Part shown: one piece after another, positions 1 to 64,000 of the stretch
Layout: each line of letters starts with the position of its first letter
How positions within the stretch are numbered: the stretch's first letter is position 1
IMG/VR virus record: IMGVR_UViG_3300035670_000170
Coordinates: 1-64,000 of that record
Length of the DNA: 64,000 nucleotides
Origin: a virus
Reading direction: 5' to 3' (one strand)
Program-made: the position numbers and the translations under genes
The notes under the pieces: model-generated
What the model was told of the DNA's origin: nothing
What the model saw: the letters and a program-made list of their open reading frames with translations, nothing else
Database searches by the model: none

Positions 1-279
1 ATCCCCTTTACGGCATCCGGTCAGGACACCATCTGCATCAAGCGCTCTAAGGCTCTGGAATGTGTCGAGTGCCTGATGAACCGAGCAACCAAAGATAGCA
101 TTATCACCCTGCAAGAGCAACAGATCAGCGACCTTTCTGCGATCAACACCGAGCTGCGCCAGGCTGTCGTTATAGCACAGGACACCGCCCGTATCGAGAG
201 GAACAAGCGCAAACTGTGGCAATGGGTCAGCGGGGGAGTAGCTGTGTTTGGTACTGTGATGTATCTGACCAAAGACTAA
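1..279 (+). CDS. C-terminal part of a small membrane-anchored coiled-coil protein
   Basis: The reading frame is open from the first base and stops at 279, so the start lies outside the window. The visible 92 residues hold a Cys-x2-Cys pair near residue 21, a helical heptad-like stretch (about 30-70), a basic patch, and one hydrophobic segment near the C-terminus (WVSGGVAVFGTVMYL). Helix followed by a C-terminal membrane anchor is seen in several phage lysis-associated proteins, but no family is recognised. It is on the plus strand and converges on the next gene, which fits the last gene of the late unit in a circular map. Confidence 0.6.
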   Translation: MPFTASGQDTICIKRSKALECVECLMNRATKDSIITLQEQQISDLSAINTELRQAVVIAQDTARIERNKRKLWQWVSGGVAVFGTVMYLTKD

Positions 280-310
280 CAGCGACGGAATAACCGTGCA
301 TTGGGCTATG

Positions 311-712
311 TCAAGTAGTCGCTGGTTCATTCTGCTTTAGTATTTCAATAGTCCCATAGTAGTAAGACATCACCCGCTTGTCGGACGTTTCCAAGTAGTT
401 CTTGACTTTCTTTTTTGCGTGTGGCACAGAACTTCTTCCAATGCCAATCATTTCAGATATTTGCCTTTCGCCCCAATTATCTTTTGCGGCTACGTAGCAG
501 AACACGTGTCGTGCGTCTACTATCTCCGGCTGCCTACCGTTACCCTGTATTAGGTCTATGGGCACCCCTGAAGCTAATGACACTGCCTGAAGGATAGTAA
601 GTAGGTCATGCTGAGGCACTGGCTTGTCTACCTTGTTCCATCCACGTACTGCTATACGTGAACGTATGGTGATATAAGGATAAACGTATGGGCTTACTTT
701 AATTCCTTTCAT
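311..712 (-). CDS. DnaA domain IV-like DNA-binding protein
   Basis: 133 residues from the ATG at 712. The C-terminal half resembles the DnaA box-binding domain (Bac_DnaA_C): EIVDARHVFCYVAAK, then a helix-turn-helix with IGIGRSSVPHAKKKV. The DnaA AAA+ ATPase is absent, so this is a stand-alone DNA-binding module, likely a replication or transcription regulator. A start further upstream is possible but would run through a dispersed motif copy at 730-745; the ATG at 712 has an A-rich leader like its neighbours. It is the last minus-strand gene at this end. Confidence 0.7.
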   Translation of the reverse strand: MKGIKVSPYVYPYITIRSRIAVRGWNKVDKPVPQHDLLTILQAVSLASGVPIDLIQGNGRQPEIVDARHVFCYVAAKDNWGERQISEMIGIGRSSVPHAKKKVKNYLETSDKRVMSYYYGTIEILKQNEPATT

Positions 713-729
713 AGTCTTTTTTTGTTGGT

Positions 730-745
730 GCGCCCGATTTGGTAA
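730..745 (-). repeat. Dispersed motif copy, form R
   Basis: Exact GCGCCCGATTTGGTAA, 17 bases upstream of the DnaA-like start. Pairs with the F copy at 1574 around the two-gene block 789-1489. Confidence 0.85.
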
Positions 746-746
746 G

Positions 747-807
747 GGATAGTAATTTGTTGCGTTAGATACCAATAAACGGTTTCTTTCACGACAAATT
801 CCTATCC
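747..807. repeat. Inverted repeat overlapping a gene end
   Basis: GGATAG-t-AATTTGT (747-760) pairs with ACAAATT-c-CTATCC (794-807), arms of 13 pairs with one mismatch around a loop of about 33 bases. It covers the stop of the gene at 789 and could be a terminator or the stem of an att-like site. No T-run follows. Confidence 0.55.
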
Positions 808-1271
808 GCACGATTAACGTACTCCTTGCCGTAATACTCACTATAAACAGCTTTTGCTTTTTCAGCAGCGGCGGAACGGGTCTTTTTACACCCAGCGTTT
901 AGATAGTCGTCCAACGCTTCTACTGCACGCTTTAAGAGGTCACTGCTGTCAGTGGCTTTGTAACATTCTTCGTCGGGCTGCGTGGTCATTACGCCACAGT
1001 ACCTACATTCATGTTCCACAGGCTCAATCATACTGGTGGTGAACACCCAAGTAACATTGCCTGATTTGTCGCTCCAATCATTCATTACAACAAATTTTTC
1101 GTCAATTTTAACGATAGATGCTTCACGACCGCATAAGTGTCGCATAGCTGGCACAAAAAACTCATCCCCACACGGAATCGCCTCACCCGCATCCGTTCCA
1201 AACTCTTTAACCATATCGTCCCACGCCCTTATGCGAACTCTGTCGCCTACTTTGAATTGATGTTTTTTCAT
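789..1271 (-). CDS. KGDRV-domain protein with Cys-pair motif
   Basis: 160 residues. It starts with the short SH3/KOW-like signature KVGDRVRIRAW shared with the products at 9441, 12411 and 17824. A CRYCG motif near residue 100 with a later Cys (DEECY) could bind zinc. I chose the ATG at 1271 because it overlaps the TGA of the upstream gene as ATGA; an ATG at 1289 would add six residues. Function unknown. This gene and the next upstream one are bounded by an inverted pair of the dispersed motif. Confidence 0.7.
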   Translation of the reverse strand: MKKHQFKVGDRVRIRAWDDMVKEFGTDAGEAIPCGDEFFVPAMRHLCGREASIVKIDEKFVVMNDWSDKSGNVTWVFTTSMIEPVEHECRYCGVMTTQPDEECYKATDSSDLLKRAVEALDDYLNAGCKKTRSAAAEKAKAVYSEYYGKEYVNRADRNLS

Positions 1272-1489
1272 ATTGTTTTGTTTAGCCATTCCCAACATTT
1301 CATAAATCCAATCATTGCACTTCCAGTTCTTTTGTCAGCCATTATTTCATTGTGAGTTTTATAGTTTGTTAAGAAGTGGCTGTTTATTTTCGTCCGTGCA
1401 ATATCAAGCATTTCTGCTCTACTCAGCAACAAGCCACTAACATCACCTTGTGGTAATGGCTGTTCATCTTTTTCCTTAGGGTCTATCAT
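1268..1489 (-). CDS. Hypothetical protein
   Basis: 73 residues from the ATG at 1489 (MIDPKEKDEQPLP), preceded by an A-rich leader. It is a small helical protein with no family I recognise. Its stop codon overlaps the downstream start as ATGA, implying translational coupling. An in-frame upstream extension to 1558 is open but enters the non-coding stretch next to the motif at 1574. Confidence 0.6.
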   Translation of the reverse strand: MIDPKEKDEQPLPQGDVSGLLLSRAEMLDIARTKINSHFLTNYKTHNEIMADKRTGSAMIGFMKCWEWLNKTI

Positions 1490-1573
1490 TTTATTTAAGT
1501 TTATCTGTTTTTGAAAGTTTGTACTATTAAATCCGCAACGAACGGCAATACTCGGCACGTTGGAAATGTTGCG

Positions 1574-1589
1574 TTACCAAATCGGGCGC
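1574..1589 (+). repeat. Dispersed motif copy, form F
   Basis: Exact TTACCAAATCGGGCGC, directly after the stop of the minus-strand gene at 1600 and preceded by CG, giving CGTTACC. Confidence 0.85.
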
Positions 1590-1599
1590 TACAATCCTT

Positions 1600-1890
1600 T
1601 TACTGAATACTTGATAAAAAGGTTACAGCACCATACCCAACTCTATACCTTTCTAACAGATGGGGCTTTAGTATGCAGTCACCAACAGTGGTGTCATCAT
1701 CTTTCACCACAATAGCCACATCCGCAGGCTCGGCAATACGCAACTTAGGATCTTTCAGTAGCTTCTCTGCCACCGCGCTTACACACGACACCGACACCCC
1801 GTACTCACGGGCAATCCAGCTAAGGCTAAAGCCGTCATTCCACAGCCGCCAAACGTTCGGAAATTCCGAACAGTTGATTCCTATTTCCAT
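1600..1890 (-). CDS. Small helix-turn-helix protein
   Basis: 96 residues from the ATG at 1890. Residues about 22-45 (LSWIAREYGVSVSCVSAVAEKLL) read as a helix-turn-helix, as in resolvase or sigma-like DNA-binding domains. The C-terminal half (PADVAIVVKDDD) is not recognised. The start lies inside the end of the upstream gene (about 10 bases overlap), as usual in this operon. Probably a regulator; no target can be named. Confidence 0.65.
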   Translation of the reverse strand: MEIGINCSEFPNVWRLWNDGFSLSWIAREYGVSVSCVSAVAEKLLKDPKLRIAEPADVAIVVKDDDTTVGDCILKPHLLERYRVGYGAVTFLSSIQ

Positions 1891-2060
1891 ATTGTAGCAT
1901 TTTTGTCCAACAACCACTTACATAACTTGTCATGGCTTAACTTAGCACAGTTATCCCCCTTGTCGCCATTGGCGTACTGTAAGATAACGTGGTAGTCAGC
2001 CGTCGTCCCGCGTATCTCGTACCTAACGCCATCGACCATAAAGCGGTAGTGCATCACCAT
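1881..2060 (-). CDS. Hypothetical small protein
   Basis: 59 residues if started at the ATG at 2060 (MVMHYRFMVDGVRYEIRG), which lies 19 bases after the upstream stop. The frame is open to 2201, but that start would overlap the well-supported upstream gene by 122 bases in another frame, so I prefer the short form. Beta-rich N-terminal part, helical C-terminal part. Function unknown. Confidence 0.5.
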   Translation of the reverse strand: MVMHYRFMVDGVRYEIRGTTADYHVILQYANGDKGDNCAKLSHDKLCKWLLDKNATIWK

Positions 2061-2079
2061 CCTGCCGTCTGTCGCTGGT

Positions 2080-2370
2080 TCAGATATTGTTTCGGTACCA
2101 ACGCGCAAGGCGACGACCCGTTTCCCATGTTGCCTCTTTTTCAAATCGCATCTTTGGTTTTGTGCTTCTATCACTTTCTGTCCAGTATAAGTAAAACTCA
2201 TTTAGCATAGTTCTATCGTATCCGTCAGAAAAAAGTTTCATTTGGTCAGCAAATTTTTTGCGTCGCGTAGCCAAATCGGACAGCCGTGCCTTTAGTTCTT
2301 TCACTATCATGGCGTTGTCCCATTCGGGGTTTTTCTCAATGGTGGCAAGTAGTTCGTTCAAGCCTATCAT
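2080..2370 (-). CDS. Conserved phage hypothetical protein (MRFEKE family)
   Basis: 96 residues from the ATG at 2370, which overlaps the upstream TGA as ATGA. The C-terminal signature EFYLYWTE ... KMRFEKEATWETGRRLARW matches a small protein I recall from many Bacteroidota phages and prophages; no function is established. The N-terminal half is helical. Its presence in an early replication operon suggests a host-interaction or replication accessory role, but that is only inference. Confidence 0.65.
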   Translation of the reverse strand: MIGLNELLATIEKNPEWDNAMIVKELKARLSDLATRRKKFADQMKLFSDGYDRTMLNEFYLYWTESDRSTKPKMRFEKEATWETGRRLARWYRNNI

Positions 2371-2954
2371 ATACGCAGTAGTTCCTCTATGGTTATACCA
2401 AACTTTGCCAGTCGCCTTTGTACGTTAGCAGTCTTACCCTCTCGCTGTGCTATCTCTATTGTCTTTAGGATTGCCTTTAGGTGTCTTGTGTGCGCCCGAT
2501 TTGCCATGTGTGACAGAAACAGCCGATAGGCTACTATCTGCATGGCACGGCGTTCGCGTCCCGGCCTTGCGTTGACAATGCGTTTACACTCCAAATACTG
2601 TTCAGACGAAATCTTAAACGAAATAGTTACATACCCCTTTCTCTTTTCTGCCTCTGCGATAGCCCTGTCCCGTGCCTTTTCTGCTGCGCGTCCACGCTGT
2701 ATCTTGTATGCGAACACCGACAGCCCCATCCACGACACGTCCTTTGTCTTGCGCCATGCGCGGGTGAATATCTCCACGTCGTTACGGTAGCGCTTGACGT
2801 AGCTGTTTACCCACGGGTTATCCTTGTGTTTTTTCAACAGCTTGTATGCGCGGAAGTAATGTGCTTTGTCACACTGGCGACCAAAGAAGTGTTTGATGTT
2901 ACGCTCTATGACTTCGCGTACAAGTATTTGTTCGTCAGTACCACTCATGGGCAT
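2367..2954 (-). CDS. Hypothetical basic helical protein
   Basis: 195 residues from the ATG at 2954; a second ATG two codons later (2948) is equally possible. The sequence is strongly basic and helical, with an Arg/Lys-rich middle (RGRAAEKARDRAIAEAEKRKG) that could form a coiled coil. No domain recognised. An exact motif copy (R) lies inside at 2492-2506, encoding ANRAH in the gene's frame. The gene overlaps the next by four bases. Confidence 0.6.
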   Translation of the reverse strand: MPMSGTDEQILVREVIERNIKHFFGRQCDKAHYFRAYKLLKKHKDNPWVNSYVKRYRNDVEIFTRAWRKTKDVSWMGLSVFAYKIQRGRAAEKARDRAIAEAEKRKGYVTISFKISSEQYLECKRIVNARPGRERRAMQIVAYRLFLSHMANRAHTRHLKAILKTIEIAQREGKTANVQRRLAKFGITIEELLRI

Positions 2955-3049
2955 GGGTTACGTTACCAAAAATGGCTGGAAAATAATAAGACAGCACTCC
3001 CATTAGACCAACAAAAGGTCGGTCATCAAGACTAAGGTGTATAAACCAT

Positions 3050-3253
3050 TCAGTCGGCAGCAATCTTAACGTAGAACACGGGGTCAAGGTTATCAATTTC
3101 CTTGTGCAGCTTTGCTATCTTAGCCTTAATAACCTTGTTCTCACGAACCTGATTAGGCGTCTTAGCAAAGCGGTTAACCTGTGCTTCTAACATCAAGATT
3201 TTCTCCAACCGACGGTCGATCTTAACCTTCGTAGTATCTTTTCTTTTCTCCAT
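3050..3253 (-). CDS. Hypothetical coiled-coil protein
   Basis: 67 residues, ATG at 3253 inside the end of the upstream gene (32-base overlap). Lys/Glu-rich with regular hydrophobic spacing (RRLEKILMLEAQVNRF), predicted helical or coiled coil. No known family. The overlap suggests translational coupling with the dNMP kinase-like gene. Confidence 0.6.
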   Translation of the reverse strand: MEKRKDTTKVKIDRRLEKILMLEAQVNRFAKTPNQVRENKVIKAKIAKLHKEIDNLDPVFYVKIAAD

Positions 3254-3815
3254 CGTGCAAGTCTAACGTTTTCATAAAGTTACAAATCTTATTCTTAATG
3301 TCTGATTCACTGCCATTATGTAGTATCACATAGTCGCCATCAGCCAATCCGAATAGTTCCCTCTCACGTTGTTCTACGACGTCCGTTCCCTTTTGTTTCA
3401 AAAATATCACAATTCCTTCACGCAGCAACACCTCCTGTGCCTGAACCTCATGGGTGATGTCCGTAATAACCCACAGGGTACCGGCCTTATGCACCTCATG
3501 GAACAGGGGCTTAGTAAAGAATCGGGGGCTTATATGTTCACCTGCCGTAAGGACGGTATCAATAACATCAGACACCTTCATCTGATATACGGGGGTATAC
3601 TTACTTAGGTGTATATCACTAAAGCTACGCACGGGGTTTTCATACGCCCCATAGCTGACCTCATCCATGTCAACGCCCGTCAGCATACTGACGAACTTGT
3701 GGATGTGCTGGGTAAACCGCTTGTGGTAGCACCGCATCGTACAGTGTGCGCTAAAGACTGTGCCAGCATATTCCCGCTGTGCCTTTGTGCCACCTGCTAT
3801 TCCTACGTACTTCAT
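3222..3815 (-). CDS. Deoxynucleoside monophosphate kinase-like protein, degenerate P-loop
   Basis: 197 residues from the ATG at 3815. The overall pattern follows phage dNMP kinases (T4 gp1-like): an N-terminal strand-loop-helix VGIAGGTKAQREYAG, a central LWVITDITHEVQA resembling the WVITDVR region, and a C-terminal HNGSESDIKNKICNFM tail. Where a P-loop kinase needs GxxxxGK(S/T), this protein has GGTKAQREY, so the ATP-binding Lys-Ser/Thr is missing. It may be an inactive homologue or use a changed site. An upstream TTG at 3821 overlaps the previous stop and is less likely. Confidence 0.55.
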   Translation of the reverse strand: MKYVGIAGGTKAQREYAGTVFSAHCTMRCYHKRFTQHIHKFVSMLTGVDMDEVSYGAYENPVRSFSDIHLSKYTPVYQMKVSDVIDTVLTAGEHISPRFFTKPLFHEVHKAGTLWVITDITHEVQAQEVLLREGIVIFLKQKGTDVVEQRERELFGLADGDYVILHNGSESDIKNKICNFMKTLDLHDGEKKRYYEG

Positions 3816-3817
3816 GG

Positions 3818-4915
3818 TCAAAAGATTTTTGTTAAGCGTGCAACCTGCCCGTGTAGTGGGTGATGGATAAAGCCTTCAATAGCTTTGGGTGCGTGTTGGT
3901 ACCCGTTGCGGTGGTGCCACCCGTCTATGCCGGATGGTGAGCGCATGGATTCAATGGTAACGCCAACCTTGTCCTTCATGGTCTTGTGGTGTACGTGGTG
4001 GGTGTACCAATAGCGGTGGGTGGTGGTAGACCAATGCTGTTTAGCCTCTTGTGCCATCAGCATCGGCAGGTCGTCCGTCTTAGCGCCGTCACCGTGGGTG
4101 GTGCCTATTAGGTTTTCGTGGTAGACAAAATACTTACGGTGTTTCATGTCCGCATCGAAGGTAACGTCGCTGCACCTATGGAACCAACAGCTAACGGCAT
4201 CCATCAGTTGAAAGCCCGACATGAAATCGTGGTTGGATGGGTTAAACACTACCGTCACGGGCGCTACGGCAGCAAGCATTTCGATAACGTCTGTCATCAT
4301 CCGTCGTGCCATAATGAAGTTCGTGTACCACATACCACTGCTATCTTGGGGCGTACCGGATGTCGTTGTAGAACGTGGGGTGTCTACGTGCAGCACGTCG
4401 TTACCTGCCACAAGGAGTATCCGTTCCACCTGATACCCTGCTGCGTAGGCTAATATCCCGCTAACACCATCTATGACGCGCTGTACAGCAATTTGGCTAT
4501 CGTATTCCTCCCCCGTTTCAAAGGCATCACATAGTTTACCTATGTGGATGTCTGCGGGGTCTATCACCAATAGGTGTGGGTCGGTGTGCTTGGGGTAGTT
4601 ATACTTTGGGTACTTAGGGGCGTACTCCGTCATTTCAGCAATGATAGCGTCTTTGACTACCTGTATATCGGGGCTGTCGACGCGGGAGTTAACGCTGAAG
4701 TGTTTACCCTTGTGCCAGTAGTAGCGGACGCTATCAAAGGGGATGCCTTTTTCAGCGCAGTATTCACTAAGGGCGCTGTGGTTTTTCTTCTCGCGGTATT
4801 CGGTGATCTTCTTAAGCCTTTCACCAGACAGGTAGTACCTGTTGTTCTCTTTCTTTTTCAGTCCGAGCAGGGCTATCTCCTCATCTGAAAGCCTAAGTCT
4901 TAACGATTCACTCAT
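3818..4915 (-). CDS. Calcineurin-like metallophosphoesterase
   Basis: 365 residues. The metal-binding motifs of the family appear in order: DPADIHIGK (about residue 120), AGNDVLHVD (GDxxH-like, about 170), NPSNHDF (GNHD-like), THGDG and THHVHH near the C-terminus. An N-terminal helical region with a DNA-binding look (SALSEYCAEKGIPFDSVRYYW) precedes it. Related phage enzymes are annotated as DNA repair exonucleases or phosphatases; the nucleic acid substrate is inferred. It overlaps the upstream HNH-like gene by eight bases. Confidence 0.75.
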   Translation of the reverse strand: MSESLRLRLSDEEIALLGLKKKENNRYYLSGERLKKITEYREKKNHSALSEYCAEKGIPFDSVRYYWHKGKHFSVNSRVDSPDIQVVKDAIIAEMTEYAPKYPKYNYPKHTDPHLLVIDPADIHIGKLCDAFETGEEYDSQIAVQRVIDGVSGILAYAAGYQVERILLVAGNDVLHVDTPRSTTTSGTPQDSSGMWYTNFIMARRMMTDVIEMLAAVAPVTVVFNPSNHDFMSGFQLMDAVSCWFHRCSDVTFDADMKHRKYFVYHENLIGTTHGDGAKTDDLPMLMAQEAKQHWSTTTHRYWYTHHVHHKTMKDKVGVTIESMRSPSGIDGWHHRNGYQHAPKAIEGFIHHPLHGQVARLTKIF

Positions 4916-5336
4916 ATATTGATTTTAGGTATTCCTTCTTATCGTATATCTCTTGCCAGTCGCAGTAGTATTTACGTGCGTAGGCTTCTCGTTGGTCTAT
5001 GGTGCCGAAGTCAAGGAGGTTGTGTTCTTCGGGGTGTAGCAGTACGATGTTGTCTTTGTTTAGCCTGAACTTGGGGTACATCCCCTTGTTAAGGATGTGG
5101 GCGAATAGGGAGGCAAAAAAGGCCGTCGAAGCATATTGTTCCAACGGCCTACCGCTTAGTTCGCTAAAGTGAGGGCGCTCTGCCCATATCTCCATGAATA
5201 CTTGTAGTTCCCCTGTTTTTTTTCTTGCGCCCAATAACTTAGGCTTTTTATCTGCCCTGCTGTGCTGGTGATTGCGGCAGTATCCACCACCCCATACGGG
5301 GTTTTGGCAGTTTCCGCTTTTGCACTTTTTTGGCAT
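4908..5336 (-). CDS. HNH-like zinc nuclease, Bacteroidota phage type
   Basis: 142 residues from the ATG at 5336. An N-terminal cysteine cluster (CKSGNCQNP ... YCRNHQ) can bind zinc. The middle and C-terminal part (FMEIWAERPHFSELSGRPL, KFRLNKDNIVLLHPEEHNLLDFG) matches a conserved phage family whose NIVLL..EEHNL segment looks like an HNH core. Likely a DNA-processing or recombination nuclease. A TATATTTG box overlaps the start region at 5340-5347, so the mRNA could have almost no leader. Confidence 0.6.
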   Translation of the reverse strand: MPKKCKSGNCQNPVWGGGYCRNHQHSRADKKPKLLGARKKTGELQVFMEIWAERPHFSELSGRPLEQYASTAFFASLFAHILNKGMYPKFRLNKDNIVLLHPEEHNLLDFGTIDQREAYARKYYCDWQEIYDKKEYLKSIYE

Positions 5337-5339
5337 AGG

Positions 5340-5347
5340 CAAATATA
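5340..5347 (-). promoter_or_regulatory. Possible Bacteroidota -7 element
   Basis: TATATTTG on the minus strand, three bases upstream of the ATG at 5336. If used, the transcript would be leaderless. No clear -33 element is seen. Confidence 0.35.
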
Positions 5348-5442
5348 ATTCATTATCAACATATAATGTGGTTTTTGTTTATTCTTAATATACACTTAAC
5401 GATGTTAGCAATGATTTACGTTCTATGCCGAAGGTATAATTG

Positions 5443-5787
5443 TTAGTTCAGTCGAGGGTTTACTTGCGAGGATACACCTTCTATCATGCCTGCAATTATC
5501 TGTCGCTGTATTTCCACGGCTGCAATCAATATAATGTCTGCCTTTGGGGTGTTTTCAATAACCTTGTCGTCAAGCATTGATATTGCAGAACGTGTGGCTG
5601 TCATAAGGTCAACGCTTGTGTCAGCCATATAGTCCATCAGGGCGTCAATTTGTTCTTCTATTAGTTCTGACAGTTCGTTGTCACCGTGTTCAAAGCTGAA
5701 CGCGAGTTCAAGCGACACCATGCGTAATTGGGCGTATTCATGGTTTAAGACATTAGCGATTATGCTTGCCCTTTTTGATTGTGTCAT
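5443..5787 (-). CDS. Hypothetical acidic helical protein
   Basis: 114 residues from the ATG at 5787. Acidic and almost wholly helical (SELIEEQIDALMDYMADTSVDLM). No domain recognised and no catalytic motif visible. About 100 bases without a gene separate it from the next one downstream. Confidence 0.6.
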   Translation of the reverse strand: MTQSKRASIIANVLNHEYAQLRMVSLELAFSFEHGDNELSELIEEQIDALMDYMADTSVDLMTATRSAISMLDDKVIENTPKADIILIAAVEIQRQIIAGMIEGVSSQVNPRLN

Positions 5788-5799
5788 AGCGTTGGTTTT

Positions 5800-6096
5800 T
5801 TAGATTCCTATTAGCTGCATGGCCTCATCTACGGATTCTACGATGTGGTATTTGACGCCTACGTTGTTTAGCTTGTCGGCGCATATTTGTTCACCCTCTG
5901 ATAGCTTACGTGCCGATGGCGATTTTTTGCCGTCCTTTATTTCAACGATGTATGACTTTCCCCTAAAGTTTACAATCATGTCAAAGGCGTTCTTTAGCTG
6001 GTGGGTGTCTATAACGTATGCCCCTACCTTTTCAAGCGCCTTTTTTATTTCGTTATGGTTTGCGTCCTTCCTTGATGCTGTCCGTACTGTTGCCAT
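5800..6096 (-). CDS. VRR-NUC domain nuclease
   Basis: 98 residues from the ATG at 6096. The motif order of the VRR-NUC branch of PD-(D/E)XK nucleases is visible: an N-terminal Glu/Lys helix (NHNEIKKALEKVGAYV), the metal-binding Asp in NAFDMIVNFRGK, and IVEIKDGK as the E-x-K catalytic strand, followed by a C-terminal helix and YHIVES strand. Such stand-alone phage domains are thought to cleave structured or branched DNA. A TATCTTTA box just upstream suggests a promoter with a very short leader. Confidence 0.8.
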   Translation of the reverse strand: MATVRTASRKDANHNEIKKALEKVGAYVIDTHQLKNAFDMIVNFRGKSYIVEIKDGKKSPSARKLSEGEQICADKLNNVGVKYHIVESVDEAMQLIGI

Positions 6097-6100
6097 AGTG

Positions 6101-6108
6101 TAAAGATA
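6101..6108 (-). promoter_or_regulatory. Possible -7 promoter element
   Basis: TATCTTTA on the minus strand, one base away from TAnnTTTG, four bases before the VRR-NUC start codon. Confidence 0.35.
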
Positions 6109-6137
6109 CGAATTGGATATGGCACGGTTTTTTTGCC

Positions 6138-6152
6138 GCACCCGATTTGGTA
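6138..6152 (-). repeat. Dispersed motif copy, form R (one mismatch)
   Basis: GCACCCGATTTGGTA. With the F copy at 6194 it brackets the terminator below. Confidence 0.7.
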
Positions 6153-6162
6153 TCTGATGGCA

Positions 6163-6190
6163 ATAAAAAAGGGGAGCGTTAACTCCCCTT
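6163..6190 (-). terminator. Rho-independent terminator
   Basis: On the minus strand AAGGGGAG-TTAACG-CTCCCC is followed by six Ts. It would stop transcription between the SSB gene and the VRR-NUC gene. Confidence 0.85.
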
Positions 6191-6193
6191 GGC

Positions 6194-6209
6194 TTAGTAA
6201 ATCGGGCGC
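6194..6209 (+). repeat. Dispersed motif copy, form F (variant)
   Basis: TTAGTAAATCGGGCGC, immediately after the SSB stop codon. Confidence 0.75.
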
Positions 6210-6216
6210 GACAATC

Positions 6217-6852
6217 TTAGAAAGGCAGATCATCTTCACCACCATCGTCAAACTTCTCATTACGGGCAAGTAGTTCCCCTTTCTTACTGGGGCGTTCTAC
6301 ACCACTTGGCACGTGTTGACTTGGGATAGTGTCAATCTTCTGTGGTATCTCTGACTTAACAAGCGACACAATGTGTTCCTCAAGGCGTGTCTTGTCAGAA
6401 ATATCCTTTCCCTTAAACTTCACCTTATCAATGAACTTAGCCTGTTCGTCAAGGTCAAGTTTCCACGGTAGCTTTTGACCGTTCAGTTCCACATACGCGT
6501 TGTTGTACTTGTCTTTCTTGTACACGCTGATACGTAGCTTACCTGCAAGGCTATCGGCAGACAGCAGGCTGTTGAGGATAGATATACCCATTGATGAGCC
6601 AGTGTGGATGTCCACCTTGTATTGCTCATCCCCGTCGTGCATATTCAGCACGGCTTTGGTTTTCTTTTCCCCTTCGTACTCATACTCGCGGAACTCAATA
6701 CCCGCAAGGGTGCCTTCGATGGTGTCAAAGGAATCAATCTCCTCATAGGAATCACCCATCTTTGCGATGCGCTTAAAGGCGGGTTTGTCTTCTGTGCTTC
6801 CTTTTAGGCGCAGGAAAATAGCGCTTCGTGCTTCACTGTTTGAGAGAGCCAT
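6217..6852 (-). CDS. ssb: Single-stranded DNA-binding protein
   Basis: 211 residues. The N-terminal part is beta-rich as expected for an OB fold, with segments typical of phage SSB-like proteins (EGTLAGIEFREYEYEG, AVLNMHDGDEQYKVDI, GKLRISVYKKD). The C-terminal tail is disordered and ends EDDLPF, the acidic hexapeptide by which SSBs recruit partner proteins. It would coat single-stranded DNA in replication and recombination. Its neighbours are the helicase and nucleases. The family call rests mainly on the tail and fold pattern. Confidence 0.75.
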   Translation of the reverse strand: MALSNSEARSAIFLRLKGSTEDKPAFKRIAKMGDSYEEIDSFDTIEGTLAGIEFREYEYEGEKKTKAVLNMHDGDEQYKVDIHTGSSMGISILNSLLSADSLAGKLRISVYKKDKYNNAYVELNGQKLPWKLDLDEQAKFIDKVKFKGKDISDKTRLEEHIVSLVKSEIPQKIDTIPSQHVPSGVERPSKKGELLARNEKFDDGGEDDLPF

Positions 6853-6871
6853 GTTTATTTGGATTTAATGG

Positions 6872-7255
6872 TTACTTTTTGAATTTGCCCCTGAACATTT
6901 CGTCTATTATCAGACCTATTTGGCGGGCTTCCCGTTGGTTAATACGTATTTCTTCTTCCTTACCTTTTACTGTGGCGTTTAGGTTCTTGTCGACAGCAAA
7001 TGTACCGTTTTCCAACTTAATTTCAACGTTTTTGTGGTGGAAATTGTGCAAATAATCAGGCACGCGAATACGACCAGCGCATAGCGCCCTTAGTATTTCT
7101 TCACTATCATACTGTCCCTTGTGGCGTATCTGTACCCACTCCCGCCCGTGGGGGGTGTCTACCTTTAGTTCGTACCGGAAGCCCTCTACAAACTCAAGTA
7201 TGTGGGGGATACGGTAAGGGAAGTTCTGACTGAAGTATTGTTCTGCTTTATCCAT
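6872..7255 (-). CDS. Hypothetical protein next to ssb and dnaB
   Basis: 127 residues from the ATG at 7255 (MDKAEQYF). A beta-strand pattern in the first 90 residues (EGFRYELKVDTPHGREWVQIRHK) is followed by a helical, charged C-terminus. No family recognised. The position between SSB and the replicative helicase suggests a replication accessory role. Confidence 0.6.
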   Translation of the reverse strand: MDKAEQYFSQNFPYRIPHILEFVEGFRYELKVDTPHGREWVQIRHKGQYDSEEILRALCAGRIRVPDYLHNFHHKNVEIKLENGTFAVDKNLNATVKGKEEEIRINQREARQIGLIIDEMFRGKFKK

Positions 7256-7270
7256 GTTAGTTGTTTTAGT

Positions 7271-7285
7271 TGGTAAATCGGGCGC
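7271..7285 (+). repeat. Dispersed motif copy, form F (variant)
   Basis: TGGTAAATCGGGCGC in the 37-base gap between the dnaB stop and the next start; a lone copy with no R partner. Confidence 0.75.
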
Positions 7286-7292
7286 GACAATA

Positions 7293-8669
7293 TCAAAAAG
7301 GCACATCATCTTCGCCATACTCCCTCCTACGGTCAAAGTCTGCATTAGGTTTCACTACTGATTGAAATTCTTTTCTCCATTCACTAAACACACTCTGTTC
7401 TGGGTCAAACCTAAGTCTTATATCAGCAAGCGCACCGCCCCTGTGTTTAGATATGATAAACTCCGCCATGCCCACAGTGCTAAACCCTTCCTCATCCTGC
7501 ATATCCCCATAGTATTCGGGTCGGTGTATAAACGCCACCATATCCGCATCCTGTTCAATAGCCCCCGATTCCCGTAGATTAGATAGCGTAGGTCTTTTAC
7601 TGCCACGCTGCTCAACCGAACGGCTTAGCTGGCTTAGTGCAATAACAGGTATGTCCAACTCTTTCGCCAACACCTTTAGCCCACGGCTGATGCTACTAAC
7701 TTCGTTCTCCCTGTTACCACCTTTCTCACCTGTCAACAGTTGCAGGTAGTCCAGTACAATCAGGTCAAGCCCATGCCTTGCCTTGTGGCGTGCCGCCATG
7801 CCGCGTAGTTCGTGGATGGTTAACGACGGGTCATCCCATATCCACAGGTTGTCCGTGGTGATTGCCGTAACGCCATTATGTACCTTGTTCCAGTCAAGTA
7901 GCTTCGGTCGCCTAAAGGACGTGGTGTTGTATCCTGTTACGCGGGATAGTCGCCGCTTGTGTATTTCGTTGTTATTCATCTCAAGGCTGACCACCACGAC
8001 CTTCTTTTTGAATTGCAGGGCTGCGTTATCTGCCATGTTCACGGCTAACATTGACTTACCCATTGCCGGACGTGCCGCAAGGATAATCAGGCTACTCTTT
8101 TGCCATCCCCCTGTTACCCTGTCAATGTCGTGGTACCCTGATGGGACACCTGTTATACCGTCTGATTCAATACTTGATTCAATGTCCTTTATTACGTCCC
8201 TTAGTTGCTCTGCTGTTGTTTGGTGCGCCCGTTTTGGCATCGCTGATACATCCATAAGCCTTTTCGCGGCGTCTGTCAGTAACGTGTTAATAGGCTTTTT
8301 GATGTCTTGCGCGTCCGTGTATAGACCCCCAGCGTATGTGATTGTCTTACGTCGGATGTCAAGGTTGCATAGTAGGTCAATATACTCATCTAAGTGCCGT
8401 GCTGACGGGGCTACATTAAGTGATTCGGACAGGTACACGGCATCTACCTCACCGTATAGTTCCCGCATTTCGGTGGCTACCGTGACTAAGTTCACCGTCT
8501 TGCCCTTTTTGAACAGGGACATGGCGGCTTTGTATATCATGTTGTTATACTTATCGTAGAACGCTGTTTCAGGGAGTGCCGTGGCGCAGTCAAGGATGGC
8601 GTCGCTGTGCGATAGGATTGTGCCTATTACCCTACGTTCTAAGTCTAAGTCGTGTGGTGTTTCTGTCAT
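7293..8669 (-). CDS. dnaB: Replicative DNA helicase, DnaB family
   Basis: 458 residues, close to the normal DnaB length. The N-terminal domain (residues 1-100, DLERRVIGTILSHSDAI) is followed by the RecA-like ATPase: Walker A AARPAMGKS (about 200), Walker B LIVLDYLQLL (about 300), and SQLSRSVEQR with the arginine finger region. It would unwind DNA at the phage replication fork. The C-terminus ends GEDDVPF, which copies the SSB acidic tip. An exact motif copy (R) lies inside at 8225-8239 (PKRAHQ). The start ATG has an A-rich leader starting at a motif copy. Confidence 0.95.
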   Translation of the reverse strand: MTETPHDLDLERRVIGTILSHSDAILDCATALPETAFYDKYNNMIYKAAMSLFKKGKTVNLVTVATEMRELYGEVDAVYLSESLNVAPSARHLDEYIDLLCNLDIRRKTITYAGGLYTDAQDIKKPINTLLTDAAKRLMDVSAMPKRAHQTTAEQLRDVIKDIESSIESDGITGVPSGYHDIDRVTGGWQKSSLIILAARPAMGKSMLAVNMADNAALQFKKKVVVVSLEMNNNEIHKRRLSRVTGYNTTSFRRPKLLDWNKVHNGVTAITTDNLWIWDDPSLTIHELRGMAARHKARHGLDLIVLDYLQLLTGEKGGNRENEVSSISRGLKVLAKELDIPVIALSQLSRSVEQRGSKRPTLSNLRESGAIEQDADMVAFIHRPEYYGDMQDEEGFSTVGMAEFIISKHRGGALADIRLRFDPEQSVFSEWRKEFQSVVKPNADFDRRREYGEDDVPF

Positions 8670-8684
8670 TTATTCTTTGTTGGT

Positions 8685-8699
8685 TCGCCCGATTTAGCT
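8685..8699 (-). repeat. Dispersed motif copy, form R (one mismatch)
   Basis: TCGCCCGATTTAGCT, 16 bases upstream of the dnaB start. Left bound of cassette array A. Confidence 0.75.
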
Positions 8700-8718
8700 G
8701 CTTCTGTTTAATTATCGT

Positions 8719-8762
8719 TGGGGGATAAACGCTATAAATACGCCACAAGCCCCCAGTTAGCC
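8719..8762 (-). repeat. attC-like site, GGGGCTTGTGG family
   Basis: On the minus strand GGCTAACTGGGGGCTTGTGG ... GCGTTTATCCCC forms a hairpin of about 40 bases. It follows the stop of the gene at 8769 by six bases. Confidence 0.65.
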
Positions 8763-8768
8763 GTAATT

Positions 8769-9035
8769 CTAATCACGCCAAGTGATGTGCATTGCTTCTA
8801 ACTTATCGCCAAGTAACGAACTGCCATAGTTTTCAAACTTCATTTTTAGTGAAGGATATACTTCTAAATCATTTGGGCATTGTATTTTAAATGGTAGCTT
8901 TCGTTTATCTTCTGAAATTTGTAATGCTTCTAAAATGAAGTCATTCAAACTTTTGTCTTCGGAAGAAGAACTACGGATAACAACGTATTGCTGAACATTG
9001 CCATCTTCATCTGTTATTTGAACTTTGTATTCCAT
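8769..9035 (-). CDS. Cassette-borne hypothetical protein
   Basis: 88 residues from the ATG at 9035. Beta-strand N-terminus (MEYKVQITDEDGNVQQYVVI), then a serine-rich turn and mixed region. No family recognised. The gene is AT-richer than its neighbours and is followed by an attC-like hairpin and preceded by a shortened one, so it looks like a gene cassette inserted upstream of dnaB. Confidence 0.65.
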   Translation of the reverse strand: MEYKVQITDEDGNVQQYVVIRSSSSEDKSLNDFILEALQISEDKRKLPFKIQCPNDLEVYPSLKMKFENYGSSLLGDKLEAMHITWRD

Positions 9036-9076
9036 ATCAACTTTTTATTTTAAATTAAATATTTGTGCTTCTAAAT

Positions 9077-9108
9077 TGGCAACGTCAGCAATACGCAAAA
9101 CGTTAGGC
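9077..9108 (-). repeat. Short or truncated attC-like site
   Basis: GCCTAACGTTTTGCG on the minus strand matches one half of the site at 9312, ending in GTTGCC; the second long arm is missing. Confidence 0.45.
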
Positions 9109-9116
9109 ACAATTAA

Positions 9117-9293
9117 TTAAGCAGCATTCGGCCAATCATAATAAATTTGCTTAGTTCGCCAAAACCAAAAAGTGTAACCGAAGCATTCGACAAACATCGC
9201 TTCAAATTTCTTTTCACCTGTTTTGTAATTTGTGTGGAAAAACATTTTAGAGTTCCACTTTTTGTTTTTTGATTTGTACTTTTTAAAAACCAT
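9117..9293 (-). CDS. Small cassette-borne hypothetical protein
   Basis: 58 residues from the ATG at 9293 (MVFKKYKSKNKKWNSK). Basic N-terminus, aromatic-rich C-terminus (CFGYTFWFWRTKQIYYDW). It has the expected cassette layout: attC-like GTTAGGC, an 18-base leader, the gene, then an attC-like CCTAAC nine bases after the stop. No function known. Confidence 0.6.
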   Translation of the reverse strand: MVFKKYKSKNKKWNSKMFFHTNYKTGEKKFEAMFVECFGYTFWFWRTKQIYYDWPNAA

Positions 9294-9311
9294 TTTCGTA
9301 AAATTAACTGT

Positions 9312-9405
9312 GCCTAACAGCGTATATGTGCAATACGCTTCAAGCGGTTAGTAATAATTTAAAGTTTTGTCATTGCGTACTGCACATATACGCAAAACGT
9401 TATGC
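9312..9405 (-). repeat. attC-like site, full length
   Basis: 94 bases. On the minus strand it runs from R''-like GCATAAC to R' GTTAGGC (a perfect GTTRRRY). The arms pair almost perfectly (GCGTATATGTGCAGTACGC against GCGTATTGCACATATACGC), and each arm can also fold on itself (GCGTA...TACGC). Confidence 0.7.
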
Positions 9406-9417
9406 CCAGAATTGACG

Positions 9418-9433
9418 TTACCAAATCGGGCGC
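9418..9433 (+). repeat. Dispersed motif copy, form F
   Basis: Exact TTACCAAATCGGGCGC after the stop of the gene at 9441; right bound of array A. Confidence 0.85.
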
Positions 9434-9440
9434 GGCAAAA

Positions 9441-10097
9441 TTACTTGTCCCCGTCAGGATTCCATTCTTCTTTCTTAGCCCTTCCTTGTACAACCCATTC
9501 TAATGGGTCACGGTTAATATCCCTGCCGAACACAACACCAAACTTTCTGTACGCACCCTTATAGGCTAAACTCTCTGCTAACGGTAGCTTCTTTTGAAGT
9601 TCAAAGGGGTCGCGCATATCCTCAAGTAACGCACATCCAACGCCCATGTGTGACACGCCCGATTTGCTATCGCACACCTCTGCCACCACCACCACGTTAC
9701 CTACCTCTACGCGCCATTCCACAATGCGTGACGACCGAAAAGGCATCAGCACGTCGGCAGTGTCCTCAAGGTACTGTATTGGCACGTAGTTGACGTCGGG
9801 TAGCTGCGGGTGCTTGCGTATTGCGTCAGGCGGCACAGGGGAAGAAAATGATTGTGAAACCTTTTCCTCTACGGGCTGGTCAACCTTTTCTTTTGGCTGC
9901 TTATTTTTGGGTGTAATCAGTTTTATTTCGTCTATCTCGATTGACCAACGGGAGCCTGTGCCGCCTGACTTTGGGTTGTCCCAAGAAACATCTACGTCTT
10001 TTTTGGACACTAAGGCGACTGTCCCTGTACCGCCCTTGCGTATAAACTCATTACCAACAAGGCTCTTAACCCTGTCGCCTACCTTAAAATTGCTCAT
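9441..10097 (-). CDS. KGDRV-domain protein with Rad52-like C-terminal region
   Basis: 218 residues. Residues 1-60 are the SH3/KOW-like module (FKVGDRVKSLVGNEFIRKGGTGTV) shared with three other genes. After a Pro/Lys-rich linker the C-terminal 110 residues (VEVGNVVVVAEVCD, GVGCALL, LAESLAYKGAYRKFGVVFG) follow the strand-strand-helix pattern of Rad52-type single-strand annealing proteins, where a similar A-E-x2-A-x-K helix is conserved. That would fit its place beside a PD-(D/E)XK exonuclease as a recombination pair, but the similarity is weak. An exact motif copy lies at 9655-9669. Confidence 0.5.
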   Translation of the reverse strand: MSNFKVGDRVKSLVGNEFIRKGGTGTVALVSKKDVDVSWDNPKSGGTGSRWSIEIDEIKLITPKNKQPKEKVDQPVEEKVSQSFSSPVPPDAIRKHPQLPDVNYVPIQYLEDTADVLMPFRSSRIVEWRVEVGNVVVVAEVCDSKSGVSHMGVGCALLEDMRDPFELQKKLPLAESLAYKGAYRKFGVVFGRDINRDPLEWVVQGRAKKEEWNPDGDK

Positions 10098-10113
10098 GTT
10101 AAACTATTGTTAA

Positions 10114-10854
10114 TTAAACTTCAATTACTTCTTCAATGGGTGTGTAGCTGCGCTTATCACACAGTTTGTTGAACAGGCAGTCAGCACACACGTTACAGTC
10201 CTTCGTGGGTATAGGCTCAAACTTGTTAACCATGTAGTCACGCACTTGGTCAATGATACGGTAGTGGTTTTCCATCGCTTCACTGCTGATACGGGCGCGG
10301 ATAAACTTTATCCACCCGCTTTTGCCGAACACCAGATAGTAAAACGGGCGCACCACCCCATCGCGCAGGTAAGAACCAAGGGTATAGTGTACAGCCTGTG
10401 TATGGTCAAGTGCATCAGGGACGCCCCACCCATACTTACCCTTGTCGTCTTTACGTGATGCAGTGTACTTAATGTCAATGATAACACTACTACCTTCGTA
10501 ATCAGCAATGCAGTCAAGGTGAAACACCAAGTCCCCTTCAATGATTTCCGGCTGTACCTCTGTCACCTTTATGCCCATCTTTGGTAGTGTGTTTTGCTTG
10601 TGGTACTTCGCCTGTGATACGGCTTGTGCTGCCCATGCGTAGCTTCCTTCCCCACGCTGTTTCTTTGGCGGCTCGATCGTCTGGTGTCCCCGTGCGGCAC
10701 CTATTAGTTCCTGTTCAAAGAGTAGGCCGGAGTACATTGCCTCTGTTGGCTCCGACCGTAGGCCGTCGATGTACTTTAGCTTGAGCATATAACGGCATCC
10801 GTCACGGTCTTGTACGTCCTTTATTAGGGACTGACTTATTAGTAGTTTATTCAT
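10114..10854 (-). CDS. PD-(D/E)XK exonuclease, Cas4/RecB-like with Fe-S cysteines
   Basis: 246 residues. The nuclease core is clear: FHLDCIADYEGSSVIIDIKYTA gives the catalytic Asp and D-x-K, followed by QAVHYTLGSYL as the QxxxY helix. One early cysteine (DGCRYMLKL) and a C-terminal triplet (CNVCADCLFNKLC) are placed as in the 4Fe-4S cluster of Cas4 and AddB-type nucleases. It probably resects DNA ends in replication or recombination. Its start is 19 bases downstream of a motif copy. Confidence 0.8.
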   Translation of the reverse strand: MNKLLISQSLIKDVQDRDGCRYMLKLKYIDGLRSEPTEAMYSGLLFEQELIGAARGHQTIEPPKKQRGEGSYAWAAQAVSQAKYHKQNTLPKMGIKVTEVQPEIIEGDLVFHLDCIADYEGSSVIIDIKYTASRKDDKGKYGWGVPDALDHTQAVHYTLGSYLRDGVVRPFYYLVFGKSGWIKFIRARISSEAMENHYRIIDQVRDYMVNKFEPIPTKDCNVCADCLFNKLCDKRSYTPIEEVIEV

Positions 10855-10873
10855 GTTGATTTGTTTTTTTGTT

Positions 10874-10889
10874 GCGCCCGTTTTGGTAA
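10874..10889 (-). repeat. Dispersed motif copy, form R (AA variant)
   Basis: GCGCCCGTTTTGGTAA, left bound of cassette array B and upstream of the exonuclease start. Confidence 0.85.
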
Positions 10890-10896
10890 GGGAATC

Positions 10897-10939
10897 GGGG
10901 GCTAAACGCTATAAATACGCCACAAGCCCCGTGTTAGCT
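10897..10939 (-). repeat. attC-like site, GGGGCTTGTGG family
   Basis: Minus strand GCTAACACGGGGCTTGTGGC ... GCGTTTAGCCCCC; near-identical to the sites at 8719 and 32685. Confidence 0.7.
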
Positions 10940-11010
10940 GCAAGTGCTACATTGGTACTTCGTATAAAACTTTGGTGTTCAAAAATTTTATATAAAAAGC
11001 CACCGCACTT

Positions 11011-11730
11011 TTAAAACAATTCATATTCTGTTTTTAATAATTTATCTGTAACAAAATCAAAACAACTTTTATCAATATCACCTGCAATGTAATTTCTGCC
11101 TTCTTTTTTTGCTGTTACAAGCATATTGCCACCACCCATAAAGGGGTCTATTATTAGCCCTCCTTTTGGAGAGAAGCATCTAATCAATATTTGACATAGT
11201 TCTATTGGCTTTGTTGGTATATTACCCCCATCTTCTCTTTTTCTTTCTATGTTTAATAAATCATTCAGCCAAATCCCTTCTTTGCTATTAAAAAATGGGT
11301 TTGATTTTTCTTTATATCCATCAAAAACTAAATACCCTTTATCTCCTTGTTTGGTATTTGGGCTATACGGCATACCCGTTCTCGGATTAAAAAAGAAACT
11401 TTTTCCGCAACACCAAAATATTTTATGATACGAGTATGTAGGCATTTTATTTGATACCCAGTTACCTGTTTTTATATACTTCCATATTATCTCATTCCTA
11501 AAACAATAGTTTATTTGGTTTCTTAAATCGTAATCATACGGTTTCTTTGTAAACATTAGAATATTGCCAGTTTCTTTTAACACTCTAAAACATTCACTTA
11601 CCAAGCCATCGGCAATAAGTTTTACCCAATCTTGATAATTTGGGTCTAAAAATATTAAGTCGGCAGAATTATCATCAACTCCTGCAAGTAGTTCAAAACA
11701 GTCTTTTTGGTATATTTTATTTAATTCCAT
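11011..11730 (-). CDS. Site-specific DNA methyltransferase (N4/N6, DPNY type), cassette-borne
   Basis: 239 residues from the ATG at 11730. The catalytic motif IV is DPNY (LIFLDPNYQDW, about residue 33), a variant of DPPY; the SAM-binding FxGxG-like motif is DPFMGGGN near the C-terminus, giving the beta-class order. NIPTKPIELCQILIR is the usual conserved helix. It would methylate adenine or cytosine amino groups in a specific site, perhaps protecting phage DNA. The gene is markedly AT-rich and flanked by attC-like sites. No restriction enzyme is adjacent. Confidence 0.85.
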   Translation of the reverse strand: MELNKIYQKDCFELLAGVDDNSADLIFLDPNYQDWVKLIADGLVSECFRVLKETGNILMFTKKPYDYDLRNQINYCFRNEIIWKYIKTGNWVSNKMPTYSYHKIFWCCGKSFFFNPRTGMPYSPNTKQGDKGYLVFDGYKEKSNPFFNSKEGIWLNDLLNIERKREDGGNIPTKPIELCQILIRCFSPKGGLIIDPFMGGGNMLVTAKKEGRNYIAGDIDKSCFDFVTDKLLKTEYELF

Positions 11731-11844
11731 CGTTTTTTTCTTTTTGTTTTTCTGTTTTCGTTTTAAATTGTGCATCCTACTAAACTAATCGGGTCTGCAT
11801 ATATTATCTGATATTTCTTCATGTTTCTAAATTAAATTCGTAAA

Positions 11845-11872
11845 TAAATACGCCACAAGCCCCCAGTTATAG
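11845..11872 (-). repeat. Truncated attC-like site
   Basis: Minus strand CTATAACTGGGGGCTTGTGG CGTATTTA; the GTTTAGCCCCC arm is missing. The stop codon of the gene at 11867 lies inside it. Confidence 0.5.
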
Positions 11873-12025
11873 GTAATAAAATTTGCTAAGTACCCAACAT
11901 CCTGTAATTATGATGCAACTTACTGTTACGGTTCCTATTCCTATCCATACCAAGTCTCTGTTGGTTACATAAGGTTCATACCATTCACCACCTTCTCCTT
12001 TATCAAGCCATTCTTTTAATTTCAT
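11867..12025 (-). CDS. Small membrane protein in a cassette
   Basis: 52 residues from the ATG at 12025 (MKLKEWLDKGEGGEWYEPY). One transmembrane segment (WIGIGTVTVSCIIITGCWVL, about residues 27-46) and a short C-terminal tail. Its TAA is part of the following attC-like site, as is common in integron cassettes. Function unknown; a small inner-membrane protein. Confidence 0.65.
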   Translation of the reverse strand: MKLKEWLDKGEGGEWYEPYVTNRDLVWIGIGTVTVSCIIITGCWVLSKFYYL

Positions 12026-12043
12026 ATCGCAAATTTTACATAC

Positions 12044-12098
12044 CTATAACAGCAAATAAGAAACATTAAAACGATTGCTTATTTGCAAAACGTTATGC
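12044..12098 (-). repeat. attC-like site, short form
   Basis: 55 bases from GCATAAC to GTTATAG on the minus strand; arms GCAAATAAG and CTTATTTGC pair perfectly. Starts nine bases after the stop of the gene at 12108. Confidence 0.65.
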
Positions 12099-12107
12099 GT
12101 AATAAGA

Positions 12108-12347
12108 TTAATCGCAGTCTTGACATTTATAGTCTTGTTTGATTATACCCAATTCCACGGGGCAATCTTCATAACCATATTTACAACCATGCTCAAAACA
12201 GCAATGTGTTCTATGTACTCCCCAACGCTCTTGTGGAATTGACGTTGTTGCAGACTTACTACGCACAACACGTAATAAATCCAATTGCTCACTTTCGTAC
12301 TGTTTAATGAGTGTCTTTGCTTCGTTGTATTGTTCTTCTGTTATCAT
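12108..12347 (-). CDS. Cys/His-rich conserved hypothetical protein
   Basis: 79 residues. The C-terminal half has a dense Cys/His pattern (THCCFEHGCKYGYEDCPVE ... KCQDC), which recalls a conserved phage and bacterial family with HCCxxHGCKYGxEDCPV. It is likely a zinc-binding protein; the role is unknown. It is the first cassette gene after the motif at 12390 in array B. Confidence 0.65.
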   Translation of the reverse strand: MITEEQYNEAKTLIKQYESEQLDLLRVVRSKSATTSIPQERWGVHRTHCCFEHGCKYGYEDCPVELGIIKQDYKCQDCD

Positions 12348-12389
12348 AGTTTTGTTCTTTTAATTCGCAACTGTATTTATTACCAACCG

Positions 12390-12405
12390 TTACCAAATCG
12401 GGCGA
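12390..12405 (+). repeat. Dispersed motif copy, form F
   Basis: TTACCAAATCGGGCGA, preceded by CG; right bound of array B, just after the stop at 12411. Confidence 0.85.
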
Positions 12406-12410
12406 TACAA

Positions 12411-12941
12411 TTAAGATTCGCTGCTTTCAAGCCCCTTCAGGTAGTCTTGGTAACGGGTGTATGCTTCAGTTAATTCGTCAGGTTGAAAATCAAGTTGATG
12501 AATGTACTCTTTGTCACACCACTCCCCAAACGTCATTACCTTATTAAGTTCACTCACCTTAACGTGTCCAACGGTTCCGTCGCAAAACTGGACAAGCACA
12601 AGTGGTTCGCTAATAACACCCACCCTTGCGCCTTTGTAGGTTGCGTCGTAATATATTTCAGCGGGTTCGGGCTTCTCTTGTTTGGGGAGTTCGACGTACG
12701 ATTCGTCTACCCAATCAGTAGGCGTTCCGGTTTTCTCCGGCTCGATGGGTTGGAGATACTCCTGTCGCTGACCAAACCTCAGGCTACTACTTTGGAAACG
12801 ATTGTATATCATGTCCTGCGAATCCCAAATTACCCACGGAGTTGATTGATCGTCCTCAGCTACCGTTCCGGTTGCTCCGTACTTTAACACACCGTTGTCG
12901 ACAATGTTACGCACCCTGTCGCCTTTCTTAAATTTTGCCAT
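12411..12941 (-). CDS. KGDRV-domain protein
   Basis: 176 residues. Residues 1-60 (FKKGDRVRNIVDNGVLKYGATGTVAEDD, TPWVIWDSQDMIY) are clearly paralogous to the N-terminus of the gene at 17824. A second SH3-like stretch (ARVGVISEPLVLVQFCDGTVGHVKVSEL) follows a Pro-rich linker, then a helical C-terminus. No enzyme motif. The start overlaps the end of the upstream gene by 14 bases. Confidence 0.65.
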   Translation of the reverse strand: MAKFKKGDRVRNIVDNGVLKYGATGTVAEDDQSTPWVIWDSQDMIYNRFQSSSLRFGQRQEYLQPIEPEKTGTPTDWVDESYVELPKQEKPEPAEIYYDATYKGARVGVISEPLVLVQFCDGTVGHVKVSELNKVMTFGEWCDKEYIHQLDFQPDELTEAYTRYQDYLKGLESSES

Positions 12942-13251
12942 TTTCTTTGATTTTACTTGTTCTACGTTTACGATTGCCTTTGGGTTGCGAAAATTCCGAA
13001 ATACTTTTCACCTTTCCAACTTTTATTAGGTCGAAAGTTCTTTTCTGTCGGTTATTCATTCGCCTAACGGATGAGTGGTGGATGAGGATAGGCGTAACGA
13101 TTTGCCCGTCATCCTTTTGGTACTGTGGCATAGCAAAACGGGCGCCCACCCAAAAATAGTCCGGCATATTCTCATCTCCCATTGGTATGACAACACACCC
13201 ATTGACGTGTCTTACTTCTATCACGTCTACTTCTATTACGTAGTATGCCAT
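12928..13251 (-). CDS. Hypothetical basic protein with duplicated leader
   Basis: 107 residues from the ATG at 13251 (MAYYVIEVDVIEV). Beta-rich N-terminus and very basic C-terminus (KGNRKRRTSKIKENGKI), suggesting nucleic acid contact. Its upstream 54 bases are almost identical to those before the HTH gene at 14217, so the two may share control. An exact motif copy (F) at 13131-13146 encodes GARFAMP. Confidence 0.6.
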   Translation of the reverse strand: MAYYVIEVDVIEVRHVNGCVVIPMGDENMPDYFWVGARFAMPQYQKDDGQIVTPILIHHSSVRRMNNRQKRTFDLIKVGKVKSISEFSQPKGNRKRRTSKIKENGKI

Positions 13252-13302
13252 AGCTTGAATGGTTAAAATTGACACGTTTGCACTTGGTTCTTTTCACTAT
13301 CA
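13249..13302. repeat. Duplicated leader/control element, copy 1
   Basis: 54 bases matching 14430-14483 with about one difference, covering start codon and upstream region of the gene at 12928. Confidence 0.8.
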
Positions 13303-13307
13303 TAAAA

Positions 13308-13332
13308 AGCTGTCCGGTGTTAGCGGACAACT
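13308..13332. promoter_or_regulatory. Imperfect palindrome upstream of duplicated leader
   Basis: AGCTGTCCG-gtgtta-GCGGACAACT; a degraded version of the perfect palindrome at 14495 and in the same place relative to the leader. Confidence 0.5.
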
Positions 13333-13344
13333 GCGGGGGTCGGG

Positions 13345-13359
13345 GCGCCCGATTAGGCA
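13345..13359 (-). repeat. Dispersed motif copy, form R (variant)
   Basis: GCGCCCGATTAGGCA. It overlaps the stop of a small frameshifted gene and pairs with the F copy at 13780. Confidence 0.7.
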
Positions 13360-13446
13360 ATGGATTCTTCGATTAGCTGAATCGCAATTTGTACAAGTTT
13401 AGCACGTGCCGCCCTTGCCTGATTTTACTTCTTCAATCTTTTTCAT
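13353..13446 (-). pseudogene. Possible frameshifted mini-gene (MKKIEEVKSGK)
   Basis: An ATG at 13446 with the same leader end (AGAACAATG) as the gene at 13724 begins MKKIEEVKSGK, close to MKKIEQVKAGK inside the protein at 17824. In frame it stops after 15 codons (13399). One base removed near GGCAAGGGC would give a helical extension ARAAR AKLVQIAIQLIEESIA ending at 13353. It could be a pseudogene, a sequencing error or a real 15-residue peptide. Confidence 0.35.
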
Positions 13447-13475
13447 TGTTCTGTGTGTTTTTCAGTTAATTACCC

Positions 13476-13724
13476 TCATACTGTGCCAGTTATTTCTATT
13501 GCATTTCCATAGGTATAATGAGGATGGCTTTTTGTCCCAGTTTTATAAAAGTTGAAGAAACTATCATAATAACTCATTACCCCATTGTTATCCCAACATC
13601 TTAATGCTCTTAATGTAAATGTGTTTTCTTTTACTTCACATACTACACCAGTTTCAATCATTCCTTTTTCTTCAAAAGTTACCGTTTGGTTTAGTTTTAC
13701 GTTATCAAATTTCCTTGTTTTCAT
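13476..13724 (-). CDS. Hypothetical small beta-rich protein
   Basis: 82 residues from the ATG at 13724. The N-terminal KLNQTVTFEEKGMIETGVVCEVKENTF pattern looks like a small barrel similar in style to the KGDRV proteins, but lacks their signature. Nothing else recognised. It lies between an R and an F motif copy (13345 and 13780). Confidence 0.6.
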   Translation of the reverse strand: MKTRKFDNVKLNQTVTFEEKGMIETGVVCEVKENTFTLRALRCWDNNGVMSYYDSFFNFYKTGTKSHPHYTYGNAIEITGTV

Positions 13725-13779
13725 TGTTCTTTGTTTTTTACGTTCTTTGTTTCTGAAAGGTTACGATTCAAATATCATT

Positions 13780-13795
13780 TTACCAAATCGGGCGC
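13780..13795 (+). repeat. Dispersed motif copy, form F
   Basis: Exact TTACCAAATCGGGCGC, 13 bases after the stop of the membrane microprotein at 13808. Confidence 0.85.
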
Positions 13796-13807
13796 GGCAA
13801 AAATAGG

Positions 13808-13903
13808 TCAGCCATACGTCACCCACATAAGGCCAAACATCACCAAGGCAATGAACACAACATACAACACTATGTACAATAACACGGTTACAATGGTTCT
13901 CAT
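13808..13903 (-). CDS. Membrane microprotein 1 (31 residues)
   Basis: MRTIVTVLLYIVLYVVFIAL and so on: nearly all of the peptide is one hydrophobic helix ending in WVTYG. The ATG overlaps the TGA of the upstream gene as ATGA, so translation is probably coupled. It is clearly paralogous to the 45-residue microprotein at 14536 (shared TVLLYI-LY, FIALV). Role unknown; inner-membrane location inferred. Confidence 0.65.
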   Translation of the reverse strand: MRTIVTVLLYIVLYVVFIALVMFGLMWVTYG

Positions 13904-14169
13904 GCGCCAGCGTGTTTAATCTTGCCGCGTGAACGCGTTACCCTGTCCTGTGCTGCGCGCAGCAATAAGTCACAACAACATTCCTCTATTTCATCCATCG
14001 TGTAGCAGGTGGATTCGTCTACTTGATCTTTCACGTGATCGTTATATGCGTCGTACATCGAAGCGTTAGTAATGGTCGCGCTTACAGACATATCGCCAAC
14101 CTCCCCATACACCTTGTAATGTCCGCTGCTGTTTGTTAAACCTATGCGGTGAAATTCTACTGCTTTCAT
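13900..14169 (-). CDS. Hypothetical protein coupled to membrane microprotein 1
   Basis: 89 residues from the ATG at 14169, which has the shared leader AAACAAATAGAAACC. Beta-rich first half (FHRIGLTNSSGHYKVYGEVGD), helical second half with three adjacent cysteines (EECCCDLLLRAAQ) and a basic tail. No family recognised. The shared leader links it to the amidotransferase and amidoligase genes upstream. Confidence 0.6.
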   Translation of the reverse strand: MKAVEFHRIGLTNSSGHYKVYGEVGDMSVSATITNASMYDAYNDHVKDQVDESTCYTMDEIEECCCDLLLRAAQDRVTRSRGKIKHAGA

Positions 14170-14200
14170 GGTTTCTATTTGTTTAGTTGTTAATAATTCC

Positions 14201-14216
14201 TTACCAAATCGGGCGC
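14201..14216 (+). repeat. Dispersed motif copy, form F
   Basis: Exact TTACCAAATCGGGCGC; its last base touches the stop codon of the HTH gene. Confidence 0.85.
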
Positions 14217-14432
14217 TCAAAACCCATATTTCCGCATAACAGACAATATACGTTCGCCCTGCTTTACTGTCATCTGACGCGTACCGTTCAACACACCATT
14301 GATATAAAAGGATGTAGTACCCGCTTCAATGGCTATGCCCTTTTTATTTATGCCGGGGCGGGAGAAAAATTCCTGCATCCTCTTTACGGTGTCTTCGTCT
14401 ACCTTCGGCATCAATTTTCTTTTTCTTTTCAT
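14217..14432 (-). CDS. Small helix-turn-helix regulator
   Basis: 71 residues from the ATG at 14432 (MKRKRKLMPKV). After a basic N-terminus the segment GIAIEAGTTSFYINGVLNGTRQMTVKQ reads as a Xre/lambda repressor-like helix-turn-helix, followed by a helix ERILSVMRKYGF. It probably binds DNA upstream of itself, where a duplicated leader and a perfect palindrome lie, and could control the two genes sharing that leader. Confidence 0.65.
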   Translation of the reverse strand: MKRKRKLMPKVDEDTVKRMQEFFSRPGINKKGIAIEAGTTSFYINGVLNGTRQMTVKQGERILSVMRKYGF

Positions 14433-14483
14433 AGCTTGAATGGTTAAATTTGACACGTTTGCACTTGGTTCTTTTCACTATCA
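14430..14483. repeat. Duplicated leader/control element, copy 2
   Basis: Covers the HTH start codon and upstream region; see copy at 13249. The repeat includes GACACGTTTGCACTTGG. Confidence 0.8.
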
Positions 14484-14494
14484 CTATCACGCAA

Positions 14495-14519
14495 AGCTGT
14501 CCGATTTTATCGGACAGCT
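14495..14519. promoter_or_regulatory. Perfect palindrome, candidate operator
   Basis: AGCTGTCCGAT-TTT-ATCGGACAGCT, 11-base perfect arms. No T-run on either side, so an operator or mRNA hairpin is more likely than a terminator. Confidence 0.6.
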
Positions 14520-14535
14520 ATGGGGTTGGTTGTTG

Positions 14536-14673
14536 TCAGGACCCATACTTGTTTGTTACGGACGCCCATACGCAAAAAAACAATACAAGAGCTATAAACA
14601 TGGAGTAAAGCAATATGTACAATAACACAGTCAGTGCCGCGCGCCCACACGGTCGCAATCGTTTACGCGTCAT
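14536..14673 (-). CDS. Membrane microprotein 2 (45 residues)
   Basis: A basic N-terminus (MTRKRLRPCGR) is followed by a long hydrophobic segment (ALTVLLYILLYSMFIALVLF) and a short polar tail. The ATG at 14673 lies 11 bases inside the end of the amidotransferase gene in another frame, implying coupled translation. Paralogous to microprotein 1. Positive-inside topology predicts a cytoplasmic N-terminus. Confidence 0.65.
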   Translation of the reverse strand: MTRKRLRPCGRAALTVLLYILLYSMFIALVLFFCVWASVTNKYGS

Positions 14674-15511
14674 AATGCTCCTCCGCGTTTCCTGTGCTTA
14701 TTTCGCGCTGAATGAGTGCCGGAAGTTTAGAAAGGTCGTAACATATCAGGTAATTCGCCCACTCTTCTATGTACTGAAATGCCTGTTCGTTTGTGCAGCC
14801 AATAACGGCAATTACTTTTTTTACACTTGCTTCAGTAACTCCTTCGTAAAAAAACGATAACTCTTCTGTAAGTTCATGAATGGTTGTGCCGTCCTCCTCT
14901 GTTTCGTATTTGTATGCCCAATAATCCCAGCCCGCGCTCTTCCCTGTTTTGCTTCTCTTCTCATTGCCGAACCATACAAAATCGTTGTTTCTTTTGTGAC
15001 TGTCATTGCTGAACCAATTACCGTTCTCCCACTTGCCGGCCTCTTCGTTAATTATATCGTGCCCCCCCTTTGAGTTTAGAAACAAAAGTTTTGATGAGCC
15101 GATATAAGACGATATTAGTTCCCTCTGAACCTCGTTTTTTAGAAAGTCATTAGGCAATCGTTTAAGCATTTCGTTGAAGTGGAATGTATCTGACCGTAAA
15201 TTGTCGCCAAGGCCGGAGATTATTCCGTTGTGAACAAATCCCAAGTTTTCAGAAACAAAAAACGGGTGAAGATTTACGTACTTTTCGTGACCGCTTGTAG
15301 CTATTCGGAAGTGCAGCACTATTTTGCCCTGTATGGATGCGCGCACCGTTTTATATCGTTTCTTAAACTCATCGAAATTGTAACTCTTAAACTCGTACAG
15401 TTTGCCGTTGTCGGAAAATAACATTCCGGCTCCTTCGGGGTTGTTGTCCCAACTATTTTTCAACTCGTTGTCAGTTATTACGCCTTTGGCGTTCAAAATT
15501 GCTATACACAT
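14663..15511 (-). CDS. Class II glutamine amidotransferase-like protein
   Basis: 282 residues. The N-terminal Cys2 (MCIAIL) is the expected nucleophile after removal of Met1; NPEGAGMLF, LHFRIATSG and FVHNGII are the other Ntn-hydrolase amidotransferase motifs, all in the first 110 residues. It would release ammonia from glutamine for a partner enzyme. The partner is very likely the amidoligase just upstream. The C-terminal 170 residues are not recognised. Leader AAAAAAATAGAAACC is shared with neighbours. Confidence 0.75.
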   Translation of the reverse strand: MCIAILNAKGVITDNELKNSWDNNPEGAGMLFSDNGKLYEFKSYNFDEFKKRYKTVRASIQGKIVLHFRIATSGHEKYVNLHPFFVSENLGFVHNGIISGLGDNLRSDTFHFNEMLKRLPNDFLKNEVQRELISSYIGSSKLLFLNSKGGHDIINEEAGKWENGNWFSNDSHKRNNDFVWFGNEKRSKTGKSAGWDYWAYKYETEEDGTTIHELTEELSFFYEGVTEASVKKVIAVIGCTNEQAFQYIEEWANYLICYDLSKLPALIQREISTGNAEEHYDA

Positions 15512-15550
15512 GGTTTCTATTTTTTTATTTGTTGTTACTTTATTTTATTG

Positions 15551-16768
15551 TTATCCCACGTCCTCGCCCTCGTATTCCTTTGTGAATTTTATCAGTCTGT
15601 TTTCAAGTTCTTGCATCCTTTCAAGCGTCGTGTACTGTTCCTGAATTAAAGGTTTCAACGTATCGCGGAAATTTAGAAACGACTGTCTCGGGCAGTCTGT
15701 GGGGTTATTGCAGATATACTCTATCAGACGCGTCCTCCACATCAGCGTATCAAAATTCGGAACAGCGCTAATTATCCGAATTTCTATCCTGTTTGAATGT
15801 ATGCGGATGGCTTGGTATTTCGCATTGTCGTTTTTCAGGTCGGCATTGCTTTTCCCTTTACTGTAATCTTTGTTCACTCGTCCAAAGTAAAGAGCATAAA
15901 ATAGTGGCGTATATCCCTTCACCTTATCAAAAAACTCCATGCCAGAAAGTCCCGATTCGCTAACATTTATATGCCCTCCGCACCTTTCTGACTTGTCAGC
16001 GTTGATATGCCGCATCAGTGTTTTGTTGTCCTTTATTGTTTCGCGTATCTTGTCGGGCGCAAGTTCAAAAATGGGGCTAACGAGTTCAAATCCTGTATCA
16101 CTGTCTAAACTTCCGTCCCTTTCTTTTATCCAATATGGGCACGTTTCGTTAAATTCACTAATCATCAGTGAATTTCTTACATCTTCATCCTCCTTCTCTA
16201 TTTCGTAGCCAATAAAAAACTTGGGGTTTTCTGTAAATTTAACAACATGACCCCTTTCGCCATCGTGGTATCCAATCACATACTCCTCCTCCGGTTCGTA
16301 GTGGTACTCTTGGTCGGACTCCCAGAAGTACGCGTTGTCAATATGTGTTATATCACCGTCATACATCACCACTAAATCGTGATACTCCAGCGCATCGTCA
16401 TCGTAATAATCGCCCCGATACTCATGTAATCCCGCATCACTAACCGCCGTTTCACTGTATATGGACTGTCCGCGGCCTACATACACATCTCGAAAATCGC
16501 TCGTATGTTCTTCGTGATATTCGCAGAACGCCACATCCTCAAGTAGGCGAACATCACCCTCTAACGTTATACAATAACTATCATGCGAATAGGCCTGCCT
16601 ATCGTGAAAAAATACTTCGTCATTCGCGCACTGTTCAGCCGTGCAGGTTTCATCCTTTATTCCGGCAATAATAGCGGGCAAATGGTTGCTATGCACGTTC
16701 ACAATTTCGCGGGCCTGTTCTTTGTCGTCGCAAATTGTCAGCAGGTCTCTTAATTCCTTGGTTTTCAT
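15551..16768 (-). CDS. Amidoligase-family (glutamine synthetase-fold) protein
   Basis: 405 residues. The C-terminal two thirds carry the amidoligase signature order: FFIGYEIEKED, KERDGSL..DTGFELVSPIF, CGGHINVS and RIEIRIISAVPNFDTLMWR. These enzymes form amide bonds from a carboxylate and an amine using ATP. The N-terminal 180 residues are unusual: acidic, rich in Tyr, His and Asp, with repeated patterns (LEDVAFCEYHEEHT, YYDDDALEYHDLV, YHYEPEEEYV). It may modify a peptide or cell-wall component together with the amidotransferase. Substrate unknown. Confidence 0.7.
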   Translation of the reverse strand: MKTKELRDLLTICDDKEQAREIVNVHSNHLPAIIAGIKDETCTAEQCANDEVFFHDRQAYSHDSYCITLEGDVRLLEDVAFCEYHEEHTSDFRDVYVGRGQSIYSETAVSDAGLHEYRGDYYDDDALEYHDLVVMYDGDITHIDNAYFWESDQEYHYEPEEEYVIGYHDGERGHVVKFTENPKFFIGYEIEKEDEDVRNSLMISEFNETCPYWIKERDGSLDSDTGFELVSPIFELAPDKIRETIKDNKTLMRHINADKSERCGGHINVSESGLSGMEFFDKVKGYTPLFYALYFGRVNKDYSKGKSNADLKNDNAKYQAIRIHSNRIEIRIISAVPNFDTLMWRTRLIEYICNNPTDCPRQSFLNFRDTLKPLIQEQYTTLERMQELENRLIKFTKEYEGEDVG

Positions 16769-16798
16769 GGTTTCTATTTGTTTATTTGTTTTACGTTG

Positions 16799-16829
16799 TT
16801 TTGTGCCGTTGTGTTACCAAATCGGGCGC
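16799..16829 (+). repeat. 31-base direct repeat, copy 1
   Basis: TTTTGTGCCGTTGTG followed by the dispersed motif; repeated at 17113-17143. Confidence 0.8.
16814..16829 (+). repeat. Dispersed motif copy, form F
   Basis: Exact copy directly after the stop of the 25-residue ORF at 16831 (minus strand). Confidence 0.85.
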
Positions 16830-16830
16830 C

Positions 16831-16908
16831 TCAATTAAAAGAGTAAGCATACCTTTTAGCTTCCATTGCAAGCCCCCATATAGTAGGGGTGAATTTGTAT
16901 CGCTTCAT
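16831..16908 (-). CDS. Possible 25-residue peptide
   Basis: MKRYKFTPTIWGLAMEAKRY and five more residues, ATG at 16908. The leader CACAGAAACC matches those of the amidoligase and amidotransferase genes, and the stop is followed directly by a motif copy as for other genes here. Basic peptide without a membrane segment. It would be the first gene of the minus-strand unit. Confidence 0.45.
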   Translation of the reverse strand: MKRYKFTPTIWGLAMEAKRYAYSFN

Positions 16909-17112
16909 GGTTTCTGTGTTTTTAATTATACTTCTTGTACGGCATCAGCGGAAACAAGGTTACAAAAAAATAGCAAAAAATAACCACGAATTTTATGCCG
17001 CTGACTGCCAATGAGTTACAGCACGTTGACGAACAAAAAAATTTGAGTTGTCTGTTTTTTTCGTCCAAGCCGTTTGTAAATGGCTAATTTTCAAACTTTG
17101 GCACGGTTTTAT

Positions 17113-17143
17113 TTTTGTGCCGTTGTGTTACCAAATCGGGCGC
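17113..17143 (+). repeat. 31-base direct repeat, copy 2
   Basis: Second copy of the element at 16799, 314 bases away, ending in a dispersed motif copy. Confidence 0.8.
17128..17143 (+). repeat. Dispersed motif copy, form F
   Basis: Exact copy within the control region, followed by GACAA as in several other copies. Confidence 0.85.
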
Positions 17144-17823
17144 GACAAAGAAAGGGAAACCACATAGGCACCAACAGTAGAGAAAGGAACAGACCAACAA
17201 AGGTAGCACACACACCAACGGGCAAAGCATGGATGAATTTGGCACGGTGGCTATCCCGTCCTTTAATCCTTTCAATCTGCCGGAATTACTTGGCAAACGC
17301 CGTGAAACGGGCAACGAACAAACGGTGCGGGTGCCTGTGTTTTGGTTGTGCTGTCCCGTAATATGCATTATGTTAAATTGTGGCGCAATTAGTCGGGCTG
17401 CGCGGCCTGTTAACTGCCTGAACGTCACCGGACGTACAAAATTTTCCGGTATGGGGCATGGGGTGGCGGAAACGGTTTTCCTTTGGCCGACCCACCCCCC
17501 GATACATACATACAACCCCACCCCGAAGCCTGCGTTGACCAGTTCTAAACGCCAGTGGTTTACAGCCACTTAGGGCAAACACCAAAAATTTGACTACTAT
17601 GTATCAACCACTTGCGTATCCATTTCTGCTGGACTAAAATTATTTGTGCGATATTGGCTTTTGTGTTGTTGTTTATTTGGCAAAAATGCGAAGTGTTCGC
17701 GGGGCGGTACAAATTATGTTTGGTTTGTTTGGGTATTTTGTGGTTAGGCGATGATTTTTGTAAAAATTGGTGTAACCTTGTTGTGTGGTGATGCGTAATA
17801 ATGGGAAACAAAAACACAGAAAT

Positions 17824-18504
17824 ATGACACCGAAGTTTAAGAGGGGAGATAGGGTGAAGAATCTTGTCGAGGATGGCACAATAAAAAGGGGCGCAACAGG
17901 AACAGTGGACGACGACGGGTCTTGCACTCCGTGGGTGATTTGGGATAGTCACGAAATGTTATACTTCGTGATAGGTGTAGGAATGCGTCGCTATCAAGCA
18001 GAATCCGCGCTTGAACTGATTGAGGCGGATGACAAGTCCCTTGCGTTAACCAAAAAACACAGAACAATGAAAAAGATTGAGCAGGTAAAAGCAGGCAAGG
18101 CTGCTATTGAGAACACCGGAACGGTGGATGAGTTGAACAAGGTGTTAAAGTATTGTTGGCCGGATGATTTAGAATCCGCCGGGGTTGGTCGTTATTATTA
18201 CGATGATGAAGGGTGGTGGAGGTCGTATAACCGCAACCCACTTGCAACCTCATACACCGTTCAGGAACTACTCGCGGAAATTGAGGGTGGTGTTGGCCTT
18301 CCAGTTCAGGAGTTGACTTTGCCCACCTTAACCAAGCGGGAGTATTTCGCCTTACAGGGCTTGCTTTCGATATACGACACCATAGATATTGTCCCTAATA
18401 AAAGCAACGTCGAATACATGGCTAAACTTGCCGTATCAGCCGCCGACGCTCTTATTGCAGAACTTGAAAAATACTCGGTCAACGCCAATAGCAATGCCCG
18501 CTAA
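17824..18504 (+). CDS. Multi-module KGDRV-domain protein
   Basis: 226 residues from the ATG at 17824, chosen because its leader AAAAACACAGAAAT matches neighbouring leaders; an in-frame ATG at 17791 is possible. Residues 1-60 are the KGDRV module (FKRGDRVKNLVEDGTIKRGATGTVDDD). Then a MKKIEQVKAGK segment related to the mini-gene at 13353, a region YYYDDEGWWRSY, and a C-terminal LTKREYFALQGLL ... VSAADALIAELEK module common in phage proteins. It looks assembled from parts found separately elsewhere here. Its stop codon lies inside an attC-like site. Confidence 0.7.
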   Translation: MTPKFKRGDRVKNLVEDGTIKRGATGTVDDDGSCTPWVIWDSHEMLYFVIGVGMRRYQAESALELIEADDKSLALTKKHRTMKKIEQVKAGKAAIENTGTVDELNKVLKYCWPDDLESAGVGRYYYDDEGWWRSYNRNPLATSYTVQELLAEIEGGVGLPVQELTLPTLTKREYFALQGLLSIYDTIDIVPNKSNVEYMAKLAVSAADALIAELEKYSVNANSNAR

Positions 18505-18540
18505 CTGGTGGCTTGTGGCTACCAGTATCGTTTAGCCCCT
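18499..18540 (+). repeat. attC-like site, GGGGCTTGTGG family
   Basis: GCTAACTGGTGGCTTGTGGC ... ATCGTTTAGCCCC; overlaps the stop of the preceding gene and abuts a motif copy. Confidence 0.6.
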
Positions 18541-18555
18541 TACCAAATCGGGCGA
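18540..18555 (+). repeat. Dispersed motif copy, form F
   Basis: TTACCAAATCGGGCGA, joined directly to the attC-like hairpin, upstream of the gene at 18601. Confidence 0.85.
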
Positions 18556-18600
18556 AACAAATAAATCGTGTTGTCCGTATAACGATCAAATCAAAAGAAC

Positions 18601-18996
18601 ATGAAAAAACTGACAGAGAAAGAGTTTTTTGAGGCGCCAAGAAAGATTCAATTCATCTACATGACAGAATTTGTTGGCATGAACTTTTTTGAGGAAGCTA
18701 TGAGGGAACATCCTGAATACTTCCCTGAAGAAATTGAGAAAAAGAAAAAATGGGATGCTATACCGCAAGAGGTACACGACAAATACTGGGAAGAAATGCG
18801 GGAATTAGACAAGAAACTTATGAAAGACGTGCCGCCAAGCAAAGGCGTCTTATACTTCGCCATCAACCCAAAAGAATTCGATGAATGGCATGAAAAGCGG
18901 GATGCCGCGCGAAAAAAAGGCTGGCGGGAACGAAAAGCCATCCATGACAAATTCTATTCCCAATATGGTATTGAGTGGACAGGACGAGAACTGTAA
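18601..18996 (+). CDS. Hypothetical charged helical protein
   Basis: 131 residues, rich in Lys, Glu and Trp (KKKKWDAIPQEVHDKYWEEMRELDKKL). No domain recognised. The leader TCAAAAGAAC is shared with the next gene. It starts the plus-strand small-gene block. Confidence 0.65.
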   Translation: MKKLTEKEFFEAPRKIQFIYMTEFVGMNFFEEAMREHPEYFPEEIEKKKKWDAIPQEVHDKYWEEMRELDKKLMKDVPPSKGVLYFAINPKEFDEWHEKRDAARKKGWRERKAIHDKFYSQYGIEWTGREL

Positions 18997-19007
18997 ATCA
19001 AAAGAAC

Positions 19008-19211
19008 ATGGCTATTTTTGAAAGAATGAAAACCTGTCAGAACTGTTTTGGTAACGGCAGGGTTGGAACCCAGACAAAGGGGTTTAGGGTGTGTGAAAGC
19101 TGCGATGGCACGGGTGAGGTGCCTATGACGGATGAGGAGATTGAGGTGGAGAGGTATTGGGATGAGCAGGACATGAGGTACGATAGGGAACGTGAAATTG
19201 ACTGGTTATGA
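19008..19211 (+). CDS. DnaJ-type zinc-finger protein
   Basis: 67 residues from the ATG at 19008. Two CxxCxGxG repeats (CQNCFGNGRVG and CESCDGTGEV) make one DnaJ-like zinc-binding module; the tail is acidic (DEEIEVERYWDEQD). Such stand-alone modules in phages may act as protein-binding or redox-sensitive adaptors. Its TGA overlaps the next ATG. Confidence 0.75.
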   Translation: MAIFERMKTCQNCFGNGRVGTQTKGFRVCESCDGTGEVPMTDEEIEVERYWDEQDMRYDREREIDWL

Positions 19212-19588
19212 CAAAGCAGAAGAAGATGGTTAAGGCGCTGAGGGAACTTTTTAGGGAGGCGTATAAGAAGGCTGAGCCTGTGGGGGACTATGATGCGCTG
19301 ATGGCTGACTGGGTTAGGCGTAGGGATGAATACTTTTTGTCGCGCCCGAATTGCCATCCTGCTGATGTGCAGCGTGACTTTTTGGAGGAGAATGTGCCTT
19401 TTTACCGCTACCACTACTTAGACGAAAGGGTGTTTGGCGCTATGGTCAGGTACTATGTAAAAAGTCTAAGGCTTACCCACCTGTTAGAAAGACAGTTTTG
19501 TGCCTCTGCCCACCTTGGGGAAGCGCCGTCGGGTAATAGGGAAGAAGTAATGAGGCTAAGGAAAGAAATGTTTGGGGAGGGTGGGTAA
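19208..19588 (+). CDS. Hypothetical basic protein
   Basis: 126 residues, start ATG overlapping the upstream TGA (ATGA). Helical and basic, with many Arg and Tyr (WVRRRDEYFLSRPN, FYRYHYLDERVFGAMVRYY). No family recognised. A motif copy (R, AATT variant) at 19342-19356 encodes SRPNCH. Confidence 0.6.
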   Translation: MTKQKKMVKALRELFREAYKKAEPVGDYDALMADWVRRRDEYFLSRPNCHPADVQRDFLEENVPFYRYHYLDERVFGAMVRYYVKSLRLTHLLERQFCASAHLGEAPSGNREEVMRLRKEMFGEGG

Positions 19589-19595
19589 TTTTGTC

Positions 19596-19610
19596 GCGCC
19601 CGATTTGGTA
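19596..19610 (-). repeat. Dispersed motif copy, form R
   Basis: GCGCCCGATTTGGTA eight bases after a stop codon; with the F copy at 19875 it brackets one attC-like site and one small gene (295 bases). Confidence 0.85.
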
Positions 19611-19612
19611 GG

Positions 19613-19655
19613 GGATAACATAGGGCTTGTGGCTACTGGATGCGTTTAGCCCCCG
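19613..19655 (+). repeat. attC-like site, GGGGCTTGTGG family
   Basis: GGATAACATAGGGCTTGTGG ... GCGTTTAGCCCCC, same fold as the site at 18499. Confidence 0.6.
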
Positions 19656-19657
19656 AA

Positions 19658-19681
19658 TATCGCATATCGCGATACGCGATA
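19658..19681. promoter_or_regulatory. Nested palindromes, candidate operator
   Basis: ATCGCATATCGCGATACGCG AT contains ATATCGCGATA-like and ATCGC/GCGAT inverted repeats, 16 bases upstream of the next start codon. Confidence 0.4.
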
Positions 19682-19696
19682 ATTTAATCTAACTAT

Positions 19697-19894
19697 ATGG
19701 CTAAGAGAAGGAAACGCACTGGTTCAAAGTGCATGGTTTGTGGTAAAAAGGTCGTTTGGGGAAGGGACGGTCGCCCTTTTATGTCGGATGGGCTTGAAAC
19801 GGGGGCGTTATTCGGCGCATGGATTGGCATGAAACACTACCATTGCGAAAATAATTTCGACAAAAACGAAACCCTTAGCAAAACGGGCGCGTAG
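19697..19894 (+). CDS. Small zinc-binding-like protein
   Basis: 65 residues. Basic N-terminus (MAKRRKRTGSK), CMVCGKK pair and a later HYHCE give a possible zinc site; the middle GLETGALFGAWIGMKHY is weakly hydrophobic. The C-terminus TLSKTGA and stop are encoded by the dispersed motif at 19875, so the motif has become part of the gene. Confidence 0.6.
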   Translation: MAKRRKRTGSKCMVCGKKVVWGRDGRPFMSDGLETGALFGAWIGMKHYHCENNFDKNETLSKTGA

Positions 19895-19906
19895 AAGAAA
19901 GAAAAA
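19864..19906 (+). repeat. 43-base direct repeat, copy 1
   Basis: Leader element AAACGAAACCCTTA + motif + GTAGAAGAAAGAAAAA; one mismatch to 20833-20875. Both copies precede genes for exported proteins. Confidence 0.85.
19875..19890 (+). repeat. Dispersed motif copy, form F (variant)
   Basis: TTAGCAAAACGGGCGC, overlapping the end of the gene at 19697. Confidence 0.85.
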
Positions 19907-19913
19907 CAAAACC

Positions 19914-20228
19914 ATGAAAAAGCTATTTGTATTGATTATTTCGGCGATGCCGATTGTTGGATTTGGTCAGGACAAGATTGACGCCATGATTAACAACTTT
20001 GACAACCTAAAGACGAATGATGGTTCGTTGTTCTTCTACACGGATGAAGACCCAAGTGTTTGCACGTTTATCAAGGGTGGATTTGGGGAGTATGAGGTTG
20101 GTCATGTGTTCTCTGGTGAGCCGTGTGTTCTTAATGGGGTGTGCTTTAGTGCCAAACTGAAGGGTAGGGGGGGTATGATGTGGAAAAAGGTGGGCGACGA
20201 CAGGTGGGCTGTGTATGTGTGTTTTTGA
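19914..20228 (+). CDS. Exported small protein 1
   Basis: 104 residues. A clear N-terminal signal peptide (MKKLFVLIISAMPIVGFG, cleavage before Gln) leads to a beta-rich mature part with three cysteines (PSVCTFIKGG, SGEPCVLNGVCF). It would be secreted to the periplasm. No family recognised. The leader is a 43-base repeat shared with the second exported protein at 20881. Confidence 0.65.
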   Translation: MKKLFVLIISAMPIVGFGQDKIDAMINNFDNLKTNDGSLFFYTDEDPSVCTFIKGGFGEYEVGHVFSGEPCVLNGVCFSAKLKGRGGMMWKKVGDDRWAVYVCF

Positions 20229-20229
20229 C

Positions 20230-20244
20230 CCGCCCGATTTGGTA
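20230..20244 (-). repeat. Dispersed motif copy, form R
   Basis: CCGCCCGATTTGGTA directly after the TGA of exported protein 1; pairs with 20844 around the gene at 20309. Confidence 0.85.
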
Positions 20245-20284
20245 TGCAATTAGATCGTGTCTTTAACGGTTTTAGCCAAATGCG

Positions 20285-20292
20285 TACTTTTG
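20285..20292 (+). promoter_or_regulatory. TAnnTTTG promoter element
   Basis: TACTTTTG 17 bases upstream of the start at 20309. Confidence 0.55.
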
Positions 20293-20308
20293 TGTAAACA
20301 CTAATGAT

Positions 20309-20818
20309 ATGTTTATACGCAACGGTAAAAACGGCGACGGGGACAAGGAAAAGAAGAAGAACCGGAAGGACGCAAAGAAGAAGGGTGGCAGCGTAAGCTG
20401 CAAGCCCGGAAAGGTATGTGAACCTAACCCCAAGGTAAAAGAGGAAGACGTTAAAGGTACTGGCACAAAAAACAAGGGACAAAAGTTTTTCGTTGTAACA
20501 AAGGATGTTGACGTAACCAGACCTTCATCTGATGACGTGCGGTTTCTTGGCGGTGGCTCAAGGAATCCCCAAAGCGTGTATTCATCGAAAGCTGAATCAT
20601 TAAGGCCAAATAGGAAAAGTGCGCGTGTTTACAAAAGGGTTGTCAAAAGTGAACTGAAAAAAGAAACGCGCAAGGCATCGGACGTGTCGCCAGCGACAGG
20701 AAGCGCAACGGTTACAATACAAAAAAAGCGAATATATGGCGCTGGTTCGGGCAAGGAATCAAAACTTGGTCGCGTAAAAACAACAAAGTACAAGGCGCGG
20801 GGCGAAAGAAAAAGGTAA
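20309..20818 (+). CDS. Highly basic low-complexity protein
   Basis: 169 residues, dominated by Lys, Arg, Gly and Ser, with no predicted fold (GDKEKKKNRKDAKKKGG at the N-terminus, KYKARGERKR at the end). Such proteins in phages may bind DNA inside the head, but no family is recognised. Own promoter box upstream. Bracketed by an R/F motif pair (20230 and 20844), so it may be an inserted module. Confidence 0.6.
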   Translation: MFIRNGKNGDGDKEKKKNRKDAKKKGGSVSCKPGKVCEPNPKVKEEDVKGTGTKNKGQKFFVVTKDVDVTRPSSDDVRFLGGGSRNPQSVYSSKAESLRPNRKSARVYKRVVKSELKKETRKASDVSPATGSATVTIQKKRIYGAGSGKESKLGRVKTTKYKARGERKR

Positions 20819-20832
20819 TTTTTTTTTCTTAG

Positions 20833-20875
20833 AAACGAAACCCTTACCAAAACGGGCGCGTAGAAGAAAGAAAAA
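20833..20875 (+). repeat. 43-base direct repeat, copy 2
   Basis: Leader of exported protein 2; see copy at 19864. Confidence 0.85.
20844..20859 (+). repeat. Dispersed motif copy, form F (AA variant)
   Basis: TTACCAAAACGGGCGC, 21 bases upstream of the ATG at 20881. Confidence 0.85.
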
Positions 20876-20880
20876 ACAAC

Positions 20881-21249
20881 ATGAAAGCCATCATCACAAT
20901 AGCCATCGCGCTAACAACACTATCTGCATCAGCACAGTGTAACAACAAAGAACTGGCAGACGTTCGCTACGTAATTGACAACTACACCGCGTTCAGAAAA
21001 CAAGTCAAAGCCAACCAAGGGAAATACTATTCAGAGGATTCGTCTTACGTTGATAGTAGGTTGGTGTACTTCTGTTCAACCACAGACCCGCTTACGCTAC
21101 CCGAATTTTACAAGTGCAAGCGGTACAAGAACAAAGTCGGTGATGTGCCTTACACATACCAGACGCGTAAATGCAAAGAGTTCCTTATTACTTGCTTTGA
21201 GGCATCCGGCTGTCCGGGCATCTATCGGTACACATTCTACAAGCTATAA
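20881..21249 (+). CDS. Exported small protein 2, Cys-rich
   Basis: 122 residues with a signal peptide (MKAIITIAIALTTLSASA, cleavage before Gln-Cys). The mature part has seven cysteines, suggesting disulfides in the periplasm. Tyr/Lys-rich. No family recognised. The shared leader with exported protein 1 suggests common expression; a role in superinfection exclusion or lysis is possible but unsupported. Confidence 0.65.
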   Translation: MKAIITIAIALTTLSASAQCNNKELADVRYVIDNYTAFRKQVKANQGKYYSEDSSYVDSRLVYFCSTTDPLTLPEFYKCKRYKNKVGDVPYTYQTRKCKEFLITCFEASGCPGIYRYTFYKL

Positions 21250-21254
21250 TTTCT

Positions 21255-21262
21255 TAACTTTG
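21255..21262 (+). promoter_or_regulatory. TAnnTTTG promoter element
   Basis: TAACTTTG, 16 bases upstream of the start at 21278. Confidence 0.6.
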
Positions 21263-21277
21263 GCGAAAGTATTTACA

Positions 21278-22000
21278 ATGCCAAAGCCAAGACGCAAAAG
21301 ACCTTATCGGATAGGTCACGTAGAGCAATCGCAGACGTTCCGTTACAGTGAGGAGAAAGAGCCGAATGTGGAACATACTCAAGTTGAGGTCGATAAGAAA
21401 GGTCAGAAAAAGACTGTCCTACAAAACCTCCGCAAGCAGTCTATGTACAGCGCTGAACAAGCCGCACAGGCTGGCGCCGTAGCCCCTGTGCCAAAAGAGC
21501 AACTTAGCGGTGGCAAGGAAAAGACCCCTGCCGAACCCGAAAAGAAAGACGTATCTACCAACACCAGTTACCTAAGAAGCAAGAAGAAAATTGCTGAAAG
21601 GCTACGTCAGGGCGGCACCACAAAGCGTGCTAAACCAAAAGACTACGGGCGTAAAAAGGCCGACGACGGAACTGTAACACGTGAAACGACGGCTTACGAA
21701 CGGTCTACCCAAAAGTATTACCAGCGTGGTAAAGGAAAGGGTACCGTTAAAACATCCAAGAGCGAACGGTTTGTATTAGACCCCGAAGGCAAAAAGGCTA
21801 TGCGTACACACGGCGTAAAGGAAAAGTACGTCCGTGGTGCCGTTAGCAGTTCCGTGCTGCGTGCCACAGAGGGCGAAGGGGCTGGCGGTACTACCAAGGA
21901 GAACCAAAAGACATCCAAGGGCGAGGTGTATCGCGGTAAGAAAAGACGTACATTTGTCATTGAAGGTGATGCCCGTCTAAAAAAACGCAAGTATTTCTAA
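21278..22000 (+). CDS. Basic, probably unstructured protein
   Basis: 240 residues from the ATG at 21278, behind its own promoter box. Rich in Lys, Arg, Thr and Gly with repeated basic clusters (KPRRKRPYRIG, YLRSKKKIAERLRQ, KGEVYRGKKRRTF). Similar in composition to the product at 20309 and may be a head-internal or DNA-binding protein. Its stop overlaps the next ATG (TAATG). Confidence 0.6.
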   Translation: MPKPRRKRPYRIGHVEQSQTFRYSEEKEPNVEHTQVEVDKKGQKKTVLQNLRKQSMYSAEQAAQAGAVAPVPKEQLSGGKEKTPAEPEKKDVSTNTSYLRSKKKIAERLRQGGTTKRAKPKDYGRKKADDGTVTRETTAYERSTQKYYQRGKGKGTVKTSKSERFVLDPEGKKAMRTHGVKEKYVRGAVSSSVLRATEGEGAGGTTKENQKTSKGEVYRGKKRRTFVIEGDARLKKRKYF

Positions 22001-22329
22001 TGGTTGAAATAGCCACCATACTTTTTATTTCACTGCCGATTATCGTGCTGTGGTATGCCATATACCGCGAGAAGCGTATGGTTAGCGAAGGGGTGAACAT
22101 CATTGAGGTCGATGACAGCGATGATGTTGTTGCCGTTCCTTATAGTGATGGGAGTTCCCGTGTGGTGTTTTTGAAGCGGTATCAGATTCCGTGGTGGAAC
22201 AGCTTAACATCGCGACAGAAAGCGGAGGTTTGGAAAGACATTCAGGATGCCGTTAAGCGTGGCGACCTTGAGTACGTTAAAGACGATAGCGGTAAGATAA
22301 TTGGAATTAGGAATGGACAACATAATTGA
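22000..22329 (+). CDS. Hypothetical single-pass membrane protein
   Basis: 109 residues. One N-terminal transmembrane segment (IATILFISLPIIVLWYAIY) followed by a soluble acidic domain (EVDDSDDVVAVPYSD) and a helical tail. Nothing known. Overlaps both neighbours, so it is translated within one unit with them. Confidence 0.6.
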   Translation: MVEIATILFISLPIIVLWYAIYREKRMVSEGVNIIEVDDSDDVVAVPYSDGSSRVVFLKRYQIPWWNSLTSRQKAEVWKDIQDAVKRGDLEYVKDDSGKIIGIRNGQHN

Positions 22330-22576
22330 TAACAGGCCGATTATTCGGATTAAGTGGGGGCCAGACCTAAAGAGCCAATACTACGTTTCCCAAGAGGTTA
22401 GTGTTGGTGCCGCCGGAACAGCTATCGTGACGCGCATTGTCCGCGATCAGTTTGAATACCTAAAGACTGGGCGTAGCGTGTACCACGTCTATGCCTTATT
22501 TGAACAACGGGAGGTCGTCCTTCGGTCAAGCGATGGGCTACCCGCTGAAATAAATTATGACGCAACAAAACAATAA
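22313..22576 (+). CDS. Hypothetical small beta-rich protein
   Basis: 87 residues from the ATG at 22313 (MDNIIDNRPIIRIKWGP), which overlaps the upstream gene end by 17 bases. Alternating strands with Val/Ile/Arg; perhaps a virion-associated protein given its neighbours. No family recognised. Confidence 0.6.
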   Translation: MDNIIDNRPIIRIKWGPDLKSQYYVSQEVSVGAAGTAIVTRIVRDQFEYLKTGRSVYHVYALFEQREVVLRSSDGLPAEINYDATKQ

Positions 22577-22578
22577 TC

Positions 22579-23364
22579 ATGGGAAACTTAGTTAGTGTAA
22601 CTGTAAAAAGCATTGGCGACCAGCAGGTTGCCAACAATACGTACCTGTTGAACAAGAAATTTGTGGTTAACGCTGTTGAGGCTAATAGCGACACGGAGAT
22701 TCTGTATAACTTCAAACAATCGGTTTCAAAGATCGTTGTAGATGAAACAGGGTTGTCTTTGAACTACGAAGGTGCTGGTAACGATGCTATCACCGTAAGT
22801 GTAATCGCTGTGGATAATATTTCACAGCCTACGCTGAGTGTAAATGTCGTTGTTGACGATATTATTATCTGTGCTAAAAACACCGCTGACGCTAACGACA
22901 CAGACATTTTCCTTGCTGACGGACGGCAGTTGACGGTGAGCGAAACCATTGCGGAAGTCGTTGCCGAAAACCCAACGGTTAAGGTTTATAGGGCTTTAAT
23001 CACACAATCTGGTGAGGACAACCCTGTTGCGACTGTACTTGAGAATACTACCGGGGCGACATTATCATACAGCTTTGATGAACAGAACTTCGGGTACATT
23101 GACGCCAATAGGGATATTTTCTCCCAAGGTAAGGTAATCATTAACGGAAAGTTATGTATAACCACATCAGACGCATACTGCGTGTTGTACGACGCATATC
23201 TTGACGATTTAGCTGGCATTACTGGTTTTATTTACTTTGACAGGCTTACGGACAGCCAAATAAGGTTAACCATACTTGCAGACGGGAACCGATTGCAGTT
23301 TTCAAACAGTCTACTTTGCACCAGCGACAACCCTTACTACATCGAAATACTAATTTACCCATAA
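22579..23364 (+). CDS. Beta-rich probable virion protein
   Basis: 261 residues. Short beta strands with many Val, Thr, Asn and Asp (LSVNVVVDDIIICAKN, GATLSYSFDEQ) are typical of phage structural or fibre domains. No signature seen. The stop overlaps or abuts the next start (ATAATG). Confidence 0.55.
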   Translation: MGNLVSVTVKSIGDQQVANNTYLLNKKFVVNAVEANSDTEILYNFKQSVSKIVVDETGLSLNYEGAGNDAITVSVIAVDNISQPTLSVNVVVDDIIICAKNTADANDTDIFLADGRQLTVSETIAEVVAENPTVKVYRALITQSGEDNPVATVLENTTGATLSYSFDEQNFGYIDANRDIFSQGKVIINGKLCITTSDAYCVLYDAYLDDLAGITGFIYFDRLTDSQIRLTILADGNRLQFSNSLLCTSDNPYYIEILIYP

Positions 23365-23927
23365 TGTACGGACAGCCATTAAGTAAGGTCAATGTTTCGA
23401 TAGACACAAAGGCTAAGTCAAAAAAGGACTTGGGTTCAGTAGTCATCGAAATAGTCACCGACTACGACCCATACAACCCCTTGCACTGCGTTCAGGAAGG
23501 CGTCGTTACCGACGTGCCGCGTGACGGCAGCGCAGAGGTACAAATTGGTGACGTGGTGTACATCCACCATTCGTCAGGGGAAAAAGGGCATCCTGTACTA
23601 AAGGGGATATATCAGGTGGATAACGTGATGATATACGCCTACAAGCGCGACGGGGTGCTGCATACCGTTAAGGGGTGGACGTTCGTGGAACCCATGAAAG
23701 AAACCATTGACGACATTAAGCAGAACGGGGTGTTCATAAAGGCTATCGAAGGGGACAAACAGGGTTATGGTACCGCGTGGCTTGTAGACGATGAACTGTC
23801 ACAACAGGGCGTTGTATCCGGTGACTTGGTTAGCTTTGTCCCCAACCGTGGGTATGGTATGTACATCGACGGGAAGTTCTACTTCCGTATTCGCAATAGG
23901 GACGTCATTGCTTTGTGTTACGTATGA
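23364..23927 (+). CDS. GroES-like co-chaperonin candidate
   Basis: 187 residues from the ATG at 23364. The C-terminal half (GVFIKAIEGDKQGYGTAW, VSGDLVSFVPNRGYGMYIDG, IRNRDVIAL) follows the GroES barrel pattern, where a G-D-x-V strand and a final R-x-x-D-I-x-A are conserved. The N-terminal half may be a second, diverged barrel (VQIGDVVYIHHSSGEKG). It could help fold capsid proteins with host GroEL. Weaker match than the gene at 29829. Confidence 0.45.
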   Translation: MYGQPLSKVNVSIDTKAKSKKDLGSVVIEIVTDYDPYNPLHCVQEGVVTDVPRDGSAEVQIGDVVYIHHSSGEKGHPVLKGIYQVDNVMIYAYKRDGVLHTVKGWTFVEPMKETIDDIKQNGVFIKAIEGDKQGYGTAWLVDDELSQQGVVSGDLVSFVPNRGYGMYIDGKFYFRIRNRDVIALCYV

Positions 23928-24217
23928 GAAATAGGTTAGCAGGTAGGAAACTGGTTAGCGACAGCGATGCTGGCGCCACAACGCGCTTTTACCGCAAGAA
24001 CCCCGCTGCCCGAAGGAAGAAGATGGCGTACATGAAAAAGTACAACAACAGACCTGAACGGGTGGCGTATCGCATGGAACATAACAAAAAGGCTAACGAA
24101 ATGGGCGTAAACGGCAAGCGTGCGTCACGTAAGAAAGACTTGGTGCGCGGCAAGGACGGGAGACTACGCCTTGGCAGCATGGTAGCCAACAGGAAGGCGG
24201 CAAATCGCAAACGATAA
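23924..24217 (+). CDS. Conserved basic phage protein
   Basis: 97 residues, ATG overlapping the upstream TGA. Very basic; the segment TRFYRKNPAARRKKMAYMKK and later NKKANEMG resemble a small basic protein seen in many phages beside structural genes. No function is established; nucleic acid binding is likely from composition. Confidence 0.6.
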   Translation: MRNRLAGRKLVSDSDAGATTRFYRKNPAARRKKMAYMKKYNNRPERVAYRMEHNKKANEMGVNGKRASRKKDLVRGKDGRLRLGSMVANRKAANRKR

Positions 24218-24223
24218 AAGTAT

Positions 24224-24231
24224 TATCTTTG
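24224..24231 (+). promoter_or_regulatory. TAnnTTTG promoter element
   Basis: TATCTTTG, 19 bases upstream of the ATG at 24251. Confidence 0.65.
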
Positions 24232-24250
24232 GCTTAAATAAGGACTTGAA

Positions 24251-24877
24251 ATGGCAAAAATACTTAGCTTACAGCTTGTAAATAACGGCGGGTTATTCCA
24301 GATTAACGACATTGACATCGTTAAGGTTTACGCCGATACATTAGGTAGTGCAGTTCGTTGGGTTGAATCCGACAGCGGCCTACCACGTACAGCCGTTGTG
24401 ACGGCATCATTGGCTAACATATCTACGTTTACAGACGTATTGATTAGCGTTACGATGAGCGACAACAGCGTTCAGTACCTCATCATCAACCGCGTGGTCG
24501 ATATGTACGAAGACCCGACTTCGGGTTATGCCGTGATTTACTACGATCAGGCTGGTGCTGCGTTAGAGCGACTGATGACATCAGAAAGCGTGCCTGCCAT
24601 CACTGCTAAACTTTCCACTAAGAACGGCGACACATCATACGTGTTTGACAGCGTTAACTTCACCACTGGTGTTATCGCCCTTGCTGCTGCCGAAGGGGAC
24701 AAGACAAGTGTGTTCACCAATGGTATCGTGTTTAACGTGGTTGGCACCAACTGGTCAAACGTGTTCAGTGTATCAAGTTCTACGTACAATGCGACACTTG
24801 GAATCACCTACATCACGGTTAACGAAACCATTTCACGTTCTACCGAAGAATCGGGTCGTATCGTTACCCAAGGGTAA
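24251..24877 (+). CDS. Beta-rich probable virion protein
   Basis: 208 residues, Ser/Thr/Val-rich throughout (FTDVLISVTMSDNSVQYLII, SSTYNATLGITYITVN), with no catalytic motif. It has its own promoter and terminator, as do the capsid and other strongly expressed genes here, suggesting an abundant virion component. Confidence 0.6.
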   Translation: MAKILSLQLVNNGGLFQINDIDIVKVYADTLGSAVRWVESDSGLPRTAVVTASLANISTFTDVLISVTMSDNSVQYLIINRVVDMYEDPTSGYAVIYYDQAGAALERLMTSESVPAITAKLSTKNGDTSYVFDSVNFTTGVIALAAAEGDKTSVFTNGIVFNVVGTNWSNVFSVSSSTYNATLGITYITVNETISRSTEESGRIVTQG

Positions 24878-24900
24878 TTTAACAATAACTTAACAGCAAG

Positions 24901-24929
24901 AAAGGCTACCTATATGGTGGCCTTTTTTT
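24901..24929 (+). terminator. Rho-independent terminator
   Basis: AAGGCTACC-tata-TGGTGGCCTT hairpin followed by seven Ts. Confidence 0.85.
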
Positions 24930-24930
24930 G

Positions 24931-24938
24931 TATCTTTG
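24931..24938 (+). promoter_or_regulatory. TAnnTTTG promoter element
   Basis: TATCTTTG directly behind the terminator T-run; would start the glycosyltransferase block. Confidence 0.65.
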
Positions 24939-24957
24939 GGTACTTAAATTAAATTAA

Positions 24958-25869
24958 ATGCGCTTACTTCACATTGGCCTACACGCTGGCAGAAACCCGC
25001 GCAATGGCTTTCAGGGATCGCTATCCAATGCCTTTGATGTTTTAGAGATACCCGACGGCACCCCGAGCCTATCCGATGTCGTTGTAGACAGGGTAGACCG
25101 ATTTAAGCCCGACCTTGTGTTTATGCAGATTCAGCGCGATGGCGTCATTGACCCACAGGTGGTGGAGTGGCTATCTGAAAGAACCCGTGTGATAAACTGG
25201 ACGGGGGACGTGCGTAAGGACGTCCCTGAATGGATGGTGGATATAGCCCAGTGGTGTGTCACGTCGTTTAGCAACATGACGGACGTTAAGAAAGTCAGGG
25301 CTATGGGTTATGAATCGGAGTACCTACAAATAGGCTTTGACCCCACGATATTCTGTTCAGGGGACGTGGCGTTTAGAAAGAAGGACGTTGTGTTTATGGG
25401 TAATCACTACAAGGGTATGTTCCCCCTTAGTGACTTTAGGATTGATGCCGTACAGCGGTTATATTCAGAGTTCCCTAATGCCTTTGGCGCATGGGGCAGT
25501 AGCCTACCTGTTAGCGAAGGTAGCACTGGTTATAGCCAACACCTTGAGGCTGCGATTTATCGGGGCGCCCGAATTGGTATCAACATCAGCCACTTCGACT
25601 ACGAAATGTACAGTTCAGACCGTATGTTCAGGATGATGGGTAGCGGGGTGATGTGCCTGTCGCACCACTTTAAGGGCATTGAGGATATGTTCACGGTGGG
25701 GGAACACCTTGATACGTTCAAGACCGTTGACGAAATGGTTGATAAGGTGCGGTTCTACTTGCAGAACCCAAAACGGGCGGCGGCAATAGCCATGAACGGG
25801 TGCATCCACGTCCACAAGAACTACACCTACGATCACATGGTAGCAAACATTAAAAACATGGGTAAATGA
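24958..25869 (+). CDS. GT-B type glycosyltransferase (CgeB-like)
   Basis: 303 residues. The pattern of a two-lobed GT-B enzyme is visible: N-terminal LLHIGLHAGRNPRNG, FKPDLVFMQIQRDG, then the C-terminal nucleotide-sugar side with ARIGINISHFDYEMYSSDRM, FRMMGSGVMCLS and FKTVDEMVDKVRFYL. This matches spore maturation/CgeB-like transferases. It probably transfers a sugar from an NDP donor. Two motif copies lie inside (25565, R; 25771, F). First gene of a six-gene transfer block. Confidence 0.75.
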   Translation: MRLLHIGLHAGRNPRNGFQGSLSNAFDVLEIPDGTPSLSDVVVDRVDRFKPDLVFMQIQRDGVIDPQVVEWLSERTRVINWTGDVRKDVPEWMVDIAQWCVTSFSNMTDVKKVRAMGYESEYLQIGFDPTIFCSGDVAFRKKDVVFMGNHYKGMFPLSDFRIDAVQRLYSEFPNAFGAWGSSLPVSEGSTGYSQHLEAAIYRGARIGINISHFDYEMYSSDRMFRMMGSGVMCLSHHFKGIEDMFTVGEHLDTFKTVDEMVDKVRFYLQNPKRAAAIAMNGCIHVHKNYTYDHMVANIKNMGK

Positions 25870-26621
25870 AGGTATGCTCATACATCCCACTTCACTACGG
25901 GCGTGAGTACCTACGTGAAAGCATAACGTCGTTCTACGACTTAGTGGATGAAATACACATCCTATACACGTCTAAGCCGTCCTACGGGTCGTCAACAAGC
26001 ATGGCGTGTCCCGAAACAGAGATTGAACTACGTTCGACAGCCGAAGTAGCAGCGGGTAGTAAGCTGGTGTGGCACAACGTGGATGCTTATAGCGAAGGTC
26101 AGCACAGGGGTATTGCCAATAGGATACTTCAGTCGTGTGATGTCCTATTCACCAGTGATGCCGATGAGGTGTGGTTCCAAGACCCGCTATCGTTAGCCAT
26201 TGAACAGGCTTTTAATGACAAAGACCACAACAGGTTTGCCGTAACGGGTAAGATTGATTTGTGGCGCTCGTTTAAGTATCAAATGGTTGACGGCTTTACC
26301 CCCGTTAGGATACTAACCAACGGTGCCGACGGTCAAGCCACCGTACACGCGCCATACCTACATTTTGGGTACGCGCAGCGATTGAACGTCATTGAGTATA
26401 AAATGCACATCCACGGGCATAAAGGGGAGATTATTTCCTTGCACGGGTCGGTGGATAACTACTTGGACAAGCTACGAAAGTGGACACCCGATAATAATGT
26501 TGAGGACTGTTACCACCCTGCAAGCCGTGATATTTGGCGTCAGGCCGAACCGTTTAACAAGTGGTTTATGCCAGCGTTCATGCAGATTCACCCAAACTTT
26601 GAAAAGGAGATTATCGAATGA
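25866..26621 (+). CDS. GT-A type glycosyltransferase
   Basis: 251 residues, ATGA overlap with the previous gene. GT-A features: N-terminal CSYIPLHYGREYLRESI, a DxD-like motif in FTSDADEVW (metal and NDP-sugar binding, about residue 98), and a His-rich C-terminal region (MHIHGHKGE). No membrane segment, so a soluble transferase. Target unknown: surface sugars, virion protein or DNA. Confidence 0.7.
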   Translation: MKVCSYIPLHYGREYLRESITSFYDLVDEIHILYTSKPSYGSSTSMACPETEIELRSTAEVAAGSKLVWHNVDAYSEGQHRGIANRILQSCDVLFTSDADEVWFQDPLSLAIEQAFNDKDHNRFAVTGKIDLWRSFKYQMVDGFTPVRILTNGADGQATVHAPYLHFGYAQRLNVIEYKMHIHGHKGEIISLHGSVDNYLDKLRKWTPDNNVEDCYHPASRDIWRQAEPFNKWFMPAFMQIHPNFEKEIIE

Positions 26622-27253
26622 GGAAGGTGATGGTTGGTGTTCCGGTAATCTACTGTGATGAGTGCGTTAGGGACTGCCTTGCCACGCTGAACCAGTTTGA
26701 CCATGTGTTTATCGTGGATAACTGCGCGACGGCTGGTATAAAGGCCATGATTGAGCCGTATGATAAGGTTGTTAACCCACAGAACGTCTATGTGAACCCC
26801 GCATGGAATCAGATAATGTACAGGTTCTTACATTCGGAGTTTGACGTACTGGTTATCCTTAATTCAGATATGGTGCTACGCGGTGATGTAGCCGATCAGA
26901 TACGCGCAAAAGATTGGGATGAGTTACTTGTGGTGCCGCTGCCAAACATGGTCAATGATTTCGTGTATGGTGTGGGGGCAAACCTTAGTGTGACGGACGG
27001 TGTGCCGGGGACGATGATTGTCCTGACCCGCAAGATGGTCGAACAGGTGTACCCCATACCGCAGGATATTCTACTGTGGTTTGGTGACAACTGGATATAC
27101 GACAGGCTACGCAAACGCGGCTACACCACCACCATATACCACGGGTTACAAGGCAAACACGGCGGCAGTAGGAGCATAGTGGCACTACCGGAAGCACATG
27201 AAATAATCGAAAAAGACAAATTAGCATGGAAACACGTAAAGACAAACCTGTAA
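26618..27253 (+). CDS. Glycosyltransferase family 2-like protein
   Basis: 211 residues, overlapping the previous stop. N-terminal VMVGVPVIYCDECVRDCLATL and HVFIVDNCAT are typical of family 2 folds; ILNSDMVLRGD holds the acidic metal site; WFGDNWIYDRLRKRGY is the C-terminal acceptor-side motif. Smaller than usual family 2 enzymes. Works presumably with the neighbouring transferases. Confidence 0.7.
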   Translation: MRKVMVGVPVIYCDECVRDCLATLNQFDHVFIVDNCATAGIKAMIEPYDKVVNPQNVYVNPAWNQIMYRFLHSEFDVLVILNSDMVLRGDVADQIRAKDWDELLVVPLPNMVNDFVYGVGANLSVTDGVPGTMIVLTRKMVEQVYPIPQDILLWFGDNWIYDRLRKRGYTTTIYHGLQGKHGGSRSIVALPEAHEIIEKDKLAWKHVKTNL

Positions 27254-27807
27254 GACACGACGTAATTAACTACCTTATTGAGCGCTATGGGTATAAGAAA
27301 TACCTTGAGATAGGTGTTCAGTATATGGTTAACTGGAATGAGATTAAGTGCGAAACAAAGGTCGGGGTGGAGCCTAACCCACTACCTGACGAGCGCATAT
27401 TTAGGATGACGTCAGATGCTTTCTTTGAGCAGAACAAAGATGATTTTGACATTGTGTTTATTGACGGCGACCACACCTACGCCCAAGCGAAGAAAGACTT
27501 TCTAAACGCAGCGGCAGTGCTAAAGAATGGTGGTGTGATTGTTTTCCACGACACCAACCCCATTGACGAAACATGGACAAACCCATATCAAAACGGCACT
27601 GTCTACAAGGTTATTATGGACATCAGGACTGACCTTTACTTCCTTGTTGTCACCCACAACCACGACCACGGGGTATGCTGTGTGTTCCCTGACAACAAGG
27701 GGGATAGAATGGATTGCACGGGGTTCACGTTTGATGATTTTGATAAGAACAGGGTTAGGATACTGAACCTGTGCGATTGGGATATGTTCAAAGATATGCT
27801 ACCATGA
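27226..27807 (+). CDS. SAM-dependent methyltransferase
   Basis: 193 residues, 28-base overlap upstream. Class I Rossmann fold markers: YLEIGVQY (motif I region), VGVEPNP (acidic end of strand 2), FDIVFIDGDHTYAQAKKDF (motif with IDGDH, as in Methyltransf_24), and GGVIVFHDTNP. Such enzymes often O-methylate sugars, which fits the surrounding glycosyltransferases. Confidence 0.75.
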   Translation: METRKDKPVRHDVINYLIERYGYKKYLEIGVQYMVNWNEIKCETKVGVEPNPLPDERIFRMTSDAFFEQNKDDFDIVFIDGDHTYAQAKKDFLNAAAVLKNGGVIVFHDTNPIDETWTNPYQNGTVYKVIMDIRTDLYFLVVTHNHDHGVCCVFPDNKGDRMDCTGFTFDDFDKNRVRILNLCDWDMFKDMLP

Positions 27808-28430
27808 ATTGTGCGGCTGTAATCATTGAAGGACGTCGGTTAGGGTTTTCGGCTACCCTTGACATCATCACAAGGCACACAAAGTACCTTGAGGACTTTG
27901 ATGTTATTGGCTATTGCTCCAACGAGAACCACATGGAGATGTTTAGCGCTGGTGCTGAAATAATAACTATCCTACCGGAACTATCGGGGAAGTTTGACTT
28001 TAGGCGGTACAATCAGTTGCTTACGTCGGAGTGGTTTTGGTTTGGGTTAGCGGACTACGACAGGGTGTTAATCTTCCAACACGATTCAGGGCTGTTACGT
28101 GATGGCATAGAGGAGTTTTTGGAATACGACTATGTAGGTGCGCCTTGGGGGTTTCAGGAACATGGGGGTAATGGGGGGCTTAGTATTAGGAACCCAGAGG
28201 CTATGCTGAAAGTTATCCGTAAGGTGCCATATTTTGAGAGTGTACATGGCAATGAGGATGTGTACTTTTGTAATGCGATGAAGGAACTTGGGATGAACCT
28301 TGCCCCGCGTGATGTGTGCGCCCGTTTTGCTATCGAAAGTATCCTTGAGTACGGGACACTTGGATACCACGCAATAGATAAGTATTTTAGCAAAGAAATT
28401 GTAAGTAAAATTAAATCACAGTATGCCTAA
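27804..28430 (+). CDS. DUF5672-like glycosyltransferase-associated protein
   Basis: 208 residues from the ATG at 27804 (ATGA overlap). The signature LIFQHDSGLLRDGIEEFLEY, DYVGAPWG and GNGGLSIRNPEAML matches the DUF5672 family, which is found in surface polysaccharide clusters and is thought to be transferase-related. A motif copy (R) at 28318-28332 encodes CARFAI. Confidence 0.7.
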   Translation: MNCAAVIIEGRRLGFSATLDIITRHTKYLEDFDVIGYCSNENHMEMFSAGAEIITILPELSGKFDFRRYNQLLTSEWFWFGLADYDRVLIFQHDSGLLRDGIEEFLEYDYVGAPWGFQEHGGNGGLSIRNPEAMLKVIRKVPYFESVHGNEDVYFCNAMKELGMNLAPRDVCARFAIESILEYGTLGYHAIDKYFSKEIVSKIKSQYA

Positions 28431-29832
28431 CGCCCAGCTAATAACCCCGTTCTATAAGGACAAGAACCCCATTAGACATCAGGAGAATGTCGCTGCCCTG
28501 ATACACAACATCCAAGAGAGGGTATTTTGGCGCATCGTCCTTGTGGTAGATGACGTGGATTACACGCTTCAGGACGTTGTGTTACCGCCGACAGTGGAGG
28601 TGCGATACCAAAACGGGCGCCCCACCTACAACGACCTATTTGCAATAGCCAACGAAGCCCCTATACCATGCGTATCCATTATCGCAAATACTGATATTTA
28701 CTTCAACAGGGACAGCATAAACTTAATTGAGGCTACTATCAATAGCGAAACCTGCTTTGCATTAAGCCGATGGGACGTTGACGACAGTGGTGGCGCAACA
28801 CTATACGACCACTGGGATAGCCAAGACGCATGGGTGTTCTACGGGGCTATAAGGGCTATTGACGGTAGTTTCTATTTAGGGAAACCCGGCTGTGATAACG
28901 CCATTGCCCACCGCATCGAAAGCGCTGGCTACAAGGTTACAAACCCATCAAAGAGCATCAAGTCGTACCACATACACCTATCGGGGCAACGTAACTACAC
29001 CCGCGCAGAGGGGGAGATCATCGAAAAGCCGTACAAGCTAATAAACCCAACGTTTATCAACGAAGAAATTTTGTCTGTATCAAAGGGTAACGTAAGGCAA
29101 AACATAGAACTACCAACACCCGAACAGCTACGGGAAATGTATTCCTATGGGGTACAGAAGAAACAGATGGCAGCTATGGCTACACGGATGCTCAAACCAC
29201 GCTACCTACTGGCGATACTGATACCAACGATGTGGAGCAGGTCGGGTACGTTCAATAAGCTGATACAAGAACTGAACTGTCAGATACGCGACGGGCGGTT
29301 TGGTGACAAGGTTATTGTCCGTCACAAGGTTGACGGTGGGGTGCTGCCGATAGGGGCTAAACGCAATGACCTTATTATGCAAGCCGACGCTAAGTACGTT
29401 ATCTTCATGGACGACGACGATATGCCATCACCCGACTATGTAGACCAACTGGTGTCGGCAATAGAGAACGGCAACCACCCCGACTGCGTGACGATTGAGT
29501 GTAACGTATATTCGTGCGTTGAGGGACACGCCCCTGAATATATGATGCGTATGGTGTACGACATCAATGAGAAAGAGGGGCAGACGCACCTGACGGCTGG
29601 CGGTGGTAGGTTACTAAGGAAATACCCCGGCCACCTATGCGCCATCAAGCGGAAGATAATGCTTAACGTACCGTTTAACGTGCTATGGGGTGACGGTGGT
29701 GACAGGAAGCGCCGTGGTGACAACGGCACCGACGTAAACCAACTGTTAGACCTAAAGCAATCGGGTCTGATAAAAAGCGCAGTCCACATTAACAAAGTAT
29801 TGTACCACTACTACTATAACCCACAAAAATGA
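28423..29832 (+). CDS. Two-domain glycosyltransferase
   Basis: 469 residues. The N-terminal half has LITPFYKDKNP, VVDDVD and NTDIYFNRD, a first GT-A-like domain; the C-terminal half has AILIPTMWSRSGTFNKLI, a clear metal motif FMDDDDMPSPDYV and GDGGDRKRRGDNG, a second family 2 domain. Both may transfer different sugars. It overlaps neighbours at both ends. A motif copy (F, AA variant) at 28605 encodes YQNGRPT. Confidence 0.7.
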   Translation: MPNAQLITPFYKDKNPIRHQENVAALIHNIQERVFWRIVLVVDDVDYTLQDVVLPPTVEVRYQNGRPTYNDLFAIANEAPIPCVSIIANTDIYFNRDSINLIEATINSETCFALSRWDVDDSGGATLYDHWDSQDAWVFYGAIRAIDGSFYLGKPGCDNAIAHRIESAGYKVTNPSKSIKSYHIHLSGQRNYTRAEGEIIEKPYKLINPTFINEEILSVSKGNVRQNIELPTPEQLREMYSYGVQKKQMAAMATRMLKPRYLLAILIPTMWSRSGTFNKLIQELNCQIRDGRFGDKVIVRHKVDGGVLPIGAKRNDLIMQADAKYVIFMDDDDMPSPDYVDQLVSAIENGNHPDCVTIECNVYSCVEGHAPEYMMRMVYDINEKEGQTHLTAGGGRLLRKYPGHLCAIKRKIMLNVPFNVLWGDGGDRKRRGDNGTDVNQLLDLKQSGLIKSAVHINKVLYHYYYNPQK

Positions 29833-30140
29833 AAATCAAAAGTTTCAAAGCCCTAAACGACTACCTGATTGTTGAGCCAGTAGTCCTAACGACAAAAACC
29901 GCAGGTGGTATATTCCTGCCCGAAACAGCCGAAGACGTGGAAAGACCGTACATCGGGAAGGTGTTAAGCGCTGGCGGCGGGTATAACACCATTGATGTAA
30001 CTGTTGACGCAGGTGAATACGTGGCGTTCAACAGGAATATCTTTACCCCGTTGACAATGGATGTGGACGGAAAGAGGATTGAACTAAAGGCCATCCGTCA
30101 GATCGACGCCCTGTGTACCTTAGAAATGGAAGATGATTAA
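29829..30140 (+). CDS. Co-chaperonin GroES-like protein
   Basis: 103 residues, normal GroES length. Conserved features: ALNDYLIVEPV at the N-terminus, the mobile loop and TAGGIFLPETAEDVERPYIGKVLSAG, then GEYVAFNRN and a final strand. It should form a heptameric cap on host GroEL to help fold phage proteins, as T4 gp31 does. No groEL gene is in the window. ATGA overlap upstream, eight-base overlap downstream. Confidence 0.8.
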   Translation: MKIKSFKALNDYLIVEPVVLTTKTAGGIFLPETAEDVERPYIGKVLSAGGGYNTIDVTVDAGEYVAFNRNIFTPLTMDVDGKRIELKAIRQIDALCTLEMEDD

Positions 30141-30546
30141 GCGCCCCGACAAAATATCGGACAAGGACTGGTATGAAATGCTTGAAACGTTTTTGTTTCA
30201 GATTTCATCGGCACAGCCATTGGCTAAACTGTACCGTGGTATCAACAAGCAGTTAGAGGACTTGGCGGCTATGCTTAATGAGGACATTGAGATTGAGGAC
30301 AAGGATGATGATGGTAATGATAGGATACTCAAGGTAAAGCTAATGAGTTACAAGAGTATGTCTGCGTCCAATGACAAAGCCGTTGAGCGCTTTATCAAGA
30401 TTGTTGACAGCCTCCCAAAGCTAATTGAAACACAGTCCATGCTTGAGAACAAGTTAAGCCCCGAAACGATGGAGCGCCTTGACGCCCTTAACACGGACGA
30501 AAATTCAGGTGTACTTGAAAAAGCCTTAAAGATTACAAACGGATGA
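30133..30546 (+). CDS. Possible small terminase subunit
   Basis: 137 residues. Helical, acidic C-terminus (LSPETMERLDALNTDENSG). No helix-turn-helix is obvious. Its place directly before, and overlapping, the large terminase gene is where small terminase subunits usually lie, so this is a positional guess only. Confidence 0.45.
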   Translation: MIKRPDKISDKDWYEMLETFLFQISSAQPLAKLYRGINKQLEDLAAMLNEDIEIEDKDDDGNDRILKVKLMSYKSMSASNDKAVERFIKIVDSLPKLIETQSMLENKLSPETMERLDALNTDENSGVLEKALKITNG

Positions 30547-32663
30547 TGCACCCCAAAGACTTCCAACGCACAAAGGAGATACCCGACGGTGATGGGAATG
30601 TCTTTGTCATCCAACTGCCTGAACCACCCGAAAGGGAGTTAATAGACAACTGGGACAAGCCCCTTAAGGAACAGCGGTGGCGCCCACCGTCTATCCCCAA
30701 TGGTTTTAACCTATGGGGTGAAGACCAGCAGGTTGCGTATGTGGGCCAAGAACTAATGCGTAGGCGCAATGGTTATTGGTTCTACAACAATGGGAACATA
30801 GAGTACATGACGGGGCTGCACTACTTCTACTGCGGCTACTGGAAGATAGACAGTGGGTACCCCGACTGGCGCGATGCCGACAGGGACTTCTTTTACGTGT
30901 GGGACTACTGCGCCAAAGACACCAACTGTTATGGGTTGCTGTACATCTGTGACCGCCGTTCGGGTAAGACGTGGAAGGGTACCACCATACTGTATGCCGA
31001 TACATCCACGACACGGGAGGTAAACGCGGGTATCCAGTCTAAGAACGACGGTGACGCAGAGAAGATATTTGAGAAGATGATTTCGTCGTGGCGTAAGCTA
31101 CCGGATTTCTTTAAGCCCCTTGATTCCGGCGCTATGGCACCAAAAAAGGCGCTACGGTTCTCACCCCCGTCGGCAAAGAGTACAAAACAAAATATCCGTG
31201 CGCTAAAGGGGCGTGAGTACCTTGAGAGTGTCATCGACTATAAGCCATCCAACGAATACGCCTACGACGGCAGTAAACTGTTTCGGCTGTACCACGATGA
31301 GGTAGGAAAGAAAAGCAATGCCAACCCATACAACAGGTGGTTAGTGTGTAAACCCTGTTTGGAGGTTGGTGATACGATTGTCGGGAAAGCATACCTGTCA
31401 TCCACGGTGGAAGAAACAGACAGGGAGGGCGGTGAGCCTATTAAGAAGCTGTGGGACAAGAGTAACTTCGCCACCGATAAGTTAGACGGTAACGGTCGCA
31501 CAGAAAGTGGACTGTACAGGTATTTCAAGCCAGCGACAATAGGGTTACAGGGCTTTATTGATGAGTATGGTTACAGCGTTGTTGAAGACCCCAAAGAACC
31601 AATACAGGGCATCGACGGTAAGATGATTACCATTGGTTCAGCGACGTTCATTCAAAACAGGAGAAAGGGCAAGACTGGCACTGACCTTAACAGTGAGCGC
31701 CGTAAGTACCCATTTAACATTCAGGATGCGTTTGTGCTTGACAGCCGTGGTGAAACATTCCCATCGCATAAGATTTATGAGCAGAAGGACTACAACGATT
31801 CGTCCACCCGTATGCCGTGGCGTATCGGGAACTTCGTGTGGGAGGATTCCAATAGGACGTCGGTGGTGTTCCGTGACGACCCTAACGGGCGGTGGAAGGT
31901 CGCGTGGATGCCAGACGCATCGGATAGGAACAGGTATGAGATACGCGGTGGTCAGCGATGCCCGTTAAACGAAACACTGGGGGGTATAGGTGTTGACCCC
32001 TTTGACCACAACACCACGGTAGACAAAAGGAACTCCAACGGCGCCATAGCCGTGTTTAGGAAGTTCACCCCGTTAGCCCCGAACATATCTAACTGTTTTG
32101 TGTGCCTGTACCTTGCCCGACCGGAAACGTCGTTACAGTTTTATGACGACGTGGTTAAGACGGCTACGTTCTATGGGTACAAAGCCCTTGTTGAAAACCA
32201 GAAGATAGGGTGTATTAACTTCATGCGCCAGCAGGGGTACTATGGGTATGTGAAGCGCACTAAGCATAATGAGTTTACCAAAACGGGCGCCAAGACAAAG
32301 ATGGTCGATGGTATATCAATGGCAGGGGATATGGCACGGGAAGCCCTTGTCGATGGGTTACACTTGTACATCTATGACTTTATTGGCAGGATAGCCCCTG
32401 ACATACAGATTAGCAAGATTGGGATACCTGAAGGGGAGGTTAGTGATGCTATGTTTGGGTTCTGCCCGTTTGATGAACTACTTGATGACTGGCTACACTT
32501 TGAGGTTGATAACTGGACTAAGTACGATGCTACTGTTGCGTCTGGGTTAGCAAAGCTGTGTGTTCAACAGATAGAAAAGGTTGAAGCCAACGCGGGTAGA
32601 AAGCCTAATGTAGGGCCACTGTTTAATGTACGCAGTGCAAGGTCAGGTAGGATTATGCGGTAA
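30543..32663 (+). CDS. terL: Terminase large subunit
   Basis: 706 residues. The ATPase P-loop is CDRRSGKTWKG (about residue 136), the Walker A variant of terminases. The C-terminal nuclease starts with GGIGVDPFDHN (about residue 481), the first acidic residue of an RNase H-like fold, with further acids in IYDFIGRIAPD. It cuts and pumps DNA into the prohead through the portal. Bacteroidota phage terminases of about 700 residues are usual. An exact motif copy (F, AA variant) at 32275-32290 encodes TKTGAK. Confidence 0.9.
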   Translation: MMHPKDFQRTKEIPDGDGNVFVIQLPEPPERELIDNWDKPLKEQRWRPPSIPNGFNLWGEDQQVAYVGQELMRRRNGYWFYNNGNIEYMTGLHYFYCGYWKIDSGYPDWRDADRDFFYVWDYCAKDTNCYGLLYICDRRSGKTWKGTTILYADTSTTREVNAGIQSKNDGDAEKIFEKMISSWRKLPDFFKPLDSGAMAPKKALRFSPPSAKSTKQNIRALKGREYLESVIDYKPSNEYAYDGSKLFRLYHDEVGKKSNANPYNRWLVCKPCLEVGDTIVGKAYLSSTVEETDREGGEPIKKLWDKSNFATDKLDGNGRTESGLYRYFKPATIGLQGFIDEYGYSVVEDPKEPIQGIDGKMITIGSATFIQNRRKGKTGTDLNSERRKYPFNIQDAFVLDSRGETFPSHKIYEQKDYNDSSTRMPWRIGNFVWEDSNRTSVVFRDDPNGRWKVAWMPDASDRNRYEIRGGQRCPLNETLGGIGVDPFDHNTTVDKRNSNGAIAVFRKFTPLAPNISNCFVCLYLARPETSLQFYDDVVKTATFYGYKALVENQKIGCINFMRQQGYYGYVKRTKHNEFTKTGAKTKMVDGISMAGDMAREALVDGLHLYIYDFIGRIAPDIQISKIGIPEGEVSDAMFGFCPFDELLDDWLHFEVDNWTKYDATVASGLAKLCVQQIEKVEANAGRKPNVGPLFNVRSARSGRIMR

Positions 32664-32670
32664 TTTTGCC

Positions 32671-32686
32671 GCGCCCGATTTGGTAA
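32671..32686 (-). repeat. Dispersed motif copy, form R
   Basis: GCGCCCGATTTGGTAA eight bases after the terL stop; left bound of cassette array C. Confidence 0.85.
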
Positions 32687-32744
32687 CGTTTTGCGGTTAT
32701 CGGGGGCTAAACGCTATAAAACTACCACAAGCCCCGTGTTATGT
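32685..32744 (-). repeat. attC-like site, GGGGCTTGTGG family
   Basis: Minus strand ACATAACACGGGGCTTGTGG ... GCGTTTAGCCCCC, then CAAAACGTTACC, where the GTTACC end runs into the dispersed motif. Confidence 0.7.
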
Positions 32745-32750
32745 GCCATT

Positions 32751-32942
32751 TTAAGAACACTCATCACACAATACACTATCTCTTTTGAAAGTCCAACCTT
32801 TATGAATTAACTTTTCAGCAAAGTAATAATCATCTGTGTTGTAGTCTTTCTCAACCTTTTTACACTTTTGGCACTGTATTGAACATTCAACCAGTATTGC
32901 TTCTTGGACTTTCTCAAAAATCAGTTCTTCTTTCTTTGTCAT
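32751..32942 (-). CDS. Cassette-borne zinc-binding-like protein
   Basis: 63 residues from the ATG at 32942 (MTKKEELIFEKVQEA). Two CxxC pairs (CQKCKK and CDEC) suggest a zinc ribbon. It is AT-rich, on the strand opposite to terL and portal, and lies between two attC-like sites, so it looks like an inserted cassette. Function unknown. Confidence 0.65.
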   Translation of the reverse strand: MTKKEELIFEKVQEAILVECSIQCQKCKKVEKDYNTDDYYFAEKLIHKGWTFKRDSVLCDECS

Positions 32943-32960
32943 AATCTGAATAAAAACGGC

Positions 32961-33053
32961 ACATAACAAAGGCTAAAAAGCATAGCCTGACAAGTTAGTG
33001 CTAATTTTAAAGCGTGATTAATAGGCTACGCTTCTTAGCCTCGACCGTTGGGC
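32961..33053 (-). repeat. attC-like site, full length
   Basis: 93 bases. On the minus strand R'' is GCCCAAC (perfect RYYYAAC) and the end is GTTATGT; arms GGCTAAGAAGCGTAGCC and GGCTATGCTTTTTAGCC pair with each other. R'' begins four bases after the stop of the gene at 33058. Confidence 0.75.
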
Positions 33054-33057
33054 GCAA

Positions 33058-33270
33058 TTAAAAGCGACCCGTAAACAGAACATTCGGAATATCACGATAA
33101 TTTACCGTGTGTTCGTTGATGTATTTAGCGGCATCATTTTGTGCTTCACAAGCACCTTCTTGCCAGCATTTTTCAGCAAACTGACGAAGTATCTCTACAC
33201 TTGCCGCTAAATTCTCACTTTGCATTAATTGTTCTGCAATCTCTTGTAATTCTTGTTCTTTGTTATCCAT
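33058..33270 (-). CDS. Cassette-borne acidic helical protein
   Basis: 70 residues from the ATG at 33270 (MDNKEQELQEIAEQL). Helical, acidic, with a short C-terminal strand region (NYRDIPNVLFTGRF). Located between two full attC-like sites. No family known. Confidence 0.65.
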   Translation of the reverse strand: MDNKEQELQEIAEQLMQSENLAASVEILRQFAEKCWQEGACEAQNDAAKYINEHTVNYRDIPNVLFTGRF

Positions 33271-33290
33271 TTCGTTTGAAAATTAACCGC

Positions 33291-33385
33291 GCCCAACAGC
33301 GGTTTAGCGCAATGCCGCTGAGAGTGCAGTGGTTAAAATTAAGTTTGTAATATGCGGCACTGCGCCAAGCCGCAAAACGTTACAC
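33291..33385 (-). repeat. attC-like site, full length
   Basis: 95 bases, from GTGTAAC to GTTGGGC (perfect GTTRRRY) on the minus strand. Arms GCGGCTTGGCGCAGTGCCGC and GCGGCATTGCGCTAAACCGC pair. The GTTGGGC end is followed by an 18-base leader and the start at 33270. Confidence 0.75.
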
Positions 33386-33400
33386 TAATAAAACGGGCGC
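33386..33400 (+). repeat. Dispersed motif copy, form F (variant)
   Basis: CTAATAAAACGGGCGC region directly after the attC-like site; right bound of array C. Confidence 0.7.
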
Positions 33401-33448
33401 CACAAAGAAAAGGTTTCACTTCCAATAAAACAATAGTGAATTAAGTAG

Positions 33449-33456
33449 TATTTTTG
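33449..33456 (+). promoter_or_regulatory. TAnnTTTG promoter element
   Basis: TATTTTTG, 18 bases upstream of the portal GTG start. Confidence 0.65.
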
Positions 33457-33474
33457 TAACAAACAAAGCCCTAA

Positions 33475-35910
33475 GTGGATAAGGACACAATAGCAAAGCA
33501 CCTATCTGAAAGCCCCTTCCCTAACCTTCAGATAGACCCAAAGATAAAAGCCACCCCTGACTTTGGGCTAAAGGTGGCAAAGCACATATACTACCGCAAC
33601 AGCTACGACAGCACCATCACGGGGCGTTCCATAAAGATACGTACCAACAGGATGTATTCGGAGGGTAGACAGCCAATAGAGCAATACTACCCATACCTTG
33701 ACGCAGACATCCAAGGGCAGAACGACGGTACCATGCTTAACATCGCGTGGGACATCGTTAGCCCAGCACCAAAGTTCGTCAGCCTCCTACTGGGGGATAT
33801 GATTAACCAAGACTACAAGATTCAGTTTAACGCCATAGACCCCTTTAGCCGTACAGTATTCAGCAAAGCCCGCGACGAATACTACGGTAAGATCGTCCGT
33901 CAGCAGATGGCAGATGAAATAAGCCGACAGACAGGGGTAGCCTTAGAATCAGCGATGGGGGAGGGCGACCCCGTGACACCCGATGAGATAGAACTGCACA
34001 TGAGTATGTCCTTTAAGCAGGACGTCGAACTGGCGTTTGAGGAAGGGGTGGACTTTGAGTTGTACAACAACAACGTCAAGGAAGTAGCAAAGAAAGTGTG
34101 CCGCGACCTGATAGAGAACGCAAGCGGTTGGTGCTGTGCATACTTCGATGAGAACAAGCGCGTCCGCTTTAGGTACGTTGACCTTGAGTACGTCGTTACC
34201 AGTGCCAGCAACCAAAACGACTACCACGACGCGGACTACTTCGGGGAGGTTCGCCTTATATCTATACGGGAACTGCGCCGTATAGCGTCCGAGCAGGGGC
34301 TACTATCGGAAACAGACCTGTTCAGGATAGCAAAGATAAACAGCGGTCAGTTCAGTAACCCACGGTGGGTGTACGGGGACGTGTACAACTCCGCAGGGGT
34401 CTACAACGGGATGTACTACAATTACGACGATTTCAGGGTAGAAGTGCTGGACTTCCTGTTGTACACTATTGATACTGTTAACTACGAATGGCGCGAGAAC
34501 AAGTACGGCAACCACTTCCTGAACAGGAAGGACTACGGGTACGTACCGCCCAAGGAATCGAAGTACAACAAGGAGAAGATAGAGAAGGATATTGAACAGG
34601 AATATGCTGGGGTGTTTATCCCGTCGTACAACAAGATGGTCAAGTGGGGGAAGTCCGAGAATATGCTCCGTCAAAAGAGCAATGGCTCTATCAGCGCCCG
34701 TTGCGTCCGTAAGTACATCGGATATGCCATCAACAACCGCTATGGCGACCCTGTTTCCATGTTAGACCGTATCAGGGTTCACCTTGACAACATACAGATT
34801 CTATCGCTGAAGATGCGGCAGTTTGTCGCTGAAGCCACCCCACCGGGCGTTGCCGTGGACGTTGACGCCTTAACAGACGTTACGCTGTCTGCCGCCCAGT
34901 CCATGACACCCATGCAGATTGTAAAGATGTTCAAGCAGAAGGGTGTCCTTATTTACAGCCGCCGTTCGTCTATCGACGGGGAGTATATGAATGGCGCCCC
35001 GTTAGAGAACCTACCCAATGGCATCGGTGACGGGTTACAGCCGTTTATGAACGCCATACAGTATGAGATGGCACAGATACGGGAGTACACGGGTATCAAT
35101 GAAGCGGTGGATGCCACCAAGCCTGACAAGGACGCCCTTGTGGGGATACAGAAGTTACAGATTGCCAATAGCAACAACGCCACGCGGGAACTGTATTCAG
35201 CGTGGATTCACGGTATCTATGAGCCACTGGGACACACGTTAGCTGCTATGATTCAGAAAAGGCTTATGTACGACCCCAAGGCTTTTGAGGAATACAGTGC
35301 GGTGTTCGGTAAGATGGGGGCATCGGTGATAAAGTCCCTGAAAGATAGGGTTGACACCGTTGAGTTGGGTATTAAGACAGAGGCGTTACCTGACGCTGAG
35401 GCCGTGGAACGGATGGAAGGGTATATCGTGGCGGCGCTTACAAGTGGCACCATTGATATTGAGGATGCTATATTGCTGCGTAAGGTGATGAACGTAGGTC
35501 GTGCCGAGCAGATGCTTATTGTGAAAAAGCGTAAGCGCCAAAAGGCTATGATGGAGGAGCAGCGGCAGAAGGAGATGATGACTGCCGAGCGCGAGAAGAT
35601 GGCTGCACAGGCAAGGGCAGAGGCCGATATGATGGTTGAGCAGACGAAGTTCCAGTTTGAAATGGAGAAGCTGAAGAAGAAGTACGAACTGGAAATCGAA
35701 CTTGAGAAGGTTAAGGGTGAGAACCTACGTGCTGTTGCCCATATCCGTGGGGCTAATGAGATTGACAAGATTGAGGTAGCGTCACAGATTAACAAAGACA
35801 TCCAAGATGAGGCGAGTGCTATTACCCCTAAAGGTAAAAGGGACTTAGTGCCGGGTATGCGTGACCCTAATGTTAACACAGACCCTATGGGTGCTGCTAT
35901 GGAAGTTTAA
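33475..35910 (+). CDS. Portal protein
   Basis: 811 residues with a GTG start. Its place after terL and before scaffold and capsid, its length, and typical patterns (PYLDADIQGQNDGTM, PPGVAVDVDALTDVTLS, YTGINEAVDATKPDKDALVGIQ) match large portal proteins of Bacteroidota podoviruses and crAss-like phages. The C-terminal 130 residues are a long charged coiled coil (KRQKAMMEEQRQKEMM). It would form the dodecameric ring through which DNA enters and leaves. Direct family recognition is moderate; context is strong. Confidence 0.85.
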   Translation: MDKDTIAKHLSESPFPNLQIDPKIKATPDFGLKVAKHIYYRNSYDSTITGRSIKIRTNRMYSEGRQPIEQYYPYLDADIQGQNDGTMLNIAWDIVSPAPKFVSLLLGDMINQDYKIQFNAIDPFSRTVFSKARDEYYGKIVRQQMADEISRQTGVALESAMGEGDPVTPDEIELHMSMSFKQDVELAFEEGVDFELYNNNVKEVAKKVCRDLIENASGWCCAYFDENKRVRFRYVDLEYVVTSASNQNDYHDADYFGEVRLISIRELRRIASEQGLLSETDLFRIAKINSGQFSNPRWVYGDVYNSAGVYNGMYYNYDDFRVEVLDFLLYTIDTVNYEWRENKYGNHFLNRKDYGYVPPKESKYNKEKIEKDIEQEYAGVFIPSYNKMVKWGKSENMLRQKSNGSISARCVRKYIGYAINNRYGDPVSMLDRIRVHLDNIQILSLKMRQFVAEATPPGVAVDVDALTDVTLSAAQSMTPMQIVKMFKQKGVLIYSRRSSIDGEYMNGAPLENLPNGIGDGLQPFMNAIQYEMAQIREYTGINEAVDATKPDKDALVGIQKLQIANSNNATRELYSAWIHGIYEPLGHTLAAMIQKRLMYDPKAFEEYSAVFGKMGASVIKSLKDRVDTVELGIKTEALPDAEAVERMEGYIVAALTSGTIDIEDAILLRKVMNVGRAEQMLIVKKRKRQKAMMEEQRQKEMMTAEREKMAAQARAEADMMVEQTKFQFEMEKLKKKYELEIELEKVKGENLRAVAHIRGANEIDKIEVASQINKDIQDEASAITPKGKRDLVPGMRDPNVNTDPMGAAMEV

Positions 35911-35923
35911 CCCTTTCTTTGCC

Positions 35924-35939
35924 GCGCCCGTTTTGGTTA
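35924..35939 (-). repeat. Dispersed motif copy, form R (AA variant)
   Basis: GCGCCCGTTTTGGTTA between the portal stop and the opposing HNH gene stop. Confidence 0.85.
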
Positions 35940-36515
35940 CTTTTGTTTGCCCTGAATAAACTCGCTTAACTCCTGATCGCACACATGACCAAAGTGCTGC
36001 TTGTAAAAAGCGTAACTCGCTAACTTAGCAGTACAATTTTCTGCCTTTTGGATGTCGTGTATCTTATTGTGGCACGTTCTACAAACAGGCCAAACCCATT
36101 CAACCTCATCCGGCGTGTTAACCTTGTGGTAACTTATGTGGTGTAGCTGTATCGGCATATTCTGACAGAACATACATTCCCGATACTTTTGCTGACGTCT
36201 AAGAAATGCGTGTATGGCTTGCCACCTTTTTGACTTGTAGTACGTGTTAGTGCTAAACGTATAGTTCTTAATAATCGGTATGTCGGCAATAGTCTTTACA
36301 GTGGGCTTTGCTGGCGGGTTAGCATTTAGGTTGTATAAGTACCAGTAGAACTTTTCTGTTATTTTTCTACCAACAACCTGTGATTTCCAACCCTTAAATA
36401 ACGGATATGGTAAACCGAGAGCCTCCGCAACAGCGCGTGTCAGGGTGCCATTTCTGCTAATATCAGACAGCCTTTTCTCTGTCAGTATGAAATCAGGTAT
36501 ATAGTTGCTTCTCAT
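35937..36515 (-). CDS. HNH homing-type endonuclease
   Basis: 192 residues. The HNH module is clear: CMFCQNMPIQLHHISYHKV, then WVWPVCRTCHNKIH, with paired Cys for zinc and the catalytic His-His. The N-terminal part has a likely DNA-binding region (LTRAVAEALGLPYPLFKGW). It sits on the strand opposite to the virion operon, between portal and scaffold, as free-standing homing endonucleases often do. Confidence 0.85.
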   Translation of the reverse strand: MRSNYIPDFILTEKRLSDISRNGTLTRAVAEALGLPYPLFKGWKSQVVGRKITEKFYWYLYNLNANPPAKPTVKTIADIPIIKNYTFSTNTYYKSKRWQAIHAFLRRQQKYRECMFCQNMPIQLHHISYHKVNTPDEVEWVWPVCRTCHNKIHDIQKAENCTAKLASYAFYKQHFGHVCDQELSEFIQGKQK

Positions 36516-36534
36516 TTATGTATAATAAGTGTAA

Positions 36535-37278
36535 TCATATAGAGTATTCAAGCATTGCACGCACAAGCACTGTTGACCCCATTATGAAAGCCCCCTTCAG
36601 TTCAATGTGTTTAAGCATGGCTGGTGTTATGTCAACAGCGATGTATTGACCCCCACCTATTTTTATCTGCCCTGCTTTCTCCATTGACCGCAGCAGGTTC
36701 CATGCCGTCATGCGTGACACCTGAAGGATGCCAGCCCAACGTGTGATGCTGCAACGTGCTTTTAGGTCAAATGCGGCCTGACCTGTGTGTATAACCCGCT
36801 TTTGGTCAACCCCCAATCCAGCCCCGGTTTCATAAAAGCCCCATAGTTTTATCAGTTGCTTCTTGCTTTTACCCCGGACTTGTCGGTAGTTGAGCGTGTT
36901 CAGTTTGGCACACAGCCCTTCCCGCTTTCCAATTTCCTTTACGATGATATGTTTCCTAATCTCATTAGGTATGTCTTTAATGTTGTCGTATTCGATGTCA
37001 ATATAGTAGTAAGCCTTTTTCACGAAGTGCTTTGGGCTAACAAACGTCATGTTCCCTTTTAGCATCCGGCAGAAGCCGTGTGTGAGCCACCCTTTTTGGT
37101 AGCGTGATATGCTGGCGTAGTTGATTCCTGATTTGTCGGCGGCGCTGCGTACCGTCCACTTGAAGAAAGTGCCGTTTTTGTATATGGACTTCATGTGCAG
37201 CCACACCGACAGGGATGGTAGCCCTATGGTTGCCGATGCGTATTTGTACAGTCCGTATGAAACAGTTGCCTTTTTCAA
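36535..37278 (-). CDS. Predicted winged-helix DNA-binding protein
   Basis: 247 residues. Two helix-turn-helix-like segments are seen: FKWTVRSAADKSGINYASISRY (about residue 40) and ITRWAGILQVSRMTAWNLLRSMEKAGQI (about 180), the second with the look of a winged helix (IKIGGGQYIAVD wing). The layout recalls replication initiators or transcription factors. It is antisense to the late operon beside the HNH gene and has its own minus-strand promoter box. No family is certain. Confidence 0.55.
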   Translation of the reverse strand: MKKATVSYGLYKYASATIGLPSLSVWLHMKSIYKNGTFFKWTVRSAADKSGINYASISRYQKGWLTHGFCRMLKGNMTFVSPKHFVKKAYYYIDIEYDNIKDIPNEIRKHIIVKEIGKREGLCAKLNTLNYRQVRGKSKKQLIKLWGFYETGAGLGVDQKRVIHTGQAAFDLKARCSITRWAGILQVSRMTAWNLLRSMEKAGQIKIGGGQYIAVDITPAMLKHIELKGAFIMGSTVLVRAMLEYSI

Positions 37279-37312
37279 TTCATTGTTCTATATGCGGCAA
37301 CGGATAAAAAGT

Positions 37313-37358
37313 AAACCCCTCAAGATTAACCGGTGGCGCGGTAGTCGAGAGGGGTTTT
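37313..37358. terminator. Bidirectional stem-loop, likely terminator
   Basis: AAACCCCTC ... GAGGGGTTTT with a 27-base structured loop; T-runs on both strands (TTTT on plus, TTTACTTTTT on minus). Confidence 0.6.
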
Positions 37359-37386
37359 AAGAAAGCTTTATCGGGCCACCGATACC

Positions 37387-37394
37387 CAAAGATA
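37387..37394 (-). promoter_or_regulatory. TAnnTTTG promoter element, minus strand
   Basis: TATCTTTG reading toward the gene at 36535, with the stem-loop above in its 109-base leader; attenuation is possible. Confidence 0.5.
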
Positions 37395-37452
37395 CAACCT
37401 TTTTTGAAACCACCAAAAGGCAAGCCAAAATTTTCACACAAAATTTTATTCT

Positions 37453-37460
37453 TAACTTTG
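37453..37460 (+). promoter_or_regulatory. TAnnTTTG promoter element
   Basis: TAACTTTG, 21 bases upstream of the scaffold start at 37482. Confidence 0.65.
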
Positions 37461-37481
37461 CGGTAATCAAATCAAATTAAA

Positions 37482-38591
37482 ATGTCAGACGCAATGGAAG
37501 GCTTGGTTAAGTCCATGCTTGAGAAACAGAGTTCTTTGAATAACGATAATACGGCAGCACCCGCACAACCGGAGCCGACACAGGCAACCCCTGAACCGAC
37601 GCCGCAGCCAGCAGCTACCGCCGAACCCACGCCTGAACCAAAGGTTGAGCCTACGGCAGAGCCGACACCAACGCCACAGGCACAAGCGCCAACTACACCA
37701 GTAGCGGAACCCTTACCAAATCGGGCGCCCGAAACACCTACTGTTGAGGAAAAGCCACAGCCTAAGACATGGAGTGAGGCAATGGAGATACTAAACGACA
37801 ACCTCTATGAGCAGTACGGTTACACCTACGAAGACATTGAGGCCATCCACAGTATCGACTTAGATGAAATGGAGGACAGCGATGTAATCGTCAACAGTAT
37901 GCTCCTTAACGACCCCGACATGACAGAACGGGAGATAGAGGTGCAGATGAAAAAGTTTGACGTCCTATACATGGATGAAGCAAAGCTGAACGAACTGATT
38001 GAAGAAGGGAAGATTACCCAAGATGAGGTGGACGCACGCAGCGCGGAGTTCGACAGGATGCTACGCAACGCACGCAGGGCTATTGAGGAAGTGCAGGGTG
38101 AGCTACCAAAGCCGGAACAGATAGAATTTGGCATGGCACCGAACAAAAGCGGTGATGCCACACAAGAAGGACTAAAGCAGTTAGTGGAGTTCGTTAACGG
38201 TATCACATCCGAGTATCAGTCAGAGAAATTCGACATTAAGGACAAGGATGGGAACGTTATCGGTACCGTAAGCTATGGTGTTGATGATACCGCGAAAGCA
38301 CAAATCAAAGACACTATCGCAAACCCTAACGGCATTTGGTCACGGTGGGTTGATACCATTGATGGTAAAGCGCAAGTCAACCACAGCCGTATGCTACGGG
38401 ACATGACCGTTTTGACGCAGTTTGAAAACATCGCACGGTCAATCTATAACGAAGCCTTTGCTAAGGGTAGCAAGGCCGAGTTGGAGAAGATTGATAACGT
38501 GACGTTCGACAGAAATGGACAAACAAGGACTGCACAAAAGACGGATGATGCCACCGAAGCAATGAAGCAAGCGCTACGAACAAGTTTTTAA
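37482..38591 (+). CDS. Probable scaffolding protein
   Basis: 369 residues. Residues 20-90 are a Pro/Glu/Thr/Ala-rich disordered stretch with PEPTP-like repeats; the remainder is acidic and helical (LYMDEAKLNELIEEGKITQDEV), ending in a conserved globular-looking tail. Directly upstream of the capsid gene, the usual place for a scaffold that guides prohead assembly. An exact motif copy (F) at 37713-37728 is read as LPNRAPE, inside the repeat-rich part. Confidence 0.65.
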   Translation: MSDAMEGLVKSMLEKQSSLNNDNTAAPAQPEPTQATPEPTPQPAATAEPTPEPKVEPTAEPTPTPQAQAPTTPVAEPLPNRAPETPTVEEKPQPKTWSEAMEILNDNLYEQYGYTYEDIEAIHSIDLDEMEDSDVIVNSMLLNDPDMTEREIEVQMKKFDVLYMDEAKLNELIEEGKITQDEVDARSAEFDRMLRNARRAIEEVQGELPKPEQIEFGMAPNKSGDATQEGLKQLVEFVNGITSEYQSEKFDIKDKDGNVIGTVSYGVDDTAKAQIKDTIANPNGIWSRWVDTIDGKAQVNHSRMLRDMTVLTQFENIARSIYNEAFAKGSKAELEKIDNVTFDRNGQTRTAQKTDDATEAMKQALRTSF

Positions 38592-38615
38592 CAAATAATC
38601 TTTTAACAAGAAAAC

Positions 38616-40043
38616 ATGGCAACATTCACACCCGGAGTTTATAGTACAGATGTTACTAATAACTTCCTGTCGTTTTACGACGCCCTAAAACCCAACATTG
38701 AAGAATTGTTGGTACAACGCTACGGAAAGGAACTTTTGGGACTTTCTATGATGATGGATTTGTTTGGCGCCACCAAAGGCACCGACAACCTTCAGTACAG
38801 CCACTATGAGATGAACCGCGTTATGCCGAAGATTTCGGCTACCAGCCCCGGCGGTGCCGCTGGCGCAGCAGTGACTTTCACGCTGGCAACTGATTCTAAG
38901 ACCGCCTACGGTTCTTACGTGCCTTACAACACGTCTTCTACCGTTACCACCAAGGCACTGCCTGTACGTGTTAACGACATCCTTCAGGTTAAACCTGCAT
39001 CGGGAACAACTGTAAGTTCAGGTAACTACATCCAGTGTATCGTACTTAGCGTAGACAAGTCTGCGGGTACATTCTCTGCCCGTCCTGTTGACAGCACAAA
39101 GTCTATCCCTACTATCGCTACCGCTGACGAAATCGCCATCATGGGTAATGCCAACGGCGAAAAGTCAACTGACCCAGAATCACTGACCTACGGAACAGAG
39201 AAATATACCAACAACCTTGGTATCATCCGTCACCTGTGGGAGGTTTCTGACATCGGTAACGACGTTAAGACTTGGTACAACGATGGCCCACTTCGCGGTC
39301 GCTTTAGCATCCGTGGTGAGCAGGTTGGTTTCACCCAGTTTATGAACATGGTTGACCTGCGTATCCTGACATCAGAGAACATCAACAACCTGTCTGTATC
39401 TGAAGCGTTCGACACTTTGGGTCAGCCTATCGCAGCTACTAAGGGTCTTATCCCTGAACTGACTTCACGTGCTAACAACCGTACCTATGCTGGCGCCGTT
39501 GGTTTCACCGTGTCTGACATGGAGGACTTGGTTATTGAACTTGACGCACAGAAAGCTGGCGACGACCACCTGTTCTTCACTGGTATCGCCCTTGGTGGAC
39601 AGATCGACCGTGAGTTCCGTGACTTGTTTAAGAACGGCGCTATATCTTATGGTTCGTTCACAGGCGACAGCGAGAAGTCTGTTAACCTTGCGTTCCAGAA
39701 CTTCAGCATCAACGGTTATACCTTCCACAAGCGTAACCTTGCAGCCCTTAACGACACGCAGACCACTGGTGCGGCAGGCTACGGTTACAAGTACGAAGGG
39801 TTCACCATCCCAACACGTAGCGCGAAAATCGCTGGTGGTGAGGAGATGGGTGCTATGGTACCGACACTGCGTAAGCGTTACCTTCAGTCTGCCACTGGCG
39901 AAAGCCGTGAATACCGTATCGAATACTTCGACGGGTTCAAGAGTGCTGCTGACGGTGAGGCCACACACAAGGTGCGTTACATCGCCCATTGCGGTTTTGA
40001 ATTGTTTGCAGCCAACACCTGCTCATACATCAAGCGCGCCTAA
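38616..40043 (+). CDS. Major capsid protein
   Basis: 475 residues. It follows the scaffold gene and is followed at once by a strong terminator, as expected for the most abundant virion protein. The sequence has the mixed alpha/beta, Gly/Thr/Ala-rich look of HK97-fold capsid proteins (FLSFYDALKPNIEELLVQRYG, GVKEKY-free core, TSRANNRTYAGAVGFT). The codon use differs visibly from the neighbours (consistent synonymous choices such as GGT, CGT, AAC), which fits high expression. No motif copy lies in it. Confidence 0.8.
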   Translation: MATFTPGVYSTDVTNNFLSFYDALKPNIEELLVQRYGKELLGLSMMMDLFGATKGTDNLQYSHYEMNRVMPKISATSPGGAAGAAVTFTLATDSKTAYGSYVPYNTSSTVTTKALPVRVNDILQVKPASGTTVSSGNYIQCIVLSVDKSAGTFSARPVDSTKSIPTIATADEIAIMGNANGEKSTDPESLTYGTEKYTNNLGIIRHLWEVSDIGNDVKTWYNDGPLRGRFSIRGEQVGFTQFMNMVDLRILTSENINNLSVSEAFDTLGQPIAATKGLIPELTSRANNRTYAGAVGFTVSDMEDLVIELDAQKAGDDHLFFTGIALGGQIDREFRDLFKNGAISYGSFTGDSEKSVNLAFQNFSINGYTFHKRNLAALNDTQTTGAAGYGYKYEGFTIPTRSAKIAGGEEMGAMVPTLRKRYLQSATGESREYRIEYFDGFKSAADGEATHKVRYIAHCGFELFAANTCSYIKRA

Positions 40044-40060
40044 TAGCCGCTTAAGGATAA

Positions 40061-40092
40061 AGGGAGGGAGGTCATTTGGCCTCCCTTTTTTT
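40061..40092 (+). terminator. Rho-independent terminator after capsid gene
   Basis: GGGAGGGAGG-tcattt-GGCCTCCC followed by seven Ts. Confidence 0.9.
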
Positions 40093-40095
40093 ATT

Positions 40096-40103
40096 TACCT
40101 TTG
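40096..40103 (+). promoter_or_regulatory. TAnnTTTG promoter element
   Basis: TACCTTTG with TTTG 17 bases upstream as a possible -33; start codon at 40126. Confidence 0.65.
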
Positions 40104-40125
40104 TGGAAATTAAATTAAAAGACAA

Positions 40126-41226
40126 ATGGAAAAGAAAGAGAACAAGCTTCTAATAGAGGCTATGAAGGAGATTAACAAGCGGACAGAGTTAGTCTTCATG
40201 CTAAACCGCCGCAGTTCACAGGCACCGTACTTCCCGCCGACAGAAACAGTACCGGGCATCTGTGACATCTACGACCCATTCACCAACACACAGCGAACCA
40301 TCAAGTACGCCACGGGGCTGTCCACGATATTCGTTGATGAAATGAGCGACGCGGAGAAGTTGCGTAACCCCGAATCAATCATGTTCACCAACGGTGTGCG
40401 TGTTGTGTCAACAATGGAGGTCAACCTATCGACATATATGATGCTGTGCGCGTACAATGAGGACGCGTCAAACGAAAAGACGGTGCTGGCGCCCTACGAA
40501 TCCAAAAAGCGCAAGCGTAACATCAACAACAGTTCATTGTTCTTACTGCGTGACTTCCACCGTGAGGACAGCGAGATTGTGTCTAAGCGTGAGGCGTCAA
40601 TCCGCATGGAGAACAAAGTCCTTGAAATGAAAGACGATGAGTTACGTGCATACTACTTCGCTACTATGGGCGGTCGCTTTACCATCGCCGACGTGAGCAA
40701 GTTGGAACTTATTACCCTAAAGCGTGAATTGTTGGAGATTGCCCGTATTGATGCCGAGCGCATTGAGCGTGTGCTTACAGACAGCGCCATCCGCGCACGT
40801 TACTGGTTGGGTCGCGCCATCAGCGAAGGGAAGGTTTTGCACAAGCACGAAGAAAACGCTTTGTATTGGCCTAATTCACAATCACCGTTCTTTAACGCGG
40901 TGGGTTCAGACGTGATTACATTCTTTGCCGAATCGTACACGGTTAACCCCAAGGTGCGTAAGTTCGTTGACGAGATTGAGGAACTGATGGGTGTAAAGAA
41001 AGAGGAGAAGGAAGTTGTTGTGGTTGGTCACGAAGACCAGTTCTACATTAACCTTGTTGAGGAAGCCCTTGACCAAGACCTTGTGTTGAAGTTCGTTGAG
41101 AACGGGACAATTCGCTTTAGCAAACGTGGAGTAGCCCCGATGGAGTTCAAAGACAAGGAGGAAGTCATTGAAGCCATTAAGAAGCCGGAAAATAAAAAAC
41201 TATTAGCGTCTTTGATTATAGGATAA
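40126..41226 (+). CDS. Hypothetical virion-region protein
   Basis: 366 residues, helical and charged. There is a central region DDELRAYYFATMGGRFTIADV and a C-terminal part that ends LLASLIIG. It is transcribed alone, between a promoter box and a terminator. No domain recognised. Position between capsid and tail genes suggests a head or head-tail component. Confidence 0.6.
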   Translation: MEKKENKLLIEAMKEINKRTELVFMLNRRSSQAPYFPPTETVPGICDIYDPFTNTQRTIKYATGLSTIFVDEMSDAEKLRNPESIMFTNGVRVVSTMEVNLSTYMMLCAYNEDASNEKTVLAPYESKKRKRNINNSSLFLLRDFHREDSEIVSKREASIRMENKVLEMKDDELRAYYFATMGGRFTIADVSKLELITLKRELLEIARIDAERIERVLTDSAIRARYWLGRAISEGKVLHKHEENALYWPNSQSPFFNAVGSDVITFFAESYTVNPKVRKFVDEIEELMGVKKEEKEVVVVGHEDQFYINLVEEALDQDLVLKFVENGTIRFSKRGVAPMEFKDKEEVIEAIKKPENKKLLASLIIG

Positions 41227-41279
41227 CACTGCATATATTTGCAGTCGTTCTTTACAGATGTTACATAGGACTAATGCCG

Positions 41280-41313
41280 AAGCCGTGATATTGTGTCGCG
41301 GCTTTGGTTTTTA
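41280..41313 (+). terminator. Rho-independent terminator
   Basis: AAGCCG ... CGGCTT stem followed by TGGTTTTT. Confidence 0.75.
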
Positions 41314-41322
41314 ATAAAGGTG

Positions 41323-41330
41323 TATCTTTG
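41323..41330 (+). promoter_or_regulatory. TAnnTTTG promoter element
   Basis: TATCTTTG, 15 bases upstream of the start at 41346. Confidence 0.65.
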
Positions 41331-41345
41331 TGCAAAGCATAAGAT

Positions 41346-42950
41346 ATGTCCCTTTCAGCAGTTAGTTTTAACCTTACGTTTGACTTCTCATCGTCACCGA
41401 AGGTTTTTATTATCGAAGACACTACCGACTACGCTGGCGCCGCTGTTTCTAAGACGGTTGCTAACGGCGTCCTGACTATCACGGGGCCTGACGGGTCTAC
41501 CATTTACAACAACACCAACTTCAACGACCCTGACATTGACTGCGATGTGTCGCTAACCAATAGCGCTATCCAACTGCCACTAATGGGCGATGGTAGCGTG
41601 ATGCAGGGCAGCTACACGGTGACGTACACCGTTCGTATCGCGGGGGCGTCTATCGCGTCTGCCTATGAGGTAAGCGATTCAAAGACGTATTCACTAAACT
41701 ACTTGTCGGGTGTCAACGTAAGCCTATCGCTTACCATGAACTGCAACAAGCCGTTGCTGACATCGACTGACACCACTGACTATACCTATTTGGGCGTAAC
41801 CCCAACTATCACCCGTGACCACCGCATCCAGTACCCACAGGTTGCTAACACGGCAGAGATTCAGGGCGGCAACGCCACCACCGTTACAACATCCACGGTG
41901 TATGTGGTTAAGAACACCCCACTGACGTACACATCAACGGTATCGTCCACATTGATTTACTCAATGGGCGGGGGTGTGTATATCAAAAACCTTGTTTCAG
42001 GGGCTACCGCAGCACAGATAGCTTGTGACCCCAACTTGTGTGACATTTACTGTGGGCTACACGCTGCATGGGACAGGTACATCAATTACAAAGGTACACA
42101 GCGCGGTGCCGATGAGTTGAACAAGATTGTCAAGATGACGTCCGTGGCGCAGCTTGCGGCACAGGCTATTGAGTGCGGTAAGTCCGACGACGTTCCGGCT
42201 TACTTGGCAGAGATCAAGGCTATTGGTGGCTTTGACGACGACTGTGGTTGCGGATGCGACGACAGCGCCCCTACGTTGGTTCAGGGTCTTGGCGGCGGCA
42301 CAGCGAACATCGTTGTTGAGGCTGGGAATGGCATTAGTGTTACAAGCACTACCGCTGGAGGCCAGACAACATACACGGTAGCACTATCCACCACCCTGTT
42401 GAACAAAATCAATGCGATGTCCCCCATTGCCTTTGCAGAGGGTACGGGAATAGACATCACCAGTTCAACGGCGTCAGACGGAACTATTACATACACGATA
42501 ACAAACAGCGCGGCTACGGATAACCCCGACCTGATGGCTGTTAACGTTGGCATAACATTCAACGGAAAGAGCTCCACTGTCCCGACGTTAAGTGTTGTGT
42601 CAAGTAAGATTTACGGTGACTTGTTTAACGCCCCTACGTTGGCTAATGACAACGGTGGCAGTTACAACGACTGGGCATCGTTACCCGTTGCGTTCACGCT
42701 GTCGAATATCTTTTCGGGTTCGGCTACAAGCTACTACCCCACTATTGAAGTTGTGGAAAGCACAATCCTTGGCGCAAGCAGCACAAAAGCAAATGATGGT
42801 CAGCGCTTGACGGCACGGATTATCGACTTCAACACCTCTGATATTAAGTTCACCTTACAGACGCCTGACGGCAGCGGCTACGCACAGTCTGGGGCGGTGT
42901 TTGATGGAGGGTTCTTGAGCGCTACTATAATCGTTAAATTCATGGCATAA
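41346..42950 (+). CDS. Beta-rich virion protein with Cys cluster
   Basis: 534 residues. Ser/Thr-rich beta domains fill the first 220 and last 200 residues. A helical central part (NLCDIYCGLHAAWDRYINY) ends in an unusual acidic cysteine cluster (FDDDCGCGCDDSAPTLVQG, about residue 300), which could bind a metal. Then repeated IEVAGNG-like strands suggest a fibre or decoration protein. Its end overlaps the next start. Confidence 0.6.
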   Translation: MSLSAVSFNLTFDFSSSPKVFIIEDTTDYAGAAVSKTVANGVLTITGPDGSTIYNNTNFNDPDIDCDVSLTNSAIQLPLMGDGSVMQGSYTVTYTVRIAGASIASAYEVSDSKTYSLNYLSGVNVSLSLTMNCNKPLLTSTDTTDYTYLGVTPTITRDHRIQYPQVANTAEIQGGNATTVTTSTVYVVKNTPLTYTSTVSSTLIYSMGGGVYIKNLVSGATAAQIACDPNLCDIYCGLHAAWDRYINYKGTQRGADELNKIVKMTSVAQLAAQAIECGKSDDVPAYLAEIKAIGGFDDDCGCGCDDSAPTLVQGLGGGTANIVVEAGNGISVTSTTAGGQTTYTVALSTTLLNKINAMSPIAFAEGTGIDITSSTASDGTITYTITNSAATDNPDLMAVNVGITFNGKSSTVPTLSVVSSKIYGDLFNAPTLANDNGGSYNDWASLPVAFTLSNIFSGSATSYYPTIEVVESTILGASSTKANDGQRLTARIIDFNTSDIKFTLQTPDGSGYAQSGAVFDGGFLSATIIVKFMA

Positions 42951-44698
42951 TGGCTGCAATAGACTACATTGCTAACGGAAATGGGTATTTATACGTTGTA
43001 GCCACGGACGGCACGACGGTTCTTCAATCTATACAAAACACTGTCGACGGGGCTTCCCGCGTCCGTCAGATCGGTTCCTACGTGTCGGCTATCGGCGCTA
43101 ACCTACCGTCTTATGGCATTATTGCCGTTACGTCTGTTGACGCTGGAGGTGGTGACGTGGACACGCTGACTGTAAACGGTGTTGCCATCATTGGCTCCCC
43201 TGTGACTATCACCGCTGGTGATACCGCGTCGGTTGTTGCGCTGAATGTAGCCAACGCCATTAACGCATACACCCCATTGTCGGGGCCAAAGTATCTGGCA
43301 CGTAACAGTGGAACAAAGATTTATTTGTATGCCCCTATCGAACAGGCGTCAACACCTAATGGGTACGCCATTGTTATATCCGGTGACGGGGCGTCGACGT
43401 ACTCAACTACGGCTTTTTCAGGTGGGGTAACGTCGTCATCCAATATCTACGACACTAAGATTGGACGTCGGTTCTTTATCAACGCTAACTTCGATGCTTC
43501 GGGTTGTGCGTGTGGTGAAAGTGCAGGGCCGGGCGACCTGACCAACGCCATTGAGATTACCGAGTATATCATTGTCACGGGTATAAACGGTTCGTTGCAG
43601 CGCGAAACGGCTACCATCGACAGCGTGGGGGCTATCAGCAACACAACCCGCTATGGGGTGCTTACGGTGGTTGATGTGGATACCAATTCGGGCGCGGCAA
43701 CAGACAACCTTGACAACATCTTCTACGCAGCCGCCGACGGGGACATCCTTATTATCAAAGAGGGTTCGGGCAACACCATCACCATTAGGCACAATGAGGG
43801 TAACATCAGACTTGCGGGGGCAGCTAACAAGACCATTGACGCTGACAGCTACGACGCCATCTTCTTGCAGTATAACGCAGAGAACGCCTACTGGGAGGAA
43901 ATCAGCGGTAAGAACGCCATGCCGTCTGTCGCTACCGCACGTGCCGCAGGTCAGCCTTGGTTGACACCCACACTGTATGGCACCGCGTCCATAACGGCGG
44001 CTAATAACACTACGGTAACATACACCGTAAACACCGACAACAGGATTATTGATATTACGGGTACGTTAACCCTTTCAAGCGGAAACTTTGCCGTTGCGTT
44101 CAGCACGTCAGGGGCTATCAAAGGCGACACGTTCATTGTCCGTTACAATGCGAATATCACCATTGGTGCCTATCAGGTTACTATCGGCGGTAAGGCGCTG
44201 ACGGCACACGAATCCCTAAAGGGTGGGTTGATATTGGAGATTGAGTTCAACGGAACGTCGTGGGATGTGAGTATCCTGTATAGCTTTGATAGCGGCTACC
44301 GCATCGGCACGGATGATATTCTTGATGCCAATGTTACTGTCCCTAAGCTGGAATCAGACCTTCAGATTGAGGACAGGGATTTGCCTGTTAGCTTTGAAAC
44401 GGATGAGGTTGGGGATATGAAGATTAAGATGGGGTACCCCGGCGCTGTGAGCCTTGTGACGGCATACGTTACAAAGGCCATTGCGGCTACCGACGATGCT
44501 ACTATTGTTTGTAAGGACAATGCTGCGGCAAGCATGGGGACTATCACCCTTACGGCAAGTTCGGCTATCGGCACTGCGTTTACGCTAACCCCTTCGTCTA
44601 ACAACACCTTTGTCGCTGGTGACGTGCTTACGTTTACTACGGCAAAGTCCACTAAGGGAGGTAAGGCACACCTAAGTATTAAGATTACACGTTCGTAA
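42950..44698 (+). CDS. Beta-rich virion protein, possible fibre or decoration
   Basis: 582 residues, start ATG overlapping the upstream TAA. Strands rich in Thr, Ser, Ala and Gly with many ITI/VTI turns; a short GCACGES motif near residue 185. Resembles phage receptor-binding or head fibre proteins in composition. A motif copy (F, TT variant) at 43681 is read as TNSGAAT. Confidence 0.55.
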   Translation: MAAIDYIANGNGYLYVVATDGTTVLQSIQNTVDGASRVRQIGSYVSAIGANLPSYGIIAVTSVDAGGGDVDTLTVNGVAIIGSPVTITAGDTASVVALNVANAINAYTPLSGPKYLARNSGTKIYLYAPIEQASTPNGYAIVISGDGASTYSTTAFSGGVTSSSNIYDTKIGRRFFINANFDASGCACGESAGPGDLTNAIEITEYIIVTGINGSLQRETATIDSVGAISNTTRYGVLTVVDVDTNSGAATDNLDNIFYAAADGDILIIKEGSGNTITIRHNEGNIRLAGAANKTIDADSYDAIFLQYNAENAYWEEISGKNAMPSVATARAAGQPWLTPTLYGTASITAANNTTVTYTVNTDNRIIDITGTLTLSSGNFAVAFSTSGAIKGDTFIVRYNANITIGAYQVTIGGKALTAHESLKGGLILEIEFNGTSWDVSILYSFDSGYRIGTDDILDANVTVPKLESDLQIEDRDLPVSFETDEVGDMKIKMGYPGAVSLVTAYVTKAIAATDDATIVCKDNAAASMGTITLTASSAIGTAFTLTPSSNNTFVAGDVLTFTTAKSTKGGKAHLSIKITRS

Positions 44699-44934
44699 TG
44701 GTTCGGGTGTACGATATGGGCGTTAAGCTTGGATTGTTAAGGGTTGTTGTTGGTAGCGACAGTGTGTATATTTTGGAAAAGAGTTCAGCCTATGTGTATG
44801 CCGAGGGTGGCGTTATCATTGTTGGTGATGCGGACAGGGAGGTGAATTTCCCCGCGCCCGATTTGCTATTGCCAGAGGGTAACACGGTGGATGAAAAGGT
44901 TGTTGGGATAAGGGCTATGATAGACAACACGTAA
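44698..44934 (+). CDS. Hypothetical small protein
   Basis: 78 residues, start overlapping the upstream TAA. Beta-rich (LLRVVVGSDSVYILEKSS) with an acidic C-terminal helix. It is probably cotranslated with the preceding virion gene. A motif copy (R) at 44864-44878 is read as PAPDLLL. Confidence 0.6.
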   Translation: MVRVYDMGVKLGLLRVVVGSDSVYILEKSSAYVYAEGGVIIVGDADREVNFPAPDLLLPEGNTVDEKVVGIRAMIDNT

Positions 44935-44938
44935 GACA

Positions 44939-45733
44939 ATGGCAATCAACGTAGATACATTCAAGCAGTTTGTGGACGCCGTTTCCAACAAGAACGGCAA
45001 AGGGACTGTCACACCACAGCAGTTCAACCTGTACGTTAACAGGGCGTTGATGGAGTGGACGATGAAGCAGTACGGCAATGAGGACGAATACCAATTCGGG
45101 CGCCCCATCCCCCGTTATGCCTACGAAATGACAACCAACATCACAGACAACCTAAGACACCTAAAGGAAGTCCGTGAGTTCAACGTCCCATCAGACGGTA
45201 AGGTAAGCATCCCCGACGGGTCAACAGTAAAAGACAGGTTCGGGAAGGTATGCCCCAAGTACATGAACTTCTCCTCCGCGCGCACCACATACAAGGTTTA
45301 CGAAGGGACAACAGACAACGACATCTGCGGGTTTACGCCAAAGAAGCCCGAAGACAGACCAGTAAAGACTTACGAAAAGGAAGTACAGCTATTGCGCGAT
45401 GATGAGATAGCCACCTACCTTGACAGCACTATTGTGTATCCGTCGGTATCTTACCCAAAATGCTCACTTTTTGGGTCTTATTTACAGATATGGCCCAAAA
45501 AGGGTCTGCAACAGGTTACGTTAACATACTTGCGTCAGCCCAACGAAGTATTATGGGCGTTCACCACACAGAACGGTCGCCCCGTGTACGATGCGGCGAA
45601 CAGCGTGGACATTGACGCACCGGACAAGGCGTTTAACAGAATCGCCATGAACGTGCTTTCTTTTCTTGGTATATCCATCAGGGAAGATCAACTGTTTCAG
45701 TATGCGGAACTCAATAAAAGCAAGGGTGTTTAA
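44939..45733 (+). CDS. Head-tail connector or tail protein candidate
   Basis: 264 residues. The N-terminal helix FKQFVDAVSNKNGKGTVTPQQF and a central region of strands (QIWPKKGLQQVTLTYLRQPNEV) with an IRED C-terminus are like conserved proteins between capsid and tail genes in Bacteroidota podoviruses. Exact role not known. A motif copy (F, TT variant) at 45088 gives YQFGRPIP. Confidence 0.55.
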   Translation: MAINVDTFKQFVDAVSNKNGKGTVTPQQFNLYVNRALMEWTMKQYGNEDEYQFGRPIPRYAYEMTTNITDNLRHLKEVREFNVPSDGKVSIPDGSTVKDRFGKVCPKYMNFSSARTTYKVYEGTTDNDICGFTPKKPEDRPVKTYEKEVQLLRDDEIATYLDSTIVYPSVSYPKCSLFGSYLQIWPKKGLQQVTLTYLRQPNEVLWAFTTQNGRPVYDAANSVDIDAPDKAFNRIAMNVLSFLGISIREDQLFQYAELNKSKGV

Positions 45734-45737
45734 TTCG

Positions 45738-45745
45738 TAAATTTG
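45738..45745 (+). promoter_or_regulatory. TAnnTTTG promoter element
   Basis: TAAATTTG five bases before the 13-codon gene; the transcript would be nearly leaderless. Confidence 0.45.
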
Positions 45746-45750
45746 TAATT

Positions 45751-45792
45751 ATGAAAAAGGGAACAAAGAAAGGCGGCAAGGGCTGTAAGTGA
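45751..45792 (+). CDS. 13-residue basic peptide gene
   Basis: MKKGTKKGGKGCK. A promoter box precedes it, and its TGA overlaps the next ATG as TGATG, so it may be a short coupled leader gene or a real peptide. The composition (Lys, Gly, one Cys) is like tiny basic peptides I recall next to the following gene family in other phages. Confidence 0.45.
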   Translation: MKKGTKKGGKGCK

Positions 45793-46052
45793 TGGAAAAG
45801 CCATTTCACGGGTACAACAAGAAGCGCCATGCCAAATCGGGCGGCCTCAATGACAAGTTCAGGAGGCAATACAACCGTGAGCATGGTTCAAACCTAAAGC
45901 GTCCTGTGACGCAAAAGAATGTCGACCCAAACAGCAAAGCGGGTAAGCGAAGAAAAAGTTTCTGCGCAAGAATGAGGGGCGTGCAAGGCCCAACAAGTAA
46001 GGACGGCAAATTAACCCCCAAGGGGGCTGCATTAAAACGATGGAGGTGTTGA
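45792..46052 (+). CDS. Conserved basic phage protein (DUF6321-like)
   Basis: 86 residues from the ATG at 45792. The C-terminal signature KRRKSFCARMRGVQGPTSKDG and ALKRWRC matches a small basic protein family of phages (DUF6321-like). No function is known. A motif copy (F) at 45829 encodes HAKSGGL. The TGA overlaps the next ATG. Confidence 0.65.
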   Translation: MEKPFHGYNKKRHAKSGGLNDKFRRQYNREHGSNLKRPVTQKNVDPNSKAGKRRKSFCARMRGVQGPTSKDGKLTPKGAALKRWRC

Positions 46053-46204
46053 TGAAAAAGGGATTATACCACAACATACACGCGAAGAGAAAGCGAATTG
46101 CAGAAGGTTCCGGTGAGCGCATGAGAAGCGTTGGCGAAAAGGGCGCTCCATCAAAAGCAGACTTCATCAAGTCGGAAAAAACAGCTAAAACAAGGAAGCG
46201 ATAA
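46052..46204 (+). CDS. Conserved 50-residue basic phage protein
   Basis: MKKGLYHNIHAKRKRIAEGS, then GERMR and KGAPSKADFIKSEKTAK. This short pattern is widespread in phage structural gene regions; function unknown. It overlaps the previous gene (TGATG) and the next (TAATG), so three small basic genes are coupled in a row. Confidence 0.7.
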   Translation: MKKGLYHNIHAKRKRIAEGSGERMRSVGEKGAPSKADFIKSEKTAKTRKR

Positions 46205-46821
46205 TGGCTACAAAAAGGTCTTTAGCGGAACAGATACTACTAACGCTAAACAAACGTAGCGCGTCAAGGAACGTAGACATCAGGGAGATAATCCTTTCTG
46301 TGGAGCAAGCCCTTGCGAACGTAATTAGGGTACGATACTTTGAAGGTAAAGCGGAGGAAACAGGTGAGATCAACGGTGCTTTGGTTAATACATTCCGCGA
46401 CATCCCTGTTCTTGAAGACAGTGAACTATGCGCTTACTATTCAGAAATACCTGCACGAACGATTGACCTACCTCATGGAATTGACATACGCCTTGTGGCT
46501 GCGATGAAAGACACCCGCAGGGGGTATGTGGAGGTTCCTAATGGGTTTGAGGGTTTGTTCGCGGGACTGGAAAGCTATTCACTGGCGGGGCGCATAGGCT
46601 TCTACCGTGACGGCAACAGGCTGTACTACGTTAACATGAATTACGACAAAGCCCCGAAGTCCGTTGTGATAAAGATGGTTGCTGGCATATCCTCACTGGG
46701 GGAAGACGAACAGCTAAACATTCCATCGGATATGGAGGCACAGGTTATTCAGTACGTCGTGCAGCTTTACGGGGCTATGCCACAGGAGGATATTGTTAAC
46801 GATAACGTCGATCAACCATGA
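46204..46821 (+). CDS. Head-tail adaptor candidate
   Basis: 205 residues. N-terminal helices (AEQILLTLNKRSASRNVDIREI), then mostly beta strands (GRIGFYRDGNRLYYVNMNY). Its size and place, followed by a second adaptor-like gene, suit a connector between portal and tail in podoviruses. Not assigned to a family. Confidence 0.55.
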   Translation: MATKRSLAEQILLTLNKRSASRNVDIREIILSVEQALANVIRVRYFEGKAEETGEINGALVNTFRDIPVLEDSELCAYYSEIPARTIDLPHGIDIRLVAAMKDTRRGYVEVPNGFEGLFAGLESYSLAGRIGFYRDGNRLYYVNMNYDKAPKSVVIKMVAGISSLGEDEQLNIPSDMEAQVIQYVVQLYGAMPQEDIVNDNVDQP

Positions 46822-47546
46822 AGACATTTACCCTTGATAGCATAGTCCGTGAATATATGATTCAGCGTGGCGACGAAATGGTTAACAGGTCGTATGCCAG
46901 ACTGTATCAGTTAGCCGTGTTGGGGCTGCGGGACATCTACCACGATAAGCCCGTTGCCAACAAGGAGATACCACTTGACGTTAACGAAGACCATACCGTT
47001 ACACTACCCAACGACTTTATCAAACTGCGCCGCCTGTACATCATTGCAGCCGGACAGCGTATCGCCATAGGGCTAAACGAGAACATGGCGCTCCCCACAA
47101 AGAACGACTGTGGCGACGACGTGGTAGACCAGCCATCCGACGACACCACCCCCGCATGGATTTACCCGTTTTACGGCATTGAGTACACGCAGTTCGGTGT
47201 GGGTGGTTCGTTCAACAAATACGGGTACTACCGCATATTCCCTGAACTGGGGTATATCGCATTGCAGATGAACATAGACTTTGACAGCGTGGTGATGGAG
47301 TATGAAGCCGACATTGAAACTGTTGGTGATGACTACGTTGTAGCGCCATACGATGTGGAGGCACTAAAGGCGTGGATATTCTGGAAGGACATTCAGTTTA
47401 ACAAGCGCATGACCCAACAGGCACTTGTAGCGAAGCGGGAATATCAGTTGGAGAAGCTACGTGCAGCTAAGCGCCATAATGCCCTGAACGCCCCTGATAT
47501 GATACGGGCAATCAAGAGTGGATTTATGAGCGCACCGAAGATTTAA
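46818..47546 (+). CDS. Tail tube or adaptor candidate (gp11-like)
   Basis: 242 residues, ATGA overlap. N-terminal helix and conserved-looking strands (DHTVTLPNDFIKLRRLYI), C-terminal helices with WIFWKDIQFNKRMTQQ. The pattern (short N-terminal helix, PxDFxxLxxLxI, long C-terminal helices) is like gp11/gp4-type tail adaptor proteins. Function inferred from order. Confidence 0.55.
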   Translation: MKTFTLDSIVREYMIQRGDEMVNRSYARLYQLAVLGLRDIYHDKPVANKEIPLDVNEDHTVTLPNDFIKLRRLYIIAAGQRIAIGLNENMALPTKNDCGDDVVDQPSDDTTPAWIYPFYGIEYTQFGVGGSFNKYGYYRIFPELGYIALQMNIDFDSVVMEYEADIETVGDDYVVAPYDVEALKAWIFWKDIQFNKRMTQQALVAKREYQLEKLRAAKRHNALNAPDMIRAIKSGFMSAPKI

Positions 47547-47548
47547 GG

Positions 47549-47556
47549 TATCTTTG
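47549..47556 (+). promoter_or_regulatory. TAnnTTTG promoter element
   Basis: TATCTTTG four bases before the ATG at 47561, implying a leaderless transcript. Confidence 0.5.
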
Positions 47557-47560
47557 TCGT

Positions 47561-50500
47561 ATGCTTGATAAAAGGATTTTCGTTGGTGGTATGGACTTTG
47601 ACAGCGACGACAGGCTCGTTGAACAAGGGGACTACCGCTACGCCCTTAACGTCATGTCATCCAAAAACGACAAGGGTGACAACGGCACGTTGGTAAATGC
47701 CAAGGGCGACGTGGAGATACCGTTTGACCTACCCGCCGGAAACAACAGGTGCATAGGCTCTTACGAAAACAAGGCCACACGGAAAGTCTACTTTTGGAAC
47801 TGGAACGATTCAGGCAACCACGGTATTTACGAATATGATGTAGACCAGTCTACCGTTACTACGGTGATGGTGTCGTCCGTGCTTAACTTAAACTTAGATT
47901 TCAAGGTTGTCCATGCGGACATGGTTGACGACCTGTTGTTTTGGGTTGACGGCCTAAACCACCCACGGATGGTTAATGTAAGCCGTGCCAAATCGGGCGC
48001 CTACCCAACCCCCTTGCTGGAATCGTACATCAACAACATCGTCCCACAGCCAGTAATGGCACCCGTGATACAGTACACCACTGACACAGCCCGTAAGACA
48101 AACAACTTGCGCGGGAACCTCTTTCAGTTTAAGACACAGTATCAGGACGTAGACGACAGGCGCAGCGCATGGAGTACGGTTAGTAAAATATCACAGCCAC
48201 CATACGCAGACCAGTACGACAGGATTCAGGCGGTGATAGACCCATCGGTGAACAACGCCATTGACCTAACGATAGAAACAGGGAGCGCCCTGATTAGGAA
48301 GATACGCATAGCCGTAAGGGTTGGTAACAACGCAGACTTTTACTTGGTTGATACCATTGACAAGGACGACCCATCGACATGGGTAGACGGCGTGCAGCCA
48401 CAGGATAACAGCACCTATGTATTTCGGTTCTACAACGACATTGCCCCGACAGCCATTGACATAACTGAATCGAACAAGCCATACGACTTTGTTCCACTGG
48501 TGGCGCATACACAGTCGCTACTTGACGGCCAGCGCCTTGGATATGCCAATATCGAAGAAGGCTTTGACAATGTACCACTGAACGTATTTGCATCGGTGTT
48601 TAGAACGGAAAGACAGAACGTTGCTGGGCTTTCGGGTCAGATAAACGGTATAGGTATTAAGATTGACGGTGTAGACCAGACCACGGGCGATTTCCCGTCT
48701 TTCACATCTGACACGTATTCCAATGATCTTACGGTTTCAAGCGATGACGCGCTAATCCTGAACTCAATAATCGGGGGAACGAACCTAAAGACTGAGTATT
48801 ACATATCCGGGGCATGGAACGAAGGCGACGTGGTTAGTGTTGCATATACCGTTGCGGTGCGGTATGGCACACTTAATGACGGGGCCATAGCTTATTCAGA
48901 CAAAACAAAAACAGTAACACTTACACACATAGTAACTGCCGCCGATGCCGCTAATATATCTGTCCTTAACAACAGCATCATATCGCAGCTAAACTCGCCA
49001 AGCGTTCTCGGTCAGGTTTCTCAAATATCCGAAAGCGGCTTCTTTAATTTACAGTCGTCAATCGCATCGGCAATACCGAATCAGTTTGGTATAGGCTGCG
49101 AAATAAACACATCTGTATCGTCAATTCTTGACCTATCGCCAGTACGCGGGGTTCAGACCATAACCGGCAAGGTAACGGTTCTTAGGGCGTCAATAGCGGG
49201 AACGCAGATTAACAGCTACAAGTCCGGTTCGCGACACGCACTGGGCATTGTTTACTACGACTATGCCGGACGTTACGGGAAAGTTAACGCAGATAGCAGC
49301 ACGGAGGTTTACGTGCCATTTGCCACTGAAGATGACGTGATAGGTTCTTCGGTTATACGCCTAACCATAGGGCATACACCCCCTGTGTGGGCGACGCACT
49401 ATCAGATTGTTTATGCGGGGAACTCGCAGACAAATAGGTTTATCCATACGCGCATAGGTACTGTAACAGCACAAACAAATAATAGATGGAAGATAAACGT
49501 AAACCCAATAATCCGGTACAACGAAGGGTACAACAACGTCCCAATACTTTCGTATTCATTCACCAAGGGTGACAGGATTCGTGGTGTTTGGAAGACCACG
49601 CCCACGGGAATACAGGTGTTTGACGATTTTATTGAGTACGAAGTGTTGGGCTTTGATGAAAGCACGTATGAGATAACCGTTTCTGGCGACAGCACGGGTG
49701 CTATGATACTGACGTCAGGCAACATGGTGGAGATATTCACCCCAAAGAAAAGCGTTGAACAGCGGTTCTTCTACGAAACGGGTGATGTGTTTAAGATTGT
49801 TGGGGGATACCATCAGGGGAACCTACAAAACCAAACAGCGTCACAACCCGCCATACTTGATGTCAATAGTGGTGACGTATGGGTAAGGCCGCGTAAATAC
49901 AACTATGTGGTGGGCTATTCGTTTGGCTCCAGCGATATTATTATTGAGGACTTTTCGTACTCTGACTTTTACACATCAAACTACTGGAACAGGGGCAGGG
50001 CTAACAACATTGACCGTTCATTCGGGCGTGTAAAAAGACCCACCACGGCCTACTATACAGAGGTGTTTATCCCTGAAACGCAGGTCAATGGATTGTCCAA
50101 CATCTTCCCTGAAAGTTTTAGGACTTACGACATCCGGTACGGTGACGTCCTGCGGCTGTACAGCCTTGGCGACAGGGTTGTTGTTTTTCAGAACTTCAGG
50201 GTCGGTCAGGTGTTGGTTAACAAAGAGGTTCTGTACGACAGCACTGGCGGTCAGTCGGGTGCCGTGGAAAGGCTCAATCAGGTGTTGTCACAGATCAGCT
50301 ACTTTGGTGGGGAGTATGGCATCACTAACCCCGAAAGCATGGCTATCTATGGTAAGTCCATTTACTTTGTGGATAGCAACCGTGGGGCTGTGCTTCGTAT
50401 CGGCGGTGACGGCATAACCCGCATCAGTTCATCCGAACAGGCACAGGTGGATTCCTATAAGATGAATACCTACTTTGTCCCACGCCTAAACAAGCTAAAG

Positions 50501-51199
50501 ACAGGGGGGTTCTGCCGTGGGGTGTACAACAGGGATAATGAAGAATACATCCTCTGTTTTAGCGACTATGAAACATTCACGCAGACTGTCGTTGTAAGAC
50601 CCGAAACAAGGCCACTGCCAGCGCGTGTTGTGCCGCGTGGGGTAACGCCAAGCACGGAAAGCGTTGTGACGACGTTTGTTAACAACGGTGGTGGTGAAAC
50701 AATATCGTTCAGTGAGGCGAAGAACAGGTGGGTGACGTTCTATTCGTGGGTAGCTGAATGGGCTAATGAAGCTGGCACTGGTTATGTGAGTTGGCAAAAC
50801 GGGCGCCTCTACCTTCACAACGCCTCACAGCAACGCAACGTATTCAGGGGCAACCCAAGTTACAGTCAGGTGACGGTAGCCTTTAACGCCCAACCAACAG
50901 ACATCAAGTTCTTCATAAACCAAATCCAAGAGGCCACGTCAGTATGGCGTAACGAAAGGATATACAACCAATTTGGTCAGGAGAGCAACCTAATTGAGAT
51001 GGACTTCGATGAGTTTGAGGGCGTGTACAAAGCCACGTATATGCGTGATGCCAACACCCCAAACGTCGATTTCCCGCTGATAAACGGTGATTCACTACGT
51101 TGCCACAGCCTTATTTGCGAATTGGTCAATGAATTGGAAACAGAGGCTAAGTTATTTGCAGTTTCATGCCGATATGCAAATAGCGAGTTGAACAACTAA
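47561..51199 (+). CDS. Large tail protein, P22 gp10-like stabilisation type
   Basis: 1,212 residues. The N-terminus KRIFVGGMDFDSDDRLVEQGDYRYALNVM is a recognisable start of the stabilisation-type tail proteins of Bacteroidota podoviruses and crAss-like phages. The rest is beta-propeller-like, with repeated strands and sites such as VRPRKYNYVVGYS. It would close the tail hub under the portal. Motif copies (F) at 47985 (AKSGAYP) and 50791 (QNGRLY) use two different frames. Confidence 0.7.
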   Translation: MLDKRIFVGGMDFDSDDRLVEQGDYRYALNVMSSKNDKGDNGTLVNAKGDVEIPFDLPAGNNRCIGSYENKATRKVYFWNWNDSGNHGIYEYDVDQSTVTTVMVSSVLNLNLDFKVVHADMVDDLLFWVDGLNHPRMVNVSRAKSGAYPTPLLESYINNIVPQPVMAPVIQYTTDTARKTNNLRGNLFQFKTQYQDVDDRRSAWSTVSKISQPPYADQYDRIQAVIDPSVNNAIDLTIETGSALIRKIRIAVRVGNNADFYLVDTIDKDDPSTWVDGVQPQDNSTYVFRFYNDIAPTAIDITESNKPYDFVPLVAHTQSLLDGQRLGYANIEEGFDNVPLNVFASVFRTERQNVAGLSGQINGIGIKIDGVDQTTGDFPSFTSDTYSNDLTVSSDDALILNSIIGGTNLKTEYYISGAWNEGDVVSVAYTVAVRYGTLNDGAIAYSDKTKTVTLTHIVTAADAANISVLNNSIISQLNSPSVLGQVSQISESGFFNLQSSIASAIPNQFGIGCEINTSVSSILDLSPVRGVQTITGKVTVLRASIAGTQINSYKSGSRHALGIVYYDYAGRYGKVNADSSTEVYVPFATEDDVIGSSVIRLTIGHTPPVWATHYQIVYAGNSQTNRFIHTRIGTVTAQTNNRWKINVNPIIRYNEGYNNVPILSYSFTKGDRIRGVWKTTPTGIQVFDDFIEYEVLGFDESTYEITVSGDSTGAMILTSGNMVEIFTPKKSVEQRFFYETGDVFKIVGGYHQGNLQNQTASQPAILDVNSGDVWVRPRKYNYVVGYSFGSSDIIIEDFSYSDFYTSNYWNRGRANNIDRSFGRVKRPTTAYYTEVFIPETQVNGLSNIFPESFRTYDIRYGDVLRLYSLGDRVVVFQNFRVGQVLVNKEVLYDSTGGQSGAVERLNQVLSQISYFGGEYGITNPESMAIYGKSIYFVDSNRGAVLRIGGDGITRISSSEQAQVDSYKMNTYFVPRLNKLKTGGFCRGVYNRDNEEYILCFSDYETFTQTVVVRPETRPLPARVVPRGVTPSTESVVTTFVNNGGGETISFSEAKNRWVTFYSWVAEWANEAGTGYVSWQNGRLYLHNASQQRNVFRGNPSYSQVTVAFNAQPTDIKFFINQIQEATSVWRNERIYNQFGQESNLIEMDFDEFEGVYKATYMRDANTPNVDFPLINGDSLRCHSLICELVNELETEAKLFAVSCRYANSELNN

Positions 51200-51203
51200 T
51201 TAC

Positions 51204-51211
51204 TATCTTTG
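51204..51211 (+). promoter_or_regulatory. TAnnTTTG promoter element
   Basis: TATCTTTG seven bases before the ATG at 51219. Confidence 0.55.
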
Positions 51212-51218
51212 TGGTAAT

Positions 51219-51899
51219 ATGACTATTCCATTCGCAGTAATTCCCGCAGCACTTCAGACCGCGTTAGGCATTGGTCAGGCTATTGGTGGTGCCGTGTCGC
51301 TATCAAAGCAGCAGCGCCCCACGTATGAAATCCCAAAGGAGATTCAGCAAAACGTGGCACAGGCACAGGCTTTAGCGACAGAGGGGTTGGGGGCGCAGCA
51401 GGAACAGTATATGCGCCAGCAGGTTGAACGTGGCACGTCAGCGGCTTTGCAGACGGGTACGGAACGTGGCGCCGGATTCGCTGGACTTGGTGGTGTATTA
51501 CAAGCGCAGAACGACGCCTTTATGAATATCGCCATGCAGGATGAGATGTTGCGTAAGCAGCGTTTGTCGGAGGTGGCTGACGCCAAGGGTGTACTTGCAA
51601 GCTACAAAGACATGGCGTTTGAACTTAATAAGTTGATGCCATATCAGGAAAAGGTTGCCGCTGCACAGGCTAATATCGGTGCTGGTATGCAGAATATCGG
51701 AGGGGCGTTAAAAACGTTGGCTATTATGTCACCCGACAAGTCGATTAACATAGGCGGTAACGGCAATCGTTCACAGCAGCCAACGCAGACGCCGTCGCAA
51801 ACCATGCCAGTTCCAACGGGTGGAGCAAGCGCATTTGACCCTTACGGGTTCTTTATGTCACAGGCGCAAAACTTCCTGATGCAACCGCGCAAGATTTAA
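51219..51899 (+). CDS. Internal virion protein, small
   Basis: 226 residues. Hydrophobic Ala/Gly-rich N-terminus (FAVIPAALQTALGIGQAIGG) and a Gln/Ala-rich helical body (AQAQALATEGLGAQQEQYM), a pattern typical of T7 gp14-like and podovirus ejection proteins that enter the membrane with the DNA. First gene of the three-gene injection block. Confidence 0.65.
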   Translation: MTIPFAVIPAALQTALGIGQAIGGAVSLSKQQRPTYEIPKEIQQNVAQAQALATEGLGAQQEQYMRQQVERGTSAALQTGTERGAGFAGLGGVLQAQNDAFMNIAMQDEMLRKQRLSEVADAKGVLASYKDMAFELNKLMPYQEKVAAAQANIGAGMQNIGGALKTLAIMSPDKSINIGGNGNRSQQPTQTPSQTMPVPTGGASAFDPYGFFMSQAQNFLMQPRKI

Positions 51900-51906
51900 G
51901 CAATAA

Positions 51907-53202
51907 ATGGCAGCACCAACATCAGTAGGCATAGGCACCGGTACAGCACAGGTTATTGACACAACCCCCGTAGCCGAAGCGTTTTTGCAATACGGTCAGG
52001 AAAAGGCAAAGAAAGCCGAACTTGCTAAGAAACAAGCGCAAAACGAATTACTTGCGCTTAAGGACAAGCAGGGGTGGGCTATCCGTGATGCACAGGAGTA
52101 TCAGAACGCATACAACCAAATACTAAACAAGTACGAAGGTCAGTGGGAGCAGGTGTACAACGACCCAGCAAAGATGAATGAGTACCTTTCGGATATGGCT
52201 GCGTATAAGTCCCTTATTGATAATTCTAACGAACAGAAAGAATTGATGAAGGGTGTTACGCAGATATACAGTAACGAAAAGAACAAAGACCCAAACGAAA
52301 GATATTACTCGGACGAGCAGCTTGCTAAGTACGAAGATGTAATGACAAACCCTAAGTACCTGTACGATAGGGATGCTTTTCAGAAAGTTTATTTGGAACT
52401 GACCACTCCAACCATGAACCTAAAGAATCCGGTTCAGATGGTGTTGGAAGATATTGACGCCAAACCCCAAAACCACTTAGTAACAACAGGGGGCGGCGGC
52501 TATAATGAGCAGGGAGGTTATTCTTACTCTTACGGAAACCAGAAAGTTGACTTGGTGAAGTGGGGCAACGCAGTTAGGAACAAGTATAAGAATGACCTTT
52601 TGTTTAAGGCGTCAGTTGACAAAAACTATGGGGACATTGATTCGTTTGTGGCTGAACTGCCAAACATTTATTCTACTACCGATAGTTCGTTTTCCAAATC
52701 ACCGCTTGGAGGTAAGGGCGCCGACGACCAGCTATATGTTGACGGCACCACTACTGAAGACTTTGAGTTGGAAACATCAGCAGAAAGCGGGTTTAAGCCT
52801 TGGGAAACTGTAAAAACAACGTACAAAGCATACACGCTGCCGTCAACGCTTGAAACAACCATTTCACTTGGTTCAGACGCCATTGACGCAACAACCGGAA
52901 GGAAGACGGATGAGTTCACGGGTCAAAATGACGTGGTGATAACAAAAGCCATGTTTAATCCAGCAAGCGGCGATTATTCAGTGCTTGTAGCCACAACCAG
53001 CAAGACGCTTGTTAATGTTGGTGGCAAGGAGCAGGTGAAGGAAATTTCCAAAAATGCTATTGTACCATTCAAGCAGGTTGAAAACAAGCTGATTGCACAG
53101 TACGGTAAAGAACAGGTTGAGGAACTAAAGCGTAAGCTTAGGGAACTTCCGACAGGCGACGGTGGTTCAGGAACATCAAGCACTAAGAAACCATTACCAT
53201 AA
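51907..53202 (+). CDS. Internal virion protein, medium
   Basis: 431 residues. N-terminal helical segment rich in Lys, Ala and Gln (KKAELAKKQAQNELLALKD), then an acidic mixed domain and a Lys/Glu C-terminal helix. Its stop overlaps the next start (TAATG). By order and composition it is the second ejection protein. No enzyme motif seen. Confidence 0.6.
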   Translation: MAAPTSVGIGTGTAQVIDTTPVAEAFLQYGQEKAKKAELAKKQAQNELLALKDKQGWAIRDAQEYQNAYNQILNKYEGQWEQVYNDPAKMNEYLSDMAAYKSLIDNSNEQKELMKGVTQIYSNEKNKDPNERYYSDEQLAKYEDVMTNPKYLYDRDAFQKVYLELTTPTMNLKNPVQMVLEDIDAKPQNHLVTTGGGGYNEQGGYSYSYGNQKVDLVKWGNAVRNKYKNDLLFKASVDKNYGDIDSFVAELPNIYSTTDSSFSKSPLGGKGADDQLYVDGTTTEDFELETSAESGFKPWETVKTTYKAYTLPSTLETTISLGSDAIDATTGRKTDEFTGQNDVVITKAMFNPASGDYSVLVATTSKTLVNVGGKEQVKEISKNAIVPFKQVENKLIAQYGKEQVEELKRKLRELPTGDGGSGTSSTKKPLP

Positions 53203-56200
53203 TGAACGACAAGGCATTACAGGCACTATACAAAGACTTATCCGGCGAGTATGAAGTTGGCAGCTATGACGATTTTAAGTCATACATGGCTAACCCAACA
53301 AACCGGAAGAAACTGTATGATAATGTAATTGTCAAGCGCTACAACGTAAGCGACTACAACCAGTTTGAAAGCACTTACGCCACAGCCCCCGCGCAGGGAG
53401 AGCCAGTAAAAAAAAAAGAATCTACCATTGGTGGAATCGCATCAGAAGCATCCGTTTCAGAAGCCCAATCTACTTCGCAGGGCGATGAATTGGCTGTTCA
53501 GGCTGAAGTAACCGATACCAAAACGGGCGCCCCAAAACAAGGCATCGGCGCATTAGCAGTAAGCGTAATACCCACCAAGGATGAGGTAGCCTACAAGACA
53601 ATATCCTCACAGCGCCAAAAGGCAGTAGACAGGGACATTGACGCAAACGCCCAAGCCACAATAAGTGAGATAGCGTCGTCAATAAGCCCCGAAACAGAGG
53701 CGCAGATACAGACCGAGTACGAAAACTACAAGGCCACACTACCTATACCCCAAAAGCCAAAAGACTACAACCAGTACCGCTTAGACTACATCAAGGACTA
53801 TTACGGTATCAAGGACAGCAAGGGCATAGCAGACATTGACGCACGTTACAAGGCCAAGTCAGAGGCGGCAAAGCGCCAGCGTGAGTTAGACGAAGCCGTA
53901 AGTGTGTTCGCAAAGAAGTTTAGCGAGAGGCCGTCAAGCCCGATATACTCAAACCTACTAAACGCCACTAAGCTAATTGAAAAGCCCAAAGAAGGCGACG
54001 ACAAGGCAGAACCCGTGGACGTTAGCGGTAGGTTCAAGCGCAACATAGACACGCCAGCAGGCACCACGACCGTCGACATACTAACGCAAGGCATTAGTAG
54101 CGTACCGGAGGGCGGCATACAGTTTTACGCCAACAACTCCCCGCGCAGGGTGTATGTAGGTGGCGTTGACAGCAAGCCCGAATCGTTTGCCGTGGATGAG
54201 TTGGGCAATAGAACCGACGAACCCGACAAGGTTAAGCAATCGTTAAGTCAGTTTACCCCCAATACGGCTGATGCGTTAACACCCGTTGACGACAACCAGT
54301 ACGCCATATTCAAGAAGGTCATTGAGGACTACGCGACAGAGAACCCCGAAAAGGCTAAGCAAATCGGGCGCCCCCAAACTCTTTATTCACAATCATGGGA
54401 CAGGGGTGACTACCGCCTAAAACAAGAATGGGACGTAGTAAAAGACGGTGCCTTTGTACGCGAAGCAATAAAGTACCAAAAGGAGAAACTCGCCAACGAA
54501 TACACCCAACGGGTAACACAGTTAGAAAAGCAGTTCGCACAAGACATCGCAGCACGCCCCGACAAACAGGCGGTGTACGACAGCGACTTTGAAGTACAAA
54601 AGGCAAACTTAGCACTGCAATATAACAGCGCAGAGAAGTACCTTGACCTAATGTACAACGGGTATGTACGTGCCAACATAAAGAACGCAGACCGCGTAGA
54701 AACAGAGATTGCATACCAACAGGCTGAACGCGACATCAAGGAGATTGAAGCCATGCGTGAGGCCGACAAGCAGTGGTACAACAAACAAAACGCCGTAGTG
54801 CAATTTGGTGTTGACGTGTGGGACGGTTTCGCCGACGCTGGTAAAGAGATTGTAAGGGGCGTAGAATCCCTTGGTTACTTAGCCACGGGTACAGATATGC
54901 CCGATGAGCAGAAACGCTTTTACGTGCAATATGACGCCATGCGCGCAGGTAGCGACGAAAGCCTTGTGCGCGATGCCACGTCAATGATCGCACAGACAGC
55001 AGCTATCATGGCTCCCGCAGGGTGGATTGGGGGTACGCTAAAGACATTAGGTGTCGGTGCCAAGGTAGCGCAAACAACTGGTATCGTTACAAGTAGCTAT
55101 TTGCAAACGGCTGGTACATCGTACATAGACGCGATGGCGCAGGGTATGGACAGCGAAACGGCAATGGTGTACGGAAACGTCATGGGGCTGTCACAGGGTT
55201 TTGTGGAGGCTATATTCCCGTCGGATTACCTGTTCGGGGGTGTACGCACACAGATGAAGAAGAACATTGTCAACATCCTAAAGAACGCATCCCCAGCGGA
55301 GATACGTAGGATGACAAGTGGGCAGGTTATACGTTCGGCATTTAGTGAATTTGCCAACGAAACAAAGAAGGAAATGGTGGAGGAGGTTGCCGCATACCTG
55401 TCAGAGAAGGGTATCAACTTCACCATGAATCAGGTTACTGGCAAGGACATACTTGATGACGAAGTGACGATTAAGGACATGGCTAATGCCGCTGGTGGTG
55501 CAGCTATTGTCGGAACTTTCTTTGGTGGTAGCCGCGTCATTAAGTCGTTTAAGAACAGCGCGGTGTTCCCTGTGCAGATGCAGTACGAATACTTAGCTGC
55601 GTCAGACCCCGACGGGGTGATGGAGAAGATAGAGTTTGCCAAGAAAGAGGGGGCGCTGACCGACGTTCAATACAAAAACGCTAAGGACAGGCTTAACAGT
55701 TTGGTGGAGCAGAAGAAAGCCGTTGATGCCGCGTCACCTGAAATGAGTGAGTTCAACAAGGCCGTGCTGGTGAATATGCGTGCCGATAAGGACGAAGCCG
55801 TTAAGTACGCTAAGACGCTGGACGAAACAGACCCCGTTGATGCGCGTATCTTACAGACGATGAATGAGAAGATTGCCACCATCGACGCATTGCAGAACGA
55901 CATCCTCAAAGGCGAAGATGCTGGTAAGGCTTACGCTAAGTACCTCAATGAATCAATGGGTATCATTTCCCGTGGTGTTGAGGAGGCGGGTACGCAGCAG
56001 CCACAAGCAGAGGTTATCCCTGACGGCGTTGTTGTTGAGGACATCCCTGACGAAGATGCGTTTAGTGTGTTTGGATTTGAGCAGATGTCCGGTGAGCAGT
56101 TAGCGGATATTCAGGAGCAGATAGACCTACGCGAAAGTGGCTACGATGAGATGGCTGAAATAATAGCCAAGGAACTTGGGTTGCCAGAGGGTACGGTTGC

Positions 56201-59200
56201 CACCGTGGAGGACTTGGCGGCTGCATACTTAGAAGCACAGAACCCCGACGTACAAACACTTAGGGACGGACTACGGGGGCTACGCGTTAACCGTGACAGC
56301 TTTGTGCAGTTCGCTGACAAGAACTATATCACACAAGGGCTTGCCCGTGCGTGGTTCACCCGCAAGAAAGACAGGTCAGGTCGTGACCTTGACGAGATAG
56401 CACAGGAAATATCTGAAATGCGGGGACAAGAGGTAACACCACAGGACATTGTTGATATTATTGTTGAGAATCCAAACGGGATACCGCAACGTTCTGAAAG
56501 GGCTGCCCGTATAAATGACCTGTACAAACAGAAAACAGGCAAGAACCTAAACACCAGTGTCGCAGCAAAGATACTGAACAAAAGGGGCGTTAAGGCCGTA
56601 AACAACGATATTGTAAAGGATGTCCTAAACATATTTGTAGGGCCATCAGGGAATATAAACACAGACGAACTAATACGTGAAATAGAATCAGGCCCCGACT
56701 TCTTTATGGCGTGGCCTTACAGTCTAACAATGCAGGAATATGAAGAACTCAAAAAAGCAATCGCAGACCCAAAACGACGAGAAGAAATACTTGGAGAAGC
56801 TACAAATTTTAAGAAAGACTATTCATGGGTTGAGGGATTTGACGAAGACTACGGAACCCAAGAAGAAGGAGGTATAGATGCCATTCAAGAGCAAGGCGCA
56901 ACTGCGGTGGATGTACAAGAACAAGCCGCAGATGGCGAAAAGGTGGTCGAAGGAACACCCGAATCAGGACGTGAAGAAGCTGCCCAAGAAGGTCAGGAAG
57001 CGGTAAGTTTTGAAGCCGCCCGTGCAGTAGAACCACCCATCAAAGAGCGTGTTGAGCTTACGGGCACACGTGCAGACCGGGTGGTGATAGATCGCATCAA
57101 AGAGGGCGCAAGCGAAAGCGCCAAAGCCCTGTTGGATAGGCTACCTAATGTTATGAAGGCGTTAAGGCGTTCAGGTGTTAACGTGCGTATAGTGCTACAC
57201 CCATCGGCAGAATCGTTTAATGGCGTTGACGGTGAAACAGTTTCTATGCGTACTGGCAACGCTAAGATACTGCCTGACGGCACCATCCACATTGATATGT
57301 CAAGTGCCACCACCACAGCAGGTAGCCTTGTGCATGAGGCCGTACACCAAGTTATATCTGACGTCATCGCCGCCGACCCTATCAGGTTAGCAAAGATGGC
57401 TAACGACCTACGTGACACACTGAAAAAGGCTATGCCTGACGTGCATGAGGACTTGGAGGAATTTACCCAGCAGTATGAGCCACAGGAGCGTGATGAGGAG
57501 TACGTCGCTGAATTTATGGCGATGGTGGCTGACGGGTACGTAGATATTGACAAGCTATCACCGCCAAAGAGGAAGTCTGTCTTAGAATGGTTTAACCGTT
57601 TGTTAAACGCTTTTGGCTTTGATTCCGTGAAGATTACAGATACCATGTCAGCTATTGACGTGGCGGCTGCGATCAATAGGGCATTGGAGGAAGGTGTTAG
57701 GATAAAGTCAAAGGTGTCGAAAGCAAATCGGGCGCCCCAAACACGCCAGCAGAAGTTCTTAGACCGTATGAACGCAAGCCGTGATTCAAAGGGTCTACCA
57801 CGTTGGGGCGAAAAGAAGCAGAAGTCATTAGAGCAGCAAGCCAAGGAAATGGCTGACGACCTAATAAAGGACTTCCCAGACGAAGAAACAAAGAAGATGT
57901 ACGACTTTGCGTACAGCTACCACCTACGTCAGTTACAGGCACAGAACAAGCCTAAGTACCAGCGTGTACAAAGAATATCACCGGAGTTCAGAAAGGGATT
58001 GATAAAGCTATCCAAGCAGTACATAGAGAACGGTACACCCAAAGACCAGATAATAGAGGGGCTAAAGGAACAGGGAATATTGTCATCACAGGCTAACGCT
58101 ATTTACACAGAGGCAAAGAACCAAACCCTCAACGACATATCCCAAACAGACCCCATCGTAAAGGATGCTGTTAAGCAGCTTGAAAGCGGCATTAAGATAA
58201 GTGAGGTATCACAAAATGTGATAGCAGCACTGCCGGACAACAAAAAGGCACTGTCGGCGTTCTACGTGGCGGCGGCAATGAACAGGTACCTGTCACGCCC
58301 TAACGACTTTAAGGCTACCATCGACAAGAAGGTCGCTGAAATAAAGCAAAAGGCTAAAGATAAAGCCGAATTAAAGGGGGATAAAGACAAGGCGGCTAAA
58401 GAGATCAAGAAAGCCAAAGCAGCTATCAAAAGGGCTATGCGTGGCAAATCGGGCGACAAAAGGCTATTCGCCCGTGACAAGACAACGCTAAAGACATTTG
58501 TGGGTATAAACCACAACCAACTATCAGACGAATCAAAGGCTGAATACCTTGCCGTATTAGCATCAGTGGCATCGTCAGTATCACCTGTTAAAGTATCAAA
58601 CATAGAGGATGAATACATAGCACAGAACGCCCGTAGGGAATACACCAACGACGATATAGATGCGCTGAACGAAAAGTATTTGGCAGAGGTGGATAGCGAG
58701 AAGCGCCGCAGACTGCTTGACAAAGTGGCGTCATTCTACTCACAGATGGATATGGCGTTACCGGAGGAGTTTGGGTCAATGACAGTATCCGACCTTCAGG
58801 CATTAGCCGCCAACATCCTATCGGAAGAACAGCTACCTGATGTTGACAAGGAACAGGAACAGCAGCTAAAGCGTCAGGCACTACTTGAACTGGCGGCTGA
58901 ATACGTTGCCGAAGCAGTGGCGGCTATGGACAGCGGGGTGATAGACACTGAATCAATGACCCCGTTGGAGAAGCGTATCATTGACGGTATTTCAAACGGT
59001 AGCGTGGATGCCCTGTCGCTGAACGAGATAAAGACGTTGATAAAGGGGATGGATAACTTCGTTACCAACGGCAGCTTAGACGGCATGGGTAAGATTGCAG
59101 CACGCATGGAAGCCCCCGCCATCGTTAAGCAGTTCTTGGCGGAAAAGGTGAAGATGTGCGTGAAGTTCGGGAACTTGGATTTCTTTACCCGCTTTGCTGG

Positions 59201-61556
59201 CAGCATGGAGCAATACGTGGAAAGCGTCGCTGGCAGTAGCCGCCTTGGGGCTAAGTTCTATGCCATGAGTGGCATGGCACAGGTGTACGCTGGCGGTAGC
59301 CGTGCCGACAAGCGCATGGTTGACGGGTTCCTAAACCCATTAGGGGAACTGTACAAGAAATACCCAGATACCAAGACACCCGAATCCATCATGGCGCGAT
59401 TCATATACGGGTTTATGAATCAGAACTATGGCGGCACAGCCGATGAGGTAGCCGCAGAGTTTGAGCGCAGGAAAGGGTTGTTAGTGTCAGACATTGAGGC
59501 AAAGAAAAAGTCAAAGCGTAAAGACCTACGTGAGCAAGCGGAGCTGGAACAGCGGATGTTCGATATGCTTGTGGCTGACGCGTCGACAATAAAGGACGTT
59601 GTTTCTGCCATGACAAAGAACGGTCACACAGGCGCCCGTGAGATTGTTGACTTAGCCGTGTCGTTTGCCAGCACATACGCTAATGAGTACGACGAGATTA
59701 GTAGGGTTTACAATAACAACACCCTTGACCTTGTAAACAACTACTTGCCCAATAAGACAAAGAAAACAGCTATTATCAGGGACGAAGACCTTGGCATAGA
59801 TCAAGACATCAACTCTGTTGACCCATCGGTAATGACACCCAGTTCGACAAAGAACAGGTTTAAGTCCATGAAGCGCTTAGAGGGTAGCCGTGTTTACGAC
59901 GTGGACTTCGACGCTATGGTTACTAATGAGTTCCGTCATGCCTTAACCTACATTGAAACCCTACCACACATCATGCGCTTTAAGGCCGTGATGAACACCA
60001 ATGATTTGATTGAGGAGATGGGCGAGAAGAACGTTAAGTTCTTAGACCTGAAGATGACTAATGGTGTTAAGATTCTACGGCGTATGTACCCCAGCGATGA
60101 GTATGCCCGTGCGCTGTCAAAGGCGACGTCGGGGTTAGCGTCGTTGGGTGCCAACATAAGCCTTGCGGGTATCACCCAGCCCATGAAACAGGTGTTACCT
60201 GTTGCGTTCAGGGCGATGACGGCGGCAGCAGTAAGAAAGAAGGGCGCAGCGGCGGCACTACACACAACCCTTAGCGGTGCTAACTACAACGAAGGGCTGT
60301 TCTCTAAAGGGACTATCCTAAGCCGCAAGGAAACACGCGGTGGCTATCAGTTTGAGCGCTTAGAGGATTCTGTTGTCAAAGCCCAACGCGGCGTCCTGTC
60401 GAAAGCCTTTGGTAAGTACCTGTCGGCGCGTCGTAAGGCAGCAGACCTAACGATGTACCCATTAACACAGTCGGATTACTTTGCTGCGCGTAAGGCGTGG
60501 GTGTCGTACTATGCAGAGAATCTACTTCAAAGGGGCGTGTATAAAAGCTGGCGCGACATTGACTGGCAAAAGGAATCAGCAGACCCAAATGAAGAAGCGT
60601 CGGCGTATGCAGAGATAATGCTGTCACGTTCACAGAACGTCAATACTATGGCGGCGGCGTCGGAAATGATGACGCGTACAGGTGGATATAAGGACATTTG
60701 GCGAAATATCTTTTTCCCCTTTGCGTCGTTCACGATGAATAACAACGTCACCCGTTGGATAAACTTTAAGCGGTTGCTGTGGGGCAGTCCGACAGAAAAG
60801 GCTATTGCCTTTGGGGACATCACCGCACAGGGGGTGGAGGCACTGGCGTTTAACAGCATTAAGCTGTTGTTGATATACCCACTTAGGATATACCTTGTCA
60901 AGGAAGTTCTAAAGGCTATGTTCGACTATGACGATGAGGAGGTGGATGCTATCGTGTCGTCAAATGAACTACCGCACCGTGTACACCAAGTCATTGCCCA
61001 GTCTACCATTGATATGACCTTCGGGGGCTTCTCATCGCAGTCTGACATGGCAGTGAAGTATGCCGTTAACGACTATTACAAGAATGTGCTACTGCCGTTC
61101 TTTGACGTGGACACAGACAAGGATTTGTTCTATCAGGGTAACATGAGTAGCGATGAGATCAGTACGTTCTTGTCGTCTATTGGTTCTTACGGTATATTGG
61201 CGCAGCAGTTGTTGGACATAGCTGATGTTGCTGAAAGCACGATGTTTGGCTTTAGTGATACTATCATGCTTGACCCAAACCCGTTTGATGCAAGCACGGA
61301 AAAGGTGGAGTACAAGATGACCGAAGACCAGCAGCGGGCGTTACAGATGTATTTGATATTCCACGGAGTCACGATGTTGACGGGCTTAAACGACGTTGAC
61401 GCACGGACTATTGTGAATAAAATTCAGAAGGGGGTAGAGCGTGATATTAAGAGGGGTGGTAAAACGGGCGGGTCAAACAGTGGCACGTTAGAGGCCAAGC
61501 CGATGTCAGGGCGTTCGTTAAGCACCCAAAGCCTGTCGTCAAGGCGTCTAAGATAG
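53202..61556 (+). CDS. Giant polyvalent injection protein
   Basis: 2,784 residues. A short N-terminal repeat-like region (LSGEYEVGSYDDFKSYM, YNVSDYNQFESTY) is followed by long coiled coils, Gly/Ala-rich hydrophobic stretches (about residues 600-640 and 765-785), and a zinc metalloprotease-like HEAVHQ site near 1,377 with acidic EEYVAEFMA about 60 residues on. The C-terminal 800 residues carry conserved polyvalent-protein motifs. It likely travels into the cell with the DNA, processes host or virion proteins, and spans the envelope. Motif copies (F) at 53515, 54356, 57720 and 58440 encode KTGAP, QIGRP, NRAPQ and KSGDK; a variant lies at 61458. Confidence 0.75.
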   Translation: MNDKALQALYKDLSGEYEVGSYDDFKSYMANPTNRKKLYDNVIVKRYNVSDYNQFESTYATAPAQGEPVKKKESTIGGIASEASVSEAQSTSQGDELAVQAEVTDTKTGAPKQGIGALAVSVIPTKDEVAYKTISSQRQKAVDRDIDANAQATISEIASSISPETEAQIQTEYENYKATLPIPQKPKDYNQYRLDYIKDYYGIKDSKGIADIDARYKAKSEAAKRQRELDEAVSVFAKKFSERPSSPIYSNLLNATKLIEKPKEGDDKAEPVDVSGRFKRNIDTPAGTTTVDILTQGISSVPEGGIQFYANNSPRRVYVGGVDSKPESFAVDELGNRTDEPDKVKQSLSQFTPNTADALTPVDDNQYAIFKKVIEDYATENPEKAKQIGRPQTLYSQSWDRGDYRLKQEWDVVKDGAFVREAIKYQKEKLANEYTQRVTQLEKQFAQDIAARPDKQAVYDSDFEVQKANLALQYNSAEKYLDLMYNGYVRANIKNADRVETEIAYQQAERDIKEIEAMREADKQWYNKQNAVVQFGVDVWDGFADAGKEIVRGVESLGYLATGTDMPDEQKRFYVQYDAMRAGSDESLVRDATSMIAQTAAIMAPAGWIGGTLKTLGVGAKVAQTTGIVTSSYLQTAGTSYIDAMAQGMDSETAMVYGNVMGLSQGFVEAIFPSDYLFGGVRTQMKKNIVNILKNASPAEIRRMTSGQVIRSAFSEFANETKKEMVEEVAAYLSEKGINFTMNQVTGKDILDDEVTIKDMANAAGGAAIVGTFFGGSRVIKSFKNSAVFPVQMQYEYLAASDPDGVMEKIEFAKKEGALTDVQYKNAKDRLNSLVEQKKAVDAASPEMSEFNKAVLVNMRADKDEAVKYAKTLDETDPVDARILQTMNEKIATIDALQNDILKGEDAGKAYAKYLNESMGIISRGVEEAGTQQPQAEVIPDGVVVEDIPDEDAFSVFGFEQMSGEQLADIQEQIDLRESGYDEMAEIIAKELGLPEGTVATVEDLAAAYLEAQNPDVQTLRDGLRGLRVNRDSFVQFADKNYITQGLARAWFTRKKDRSGRDLDEIAQEISEMRGQEVTPQDIVDIIVENPNGIPQRSERAARINDLYKQKTGKNLNTSVAAKILNKRGVKAVNNDIVKDVLNIFVGPSGNINTDELIREIESGPDFFMAWPYSLTMQEYEELKKAIADPKRREEILGEATNFKKDYSWVEGFDEDYGTQEEGGIDAIQEQGATAVDVQEQAADGEKVVEGTPESGREEAAQEGQEAVSFEAARAVEPPIKERVELTGTRADRVVIDRIKEGASESAKALLDRLPNVMKALRRSGVNVRIVLHPSAESFNGVDGETVSMRTGNAKILPDGTIHIDMSSATTTAGSLVHEAVHQVISDVIAADPIRLAKMANDLRDTLKKAMPDVHEDLEEFTQQYEPQERDEEYVAEFMAMVADGYVDIDKLSPPKRKSVLEWFNRLLNAFGFDSVKITDTMSAIDVAAAINRALEEGVRIKSKVSKANRAPQTRQQKFLDRMNASRDSKGLPRWGEKKQKSLEQQAKEMADDLIKDFPDEETKKMYDFAYSYHLRQLQAQNKPKYQRVQRISPEFRKGLIKLSKQYIENGTPKDQIIEGLKEQGILSSQANAIYTEAKNQTLNDISQTDPIVKDAVKQLESGIKISEVSQNVIAALPDNKKALSAFYVAAAMNRYLSRPNDFKATIDKKVAEIKQKAKDKAELKGDKDKAAKEIKKAKAAIKRAMRGKSGDKRLFARDKTTLKTFVGINHNQLSDESKAEYLAVLASVASSVSPVKVSNIEDEYIAQNARREYTNDDIDALNEKYLAEVDSEKRRRLLDKVASFYSQMDMALPEEFGSMTVSDLQALAANILSEEQLPDVDKEQEQQLKRQALLELAAEYVAEAVAAMDSGVIDTESMTPLEKRIIDGISNGSVDALSLNEIKTLIKGMDNFVTNGSLDGMGKIAARMEAPAIVKQFLAEKVKMCVKFGNLDFFTRFAGSMEQYVESVAGSSRLGAKFYAMSGMAQVYAGGSRADKRMVDGFLNPLGELYKKYPDTKTPESIMARFIYGFMNQNYGGTADEVAAEFERRKGLLVSDIEAKKKSKRKDLREQAELEQRMFDMLVADASTIKDVVSAMTKNGHTGAREIVDLAVSFASTYANEYDEISRVYNNNTLDLVNNYLPNKTKKTAIIRDEDLGIDQDINSVDPSVMTPSSTKNRFKSMKRLEGSRVYDVDFDAMVTNEFRHALTYIETLPHIMRFKAVMNTNDLIEEMGEKNVKFLDLKMTNGVKILRRMYPSDEYARALSKATSGLASLGANISLAGITQPMKQVLPVAFRAMTAAAVRKKGAAAALHTTLSGANYNEGLFSKGTILSRKETRGGYQFERLEDSVVKAQRGVLSKAFGKYLSARRKAADLTMYPLTQSDYFAARKAWVSYYAENLLQRGVYKSWRDIDWQKESADPNEEASAYAEIMLSRSQNVNTMAAASEMMTRTGGYKDIWRNIFFPFASFTMNNNVTRWINFKRLLWGSPTEKAIAFGDITAQGVEALAFNSIKLLLIYPLRIYLVKEVLKAMFDYDDEEVDAIVSSNELPHRVHQVIAQSTIDMTFGGFSSQSDMAVKYAVNDYYKNVLLPFFDVDTDKDLFYQGNMSSDEISTFLSSIGSYGILAQQLLDIADVAESTMFGFSDTIMLDPNPFDASTEKVEYKMTEDQQRALQMYLIFHGVTMLTGLNDVDARTIVNKIQKGVERDIKRGGKTGGSNSGTLEAKPMSGRSLSTQSLSSRRLR

Positions 61557-61561
61557 TTTAG

Positions 61562-61569
61562 TATCTTTG
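61562..61569 (+). promoter_or_regulatory. TAnnTTTG promoter element
   Basis: TATCTTTG, 14 bases upstream of the ATG at 61584. Confidence 0.6.
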
Positions 61570-61583
61570 TTAAAATTTGAGTT

Positions 61584-62054
61584 ATGGCAGTTACTATAAA
61601 TAATCAGACGGCATTATACGCCAATGTGAAAGACACTTTTCCGCAGAGCGAGTCCCTTACGGGCACTGCTTCCACTATGAGCAGAAAAGATAGGCTTATT
61701 GGCAGCGGTACTGCTTTTGTTTCTGAACTTGAAACTGGTGACTTTATTTGGGACACTGTTAATGATGAATTGTTAAAGGTTGTTAGCATAGAGAGCGACA
61801 CTGAGTTGACCCTTAGTGGAGAGTTTAGTAACGCACTGAGTGGCGCTACTATAAAAAGAGTTCCGAGAATACGTTATCAGTCTTTCAGTTATTTAATTGA
61901 CAGTTCAAGCGGTGAAGAGATTGACGGTATATTGATGCCTGATGGTGCAAGTGCTACATTTGCCATTTCAGACCATTATTCTAATATGGGCAATCCAATT
62001 ATTATTGATTCAACTGTTAATGATGGAAATGTAATTATTTCATTCTTTGCTTAA
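61584..62054 (+). CDS. Beta-rich tail-associated protein
   Basis: 156 residues. Strand-rich, Ser/Thr-rich, with pattern GTAFVSELETGDFIWD common in short fibre or baseplate proteins. It begins the fibre region and has its own promoter. AT-richer than the genes to its left. The stop overlaps the next ATG (TAATG). Confidence 0.6.
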   Translation: MAVTINNQTALYANVKDTFPQSESLTGTASTMSRKDRLIGSGTAFVSELETGDFIWDTVNDELLKVVSIESDTELTLSGEFSNALSGATIKRVPRIRYQSFSYLIDSSSGEEIDGILMPDGASATFAISDHYSNMGNPIIIDSTVNDGNVIISFFA

Positions 62055-62111
62055 TGGGGGCATTTGGGAAAAGCGGTAGTGGTATTTACAAGATGGGTGG
62101 TGATGGTGCAT
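62054..62111 (+). repeat. 58-base direct repeat, copy 1
   Basis: Exact repeat of 63143-63200, covering the first 19 codons of both fibre genes. Confidence 0.95.
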
Positions 62112-62842
62112 CGTCCGTTGATGTGAATGTTAATAGTTCTCTTGAGGGTTCTGTTTCAAGTGCATCTCCTATTGACATTGATATTACTGATGGAAGTAGC
62201 CCTGTAACCCCTGATGCTGTAAGTGTTGTTGGCAATACGGTAACTATTGAAGTTCCTGCGGCTGCTGCGCCAGTTGGTGCTACGCTTATGAAAACGGGGC
62301 AAACTACTTCTTATCGTACTGGCGATGATGGGGATTTGCAGGCAGGCAGAGCAACAGACATCACCACGCTGGCCAGCAATAACCCCTTTGGTAATACAGA
62401 CAGGTTTACCGATGAGTTAGGGGGGCAAACCTACACTAACGACATCGTGATTGATTGGAGCACTTATGATGGCAGTACGGTGTTGGGCTGGCGAAGAACT
62501 ATTAACGGAACTGGTATAAGCTGGAACAATGCGATTGATGGAGCTTTATTAGTTAGCATAGGCACATTTACAAGCGGATGGAAATTGCCAAATTTGAACG
62601 AAATGGCAAGTTTGTTCAATGCTTCAAAAAATATGTTTGGCAGTACTGGCCCGTCCCCGTGGACAAGCGTAATTGCAGGCGGTAGCTTATGGACATCCAC
62701 CACCTCTTATAGCAGCACGGCCACAGCGTTACGTTTGAATACTTCAACGGGAGAATTTGATAGGTCGTCAAAGACCAATTCATCACAACATTTTTATATG
62801 CCCTGCCGCACCTTCACAGTAACAGGAACAACACTTACATAA
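62054..62842 (+). CDS. Fibre protein 1 with DUF1566-like lectin domain
   Basis: 262 residues. After the N-terminal anchor MGAFGKSGSGIYKMGGDGA and a Val/Ser beta stretch, the C-terminal 165 residues follow the DUF1566 (Lcl C-terminal) pattern: TGQTTSYRTGDDGDLQAGR, FTDELGGQTYTNDIVIDW, WNNAIDG, WKLPNLNEM, LWTSTTS and a final FYMPCRTFTVT strand. This C-type lectin-like fold binds ligands and is a frequent variable domain in phage fibres. Probably the receptor-binding adhesin. Confidence 0.75.
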   Translation: MGAFGKSGSGIYKMGGDGASSVDVNVNSSLEGSVSSASPIDIDITDGSSPVTPDAVSVVGNTVTIEVPAAAAPVGATLMKTGQTTSYRTGDDGDLQAGRATDITTLASNNPFGNTDRFTDELGGQTYTNDIVIDWSTYDGSTVLGWRRTINGTGISWNNAIDGALLVSIGTFTSGWKLPNLNEMASLFNASKNMFGSTGPSPWTSVIAGGSLWTSTTSYSSTATALRLNTSTGEFDRSSKTNSSQHFYMPCRTFTVTGTTLT

Positions 62843-62843
62843 T

Positions 62844-63077
62844 ATGAAATACAAATTTGAACAATTCAAAGTAACAATAGACAACCCAACGGTAACGGTT
62901 GACATGAATACCATTCGGGATAAAGCTATTGACAAACTTTTGAGCGTGGACATTATATTAACAACCAACACGGCTTCGTTTGGCGTAACGGCTGAAGATA
63001 TGCCATACGACCCAACGTGGGAGGACGACATGGTTCAGGATATGGTTAATAATTGGCTTGTGCAATTTGAAGTGTAA
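62844..63077 (+). CDS. Fibre partner protein 1
   Basis: 77 residues. Short strands then an acidic, Trp-containing helix (YDPTWEDDMVQDMVNNWL). The gene at 63766 has a similar tail (GTWTDEDVDNAIVNYF), so this is the second gene of a duplicated two-gene module. It may be a fibre chaperone or cap protein. Confidence 0.65.
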   Translation: MKYKFEQFKVTIDNPTVTVDMNTIRDKAIDKLLSVDIILTTNTASFGVTAEDMPYDPTWEDDMVQDMVNNWLVQFEV

Positions 63078-63142
63078 TTTTTATAGTTTACACAAGTATA
63101 TTTTTTTTTACAAAAGATTATACTTATTTTATTCTTCGATTT

Positions 63143-63200
63143 ATGGGGGCATTTGGGAAAAGCGGTAGTGGTATTTACAAGATGGGTGGTGATGGTGCAT
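63143..63200 (+). repeat. 58-base direct repeat, copy 2
   Basis: Second copy; could allow recombination between the fibre genes. Confidence 0.95.
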
Positions 63201-63769
63201 GCCCTGAAAGGTATAATTCTGCCAACCCTTACAAGACGGGACAAACCACATCGTATGTAAGCAACGATGATGGCGATTTAGAACGTGGTAGAGGTTCGGA
63301 TTTCACAACGCTTGACTTTAATAACCCGTTTGGAAACACCAATAGATTTACCGACACGCTGGGCGGTCAGACGTATGCGAATGATATTGTTATTGATTGG
63401 GCGACTACCAACTACATAGCGGAAACAGTTATCGGTTGGTATCGGGTAGTTCAGGGTGGTGCAGGAGTTAATTGGACTACGGCAATGGCAGCACAACCAG
63501 TAACGGCAGAGGGGTACAATGATTGGTACGTGCCCAATAAGAATGAATTTACTTTAATAATTAGCAGCGAGAATAGTATAAACTACAATCCTTTTAGTTT
63601 AACCCATAACTTGTGGACATCAAGTTCGCGCGATGCAAGTGCGGCAAGAGTTTATCAAGAAACACAAAAAGATTTACAAAGTCAAACAAAAACATTGACA
63701 TTGCTAAATGGTAACGCAATAGGCTACATATTACTACGTTACTTCACCTTCACAGAATTAGGACTATGA
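63143..63769 (+). CDS. Fibre protein 2 with DUF1566-like lectin domain
   Basis: 208 residues. Same N-terminal 19 residues as fibre protein 1, then the DUF1566-like domain: TGQTTSYVSNDDGDLERGR, FTDTLGGQTYANDIVIDW, NWTTAMAA, WYVPNKNEF, LWTSSSRD and YFTFTELGL. The body is similar in pattern but clearly diverged, so the two are paralogues that may bind different receptors. The 66-base AT-rich gap before it is unlike the tight spacing elsewhere. Confidence 0.75.
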   Translation: MGAFGKSGSGIYKMGGDGACPERYNSANPYKTGQTTSYVSNDDGDLERGRGSDFTTLDFNNPFGNTNRFTDTLGGQTYANDIVIDWATTNYIAETVIGWYRVVQGGAGVNWTTAMAAQPVTAEGYNDWYVPNKNEFTLIISSENSINYNPFSLTHNLWTSSSRDASAARVYQETQKDLQSQTKTLTLLNGNAIGYILLRYFTFTELGL

Positions 63770-64000
63770 TACCAATTAAAAACACATTTGAAGTCGAAAC
63801 CCATCCGGGGGTTACGATAGTAAACCCCGACATTGAATTGGTGACTACGGTGGACATCGCCCGTGATGAGGTGTTTCAGCCTACGGTGATAATCCACGCA
63901 GAAAACATAAAGATTTACCACGTGCTGCCCTTGCAGCCATACGTTGACGGAACGTGGACGGATGAGGACGTTGACAATGCAATAGTTAATTACTTCACGC
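63766..64000 (+). CDS. Fibre partner protein 2, partial
   Basis: ATGA overlap with fibre 2. Visible 78 residues: MIPIKNTFEVETHPGV, then TTVDIARDEVFQPTVII and a tail TWTDEDVDNAIVNYF resembling partner protein 1. The gene runs past the end of the window. It completes the second copy of the module. Confidence 0.65.
   Translation, partial: MIPIKNTFEVETHPGVTIVNPDIELVTTVDIARDEVFQPTVIIHAENIKIYHVLPLQPYVDGTWTDEDVDNAIVNYFT

Follow-up and report, generated by a model that had tools for sequence, protein, structure and literature searches.

The stretch of phage DNA analysed here, hereafter the window, covers 64,000 nt of a 68,976-bp record whose identical 103-bp ends indicate an apparently complete genome. 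It carries DnaA_C-domain, SSB-like, dnaB-like, SSAP-like and Cas4-like nuclease genes, followed by terminase, portal, HNH and structural genes, one of the latter encoding a protein of 1212 aa, and by a gene for a 2784-aa protein. Within these genes and at their borders, an asymmetric motif recurs along the whole window. Its copies in the window are given below by the coordinates of their 11-bp core, with their strand.

731-741, minus: motif copy, 18 bp upstream of the DnaA_C-domain gene
1578-1588, plus: motif copy
2493-2503, minus: motif copy, within gene 2367-2954
6139-6149, minus: motif copy, one flank of a bidirectional terminator-like hairpin
6198-6208, plus: motif copy, opposite flank of the hairpin shared with the 6139 copy, 8 bp past the SSB-like gene stop
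7274-7284, plus: motif copy, 8 bp past the dnaB-like gene stop
8226-8236, minus: motif copy, within the dnaB-like gene
8686-8696, minus: motif copy, 16 bp upstream of the dnaB-like start
9422-9432, plus: motif copy, 8 bp past the SSAP-like gene stop
9656-9666, minus: motif copy, within the SSAP-like gene
10340-10350, plus: motif copy, within the Cas4-like nuclease gene
10875-10885, minus: motif copy, 20 bp upstream of the Cas4-like gene
12394-12404, plus: motif copy
13134-13144, plus: motif copy
13346-13356, minus: motif copy
13784-13794, plus: motif copy
14205-14215, plus: motif copy, 1 bp past the stop of a small HTH gene
16818-16828, plus: motif copy
17132-17142, plus: motif copy
18544-18554, plus: motif copy
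19343-19353, minus: motif copy
19597-19607, minus: motif copy
19879-19889, plus: motif copy, upstream of a small secreted-protein gene, flanks in common with the 20848 copy
20231-20241, minus: motif copy
20848-20858, plus: motif copy, upstream of a small secreted-protein gene
25566-25576, minus: motif copy
25769-25779, plus: motif copy
26265-26275, minus: diverged motif copy, 18.1 bits
28319-28329, minus: motif copy
28609-28619, plus: motif copy, within a glycosyltransferase-like gene
32279-32289, plus: motif copy, within the terminase large subunit gene
32672-32682, minus: motif copy, 8 bp past the terminase stop
33389-33399, plus: motif copy, upstream of the portal gene
35925-35935, minus: motif copy, between the convergent portal and HNH genes
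37717-37727, plus: motif copy, within a structural gene
43684-43694, plus: motif copy, within a structural gene
44855-44865, minus: motif copy, sole antisense copy among the listed sites beyond 37.5 kb
45092-45102, plus: motif copy, within a structural gene
45833-45843, plus: motif copy
47989-47999, plus: motif copy, within the 1212-aa structural gene
50795-50805, plus: motif copy, within the 1212-aa structural gene
53519-53529, plus: motif copy, within the 2784-aa gene
54360-54370, plus: motif copy, within the 2784-aa gene
57724-57734, plus: motif copy, within the 2784-aa gene
58445-58455, plus: motif copy, within the 2784-aa gene
61460-61470, plus: motif copy, within the 2784-aa gene

The initial annotation had described about 44 dispersed copies of a 16-base motif, about 37 of them exact in the core CAAWWCGGGCG. 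All 44 listed sites were located in the sequence (their starts lie a few bases off the core starts because they were those of 16-mers) and 37 exact cores were counted in the window, with one more at 64040; the list was nevertheless incomplete, missing the copies at 10340 (plus) and 26265 (minus). The length, by contrast, has to be corrected, since the conserved element spans ~27 bp and 27-29 bits, with the consensus gwTACCAAATCGGGCGCnnCAAAa, conserved columns running from -6 to +21 (numbered relative to the core's first C) and a second box, CAAA, at +14 to +17. Allowing up to one mismatch, the core matched 49 times, whereas 100 dinucleotide shuffles gave 4.2 ± 2.3 and never reached 49; a count near the shuffled expectation, which would have refuted the observation, was therefore not obtained. 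A 24-column weight matrix applied to the whole record retrieved 48 sites above 15 bits (46 of them in the window), for 0.1 expected under a first-order Markov model, and only 5 sites scored between 6 and 15 bits, compared with 3.2 in first-order Markov sequence. The motif is genuine, and stronger than first described. Two further copies lie outside the window, at 64040 and 64529, and no match was found in Rfam.

Placement of the copies was far from uniform. Gene borders were favoured, with 22 of the 48 pattern matches falling between called genes in a genome that is 12.8% non-coding (p=2e-8), and density decreased from 1.2 per kb below 21 kb to 0.5 per kb above. Several copies precede a start codon by 16-24 bp and point with the gene, many others lie 1-14 bp past stop codons and point against it, and at least half of the border copies are antisense to the adjoining genes. 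The motif is also the centre of a conserved block found upstream of both small secreted-protein genes (19914 and 20881). Orientation was mixed in the early region and became one-sided only beyond 37 kb, with 13 of the 14 late-region copies pointing the same way. The genic copies (19 sense, 7 antisense) occupy all three reading frames on both strands, and synonymous codon shuffles retained on average 0.59 coding copies (maximum 4) where 20 were observed; selection therefore acts on the DNA, bearing out the earlier claim that the protein is not its target. A pairing of oppositely oriented sites less than 350 bp apart was borderline (p=0.05 and 0.035) and is not claimed. Scans of 1-20 kb for sigma-70-type promoters and terminators remained at shuffle level, the sigma-70 model not covering Bacteroidota promoters.

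Outside this phage, the motif was observed at chance density in 396 Bacteroidota genomes (11 occurrences of ACCAAATCGGGCGC), among which the genome of its unidentified host species is not included; its 20-bp extended form was not found in other viral contigs, and it was absent from every relative checked. The motif is therefore the phage's own, in agreement with the proposed enrichment in the phage rather than the host, and the equal density in host chromosomes that would have contradicted it was not met in these genomes. Three relatives carry different, equally dispersed motifs, namely WTCGGYATTG (~49 sites), GCCACACCA (~50-66) and AGTANAGGCG (~37), while 13 others scored by the same statistic, close sisters included, have none. 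In all four motif-bearing genomes the footprint is asymmetric, amounts to 19-27 bits, and depends on synonymous codon choice in its coding copies. The words of G440 and G442 differ by inspection. For the motif of the relative G004 (~49 sites), homology with that of this phage looked good by eye (CAA-N2-C-N-G-N6-CAAA, or T..C.AWTCGG) but is not claimed, the matrix comparison giving p=0.26. Site positions themselves turn over, and are mostly different where two related phages have a common motif: G001 and G004 share their word and 40-76% identity in late-gene proteins, yet only 2 site positions. Late-region sites point the same way in 8 of 8 cases in G001 and 9 of 10 in G004, whereas the G440 sites do not follow the direction of the late genes in that genome.

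The protein that binds the sites is not identified, the genome offering only HTH candidates, none of them tied to the sites.

36535-37194, minus: candidate binder, orphan protein of 219 aa, homeodomain-like HTH (HTH_23) at the N-terminus and possibly a second, winged HTH
311-712, minus: candidate binder, protein with the C-terminal DNA-binding domain of DnaA, its start preceded at 18 bp by a motif copy
14217-14456, minus: candidate binder, small HTH protein, weak evidence
1600-1917, minus: candidate binder, small HTH protein, weak evidence

The orphan lies behind the portal gene, antiparallel to the late operon, and no relatives of it were found; AlphaFold models of this protein and of the product of 2367-2954 (pLDDT 37 and 52) were of insufficient quality for a search. 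Cro/CI-type HTH genes, to which the orphan is unrelated, occupy the same antiparallel place behind the portal in G001, G003/G004, G044 and G440, where this phage has its HNH and HTH genes. The correspondence between place and motif is imperfect, as the 27 kb of G044 include the HTH gene but lack any motif, and G442 has a motif without a gene there. The DnaA_C protein, a binder proposed in the initial annotation, was rejected as a common one: being confined to this phage among the clade members checked, it is weaker as a general explanation. An integrase or MrpR-like binder was likewise set aside, PF00589 being matched only in G004; no match was obtained in this phage, although a diverged fold could escape detection. 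SSB-like, SSAP-like and phosphoesterase/exonuclease genes are among the early genes that this phage has in common with G004; no homologue of them was found in the 36-kb contig of the motif-free sister G043, which has another replication module. No early regulatory gene common to all four motif-bearing genomes was found, nor any common gene outside the conserved virion genes; the families of genes 51907 and 61584, which look structural, occur in three of them and are (nearly) missing elsewhere.

Scattered private words of this kind point to a rapidly changing system through which a viral protein recognises the genome encoding it, along the full length of that genome. We favour, with about even confidence, recognition sites of a single sequence-specific DNA-binding protein encoded by the phage, which most likely regulates transcription genome-wide in a manner comparable to the stoperators of mycobacteriophages. 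This protein would bind ~27-bp asymmetric sites across the whole genome, occupying gene borders as a global regulator and potentially blocking or tuning elongation inside genes, and its specificity would have been replaced quickly in the clade, each motif-bearing lineage having evolved a word of its own along with tens of matching sites. The sites, the selection on DNA, the lack of host-phylum enrichment, the parallel but different motifs of three relatives and the turnover of sites are established by the data; protein binding, the phage origin of the protein and its mainly transcriptional role are inferred. We counted in favour of this regulator the 48 high-scoring sites with a score gap below them, the long footprint, the border excess, the start-proximal spacing, the block conserved at 19914/20881, the dependence on synonymous codons, the portal-side HTH genes, the lack of host-phylum enrichment, the private motifs of three relatives and the turnover between G001 and G004. 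Against it stand the lack of a detected integrase and, although the genome is apparently complete, of any recognisable lysogeny repressor, the presence of both orientations, the location of about half of the sites inside genes, many of them structural, the lack of a common early regulatory gene, the mismatches of G044 and G442, and the lack of promoter or terminator excess in a scan that does not model Bacteroidota promoters.

Coverage of the whole genome, late genes included, by tens of copies per motif-bearing genome would also suit a phage protein that binds genome-wide for replication, recombination, packaging or organisation, structuring, segregating, protecting or self-marking the DNA. 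The mostly one-way late sites of this phage, G001 and G004 and the replication-type genes shared with G004 and without a homologue in the G043 contig agree with such a function, which nonetheless remains for us a rather doubtful possibility given the border excess and start-proximal spacing, the mixed early orientation, the G440 sites not aligned with late genes and the uneven spread. It is tentatively conceivable, at the scale of this Bacteroidota podovirus clade, that every motif-bearing lineage fills its entire genome, in early as well as late genes, with tens of copies of a private asymmetric word, replaced wholesale between relatives while the dispersed pattern is kept, and that this serves genome-wide self-recognition or organisation and is no lysogeny operator array. 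A host factor or host-specific sequence (Chi-like, uptake-like or a host nucleoid protein), with words that differ because hosts differ, would explain why every motif-bearing lineage has another word and why no common phage gene accounts for all four; we consider it unlikely, as ACCAAATCGGGCGC is at about chance level in the 396 Bacteroidota genomes (host species unidentified), which do not support a host-encoded word, and as 19-27 bits exceeds what Chi or uptake words need.

Genome-specific promoters of 20-27 bp, read by a phage-type or virion RNA polymerase, appear quite improbable: the length resembles that of single-subunit phage promoters and several copies precede starts in the gene direction, but many others follow stops against the gene or are genic on either strand, and no phage RNA polymerase family was matched among the proteins scanned. 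That the copies are what remains of a dispersed mobile or duplicated element is scarcely credible. Longer common flanks do occur in two pairs (16818/17132 and 19879/20848), but the flanks of the remaining copies are unrelated outside the motif, identifying them as independent sites rather than a repeat spread by transposition, and conserved late genes, terminase among them, contain genic copies; the word is rebuilt using synonymous codons.

Tens of conserved sites per genome, lying within essential structural genes, imply that recognition from end to end comes at a continuous cost to the phage in its choice of codons. The four parallel motif sets form a natural series of re-specifications of a DNA-binding system, in which a protein found to vary in sequence together with the word would reveal how a binder and ~50 sites are replaced together, and they could tell whether dispersed sites outside mycobacteriophages serve the same purpose or a new one.

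The initial annotation knew of no exact parallel, and our search of the open-access literature brought up no Bacteroidota phage reported to carry motifs of this kind. Among known systems, the C1 operators of phage P1, Chi and DNA-uptake sequences are asymmetric words dispersed on both strands, the first being fewer and mostly at promoters, the others shorter and abundant in the host chromosome. The stoperators of cluster A mycobacteriophages (L5, Bxb1, TipsytheTRex), which provide experimental precedents for dispersed repressor sites, are short asymmetric sites (more than 20 13-mers in L5), many at gene borders and each genome having its own version, whose regulator is thought to affect elongation as well as initiation (PMC6550527, PMC9283540). 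This phage similarly carries tens of copies of one asymmetric word. Stoperators, however, measure ~13 bp instead of ~27 bp, mostly keep one orientation relative to transcription (here both occur), lie in promoter regions and short intergenic spaces (here 22 of 48 sites are at borders and the rest genic, structural genes included), and remain alike across relatives while drifting with their repressor, unlike the different words of this clade. They also have a cognate immunity repressor; in this phage no repressor homologue is known, and the HTH candidates are not tied to the sites. Cluster K mycobacteriophages, though not their host, likewise have a repeated asymmetric word, the start-associated sequences, many of which closely precede starts, but these lie 3-7 bp before them, in one direction and only in the non-structural half (PMC3203893); here enrichment is also lacking in the Bacteroidota genomes checked, only a minority of sites is close to starts (16-24 bp), and copies occur in late genes as well. 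SPBRE, a 15-bp intergenic motif of the Bacillus prophage SPbeta, is bound by MrpR, a protein of tyrosine-recombinase fold, for which PF00589, which a diverged fold could escape, gave no match in this phage and one in G004; this repeat was predicted in silico and later proven to be the sites of a master repressor (PMC10516654).

Thirty-seven exact copies of the asymmetric word CAAWWCGGGCG occur in the window, as counted in the initial annotation, and one more lies beyond it; at up to one mismatch, the core is found 49 times in the window against 4.2 expected. All 44 sites previously listed by eye are present and real, but the list omitted 10340, 26265, 64040 and 64529 (copies are named by core start; the last two lie beyond the window). 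Once aligned, the copies are conserved from about -6 to +21 (gwTAC-CAAATCGGGCG-C-nn-CAAA-n-a-n-a), totalling 27-29 bits, with a stricter consensus at gene borders (TTAC CAAATCGGGCGC gn CAA) than in genes. The weight matrix recovered 48 sites above 15 bits, including the four omitted copies, and left the 6-15 bit range nearly empty; the same matrix gave 0.1 sites above 15 bits in Markov sequence. In-gene copies occupied every reading frame and both strands, as had been claimed, and the inferred selection on DNA was borne out by shuffling synonymous codons within each gene, with proteins and codon usage kept, which yielded 0.59 copies (maximum 4) versus 20 observed. The motifs of related phages also exceeded their synonymous shuffles (35 vs 1.3, 28 vs 2.4 and 28 vs 3.5).

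The full viral record is 68,976 bp long, of which the window covers bases 1-64000. The record begins and ends with the same 103 bases (1-103 = 68874-68976, an exact direct repeat), so the genome is probably complete, although the source database files it as linear and without end repeats. Its terminase and portal could be assigned to PHROG families, and all named phages with terminase or portal relatives and a stated host infect Flavobacteriia (24-35% identity; Flavobacterium elemoviruses, Cellulophaga phi38:1 and phi13:2, Tenacibaculum Gundel_1 and others). Judged from its sequence, this is a podovirus-like phage of Bacteroidota, distant from every named genus. Genes run leftwards from 1 to 17 kb and mostly rightwards in the remainder, the leftward set including a DnaB-like helicase, an exonuclease, a Cas4-like nuclease and a methyltransferase. 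Inspection adds to this set an SSB-like protein that ends in a DDLPF tail, as well as a single-strand-annealing-like protein. Neither tRNAs nor Rfam RNAs turned up in this phage. Three proteins (9441-10097, 12411-12941 and 17791-18504) have in common an SH3-like N-terminal domain (K.GDRV......G.TGTV).

Intergenic positions held 22 of the 48 pattern hits, with non-coding DNA making up 12.8% of the sequence (p=2e-8). The gene calls come from a simple codon-usage script, and the border or coding label of single sites may therefore shift. The border copies formed two groups.

Border copies of the motif, by core start in the window
731, 8686, 10875, 19879, 20848: start side, 16-24 bp 5' of the start codon, pointing into the gene
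6198, 9422, 12394, 19597, 32672 (examples): stop side, 1-14 bp after the stop, pointing back at the gene

The CAAA side faced the nearer coding sequence in 17 of 21 scorable cases (p=0.004), and 13 of 14 copies beyond 37.5 kb were aligned with transcription, the early region being of mixed orientation; these orientation statistics mix related genomes. The copies at 19879 and 20848, each 5' of a different small secreted-protein gene, are embedded in a conserved ~40-bp block, the strongest individual clue to a regulatory role. Other repeated elements were also observed. A bidirectional terminator-like hairpin (AAAAAAGGGGAGCGTTAACTCCCC) separates two motif copies at 6139-6208, and repeated CAAAACGTTA(T/G)GC-type words, somewhat resembling integron attC core sites, occur in non-coding DNA at 9035-9441 and at 12086, 32684 and 33373. 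A second, hairpin-like element, GCTAAC..GGGGCTTGTGGC(G)TATTTATAGCGTTTAGCCCC, adjoins several motif copies at gene borders, and its last copy below occurs without the motif.

Positions of the GCTAAC.. element
Window: 8722 (-), 10899 (-), 18529 (+), 19643 (+), 32704 (-)
Full record: 66060 (-)

The exact core was absent from every virus relative checked, as was the 20-bp extended form from other IMG/VR contigs. De novo word counting revealed own dispersed words in three other lineages.

Dispersed words of related phage genomes
G001, G003, G004: word WTCGGYATTG; terminase 38-39% identical (tblastn); GC 34-36%
G440: CCACACCA-type sites; terminase 47%; GC 35%
G442: word cAGTANAGGCG; ~37 sites; terminase 39%

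WTCGGYATTG (opposite-strand consensus ATACAATRCCGAWTnGnCA) occurs 47 times as a pattern in 69.5 kb, with 49 sites scoring above 15 bits; in G440, CACACCA occupies 49 distinct loci, with 66 sites above 14 bits and a less sharp distribution. A uniform word statistic reached 57-137 in the four motif-bearing genomes versus 10-36 in 13 other relatives scored alike, the highest of which was MW202828. This outgroup phage (MW202828.1) has 14 perfect 16-bp palindromes, GTGTCGTTAACGACAC, at 43.7-55.2 kb, mostly 5' of early genes; they are likely a repressor operator array and a different kind of element from the dispersed words. Motif presence varies between closest sisters: none was found in 36 kb of G043, which trees of the portal and of the 41346 gene place as sister of the window phage, nor in 27 kb of G044, sister of G001 and G004 (G001, G043 and G044 are fragments). 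Genome-specific words precede start codons in phi38:1 (AAACACTATCAAA, ~12 bp ahead) and, directly 5', in G043 (AAAAGGTTACAAA(ATG)), and AAAATTTT is strongly avoided in phi13:2 (8 counted vs 37 expected) and likewise in Gundel_1. G004 also encodes a catalytic-domain-only tyrosine recombinase (728-1297; PF00589, 1e-23), which the window phage lacks.

G001 and G004 carry the same motif and late proteins 40-76% identical, yet only two site positions are common to both (in the portal and the large structural gene), the compared genes' other sites lying elsewhere. Sites are thus gained and lost while the word stays, which would be expected if it matters that many sites exist somewhere, not that each is tied to one gene. 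The window phage and G004 had no common site positions in the compared late genes, and their matrices were not significantly similar (p=0.26); homology of these two motifs is not claimed.

A sharp asymmetric word of 20-27 bp would most likely be read by a protein spanning at least two turns of DNA, binding not having been shown. The initial annotation had considered an equal density throughout host chromosomes as grounds for refutation; across 396 Bacteroidota genomes the 14-mer ACCAAATCGGGCGC occurred about as often as chance predicts. Because of this lack of host-phylum enrichment, and because the relatives' words differ, a host protein is an unlikely binder. The four motif-bearing genomes have no early gene in common. 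The most interesting locus lies directly behind the portal, where G001, G003/G004, G044 and G440 encode, antiparallel to the late operon, a Cro/CI-type HTH protein of 68-75 aa; the same place in the window phage holds an HNH gene and an orphan gene.

36535-37194 (-): orphan protein (219 aa) carrying a homeodomain-like HTH and possibly a second one

This locus is only a lead and not an identification, since the correlation is imperfect: G044 carries the gene but no motif, and G442 a motif but no gene at that position. Transcription control is the best supported role, given the border excess, the spacing close to starts and the block shared 5' of the two secreted-protein genes. The copies found on either strand far inside structural genes call for more, either elongation control or a second role in genome organisation, replication or packaging.

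Among known repeated-site systems, the start-associated sequences (PMC3203893) differ from this motif in position and orientation. The nearest known system is that of the stoperators in cluster A mycobacteriophages, which are likewise asymmetric, similar in number per genome and genome-specific in version, and to which a monomeric repressor with two domains binds (PMC6550527, PMC9283540). Unlike stoperators, the present sites are neither in one orientation nor confined to promoter and short intergenic positions, two defining features, and the relatives lack similar motif versions; for these reasons we do not class the motif as a stoperator system, though it may work similarly. SPBRE/MrpR, in which a computer-predicted repeat was shown decades later to be the site of a master repressor (PMC10516654), offers the instructive precedent.

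Follow-up and report, generated by a model that had tools for sequence, protein, structure and literature searches.

An amidoligase and class II amidotransferase gene pair in a virus genome as a candidate glutamine-dependent amidoligase

Results

Organization of the locus

The DNA that we analyzed (the window) is a 64,000-nucleotide stretch of a 68,976-base virus record, IMGVR_UViG_3300035670_000170. Three adjoining genes lie on its minus strand: a predicted GS-fold amidoligase of 405 aa (15551..16768), a predicted class II (Ntn) glutamine amidotransferase of 282 aa that begins Met-Cys (14663..15511), and TM1, a hydrophobic, single-helix membrane microprotein of 45 aa (14536..14673). The gap between the two enzyme genes is 39 nt, and the TM1 start overlaps the amidotransferase stop by 11 nt. 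A sequence-only reading of this DNA had placed an amidoligase, a class II amidotransferase, and an overlapping 45-residue open reading frame (ORF) in one unit, and all three are found where it put them.

The same reading had the unit share its leaders. This is correct for the two enzymes, whose starts carry the same exact A-rich leader AAATAGAAACCATG (16766..16779 for the amidoligase, ATG included, and 15509..15522 for the amidotransferase, both on the minus strand), but not for the microprotein. TM1 lacks AAATAGAAACCATG; its start sits behind GGAGGAGCATT instead, and GGAGGAGC precedes it. By motif count, the window holds three exact copies of AAATAGAAACCATG, the third at the start of an unrelated 89-aa ORF (13900..14169, minus strand). 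When up to two mismatches were allowed, there were 4 matches versus 0.74 expected from shuffles. A 31-aa paralogue of TM1, TM2 (13808..13903, minus strand), overlaps the end of this 89-aa ORF by 4 nt. Approximately 50 nt upstream of the amidoligase start is a plus-strand copy of the genome-wide repeat TTACCAAATCGGGC (16814..16827), a candidate regulatory site. A promoter and terminator scan of the pair region returned nothing that clearly exceeded shuffles.

The amidoligase has a glutamine synthetase-like predicted fold

Both enzymes score below the Pfam cut-offs. The amidoligase reaches 13.4 bits against a gathering cut-off of 22 for Amidoligase_2 (PF12224), and the amidotransferase reaches 16.5 against 23 for GATase_4 and 16.4 against 27 for GATase_6. 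Relatives and structural models were therefore needed to assign either protein to a family. Amidoligase_2 matches 7 of the 46 aligned amidoligase relatives at E<=0.01, and the amidoligases of three loci (L004, L068, and L074) score over its cut-off. A sequence search with the amidoligase found no experimentally solved relative.

The amidoligase carries the motifs GxExE (187-191), DGS (218-220), GFE (226-228), CGGH (263-266), and ExR (329-331), and residues E189, E191, G226, E228, G264-H266, R297, E329, and R331 are invariant in all 46 aligned rows. Its AlphaFold model, built with the 46 aligned amidoligases, has a mean pLDDT of 94.5. The catalytic domain spans residues ~180-390, for which the top PDB matches in Foldseek are glutamine synthetases, gamma-glutamylmethylamide synthetase, and YbdK. 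VIA-align gave a Z of 9.4 for YbdK (rmsd 3.9 over 185 residues) and about 9 for the glutamine synthetases. The same region also matches numerous phage proteins that bear the name "amidoligase," among them the ones from tf, CW02, and Cellulophaga phage phi14:2. On its relatives and modelled fold, we class the protein among the GS-fold amidoligases as a distant member and not as a scored member of PF12224.

The amidoligase has an unusual N-terminal domain

The sequence-only reading drew attention to an amidoligase N-terminus rich in Tyr, His, and Asp, and the composition bears this out: these three residues make up 32% of positions 45-180 and 13% of the rest of the protein. The bias is common to close relatives, and AlphaFold confidently models the region as a succession of short beta strands, a putative beta-repeat domain. 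Six distant amidoligases (L068, L074, L086, L089, L094, and L097) have Cys-rich, zinc-ribbon-like arrays in the equivalent place. These Cys-rich N-termini, together with a viral structural match named "LIM domain containing protein," prompted the idea that the window's domain is a degenerate LIM or zinc-ribbon array. This idea is no more than a guess, as a profile comparison with the Cys-rich N-termini of the relatives gave a probability of 0.1%. A second such comparison had the window protein in both alignments and so carries no evidential value. No CxxC zinc ligands were found in residues 45-180.

The extra domain bears on one account of what the pair does. Phage-ZRK32, which carries genes for an amidoligase, a glutamine amidotransferase, a glutathione synthase, and a gamma-glutamylcyclotransferase, is described as promoting growth, and a nitrogen role has been proposed for it (PMC10945688). 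By analogy, the window's pair might simply raise the flux through glutamine and glutamate for phage growth. However, the link between these genes and growth is presented in the available text of PMC10945688 as the authors' speculation, and the additional domain at the amidoligase N-terminus suggests that the enzyme has a specific partner or substrate. We consider a general role in nitrogen metabolism very improbable.

The amidotransferase resembles both EgtC and GlmS

In the amidotransferase, Cys2, HFRIAT (67-72), HP (82-83), HNG (94-96), and SDT (107-109) show no variation across the alignment (41 of 41 sequences). We take the HFRxAT, HNG, and SDT motifs to correspond to glutaminase residues of GlmS. 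The AlphaFold model, built with the 41 aligned amidotransferases, has a pLDDT of 86.6. Over residues 2-186, its best structural match is EgtC (Z 14.0, rmsd 3.3 over 162 residues), tied with GlmS (Z 13.7). GATase_6 is detected at E<=0.01 in 29 of the 41 relatives and GATase_4 in 23. We file the protein as a class II amidotransferase according to its predicted fold and its residues rather than its Pfam score.

The tie between EgtC and GlmS matters for the chemistry of the pair. EgtC hydrolyzes a gamma-glutamyl amide and releases glutamate in ergothioneine synthesis (PMC4621440), and an EgtC-like gamma-glutamyl hydrolase would use the same active site as a glutaminase. As an alternative to the glutamine-dependent amidoligase that we propose below, the GS-fold enzyme might gamma-glutamylate an amine and the Ntn enzyme might later remove the glutamate, a protection and deprotection couple in which no ammonia is fed from one protein to the other. 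The presence of gamma-glutamylmethylamide synthetase and YbdK among the structural matches of the amidoligase is consistent with this scheme. So is phage MW202828, whose amidotransferase also contains a fused gamma-glutamyl cyclotransferase domain (E 7.5e-18); this arrangement points to gamma-glutamyl amide chemistry and equally favors the glutamine-dependent amidoligase. However, glutaminases of the GlmS type match the model equally well, and no third biosynthetic gene is fixed beside the pair in the neighborhoods that we scanned. We regard the protection and deprotection couple as unlikely, while taking it seriously.

The two enzyme genes are paired in nearly all viral relatives

How constant is the association of the two genes? 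Single-sequence scans of viral sequences with the amidoligase or the amidotransferase alone returned no relatives; close phage homologues were supplied by tblastn. A four-sequence GATase profile run against viral contigs detected 545 relatives, of which we examined the best 80 (L006-L085). Among these best 80 of 545, 74 loci extend 1300 nt or more beyond the amidotransferase on its upstream side, and a profile search found an amidoligase directly upstream in 60 of the 74, a figure to be read with the fact that the GATase profile was built from pair-bearing phages and so favors the amidoligase-paired family. In a further 10 of the 74, the ORF directly upstream is 410-550 aa long and contains amidoligase motifs; by loose regexes, eight of these ORFs contain all five motifs and the other two (L078 and L083) contain three of the five. 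In the remaining four (L044, L045, L046, and L065), the amidoligase lies 1283-1783 nt upstream. Six loci (L011, L025, L070, L071, L077, and L085) stand outside the count of 74 because the amidotransferase is near a contig end; L025 nevertheless has an adjacent amidoligase, and L077 and L085 have a partial, cut one.

Some loci elaborate on this arrangement. A second amidoligase follows the amidotransferase in L055, L057, L066, L067, and L075, L068 is a tandem double pair, and in L074 two amidoligases precede the amidotransferase. One locus (L100) appeared to encode an amidoligase-GATase fusion, which we set aside: its junction DNA is nearly identical to that of a two-gene locus (L098), so the apparent fusion is likely a frame change in one record. 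The terminase family of the window is present in 9 of the 19 pair-bearing virus records tested, and the pair was detectable in none of four independently found terminase relatives (L104-L107), two of which are short fragments.

Because the amidoligase so regularly accompanies the amidotransferase, either adjacent or 1.3-1.8 kb away, we conclude that the two enzymes constitute one functional unit. The sequence-only reading had treated them as such and had named a lack of co-occurrence in related phages and a lack of structural similarity to GS-fold amidoligases as findings that would count against it. What we found instead is an adjacent partner in 60 of 74 loci and a match to YbdK at Z 9.4, together with predicted folds that fit the two activities and intact active-site residues in both proteins.

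The membrane microprotein is a local addition to the pair

TM1 and TM2 align with 16 of 28 residues identical. The alignment scores 83, the best of 2000 shuffles reached 48, and the differences at codon positions 1/2/3 number 14/5/17. The paralogue alignment and this codon-position pattern, which is expected under protein-level constraint, indicate that TM1 is a real gene. It is probably co-translated with the amidotransferase in this phage.

A search for the same three-gene set in other phages had been suggested, and its outcome was divided. The enzyme pair is near-universal among the best 80 of 545 relatives; the microprotein is not. Only 3 of 47 non-redundant loci have an overlapping hydrophobic ORF behind the amidotransferase, compared with 6 of 284 among the control genes (p = 0.12). 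When the loci are restricted to the nearest non-redundant set, the proportion is 3 of 22 (p = 0.02 against the same controls), and a looser count gave 10 of 76 versus 29 of 495. Within the 32 loci L006-L037, overlapping hydrophobic ORFs are found in L025, L027-L030, L034, and L035, and L009 has a hydrophobic ORF that does not overlap; other loci carry a soluble, non-hydrophobic ORF of ~49 aa in this position. The membrane microprotein thus recurs in one neighborhood of the pair family and is not a defining or conserved third member.

These counts bear on the proposal that the microprotein couples the complex to the membrane, which we consider weak. In its strongest form, TM1 would be a genuine third subunit, bringing the two enzymes to the inner membrane. 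The overlapping starts in the window and in the seven loci listed above, and the enrichment in the nearest relatives, are what would be expected of such a subunit. Against this, the non-redundant loci as a whole show such an ORF in 3 of 47 cases (p = 0.12), a non-hydrophobic ORF occupies the same place in other loci, and the paralogue TM2 sits behind an unrelated gene in the same genome. We therefore think it very unlikely that TM1 is a third subunit; TM1 and TM2 form a small duplicated family of their own, and TM1 probably serves host takeover or the membrane independently of the pair.

Rare bacterial copies lie among mobile and defense genes

A profile search of bacterial genomes yielded 16 loci, 14 of which have the amidoligase immediately upstream of the amidotransferase. 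Cells seldom carry the pair: among 395 genomes from the class of the Chitinophaga hit, it occurs in two, one being that hit itself and the other a copy with two stops. Plasmids gave a weak match in 4 records. The neighbors of the bacterial copies (96 proteins scanned) include the conjugative-transfer families TraM, TraO, and TraQ, resolvases, relaxases, and defense-like ATPases. In Chitinophaga, the pair is ~2.3 kb from a TraM gene (G003:C19:876196 versus 878497), and the Collinsella copy is 2.1 kb from a full-length match to Gabija GajA (E 1.3e-159; 237808 versus 235716). The GajA family also matches elsewhere, including in 10 of 14 control genomes, so only the two very strong GajA matches are meaningful, and one of the two (G007) is on a different contig from the pair. 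By eye, two ORFs downstream of the Adlercreutzia copy (L094) resemble an AbiE pair.

The location of these copies in conjugative and defense-rich islands suggests that their function may serve the cell as well as the phage. A bolder version would have the pair as a small mobile conflict module, mainly phage-borne and rarely carried in conjugative elements or accessory islands beside Gabija-like and AbiE-like genes, that amidates a host surface or core component and excludes other phages, and that gained a co-translated membrane microprotein in this lineage. We consider this larger scenario, taken as a whole, quite improbable.

Discussion

Our analysis indicates that the window encodes a predicted nitrogen-freeing enzyme and a predicted ATP-dependent, amide-forming enzyme, both conserved and almost always adjacent. 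The best reading of this combination is that the unit is a two-subunit, glutamine-dependent amidoligase, to which we assign a probability of roughly 0.6. Two parts of this reading are inferred: the union of both proteins in a single enzyme and the use of glutamine as donor. In this scheme, Cys2 of the amidotransferase would release ammonia (or a gamma-glutamyl amine) from a gamma-glutamyl compound, in the simplest case glutamine, and the GS-fold amidoligase would activate a carboxylate with ATP and join it to the freed nitrogen. The acceptor is a guess: by analogy with what has been published for related cassettes, it might be an envelope peptide or a host protein that is altered during infection to the advantage of the phage. 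Pairs of this kind are common in phages, as the 545 amidotransferase relatives in one viral collection illustrate. The pairing, the intact active sites, and the confident models make the product of the pair testable with two short genes.

Both the pair and a guessed role for it, a change to the cell wall or a block to superinfection, are already in print for phiEco32, LUZ24-like, RIO-1-like, and OM43 phages. Genes for a PF12224 amidoligase and a GATase are reported in MEP401, MEP402, and >30 related genomes in a paper that cites Iyer et al. 2009 for a cell-wall change in phiEco32 that would counter superinfection, and studies of Marvin for a role in secondary metabolites (PMC10580990). A "peptidoglycan modification cassette," also discussed in terms of superinfection, is described as conserved in phiEco32, LUZ24, PaP3, tf, RIO-1, and others (PMC5498523). 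Both genes are listed for LUZ24-like phages (PMC3890496, PMC3517423), and Clostridium prophages contain amidoligases (PMC11318856). In the accessible text of PMC10580990 and PMC5498523, peptidoglycan as the substrate of the phiEco32/RIO-1 cassette is a hypothesis, and so is the envelope or superinfection role of such phage pairs. The available parts of the literature searched yielded no biochemical test of an amidoligase-amidotransferase pair, and a literature search combining the pair with a membrane protein and Bacteroidetes found no paper. When Pseudomonas phage FJK was put through selection, missense changes were reported in the neighboring amidoligase gp22 and amidotransferase-like gp23 of two evolved phages, after 15 and 30 rounds (PMC11450229). 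Since further genes were altered as well, the most that this account shows is a joint change of the two genes under selection.

How does the window compare with known systems? As in the systems of Iyer et al. 2009 (phiEco32, LUZ24-like, and RIO-1-like), so far as these are described in the sources available, a GS-fold amidoligase related to PF12224 adjoins a class II GATase, the pair is placed among non-structural genes, and the amidoligase structurally matches those of tf and CW02. Of the further members of the phiEco32/RIO-1 cassette, namely a gamma-glutamyl cyclotransferase (GGACT), a second amidoligase, and an ATP-grasp enzyme, none was found among the 37 window proteins scanned, a subset of the ORFs in the first 64,000 nt of the 68,976-base record; on this set, the window would have a bare pair. 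The gene order of the window is shared by the OM43 phages MEP401 and MEP402 (gp06-gp07) and by Mycobacterium phage Marvin (gp105-gp106). The MEP402 GATase is 44% identical to that of the window over residues 1-174, and the amidoligase motifs are present in MEP402 gp06, although the amidoligases of these three phages are longer (548 aa in MEP402). Two small ORFs follow the GATase in MEP402 and, unlike in the window, neither is a hydrophobic microprotein.

Among cellular enzymes, EgtC of the ergothioneine pathway has the same Ntn class II fold as the window's amidotransferase and works on a gamma-glutamyl amide. EgtA is a gamma-glutamylcysteine synthetase and is not known to be a relative of PF12224. 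It makes the gamma-glutamyl bond in the ergothioneine pathway (PMC4621440). Near the pair, we saw no genes of the Egt pathway. The window's amidotransferase shares its glutaminase domain and residues with GlmS and with other synthases that depend on glutamine. However, where these enzymes carry a sugar isomerase or other synthase domain, the window has a separate GS-fold ligase.

A genome-wide repeat and duplicated cassettes

The sequence TTACCAAATCGGGC occurs 31 times in the window against 0.63 copies expected from shuffles (up to two mismatches, both strands), for example at 1574, 9418, 12390, 13780, 14201, 16814, 17128, 18540, 32673 and 37713. Copies frequently lie 25-90 nt ahead of a start codon, others fall within genes, and the right flank usually begins with G(C/A). 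Because we found no exact copy in the other loci examined, the window's own copies excepted, and never more than one copy per record in the viral contigs scanned, the sequence looks like a repeat private to this phage. Its role is perhaps that of a binding site or promoter element. Upstream of the copy at 16814, and preceding the amidoligase gene, is a 25-aa ORF, MKRYKFTPTIWGLAMEAKRYAYSFN (16908-16831), with a variant of the A-rich leader shared by the amidoligase and the class II glutamine amidotransferase (GATase).

Near this gene pair, two intergenic cassettes (13249-13338 and 14430-14525) are near-identical to each other. Their 54-nt leader is 98% identical between copies, and the adjoining hairpin-forming stretch, AGCTGTCCGA...TCGGACAGCT, is 80% identical over 45 nt. 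Each cassette precedes a distinct minus-strand ORF.

Elsewhere in the window, a series of glycosyltransferase-like, methyltransferase-like and DUF5672 genes (24958-29832) adjoins the packaging genes and possibly serves glycosylation of the capsid or surface. The phage also encodes a co-chaperonin GroES (29829-30140).

The pair in viral relatives and bacterial genomes

Among the best 80 of 545 viral GATase relatives, the amidoligase gene is duplicated in several arrangements. One locus carries amidoligase-GATase pairs in tandem (L068), another has two amidoligases ahead of one GATase (L074), and five have the order amidoligase-GATase-amidoligase (L055, L057, L066, L067 and L075). Just after the GATase, several relatives (L017, L018, L019, L021, L024, L031, L032, L036 and L037) share a recurring short ORF for a soluble protein of roughly 36-57 aa, with a consensus like MEDV-RFYEWL-K--SVHLADN, in the place that the membrane microprotein holds in other phages.

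Three bacterial copies of the pair are located in accessory regions. Close to them are conjugative-transfer genes in Chitinophaga eiseniae (L088), an AbiE-like pair, judged by eye, in Adlercreutzia (L094), and a full-length GajA, the Gabija protein, in Collinsella (L098).

Follow-up and report, generated by a model that had tools for sequence, protein, structure and literature searches.

Integron-type gene cassettes between the terminase and portal genes of a phage point to a large, apparently undescribed integron-like system

As two small genes on the opposite strand separate terminase from portal in the phage studied here, we wondered how they came to lie there and whether they are integron-type cassettes, as a first-pass annotation had proposed. 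The window analysed, 64,000 nucleotides long, covers positions 1-64000 of the IMG/VR virus record IMGVR_UViG_3300035670_000170 (G000), which totals 68,976 bases. Because the record ends in a 103-bp terminal direct repeat (1-103 and 68874-68976), we regard the phage genome as circularised and apparently complete at 68,873 bp (68.9 kb). Terminase and portal are 811 bases apart, and this space is taken up by a pair of small genes on the minus strand, along with two attC-type sites (Table 1). The two antisense ORFs are AT-rich, as had been pointed out, with GC contents of 32.3% and 38.0% compared with 49.8% and 50.5% in the flanking genes. Both start from their own ATG downstream of the site, and their leaders are as short as expected, at 18-20 bases where 18 had been given.

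Table 1. Features of the terminase-portal insert, its flanks and the related elements of the phage.
Feature	Position	Strand	Remark
Terminase large subunit, left flank of insert	30543..32663	+	phrog_6681, E 2.8e-102
Boundary element (attI-like), proximal array end; crossover G^TT after 32738	32702..32738	+	recurs at 8720, 10897, (11830), 66059, and in phage G001
Cassette 1, gene and own attC-type site	32739..33047	-	crossover positions
Cassette 1 gene, 63 aa from ATG	32751..32942	-	family match: none
attC-type site of cassette 1	32961..33053	-	score 15; fold z -2.5 on minus strand
Cassette 2, gene and own attC-type site	33048..33379	-	33047-33382 92% identical in contig L228
Cassette 2 gene, 70 aa	33058..33270	-	protein 97% identical in L228
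attC-type site of cassette 2	33291..33385	-	score 14
Portal protein, right flank of insert	33475..35910	+	phrog_6547, E 6.1e-84
Second array: genes 8769-9035, 9117-9293; sites 8975-9108, 9312-9405; boundary element 8720	8718..9399	-
Third array: N6/N4 methyltransferase 11011-11775, genes 11867-12025, 12108-12347; sites 12044-12098, 12263-12395; boundary element 10897	10898..12389	-
Dispersed motif, example positions	730, 9419, 20845, 32671, 37714, 43681	both strands in record

To set the sites against chance, we scanned for RYYYAAC and GTTRRRY boxes joined by a stem, with eight shuffled genomes as control. The insert sites scored 15 and 14 and sites elsewhere in the genome up to 17, whereas the maximum in the shuffled genomes was 11 (n=8). 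Applied to the full record of 68,976 bases, a strict version of the scan, in which spacers had to measure 4-7 nt on one side and 0-3 on the other, returned eight sites, all on the minus strand, compared with a total of three in 12 dinucleotide shuffles. Both insert sites carry the RYYYAAC and GTTRRRY boxes ascribed to them and, in addition, an inverted-repeat stem. Plus-strand crossovers at G^TT follow positions 32738, 33047 and 33379 and therefore delimit the two cassettes as 32739-33047 and 33048-33379. As in a CALIN or integron array, the insert thus holds at least two attC sites in the same orientation (R''/R' boxes plus stem) with small ORFs, and its cassettes are discrete mobile units with G^TT limits. 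An Rfam search gave no match, and nothing was found when a 54-nt site was searched by blast against isolate phages and plasmids. Among loci L243-L322, site lengths fell into three discrete classes of ~54, 92-95 and 130 nt, with start codons tending to occur only in the longest.

A third full attC site had been placed at 32685. This candidate was rejected, as the strict scan has no match there and the sequence folds no better than its shuffles (z ~0). The element appears instead to be an attI-like or terminal boundary element, for which a role as attI may be proposed. It reads GGGGCTAAACGCTATAAATACGCCACAAGCCCC followed by G^TTA and is found at the same end of every array, joined to different genes. 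No copy was seen beside any recombinase, other viral contigs gave one occurrence only, and the pattern had no match in bacterial genomes. The insert had further been described as bounded by motif R at 32671 and motif F at 33386. The motif copies are indeed present at both places, but the role of array boundary did not hold: this 12-20 bp motif, TACCAAATCGGGCGC-nnCAAA, is dispersed over the whole record in 48 copies on both strands, both between and within genes. The window alone has 42 matches with 1.6 expected, and 20 of the 48 copies lie within large genes. As the intragenic copies use all three reading frames, the motif is evidently kept at the DNA level. Copies abut three of the four arrays of the genome, and in two of these the distal crossover is followed by TTACCAAATCGGGCG; viral contigs had no match to the pattern.

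The four arrays are the insert itself and those at 8.7-9.4 kb, 10.9-12.4 kb and 66-68.5 kb, the last lying past the window end. In the second array, gene 8769-9035 starts within its own site. This gene and gene 66106-66369 are paralogs, and the outer site stem differs between them on both sides, its right half being coding. At 67803-68360 of the record, a stop at 68.2 kb interrupts an MT-A70-type methyltransferase cassette, and the 10.9-12.4 kb array retains, at 11790-11825, what is left of the truncated start of a similar gene; cassettes decay in place. Elsewhere in the window, a further insert on the antisense strand, weakly matching HNH and HTH_23, lies between portal and the next structural gene (35937-37278), where relatives have a short gap, and an 80-nt repeat (62032-62111 and 63121-63200, 94% identical) gives two adjacent structural genes the same N-terminus (MGAFGKSGSGIYKMGGDGA).

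Genome comparison had been suggested as a way to find phages lacking the insert, and such phages exist. Terminase and portal are spaced by ~60 bp in four relatives found via terminase, by roughly 100-125 bp in isolate phages, and by a cassette-free gap of ~264 bp in a distant relative with the same terminase and portal families (G024); the junctions in relatives leave no room for the two genes. Nor did the genes prove to be core genes of related phages, the observation named beforehand as speaking against an insertion. The protein of ORF 33058 is 97% identical to one encoded by an otherwise unrelated phage contig, IMGVR_UViG_3300022752_000494 (L228). At the DNA level, 33047-33382 is 92% identical there, and both ends of the match lie no more than 3 nt from the predicted crossovers, in a locus otherwise unlike this phage save for a weak match to a neighbouring site. 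A second phage record of 36 kb, G001, has stretches in common with this phage around 62-66 kb and over the end-start junction. On the flank of the 66-68 kb array, the two are ~98% identical until CCCCCAG^TTA, and similarity resumes at ACG^TTA; between these points G001 has wholly different genes in three cassettes, two of them methyltransferases. More broadly, in 33 pairs of loci with a common site body and different sequence after it, identity stopped within 6 nt of the crossover in 20. Empty junctions, the recurrence of cassette 2 with ends at the crossovers and an array swapped at G^TTA together give strong sequence support to the proposal of integron-type cassettes inserted between terminase and portal.

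The integrase that a complete integron would carry was sought in the record of this phage with PF00589 and TIGR02249, and neither matched. In contrast, about ten site-bearing viral records have a tyrosine recombinase adjoining the array (264-286 aa where intact), and G024 has both array and recombinase. The best PDB match of the phage recombinase is archaeal XerA (131 bits; IntI4, 102 bits), and in the IntI4 alignment the IntI-specific stretch is absent. None of the phage enzymes reached an NCBIfam cut-off, and in a 39-row tree IntI forms one clade (100/100) with the phage enzymes outside it in at least two groups, so that by missing insert, score and tree position the enzymes of related phages are not the IntI members expected of complete integrons. 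A search anchored on the enzyme yielded 157 relatives on contigs of up to 362 kb, of which 80 were kept; 46 distinct loci had 2 kb or more of upstream sequence. Every one of these 46 usable loci had upstream sites on the recombinase strand: 231 in all, compared with 6 on the opposite strand, 8 on the downstream side and 3 in shuffles. In many loci, a conserved box YAAC|TATTATATATAA stands shortly ahead of the enzyme gene, at the place expected of attI. The isolate phages with the nearest recombinases, Ingeline and Freya, had no clear arrays. Terminase, portal, tape-measure and baseplate matches support the phage identity of several records; as the phage marker PF03237 caught only 4 of 26 records, several loci were assessed with PHROGs.

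Array coding in the phage loci amounts to 22.5 kb on the recombinase strand compared with 3.4 kb on the other, so that cassette genes of related phages are not transcribed away from attI as in a complete integron. In Bacteroidota IntI control loci, the polarity of sites relative to the integrase is mostly that of the phage loci, and cassette genes lie opposite the integrase strand in five of seven; as they share its strand in the remaining two, the trait is not exclusive to phages. The canonical unit of a gene plus the site that follows it was dropped, since the match in L228 carries the site ahead of the gene. Judged from such comparisons, a mobile unit consists of a site and the gene after it in reading direction: where a long site body is conserved between two loci, it is accompanied by the following gene in 13 pairs and by the preceding gene in one. 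Fifteen further pairs have the following gene in common and a different site, where a strict unit of site plus following gene predicts otherwise, and exchange at the other box, or site divergence, therefore also occurs. In-site starts, defined as an ATG in the site that reads at least 40 codons across the crossover into the next gene, were present in 51 of 97 long sites of a first set (1 of 121 on the opposite strand), in 72 of 138 of the recombinase-anchored set (against 8), and in none of the eight sites available from IntI controls, a small number. The TAA of the TAAC box doubles as the stop codon of the gene before the site in 23 of 87 cases.

One form of the site has a length of 49 nt, TAACAGC-stem-CATTAAAACGA-stem-CGTTA, and occurs three times in this phage. 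It is present in at least 118 IMG/VR stretches, compared with 20 stretches in 84,980 prokaryote genomes, several of which have other lengths and look like chance matches. Across 45 distinct copies, many stems differ yet remain complementary, a case of stem covariation. Five bacterial genomes that carry this type were tested for IntI over cut-off, and none had it. Some Bacteroidota chromosomes (L210, L211, L218, L221 and L174) have attC-like sites near tyrosine recombinases without over-cut-off IntI status, in a layout that differs and is often convergent; they are possibly a bacterial counterpart.

Taken together, we consider it likely, with a probability of roughly 0.8, that the insert consists of two mobile cassettes of a phage-borne integron-like system, in which a tyrosine recombinase cutting at G^TT would act here in trans. 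Comparison itself brings out the cassette anatomy, the shared cassette, the replacement of an array at a single locus, where the breaks lie at G^TTA, the association of recombinase and array, and the in-site starts. Each cassette would be a small gene with a hairpin-forming attC-type site, and the recombinase would cut at G^TT and join cassettes to an attI-like boundary site or to each other. Catalysis is probably by the phage recombinase, and stem covariation and folding suggest that its substrate is the folded single-strand hairpin. The boundary element may be the receiving (attI) site of this phage. As the recombinase is absent from its genome, the arrays of this phage would be filled and reshuffled in trans, with the enzyme presumably supplied by a co-infecting phage or the host. 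Many other phages encode a XerA-like enzyme of their own, without the IntI-specific insert, directly beside their arrays. Cassettes such as the methyltransferases may form an exchangeable supply of accessory genes, probably for counter-defence.

That gene junctions between structural genes are common positions for morons raises the question of whether the two genes are simply that, inserted by illegitimate events and resembling attC by chance or through decay. The other antisense insert after portal, with its weak HNH and HTH matches, would suit such an origin, but the site scores exceed those of shuffles and cassette 2 recurs in another record with unrelated flanks in a match that ends at the crossovers, leaving this explanation scarcely credible. 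Hairpins could also be terminators or RNA-processing signals, with the mosaic arising by homologous recombination between repeated hairpins and no site-specific recombinase involved. Identical or near-identical sites across phages would indeed give homologous crossovers too; however, the breaks cluster at G^TTA and not throughout the repeat, the arrays are linked to a tyrosine recombinase, and many sites overlap coding starts, which would be odd for terminators, so we regard this as very improbable.

A more serious contender, though still unlikely, is an ordinary CALIN, in which cassettes are occasionally captured from a chromosomal integron of the host by host IntI, with the phage recombinases uninvolved, an origin already proposed for attC clusters of other virulent phages. 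This phage encodes no recombinase, over-cut-off IntI genes were found in 84 of 297 sampled Bacteroidota genomes, and IntI1 is able to recombine attC sites of phage origin, recombination having been measured for one from Polaribacter phage P12002L (PMC9892861). P12002L has sites of a geometry similar to those of this phage, one with an in-site start. Set against capture by host IntI are the rarity of the short (49-nt) site type in bacterial genomes, with five tested carriers lacking over-cut-off IntI, and the phage-encoded non-IntI recombinase that stands beside the arrays in 46 of 46 loci.

Phage CALINs are already known, as attC clusters in virulent phages with methyltransferase cassettes and no IntI nearby (Qi et al. 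2023, PMC9892861), and the arrays described here resemble them in all three respects. Whereas that work reported few cases from an IntI-centred pipeline, the arrays are widespread here, lie at four dispersed loci of one phage, and in other phages stand beside a recombinase that the phage itself encodes and that lacks the IntI insert. With chromosomal and mobile integrons they share G^TT crossovers and attC-type sites, and with Bacteroidota IntI loci also the polarity of sites relative to the recombinase; the attI-like box, a candidate attI, likewise lies by the 5' end of the recombinase gene. They differ in that the phage recombinase lies outside the IntI clade and lacks its insert, and in that phage cassette genes point to the recombinase, with the site preceding the gene and in many cases supplying its start codon and first residues. 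The reverse integrons already known from Treponema denticola have intI and cassettes in a single direction (PMC7691350, PMC4909258), and the recombinase and cassette genes of the phage loci likewise read the same way. However, in Treponema it is intI that is reversed, with the cassettes downstream, whereas phage arrays lie upstream of a recombinase that faces the array as usual; here the cassette genes are the reversed ones, and the recombinase gene comes last. Among the open-access journal papers searched, we found no account of a phage-encoded non-IntI recombinase that combines an attI-like box with inverted cassettes and starts inside the sites, and provisionally the phages thus appear to have a large, undescribed integron-like system.

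We lean, with less confidence than for the insert itself, towards a phage-adapted class of integron that extends across phages probably of Bacteroidota, up to huge-phage size. It would combine a XerA-like recombinase without the IntI domain, inverted cassette genes, and sites that double as translation-start modules, so that shuffling would yield new N-terminal fusions; phages that lack the enzyme, such as the one studied here, would have several dispersed receiving sites and draw in trans on a shared cassette pool. Because searches that require the IntI domain would label such loci orphan attC clusters, the definition of an integron would widen. Lytic phages are usually thought to reshuffle genes via homologous or illegitimate recombination. 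DNA methyltransferases recur among the cassette genes, and a dedicated phage-encoded cassette system would amount to a site-specific route for the exchange of small accessory genes among otherwise unrelated phages.
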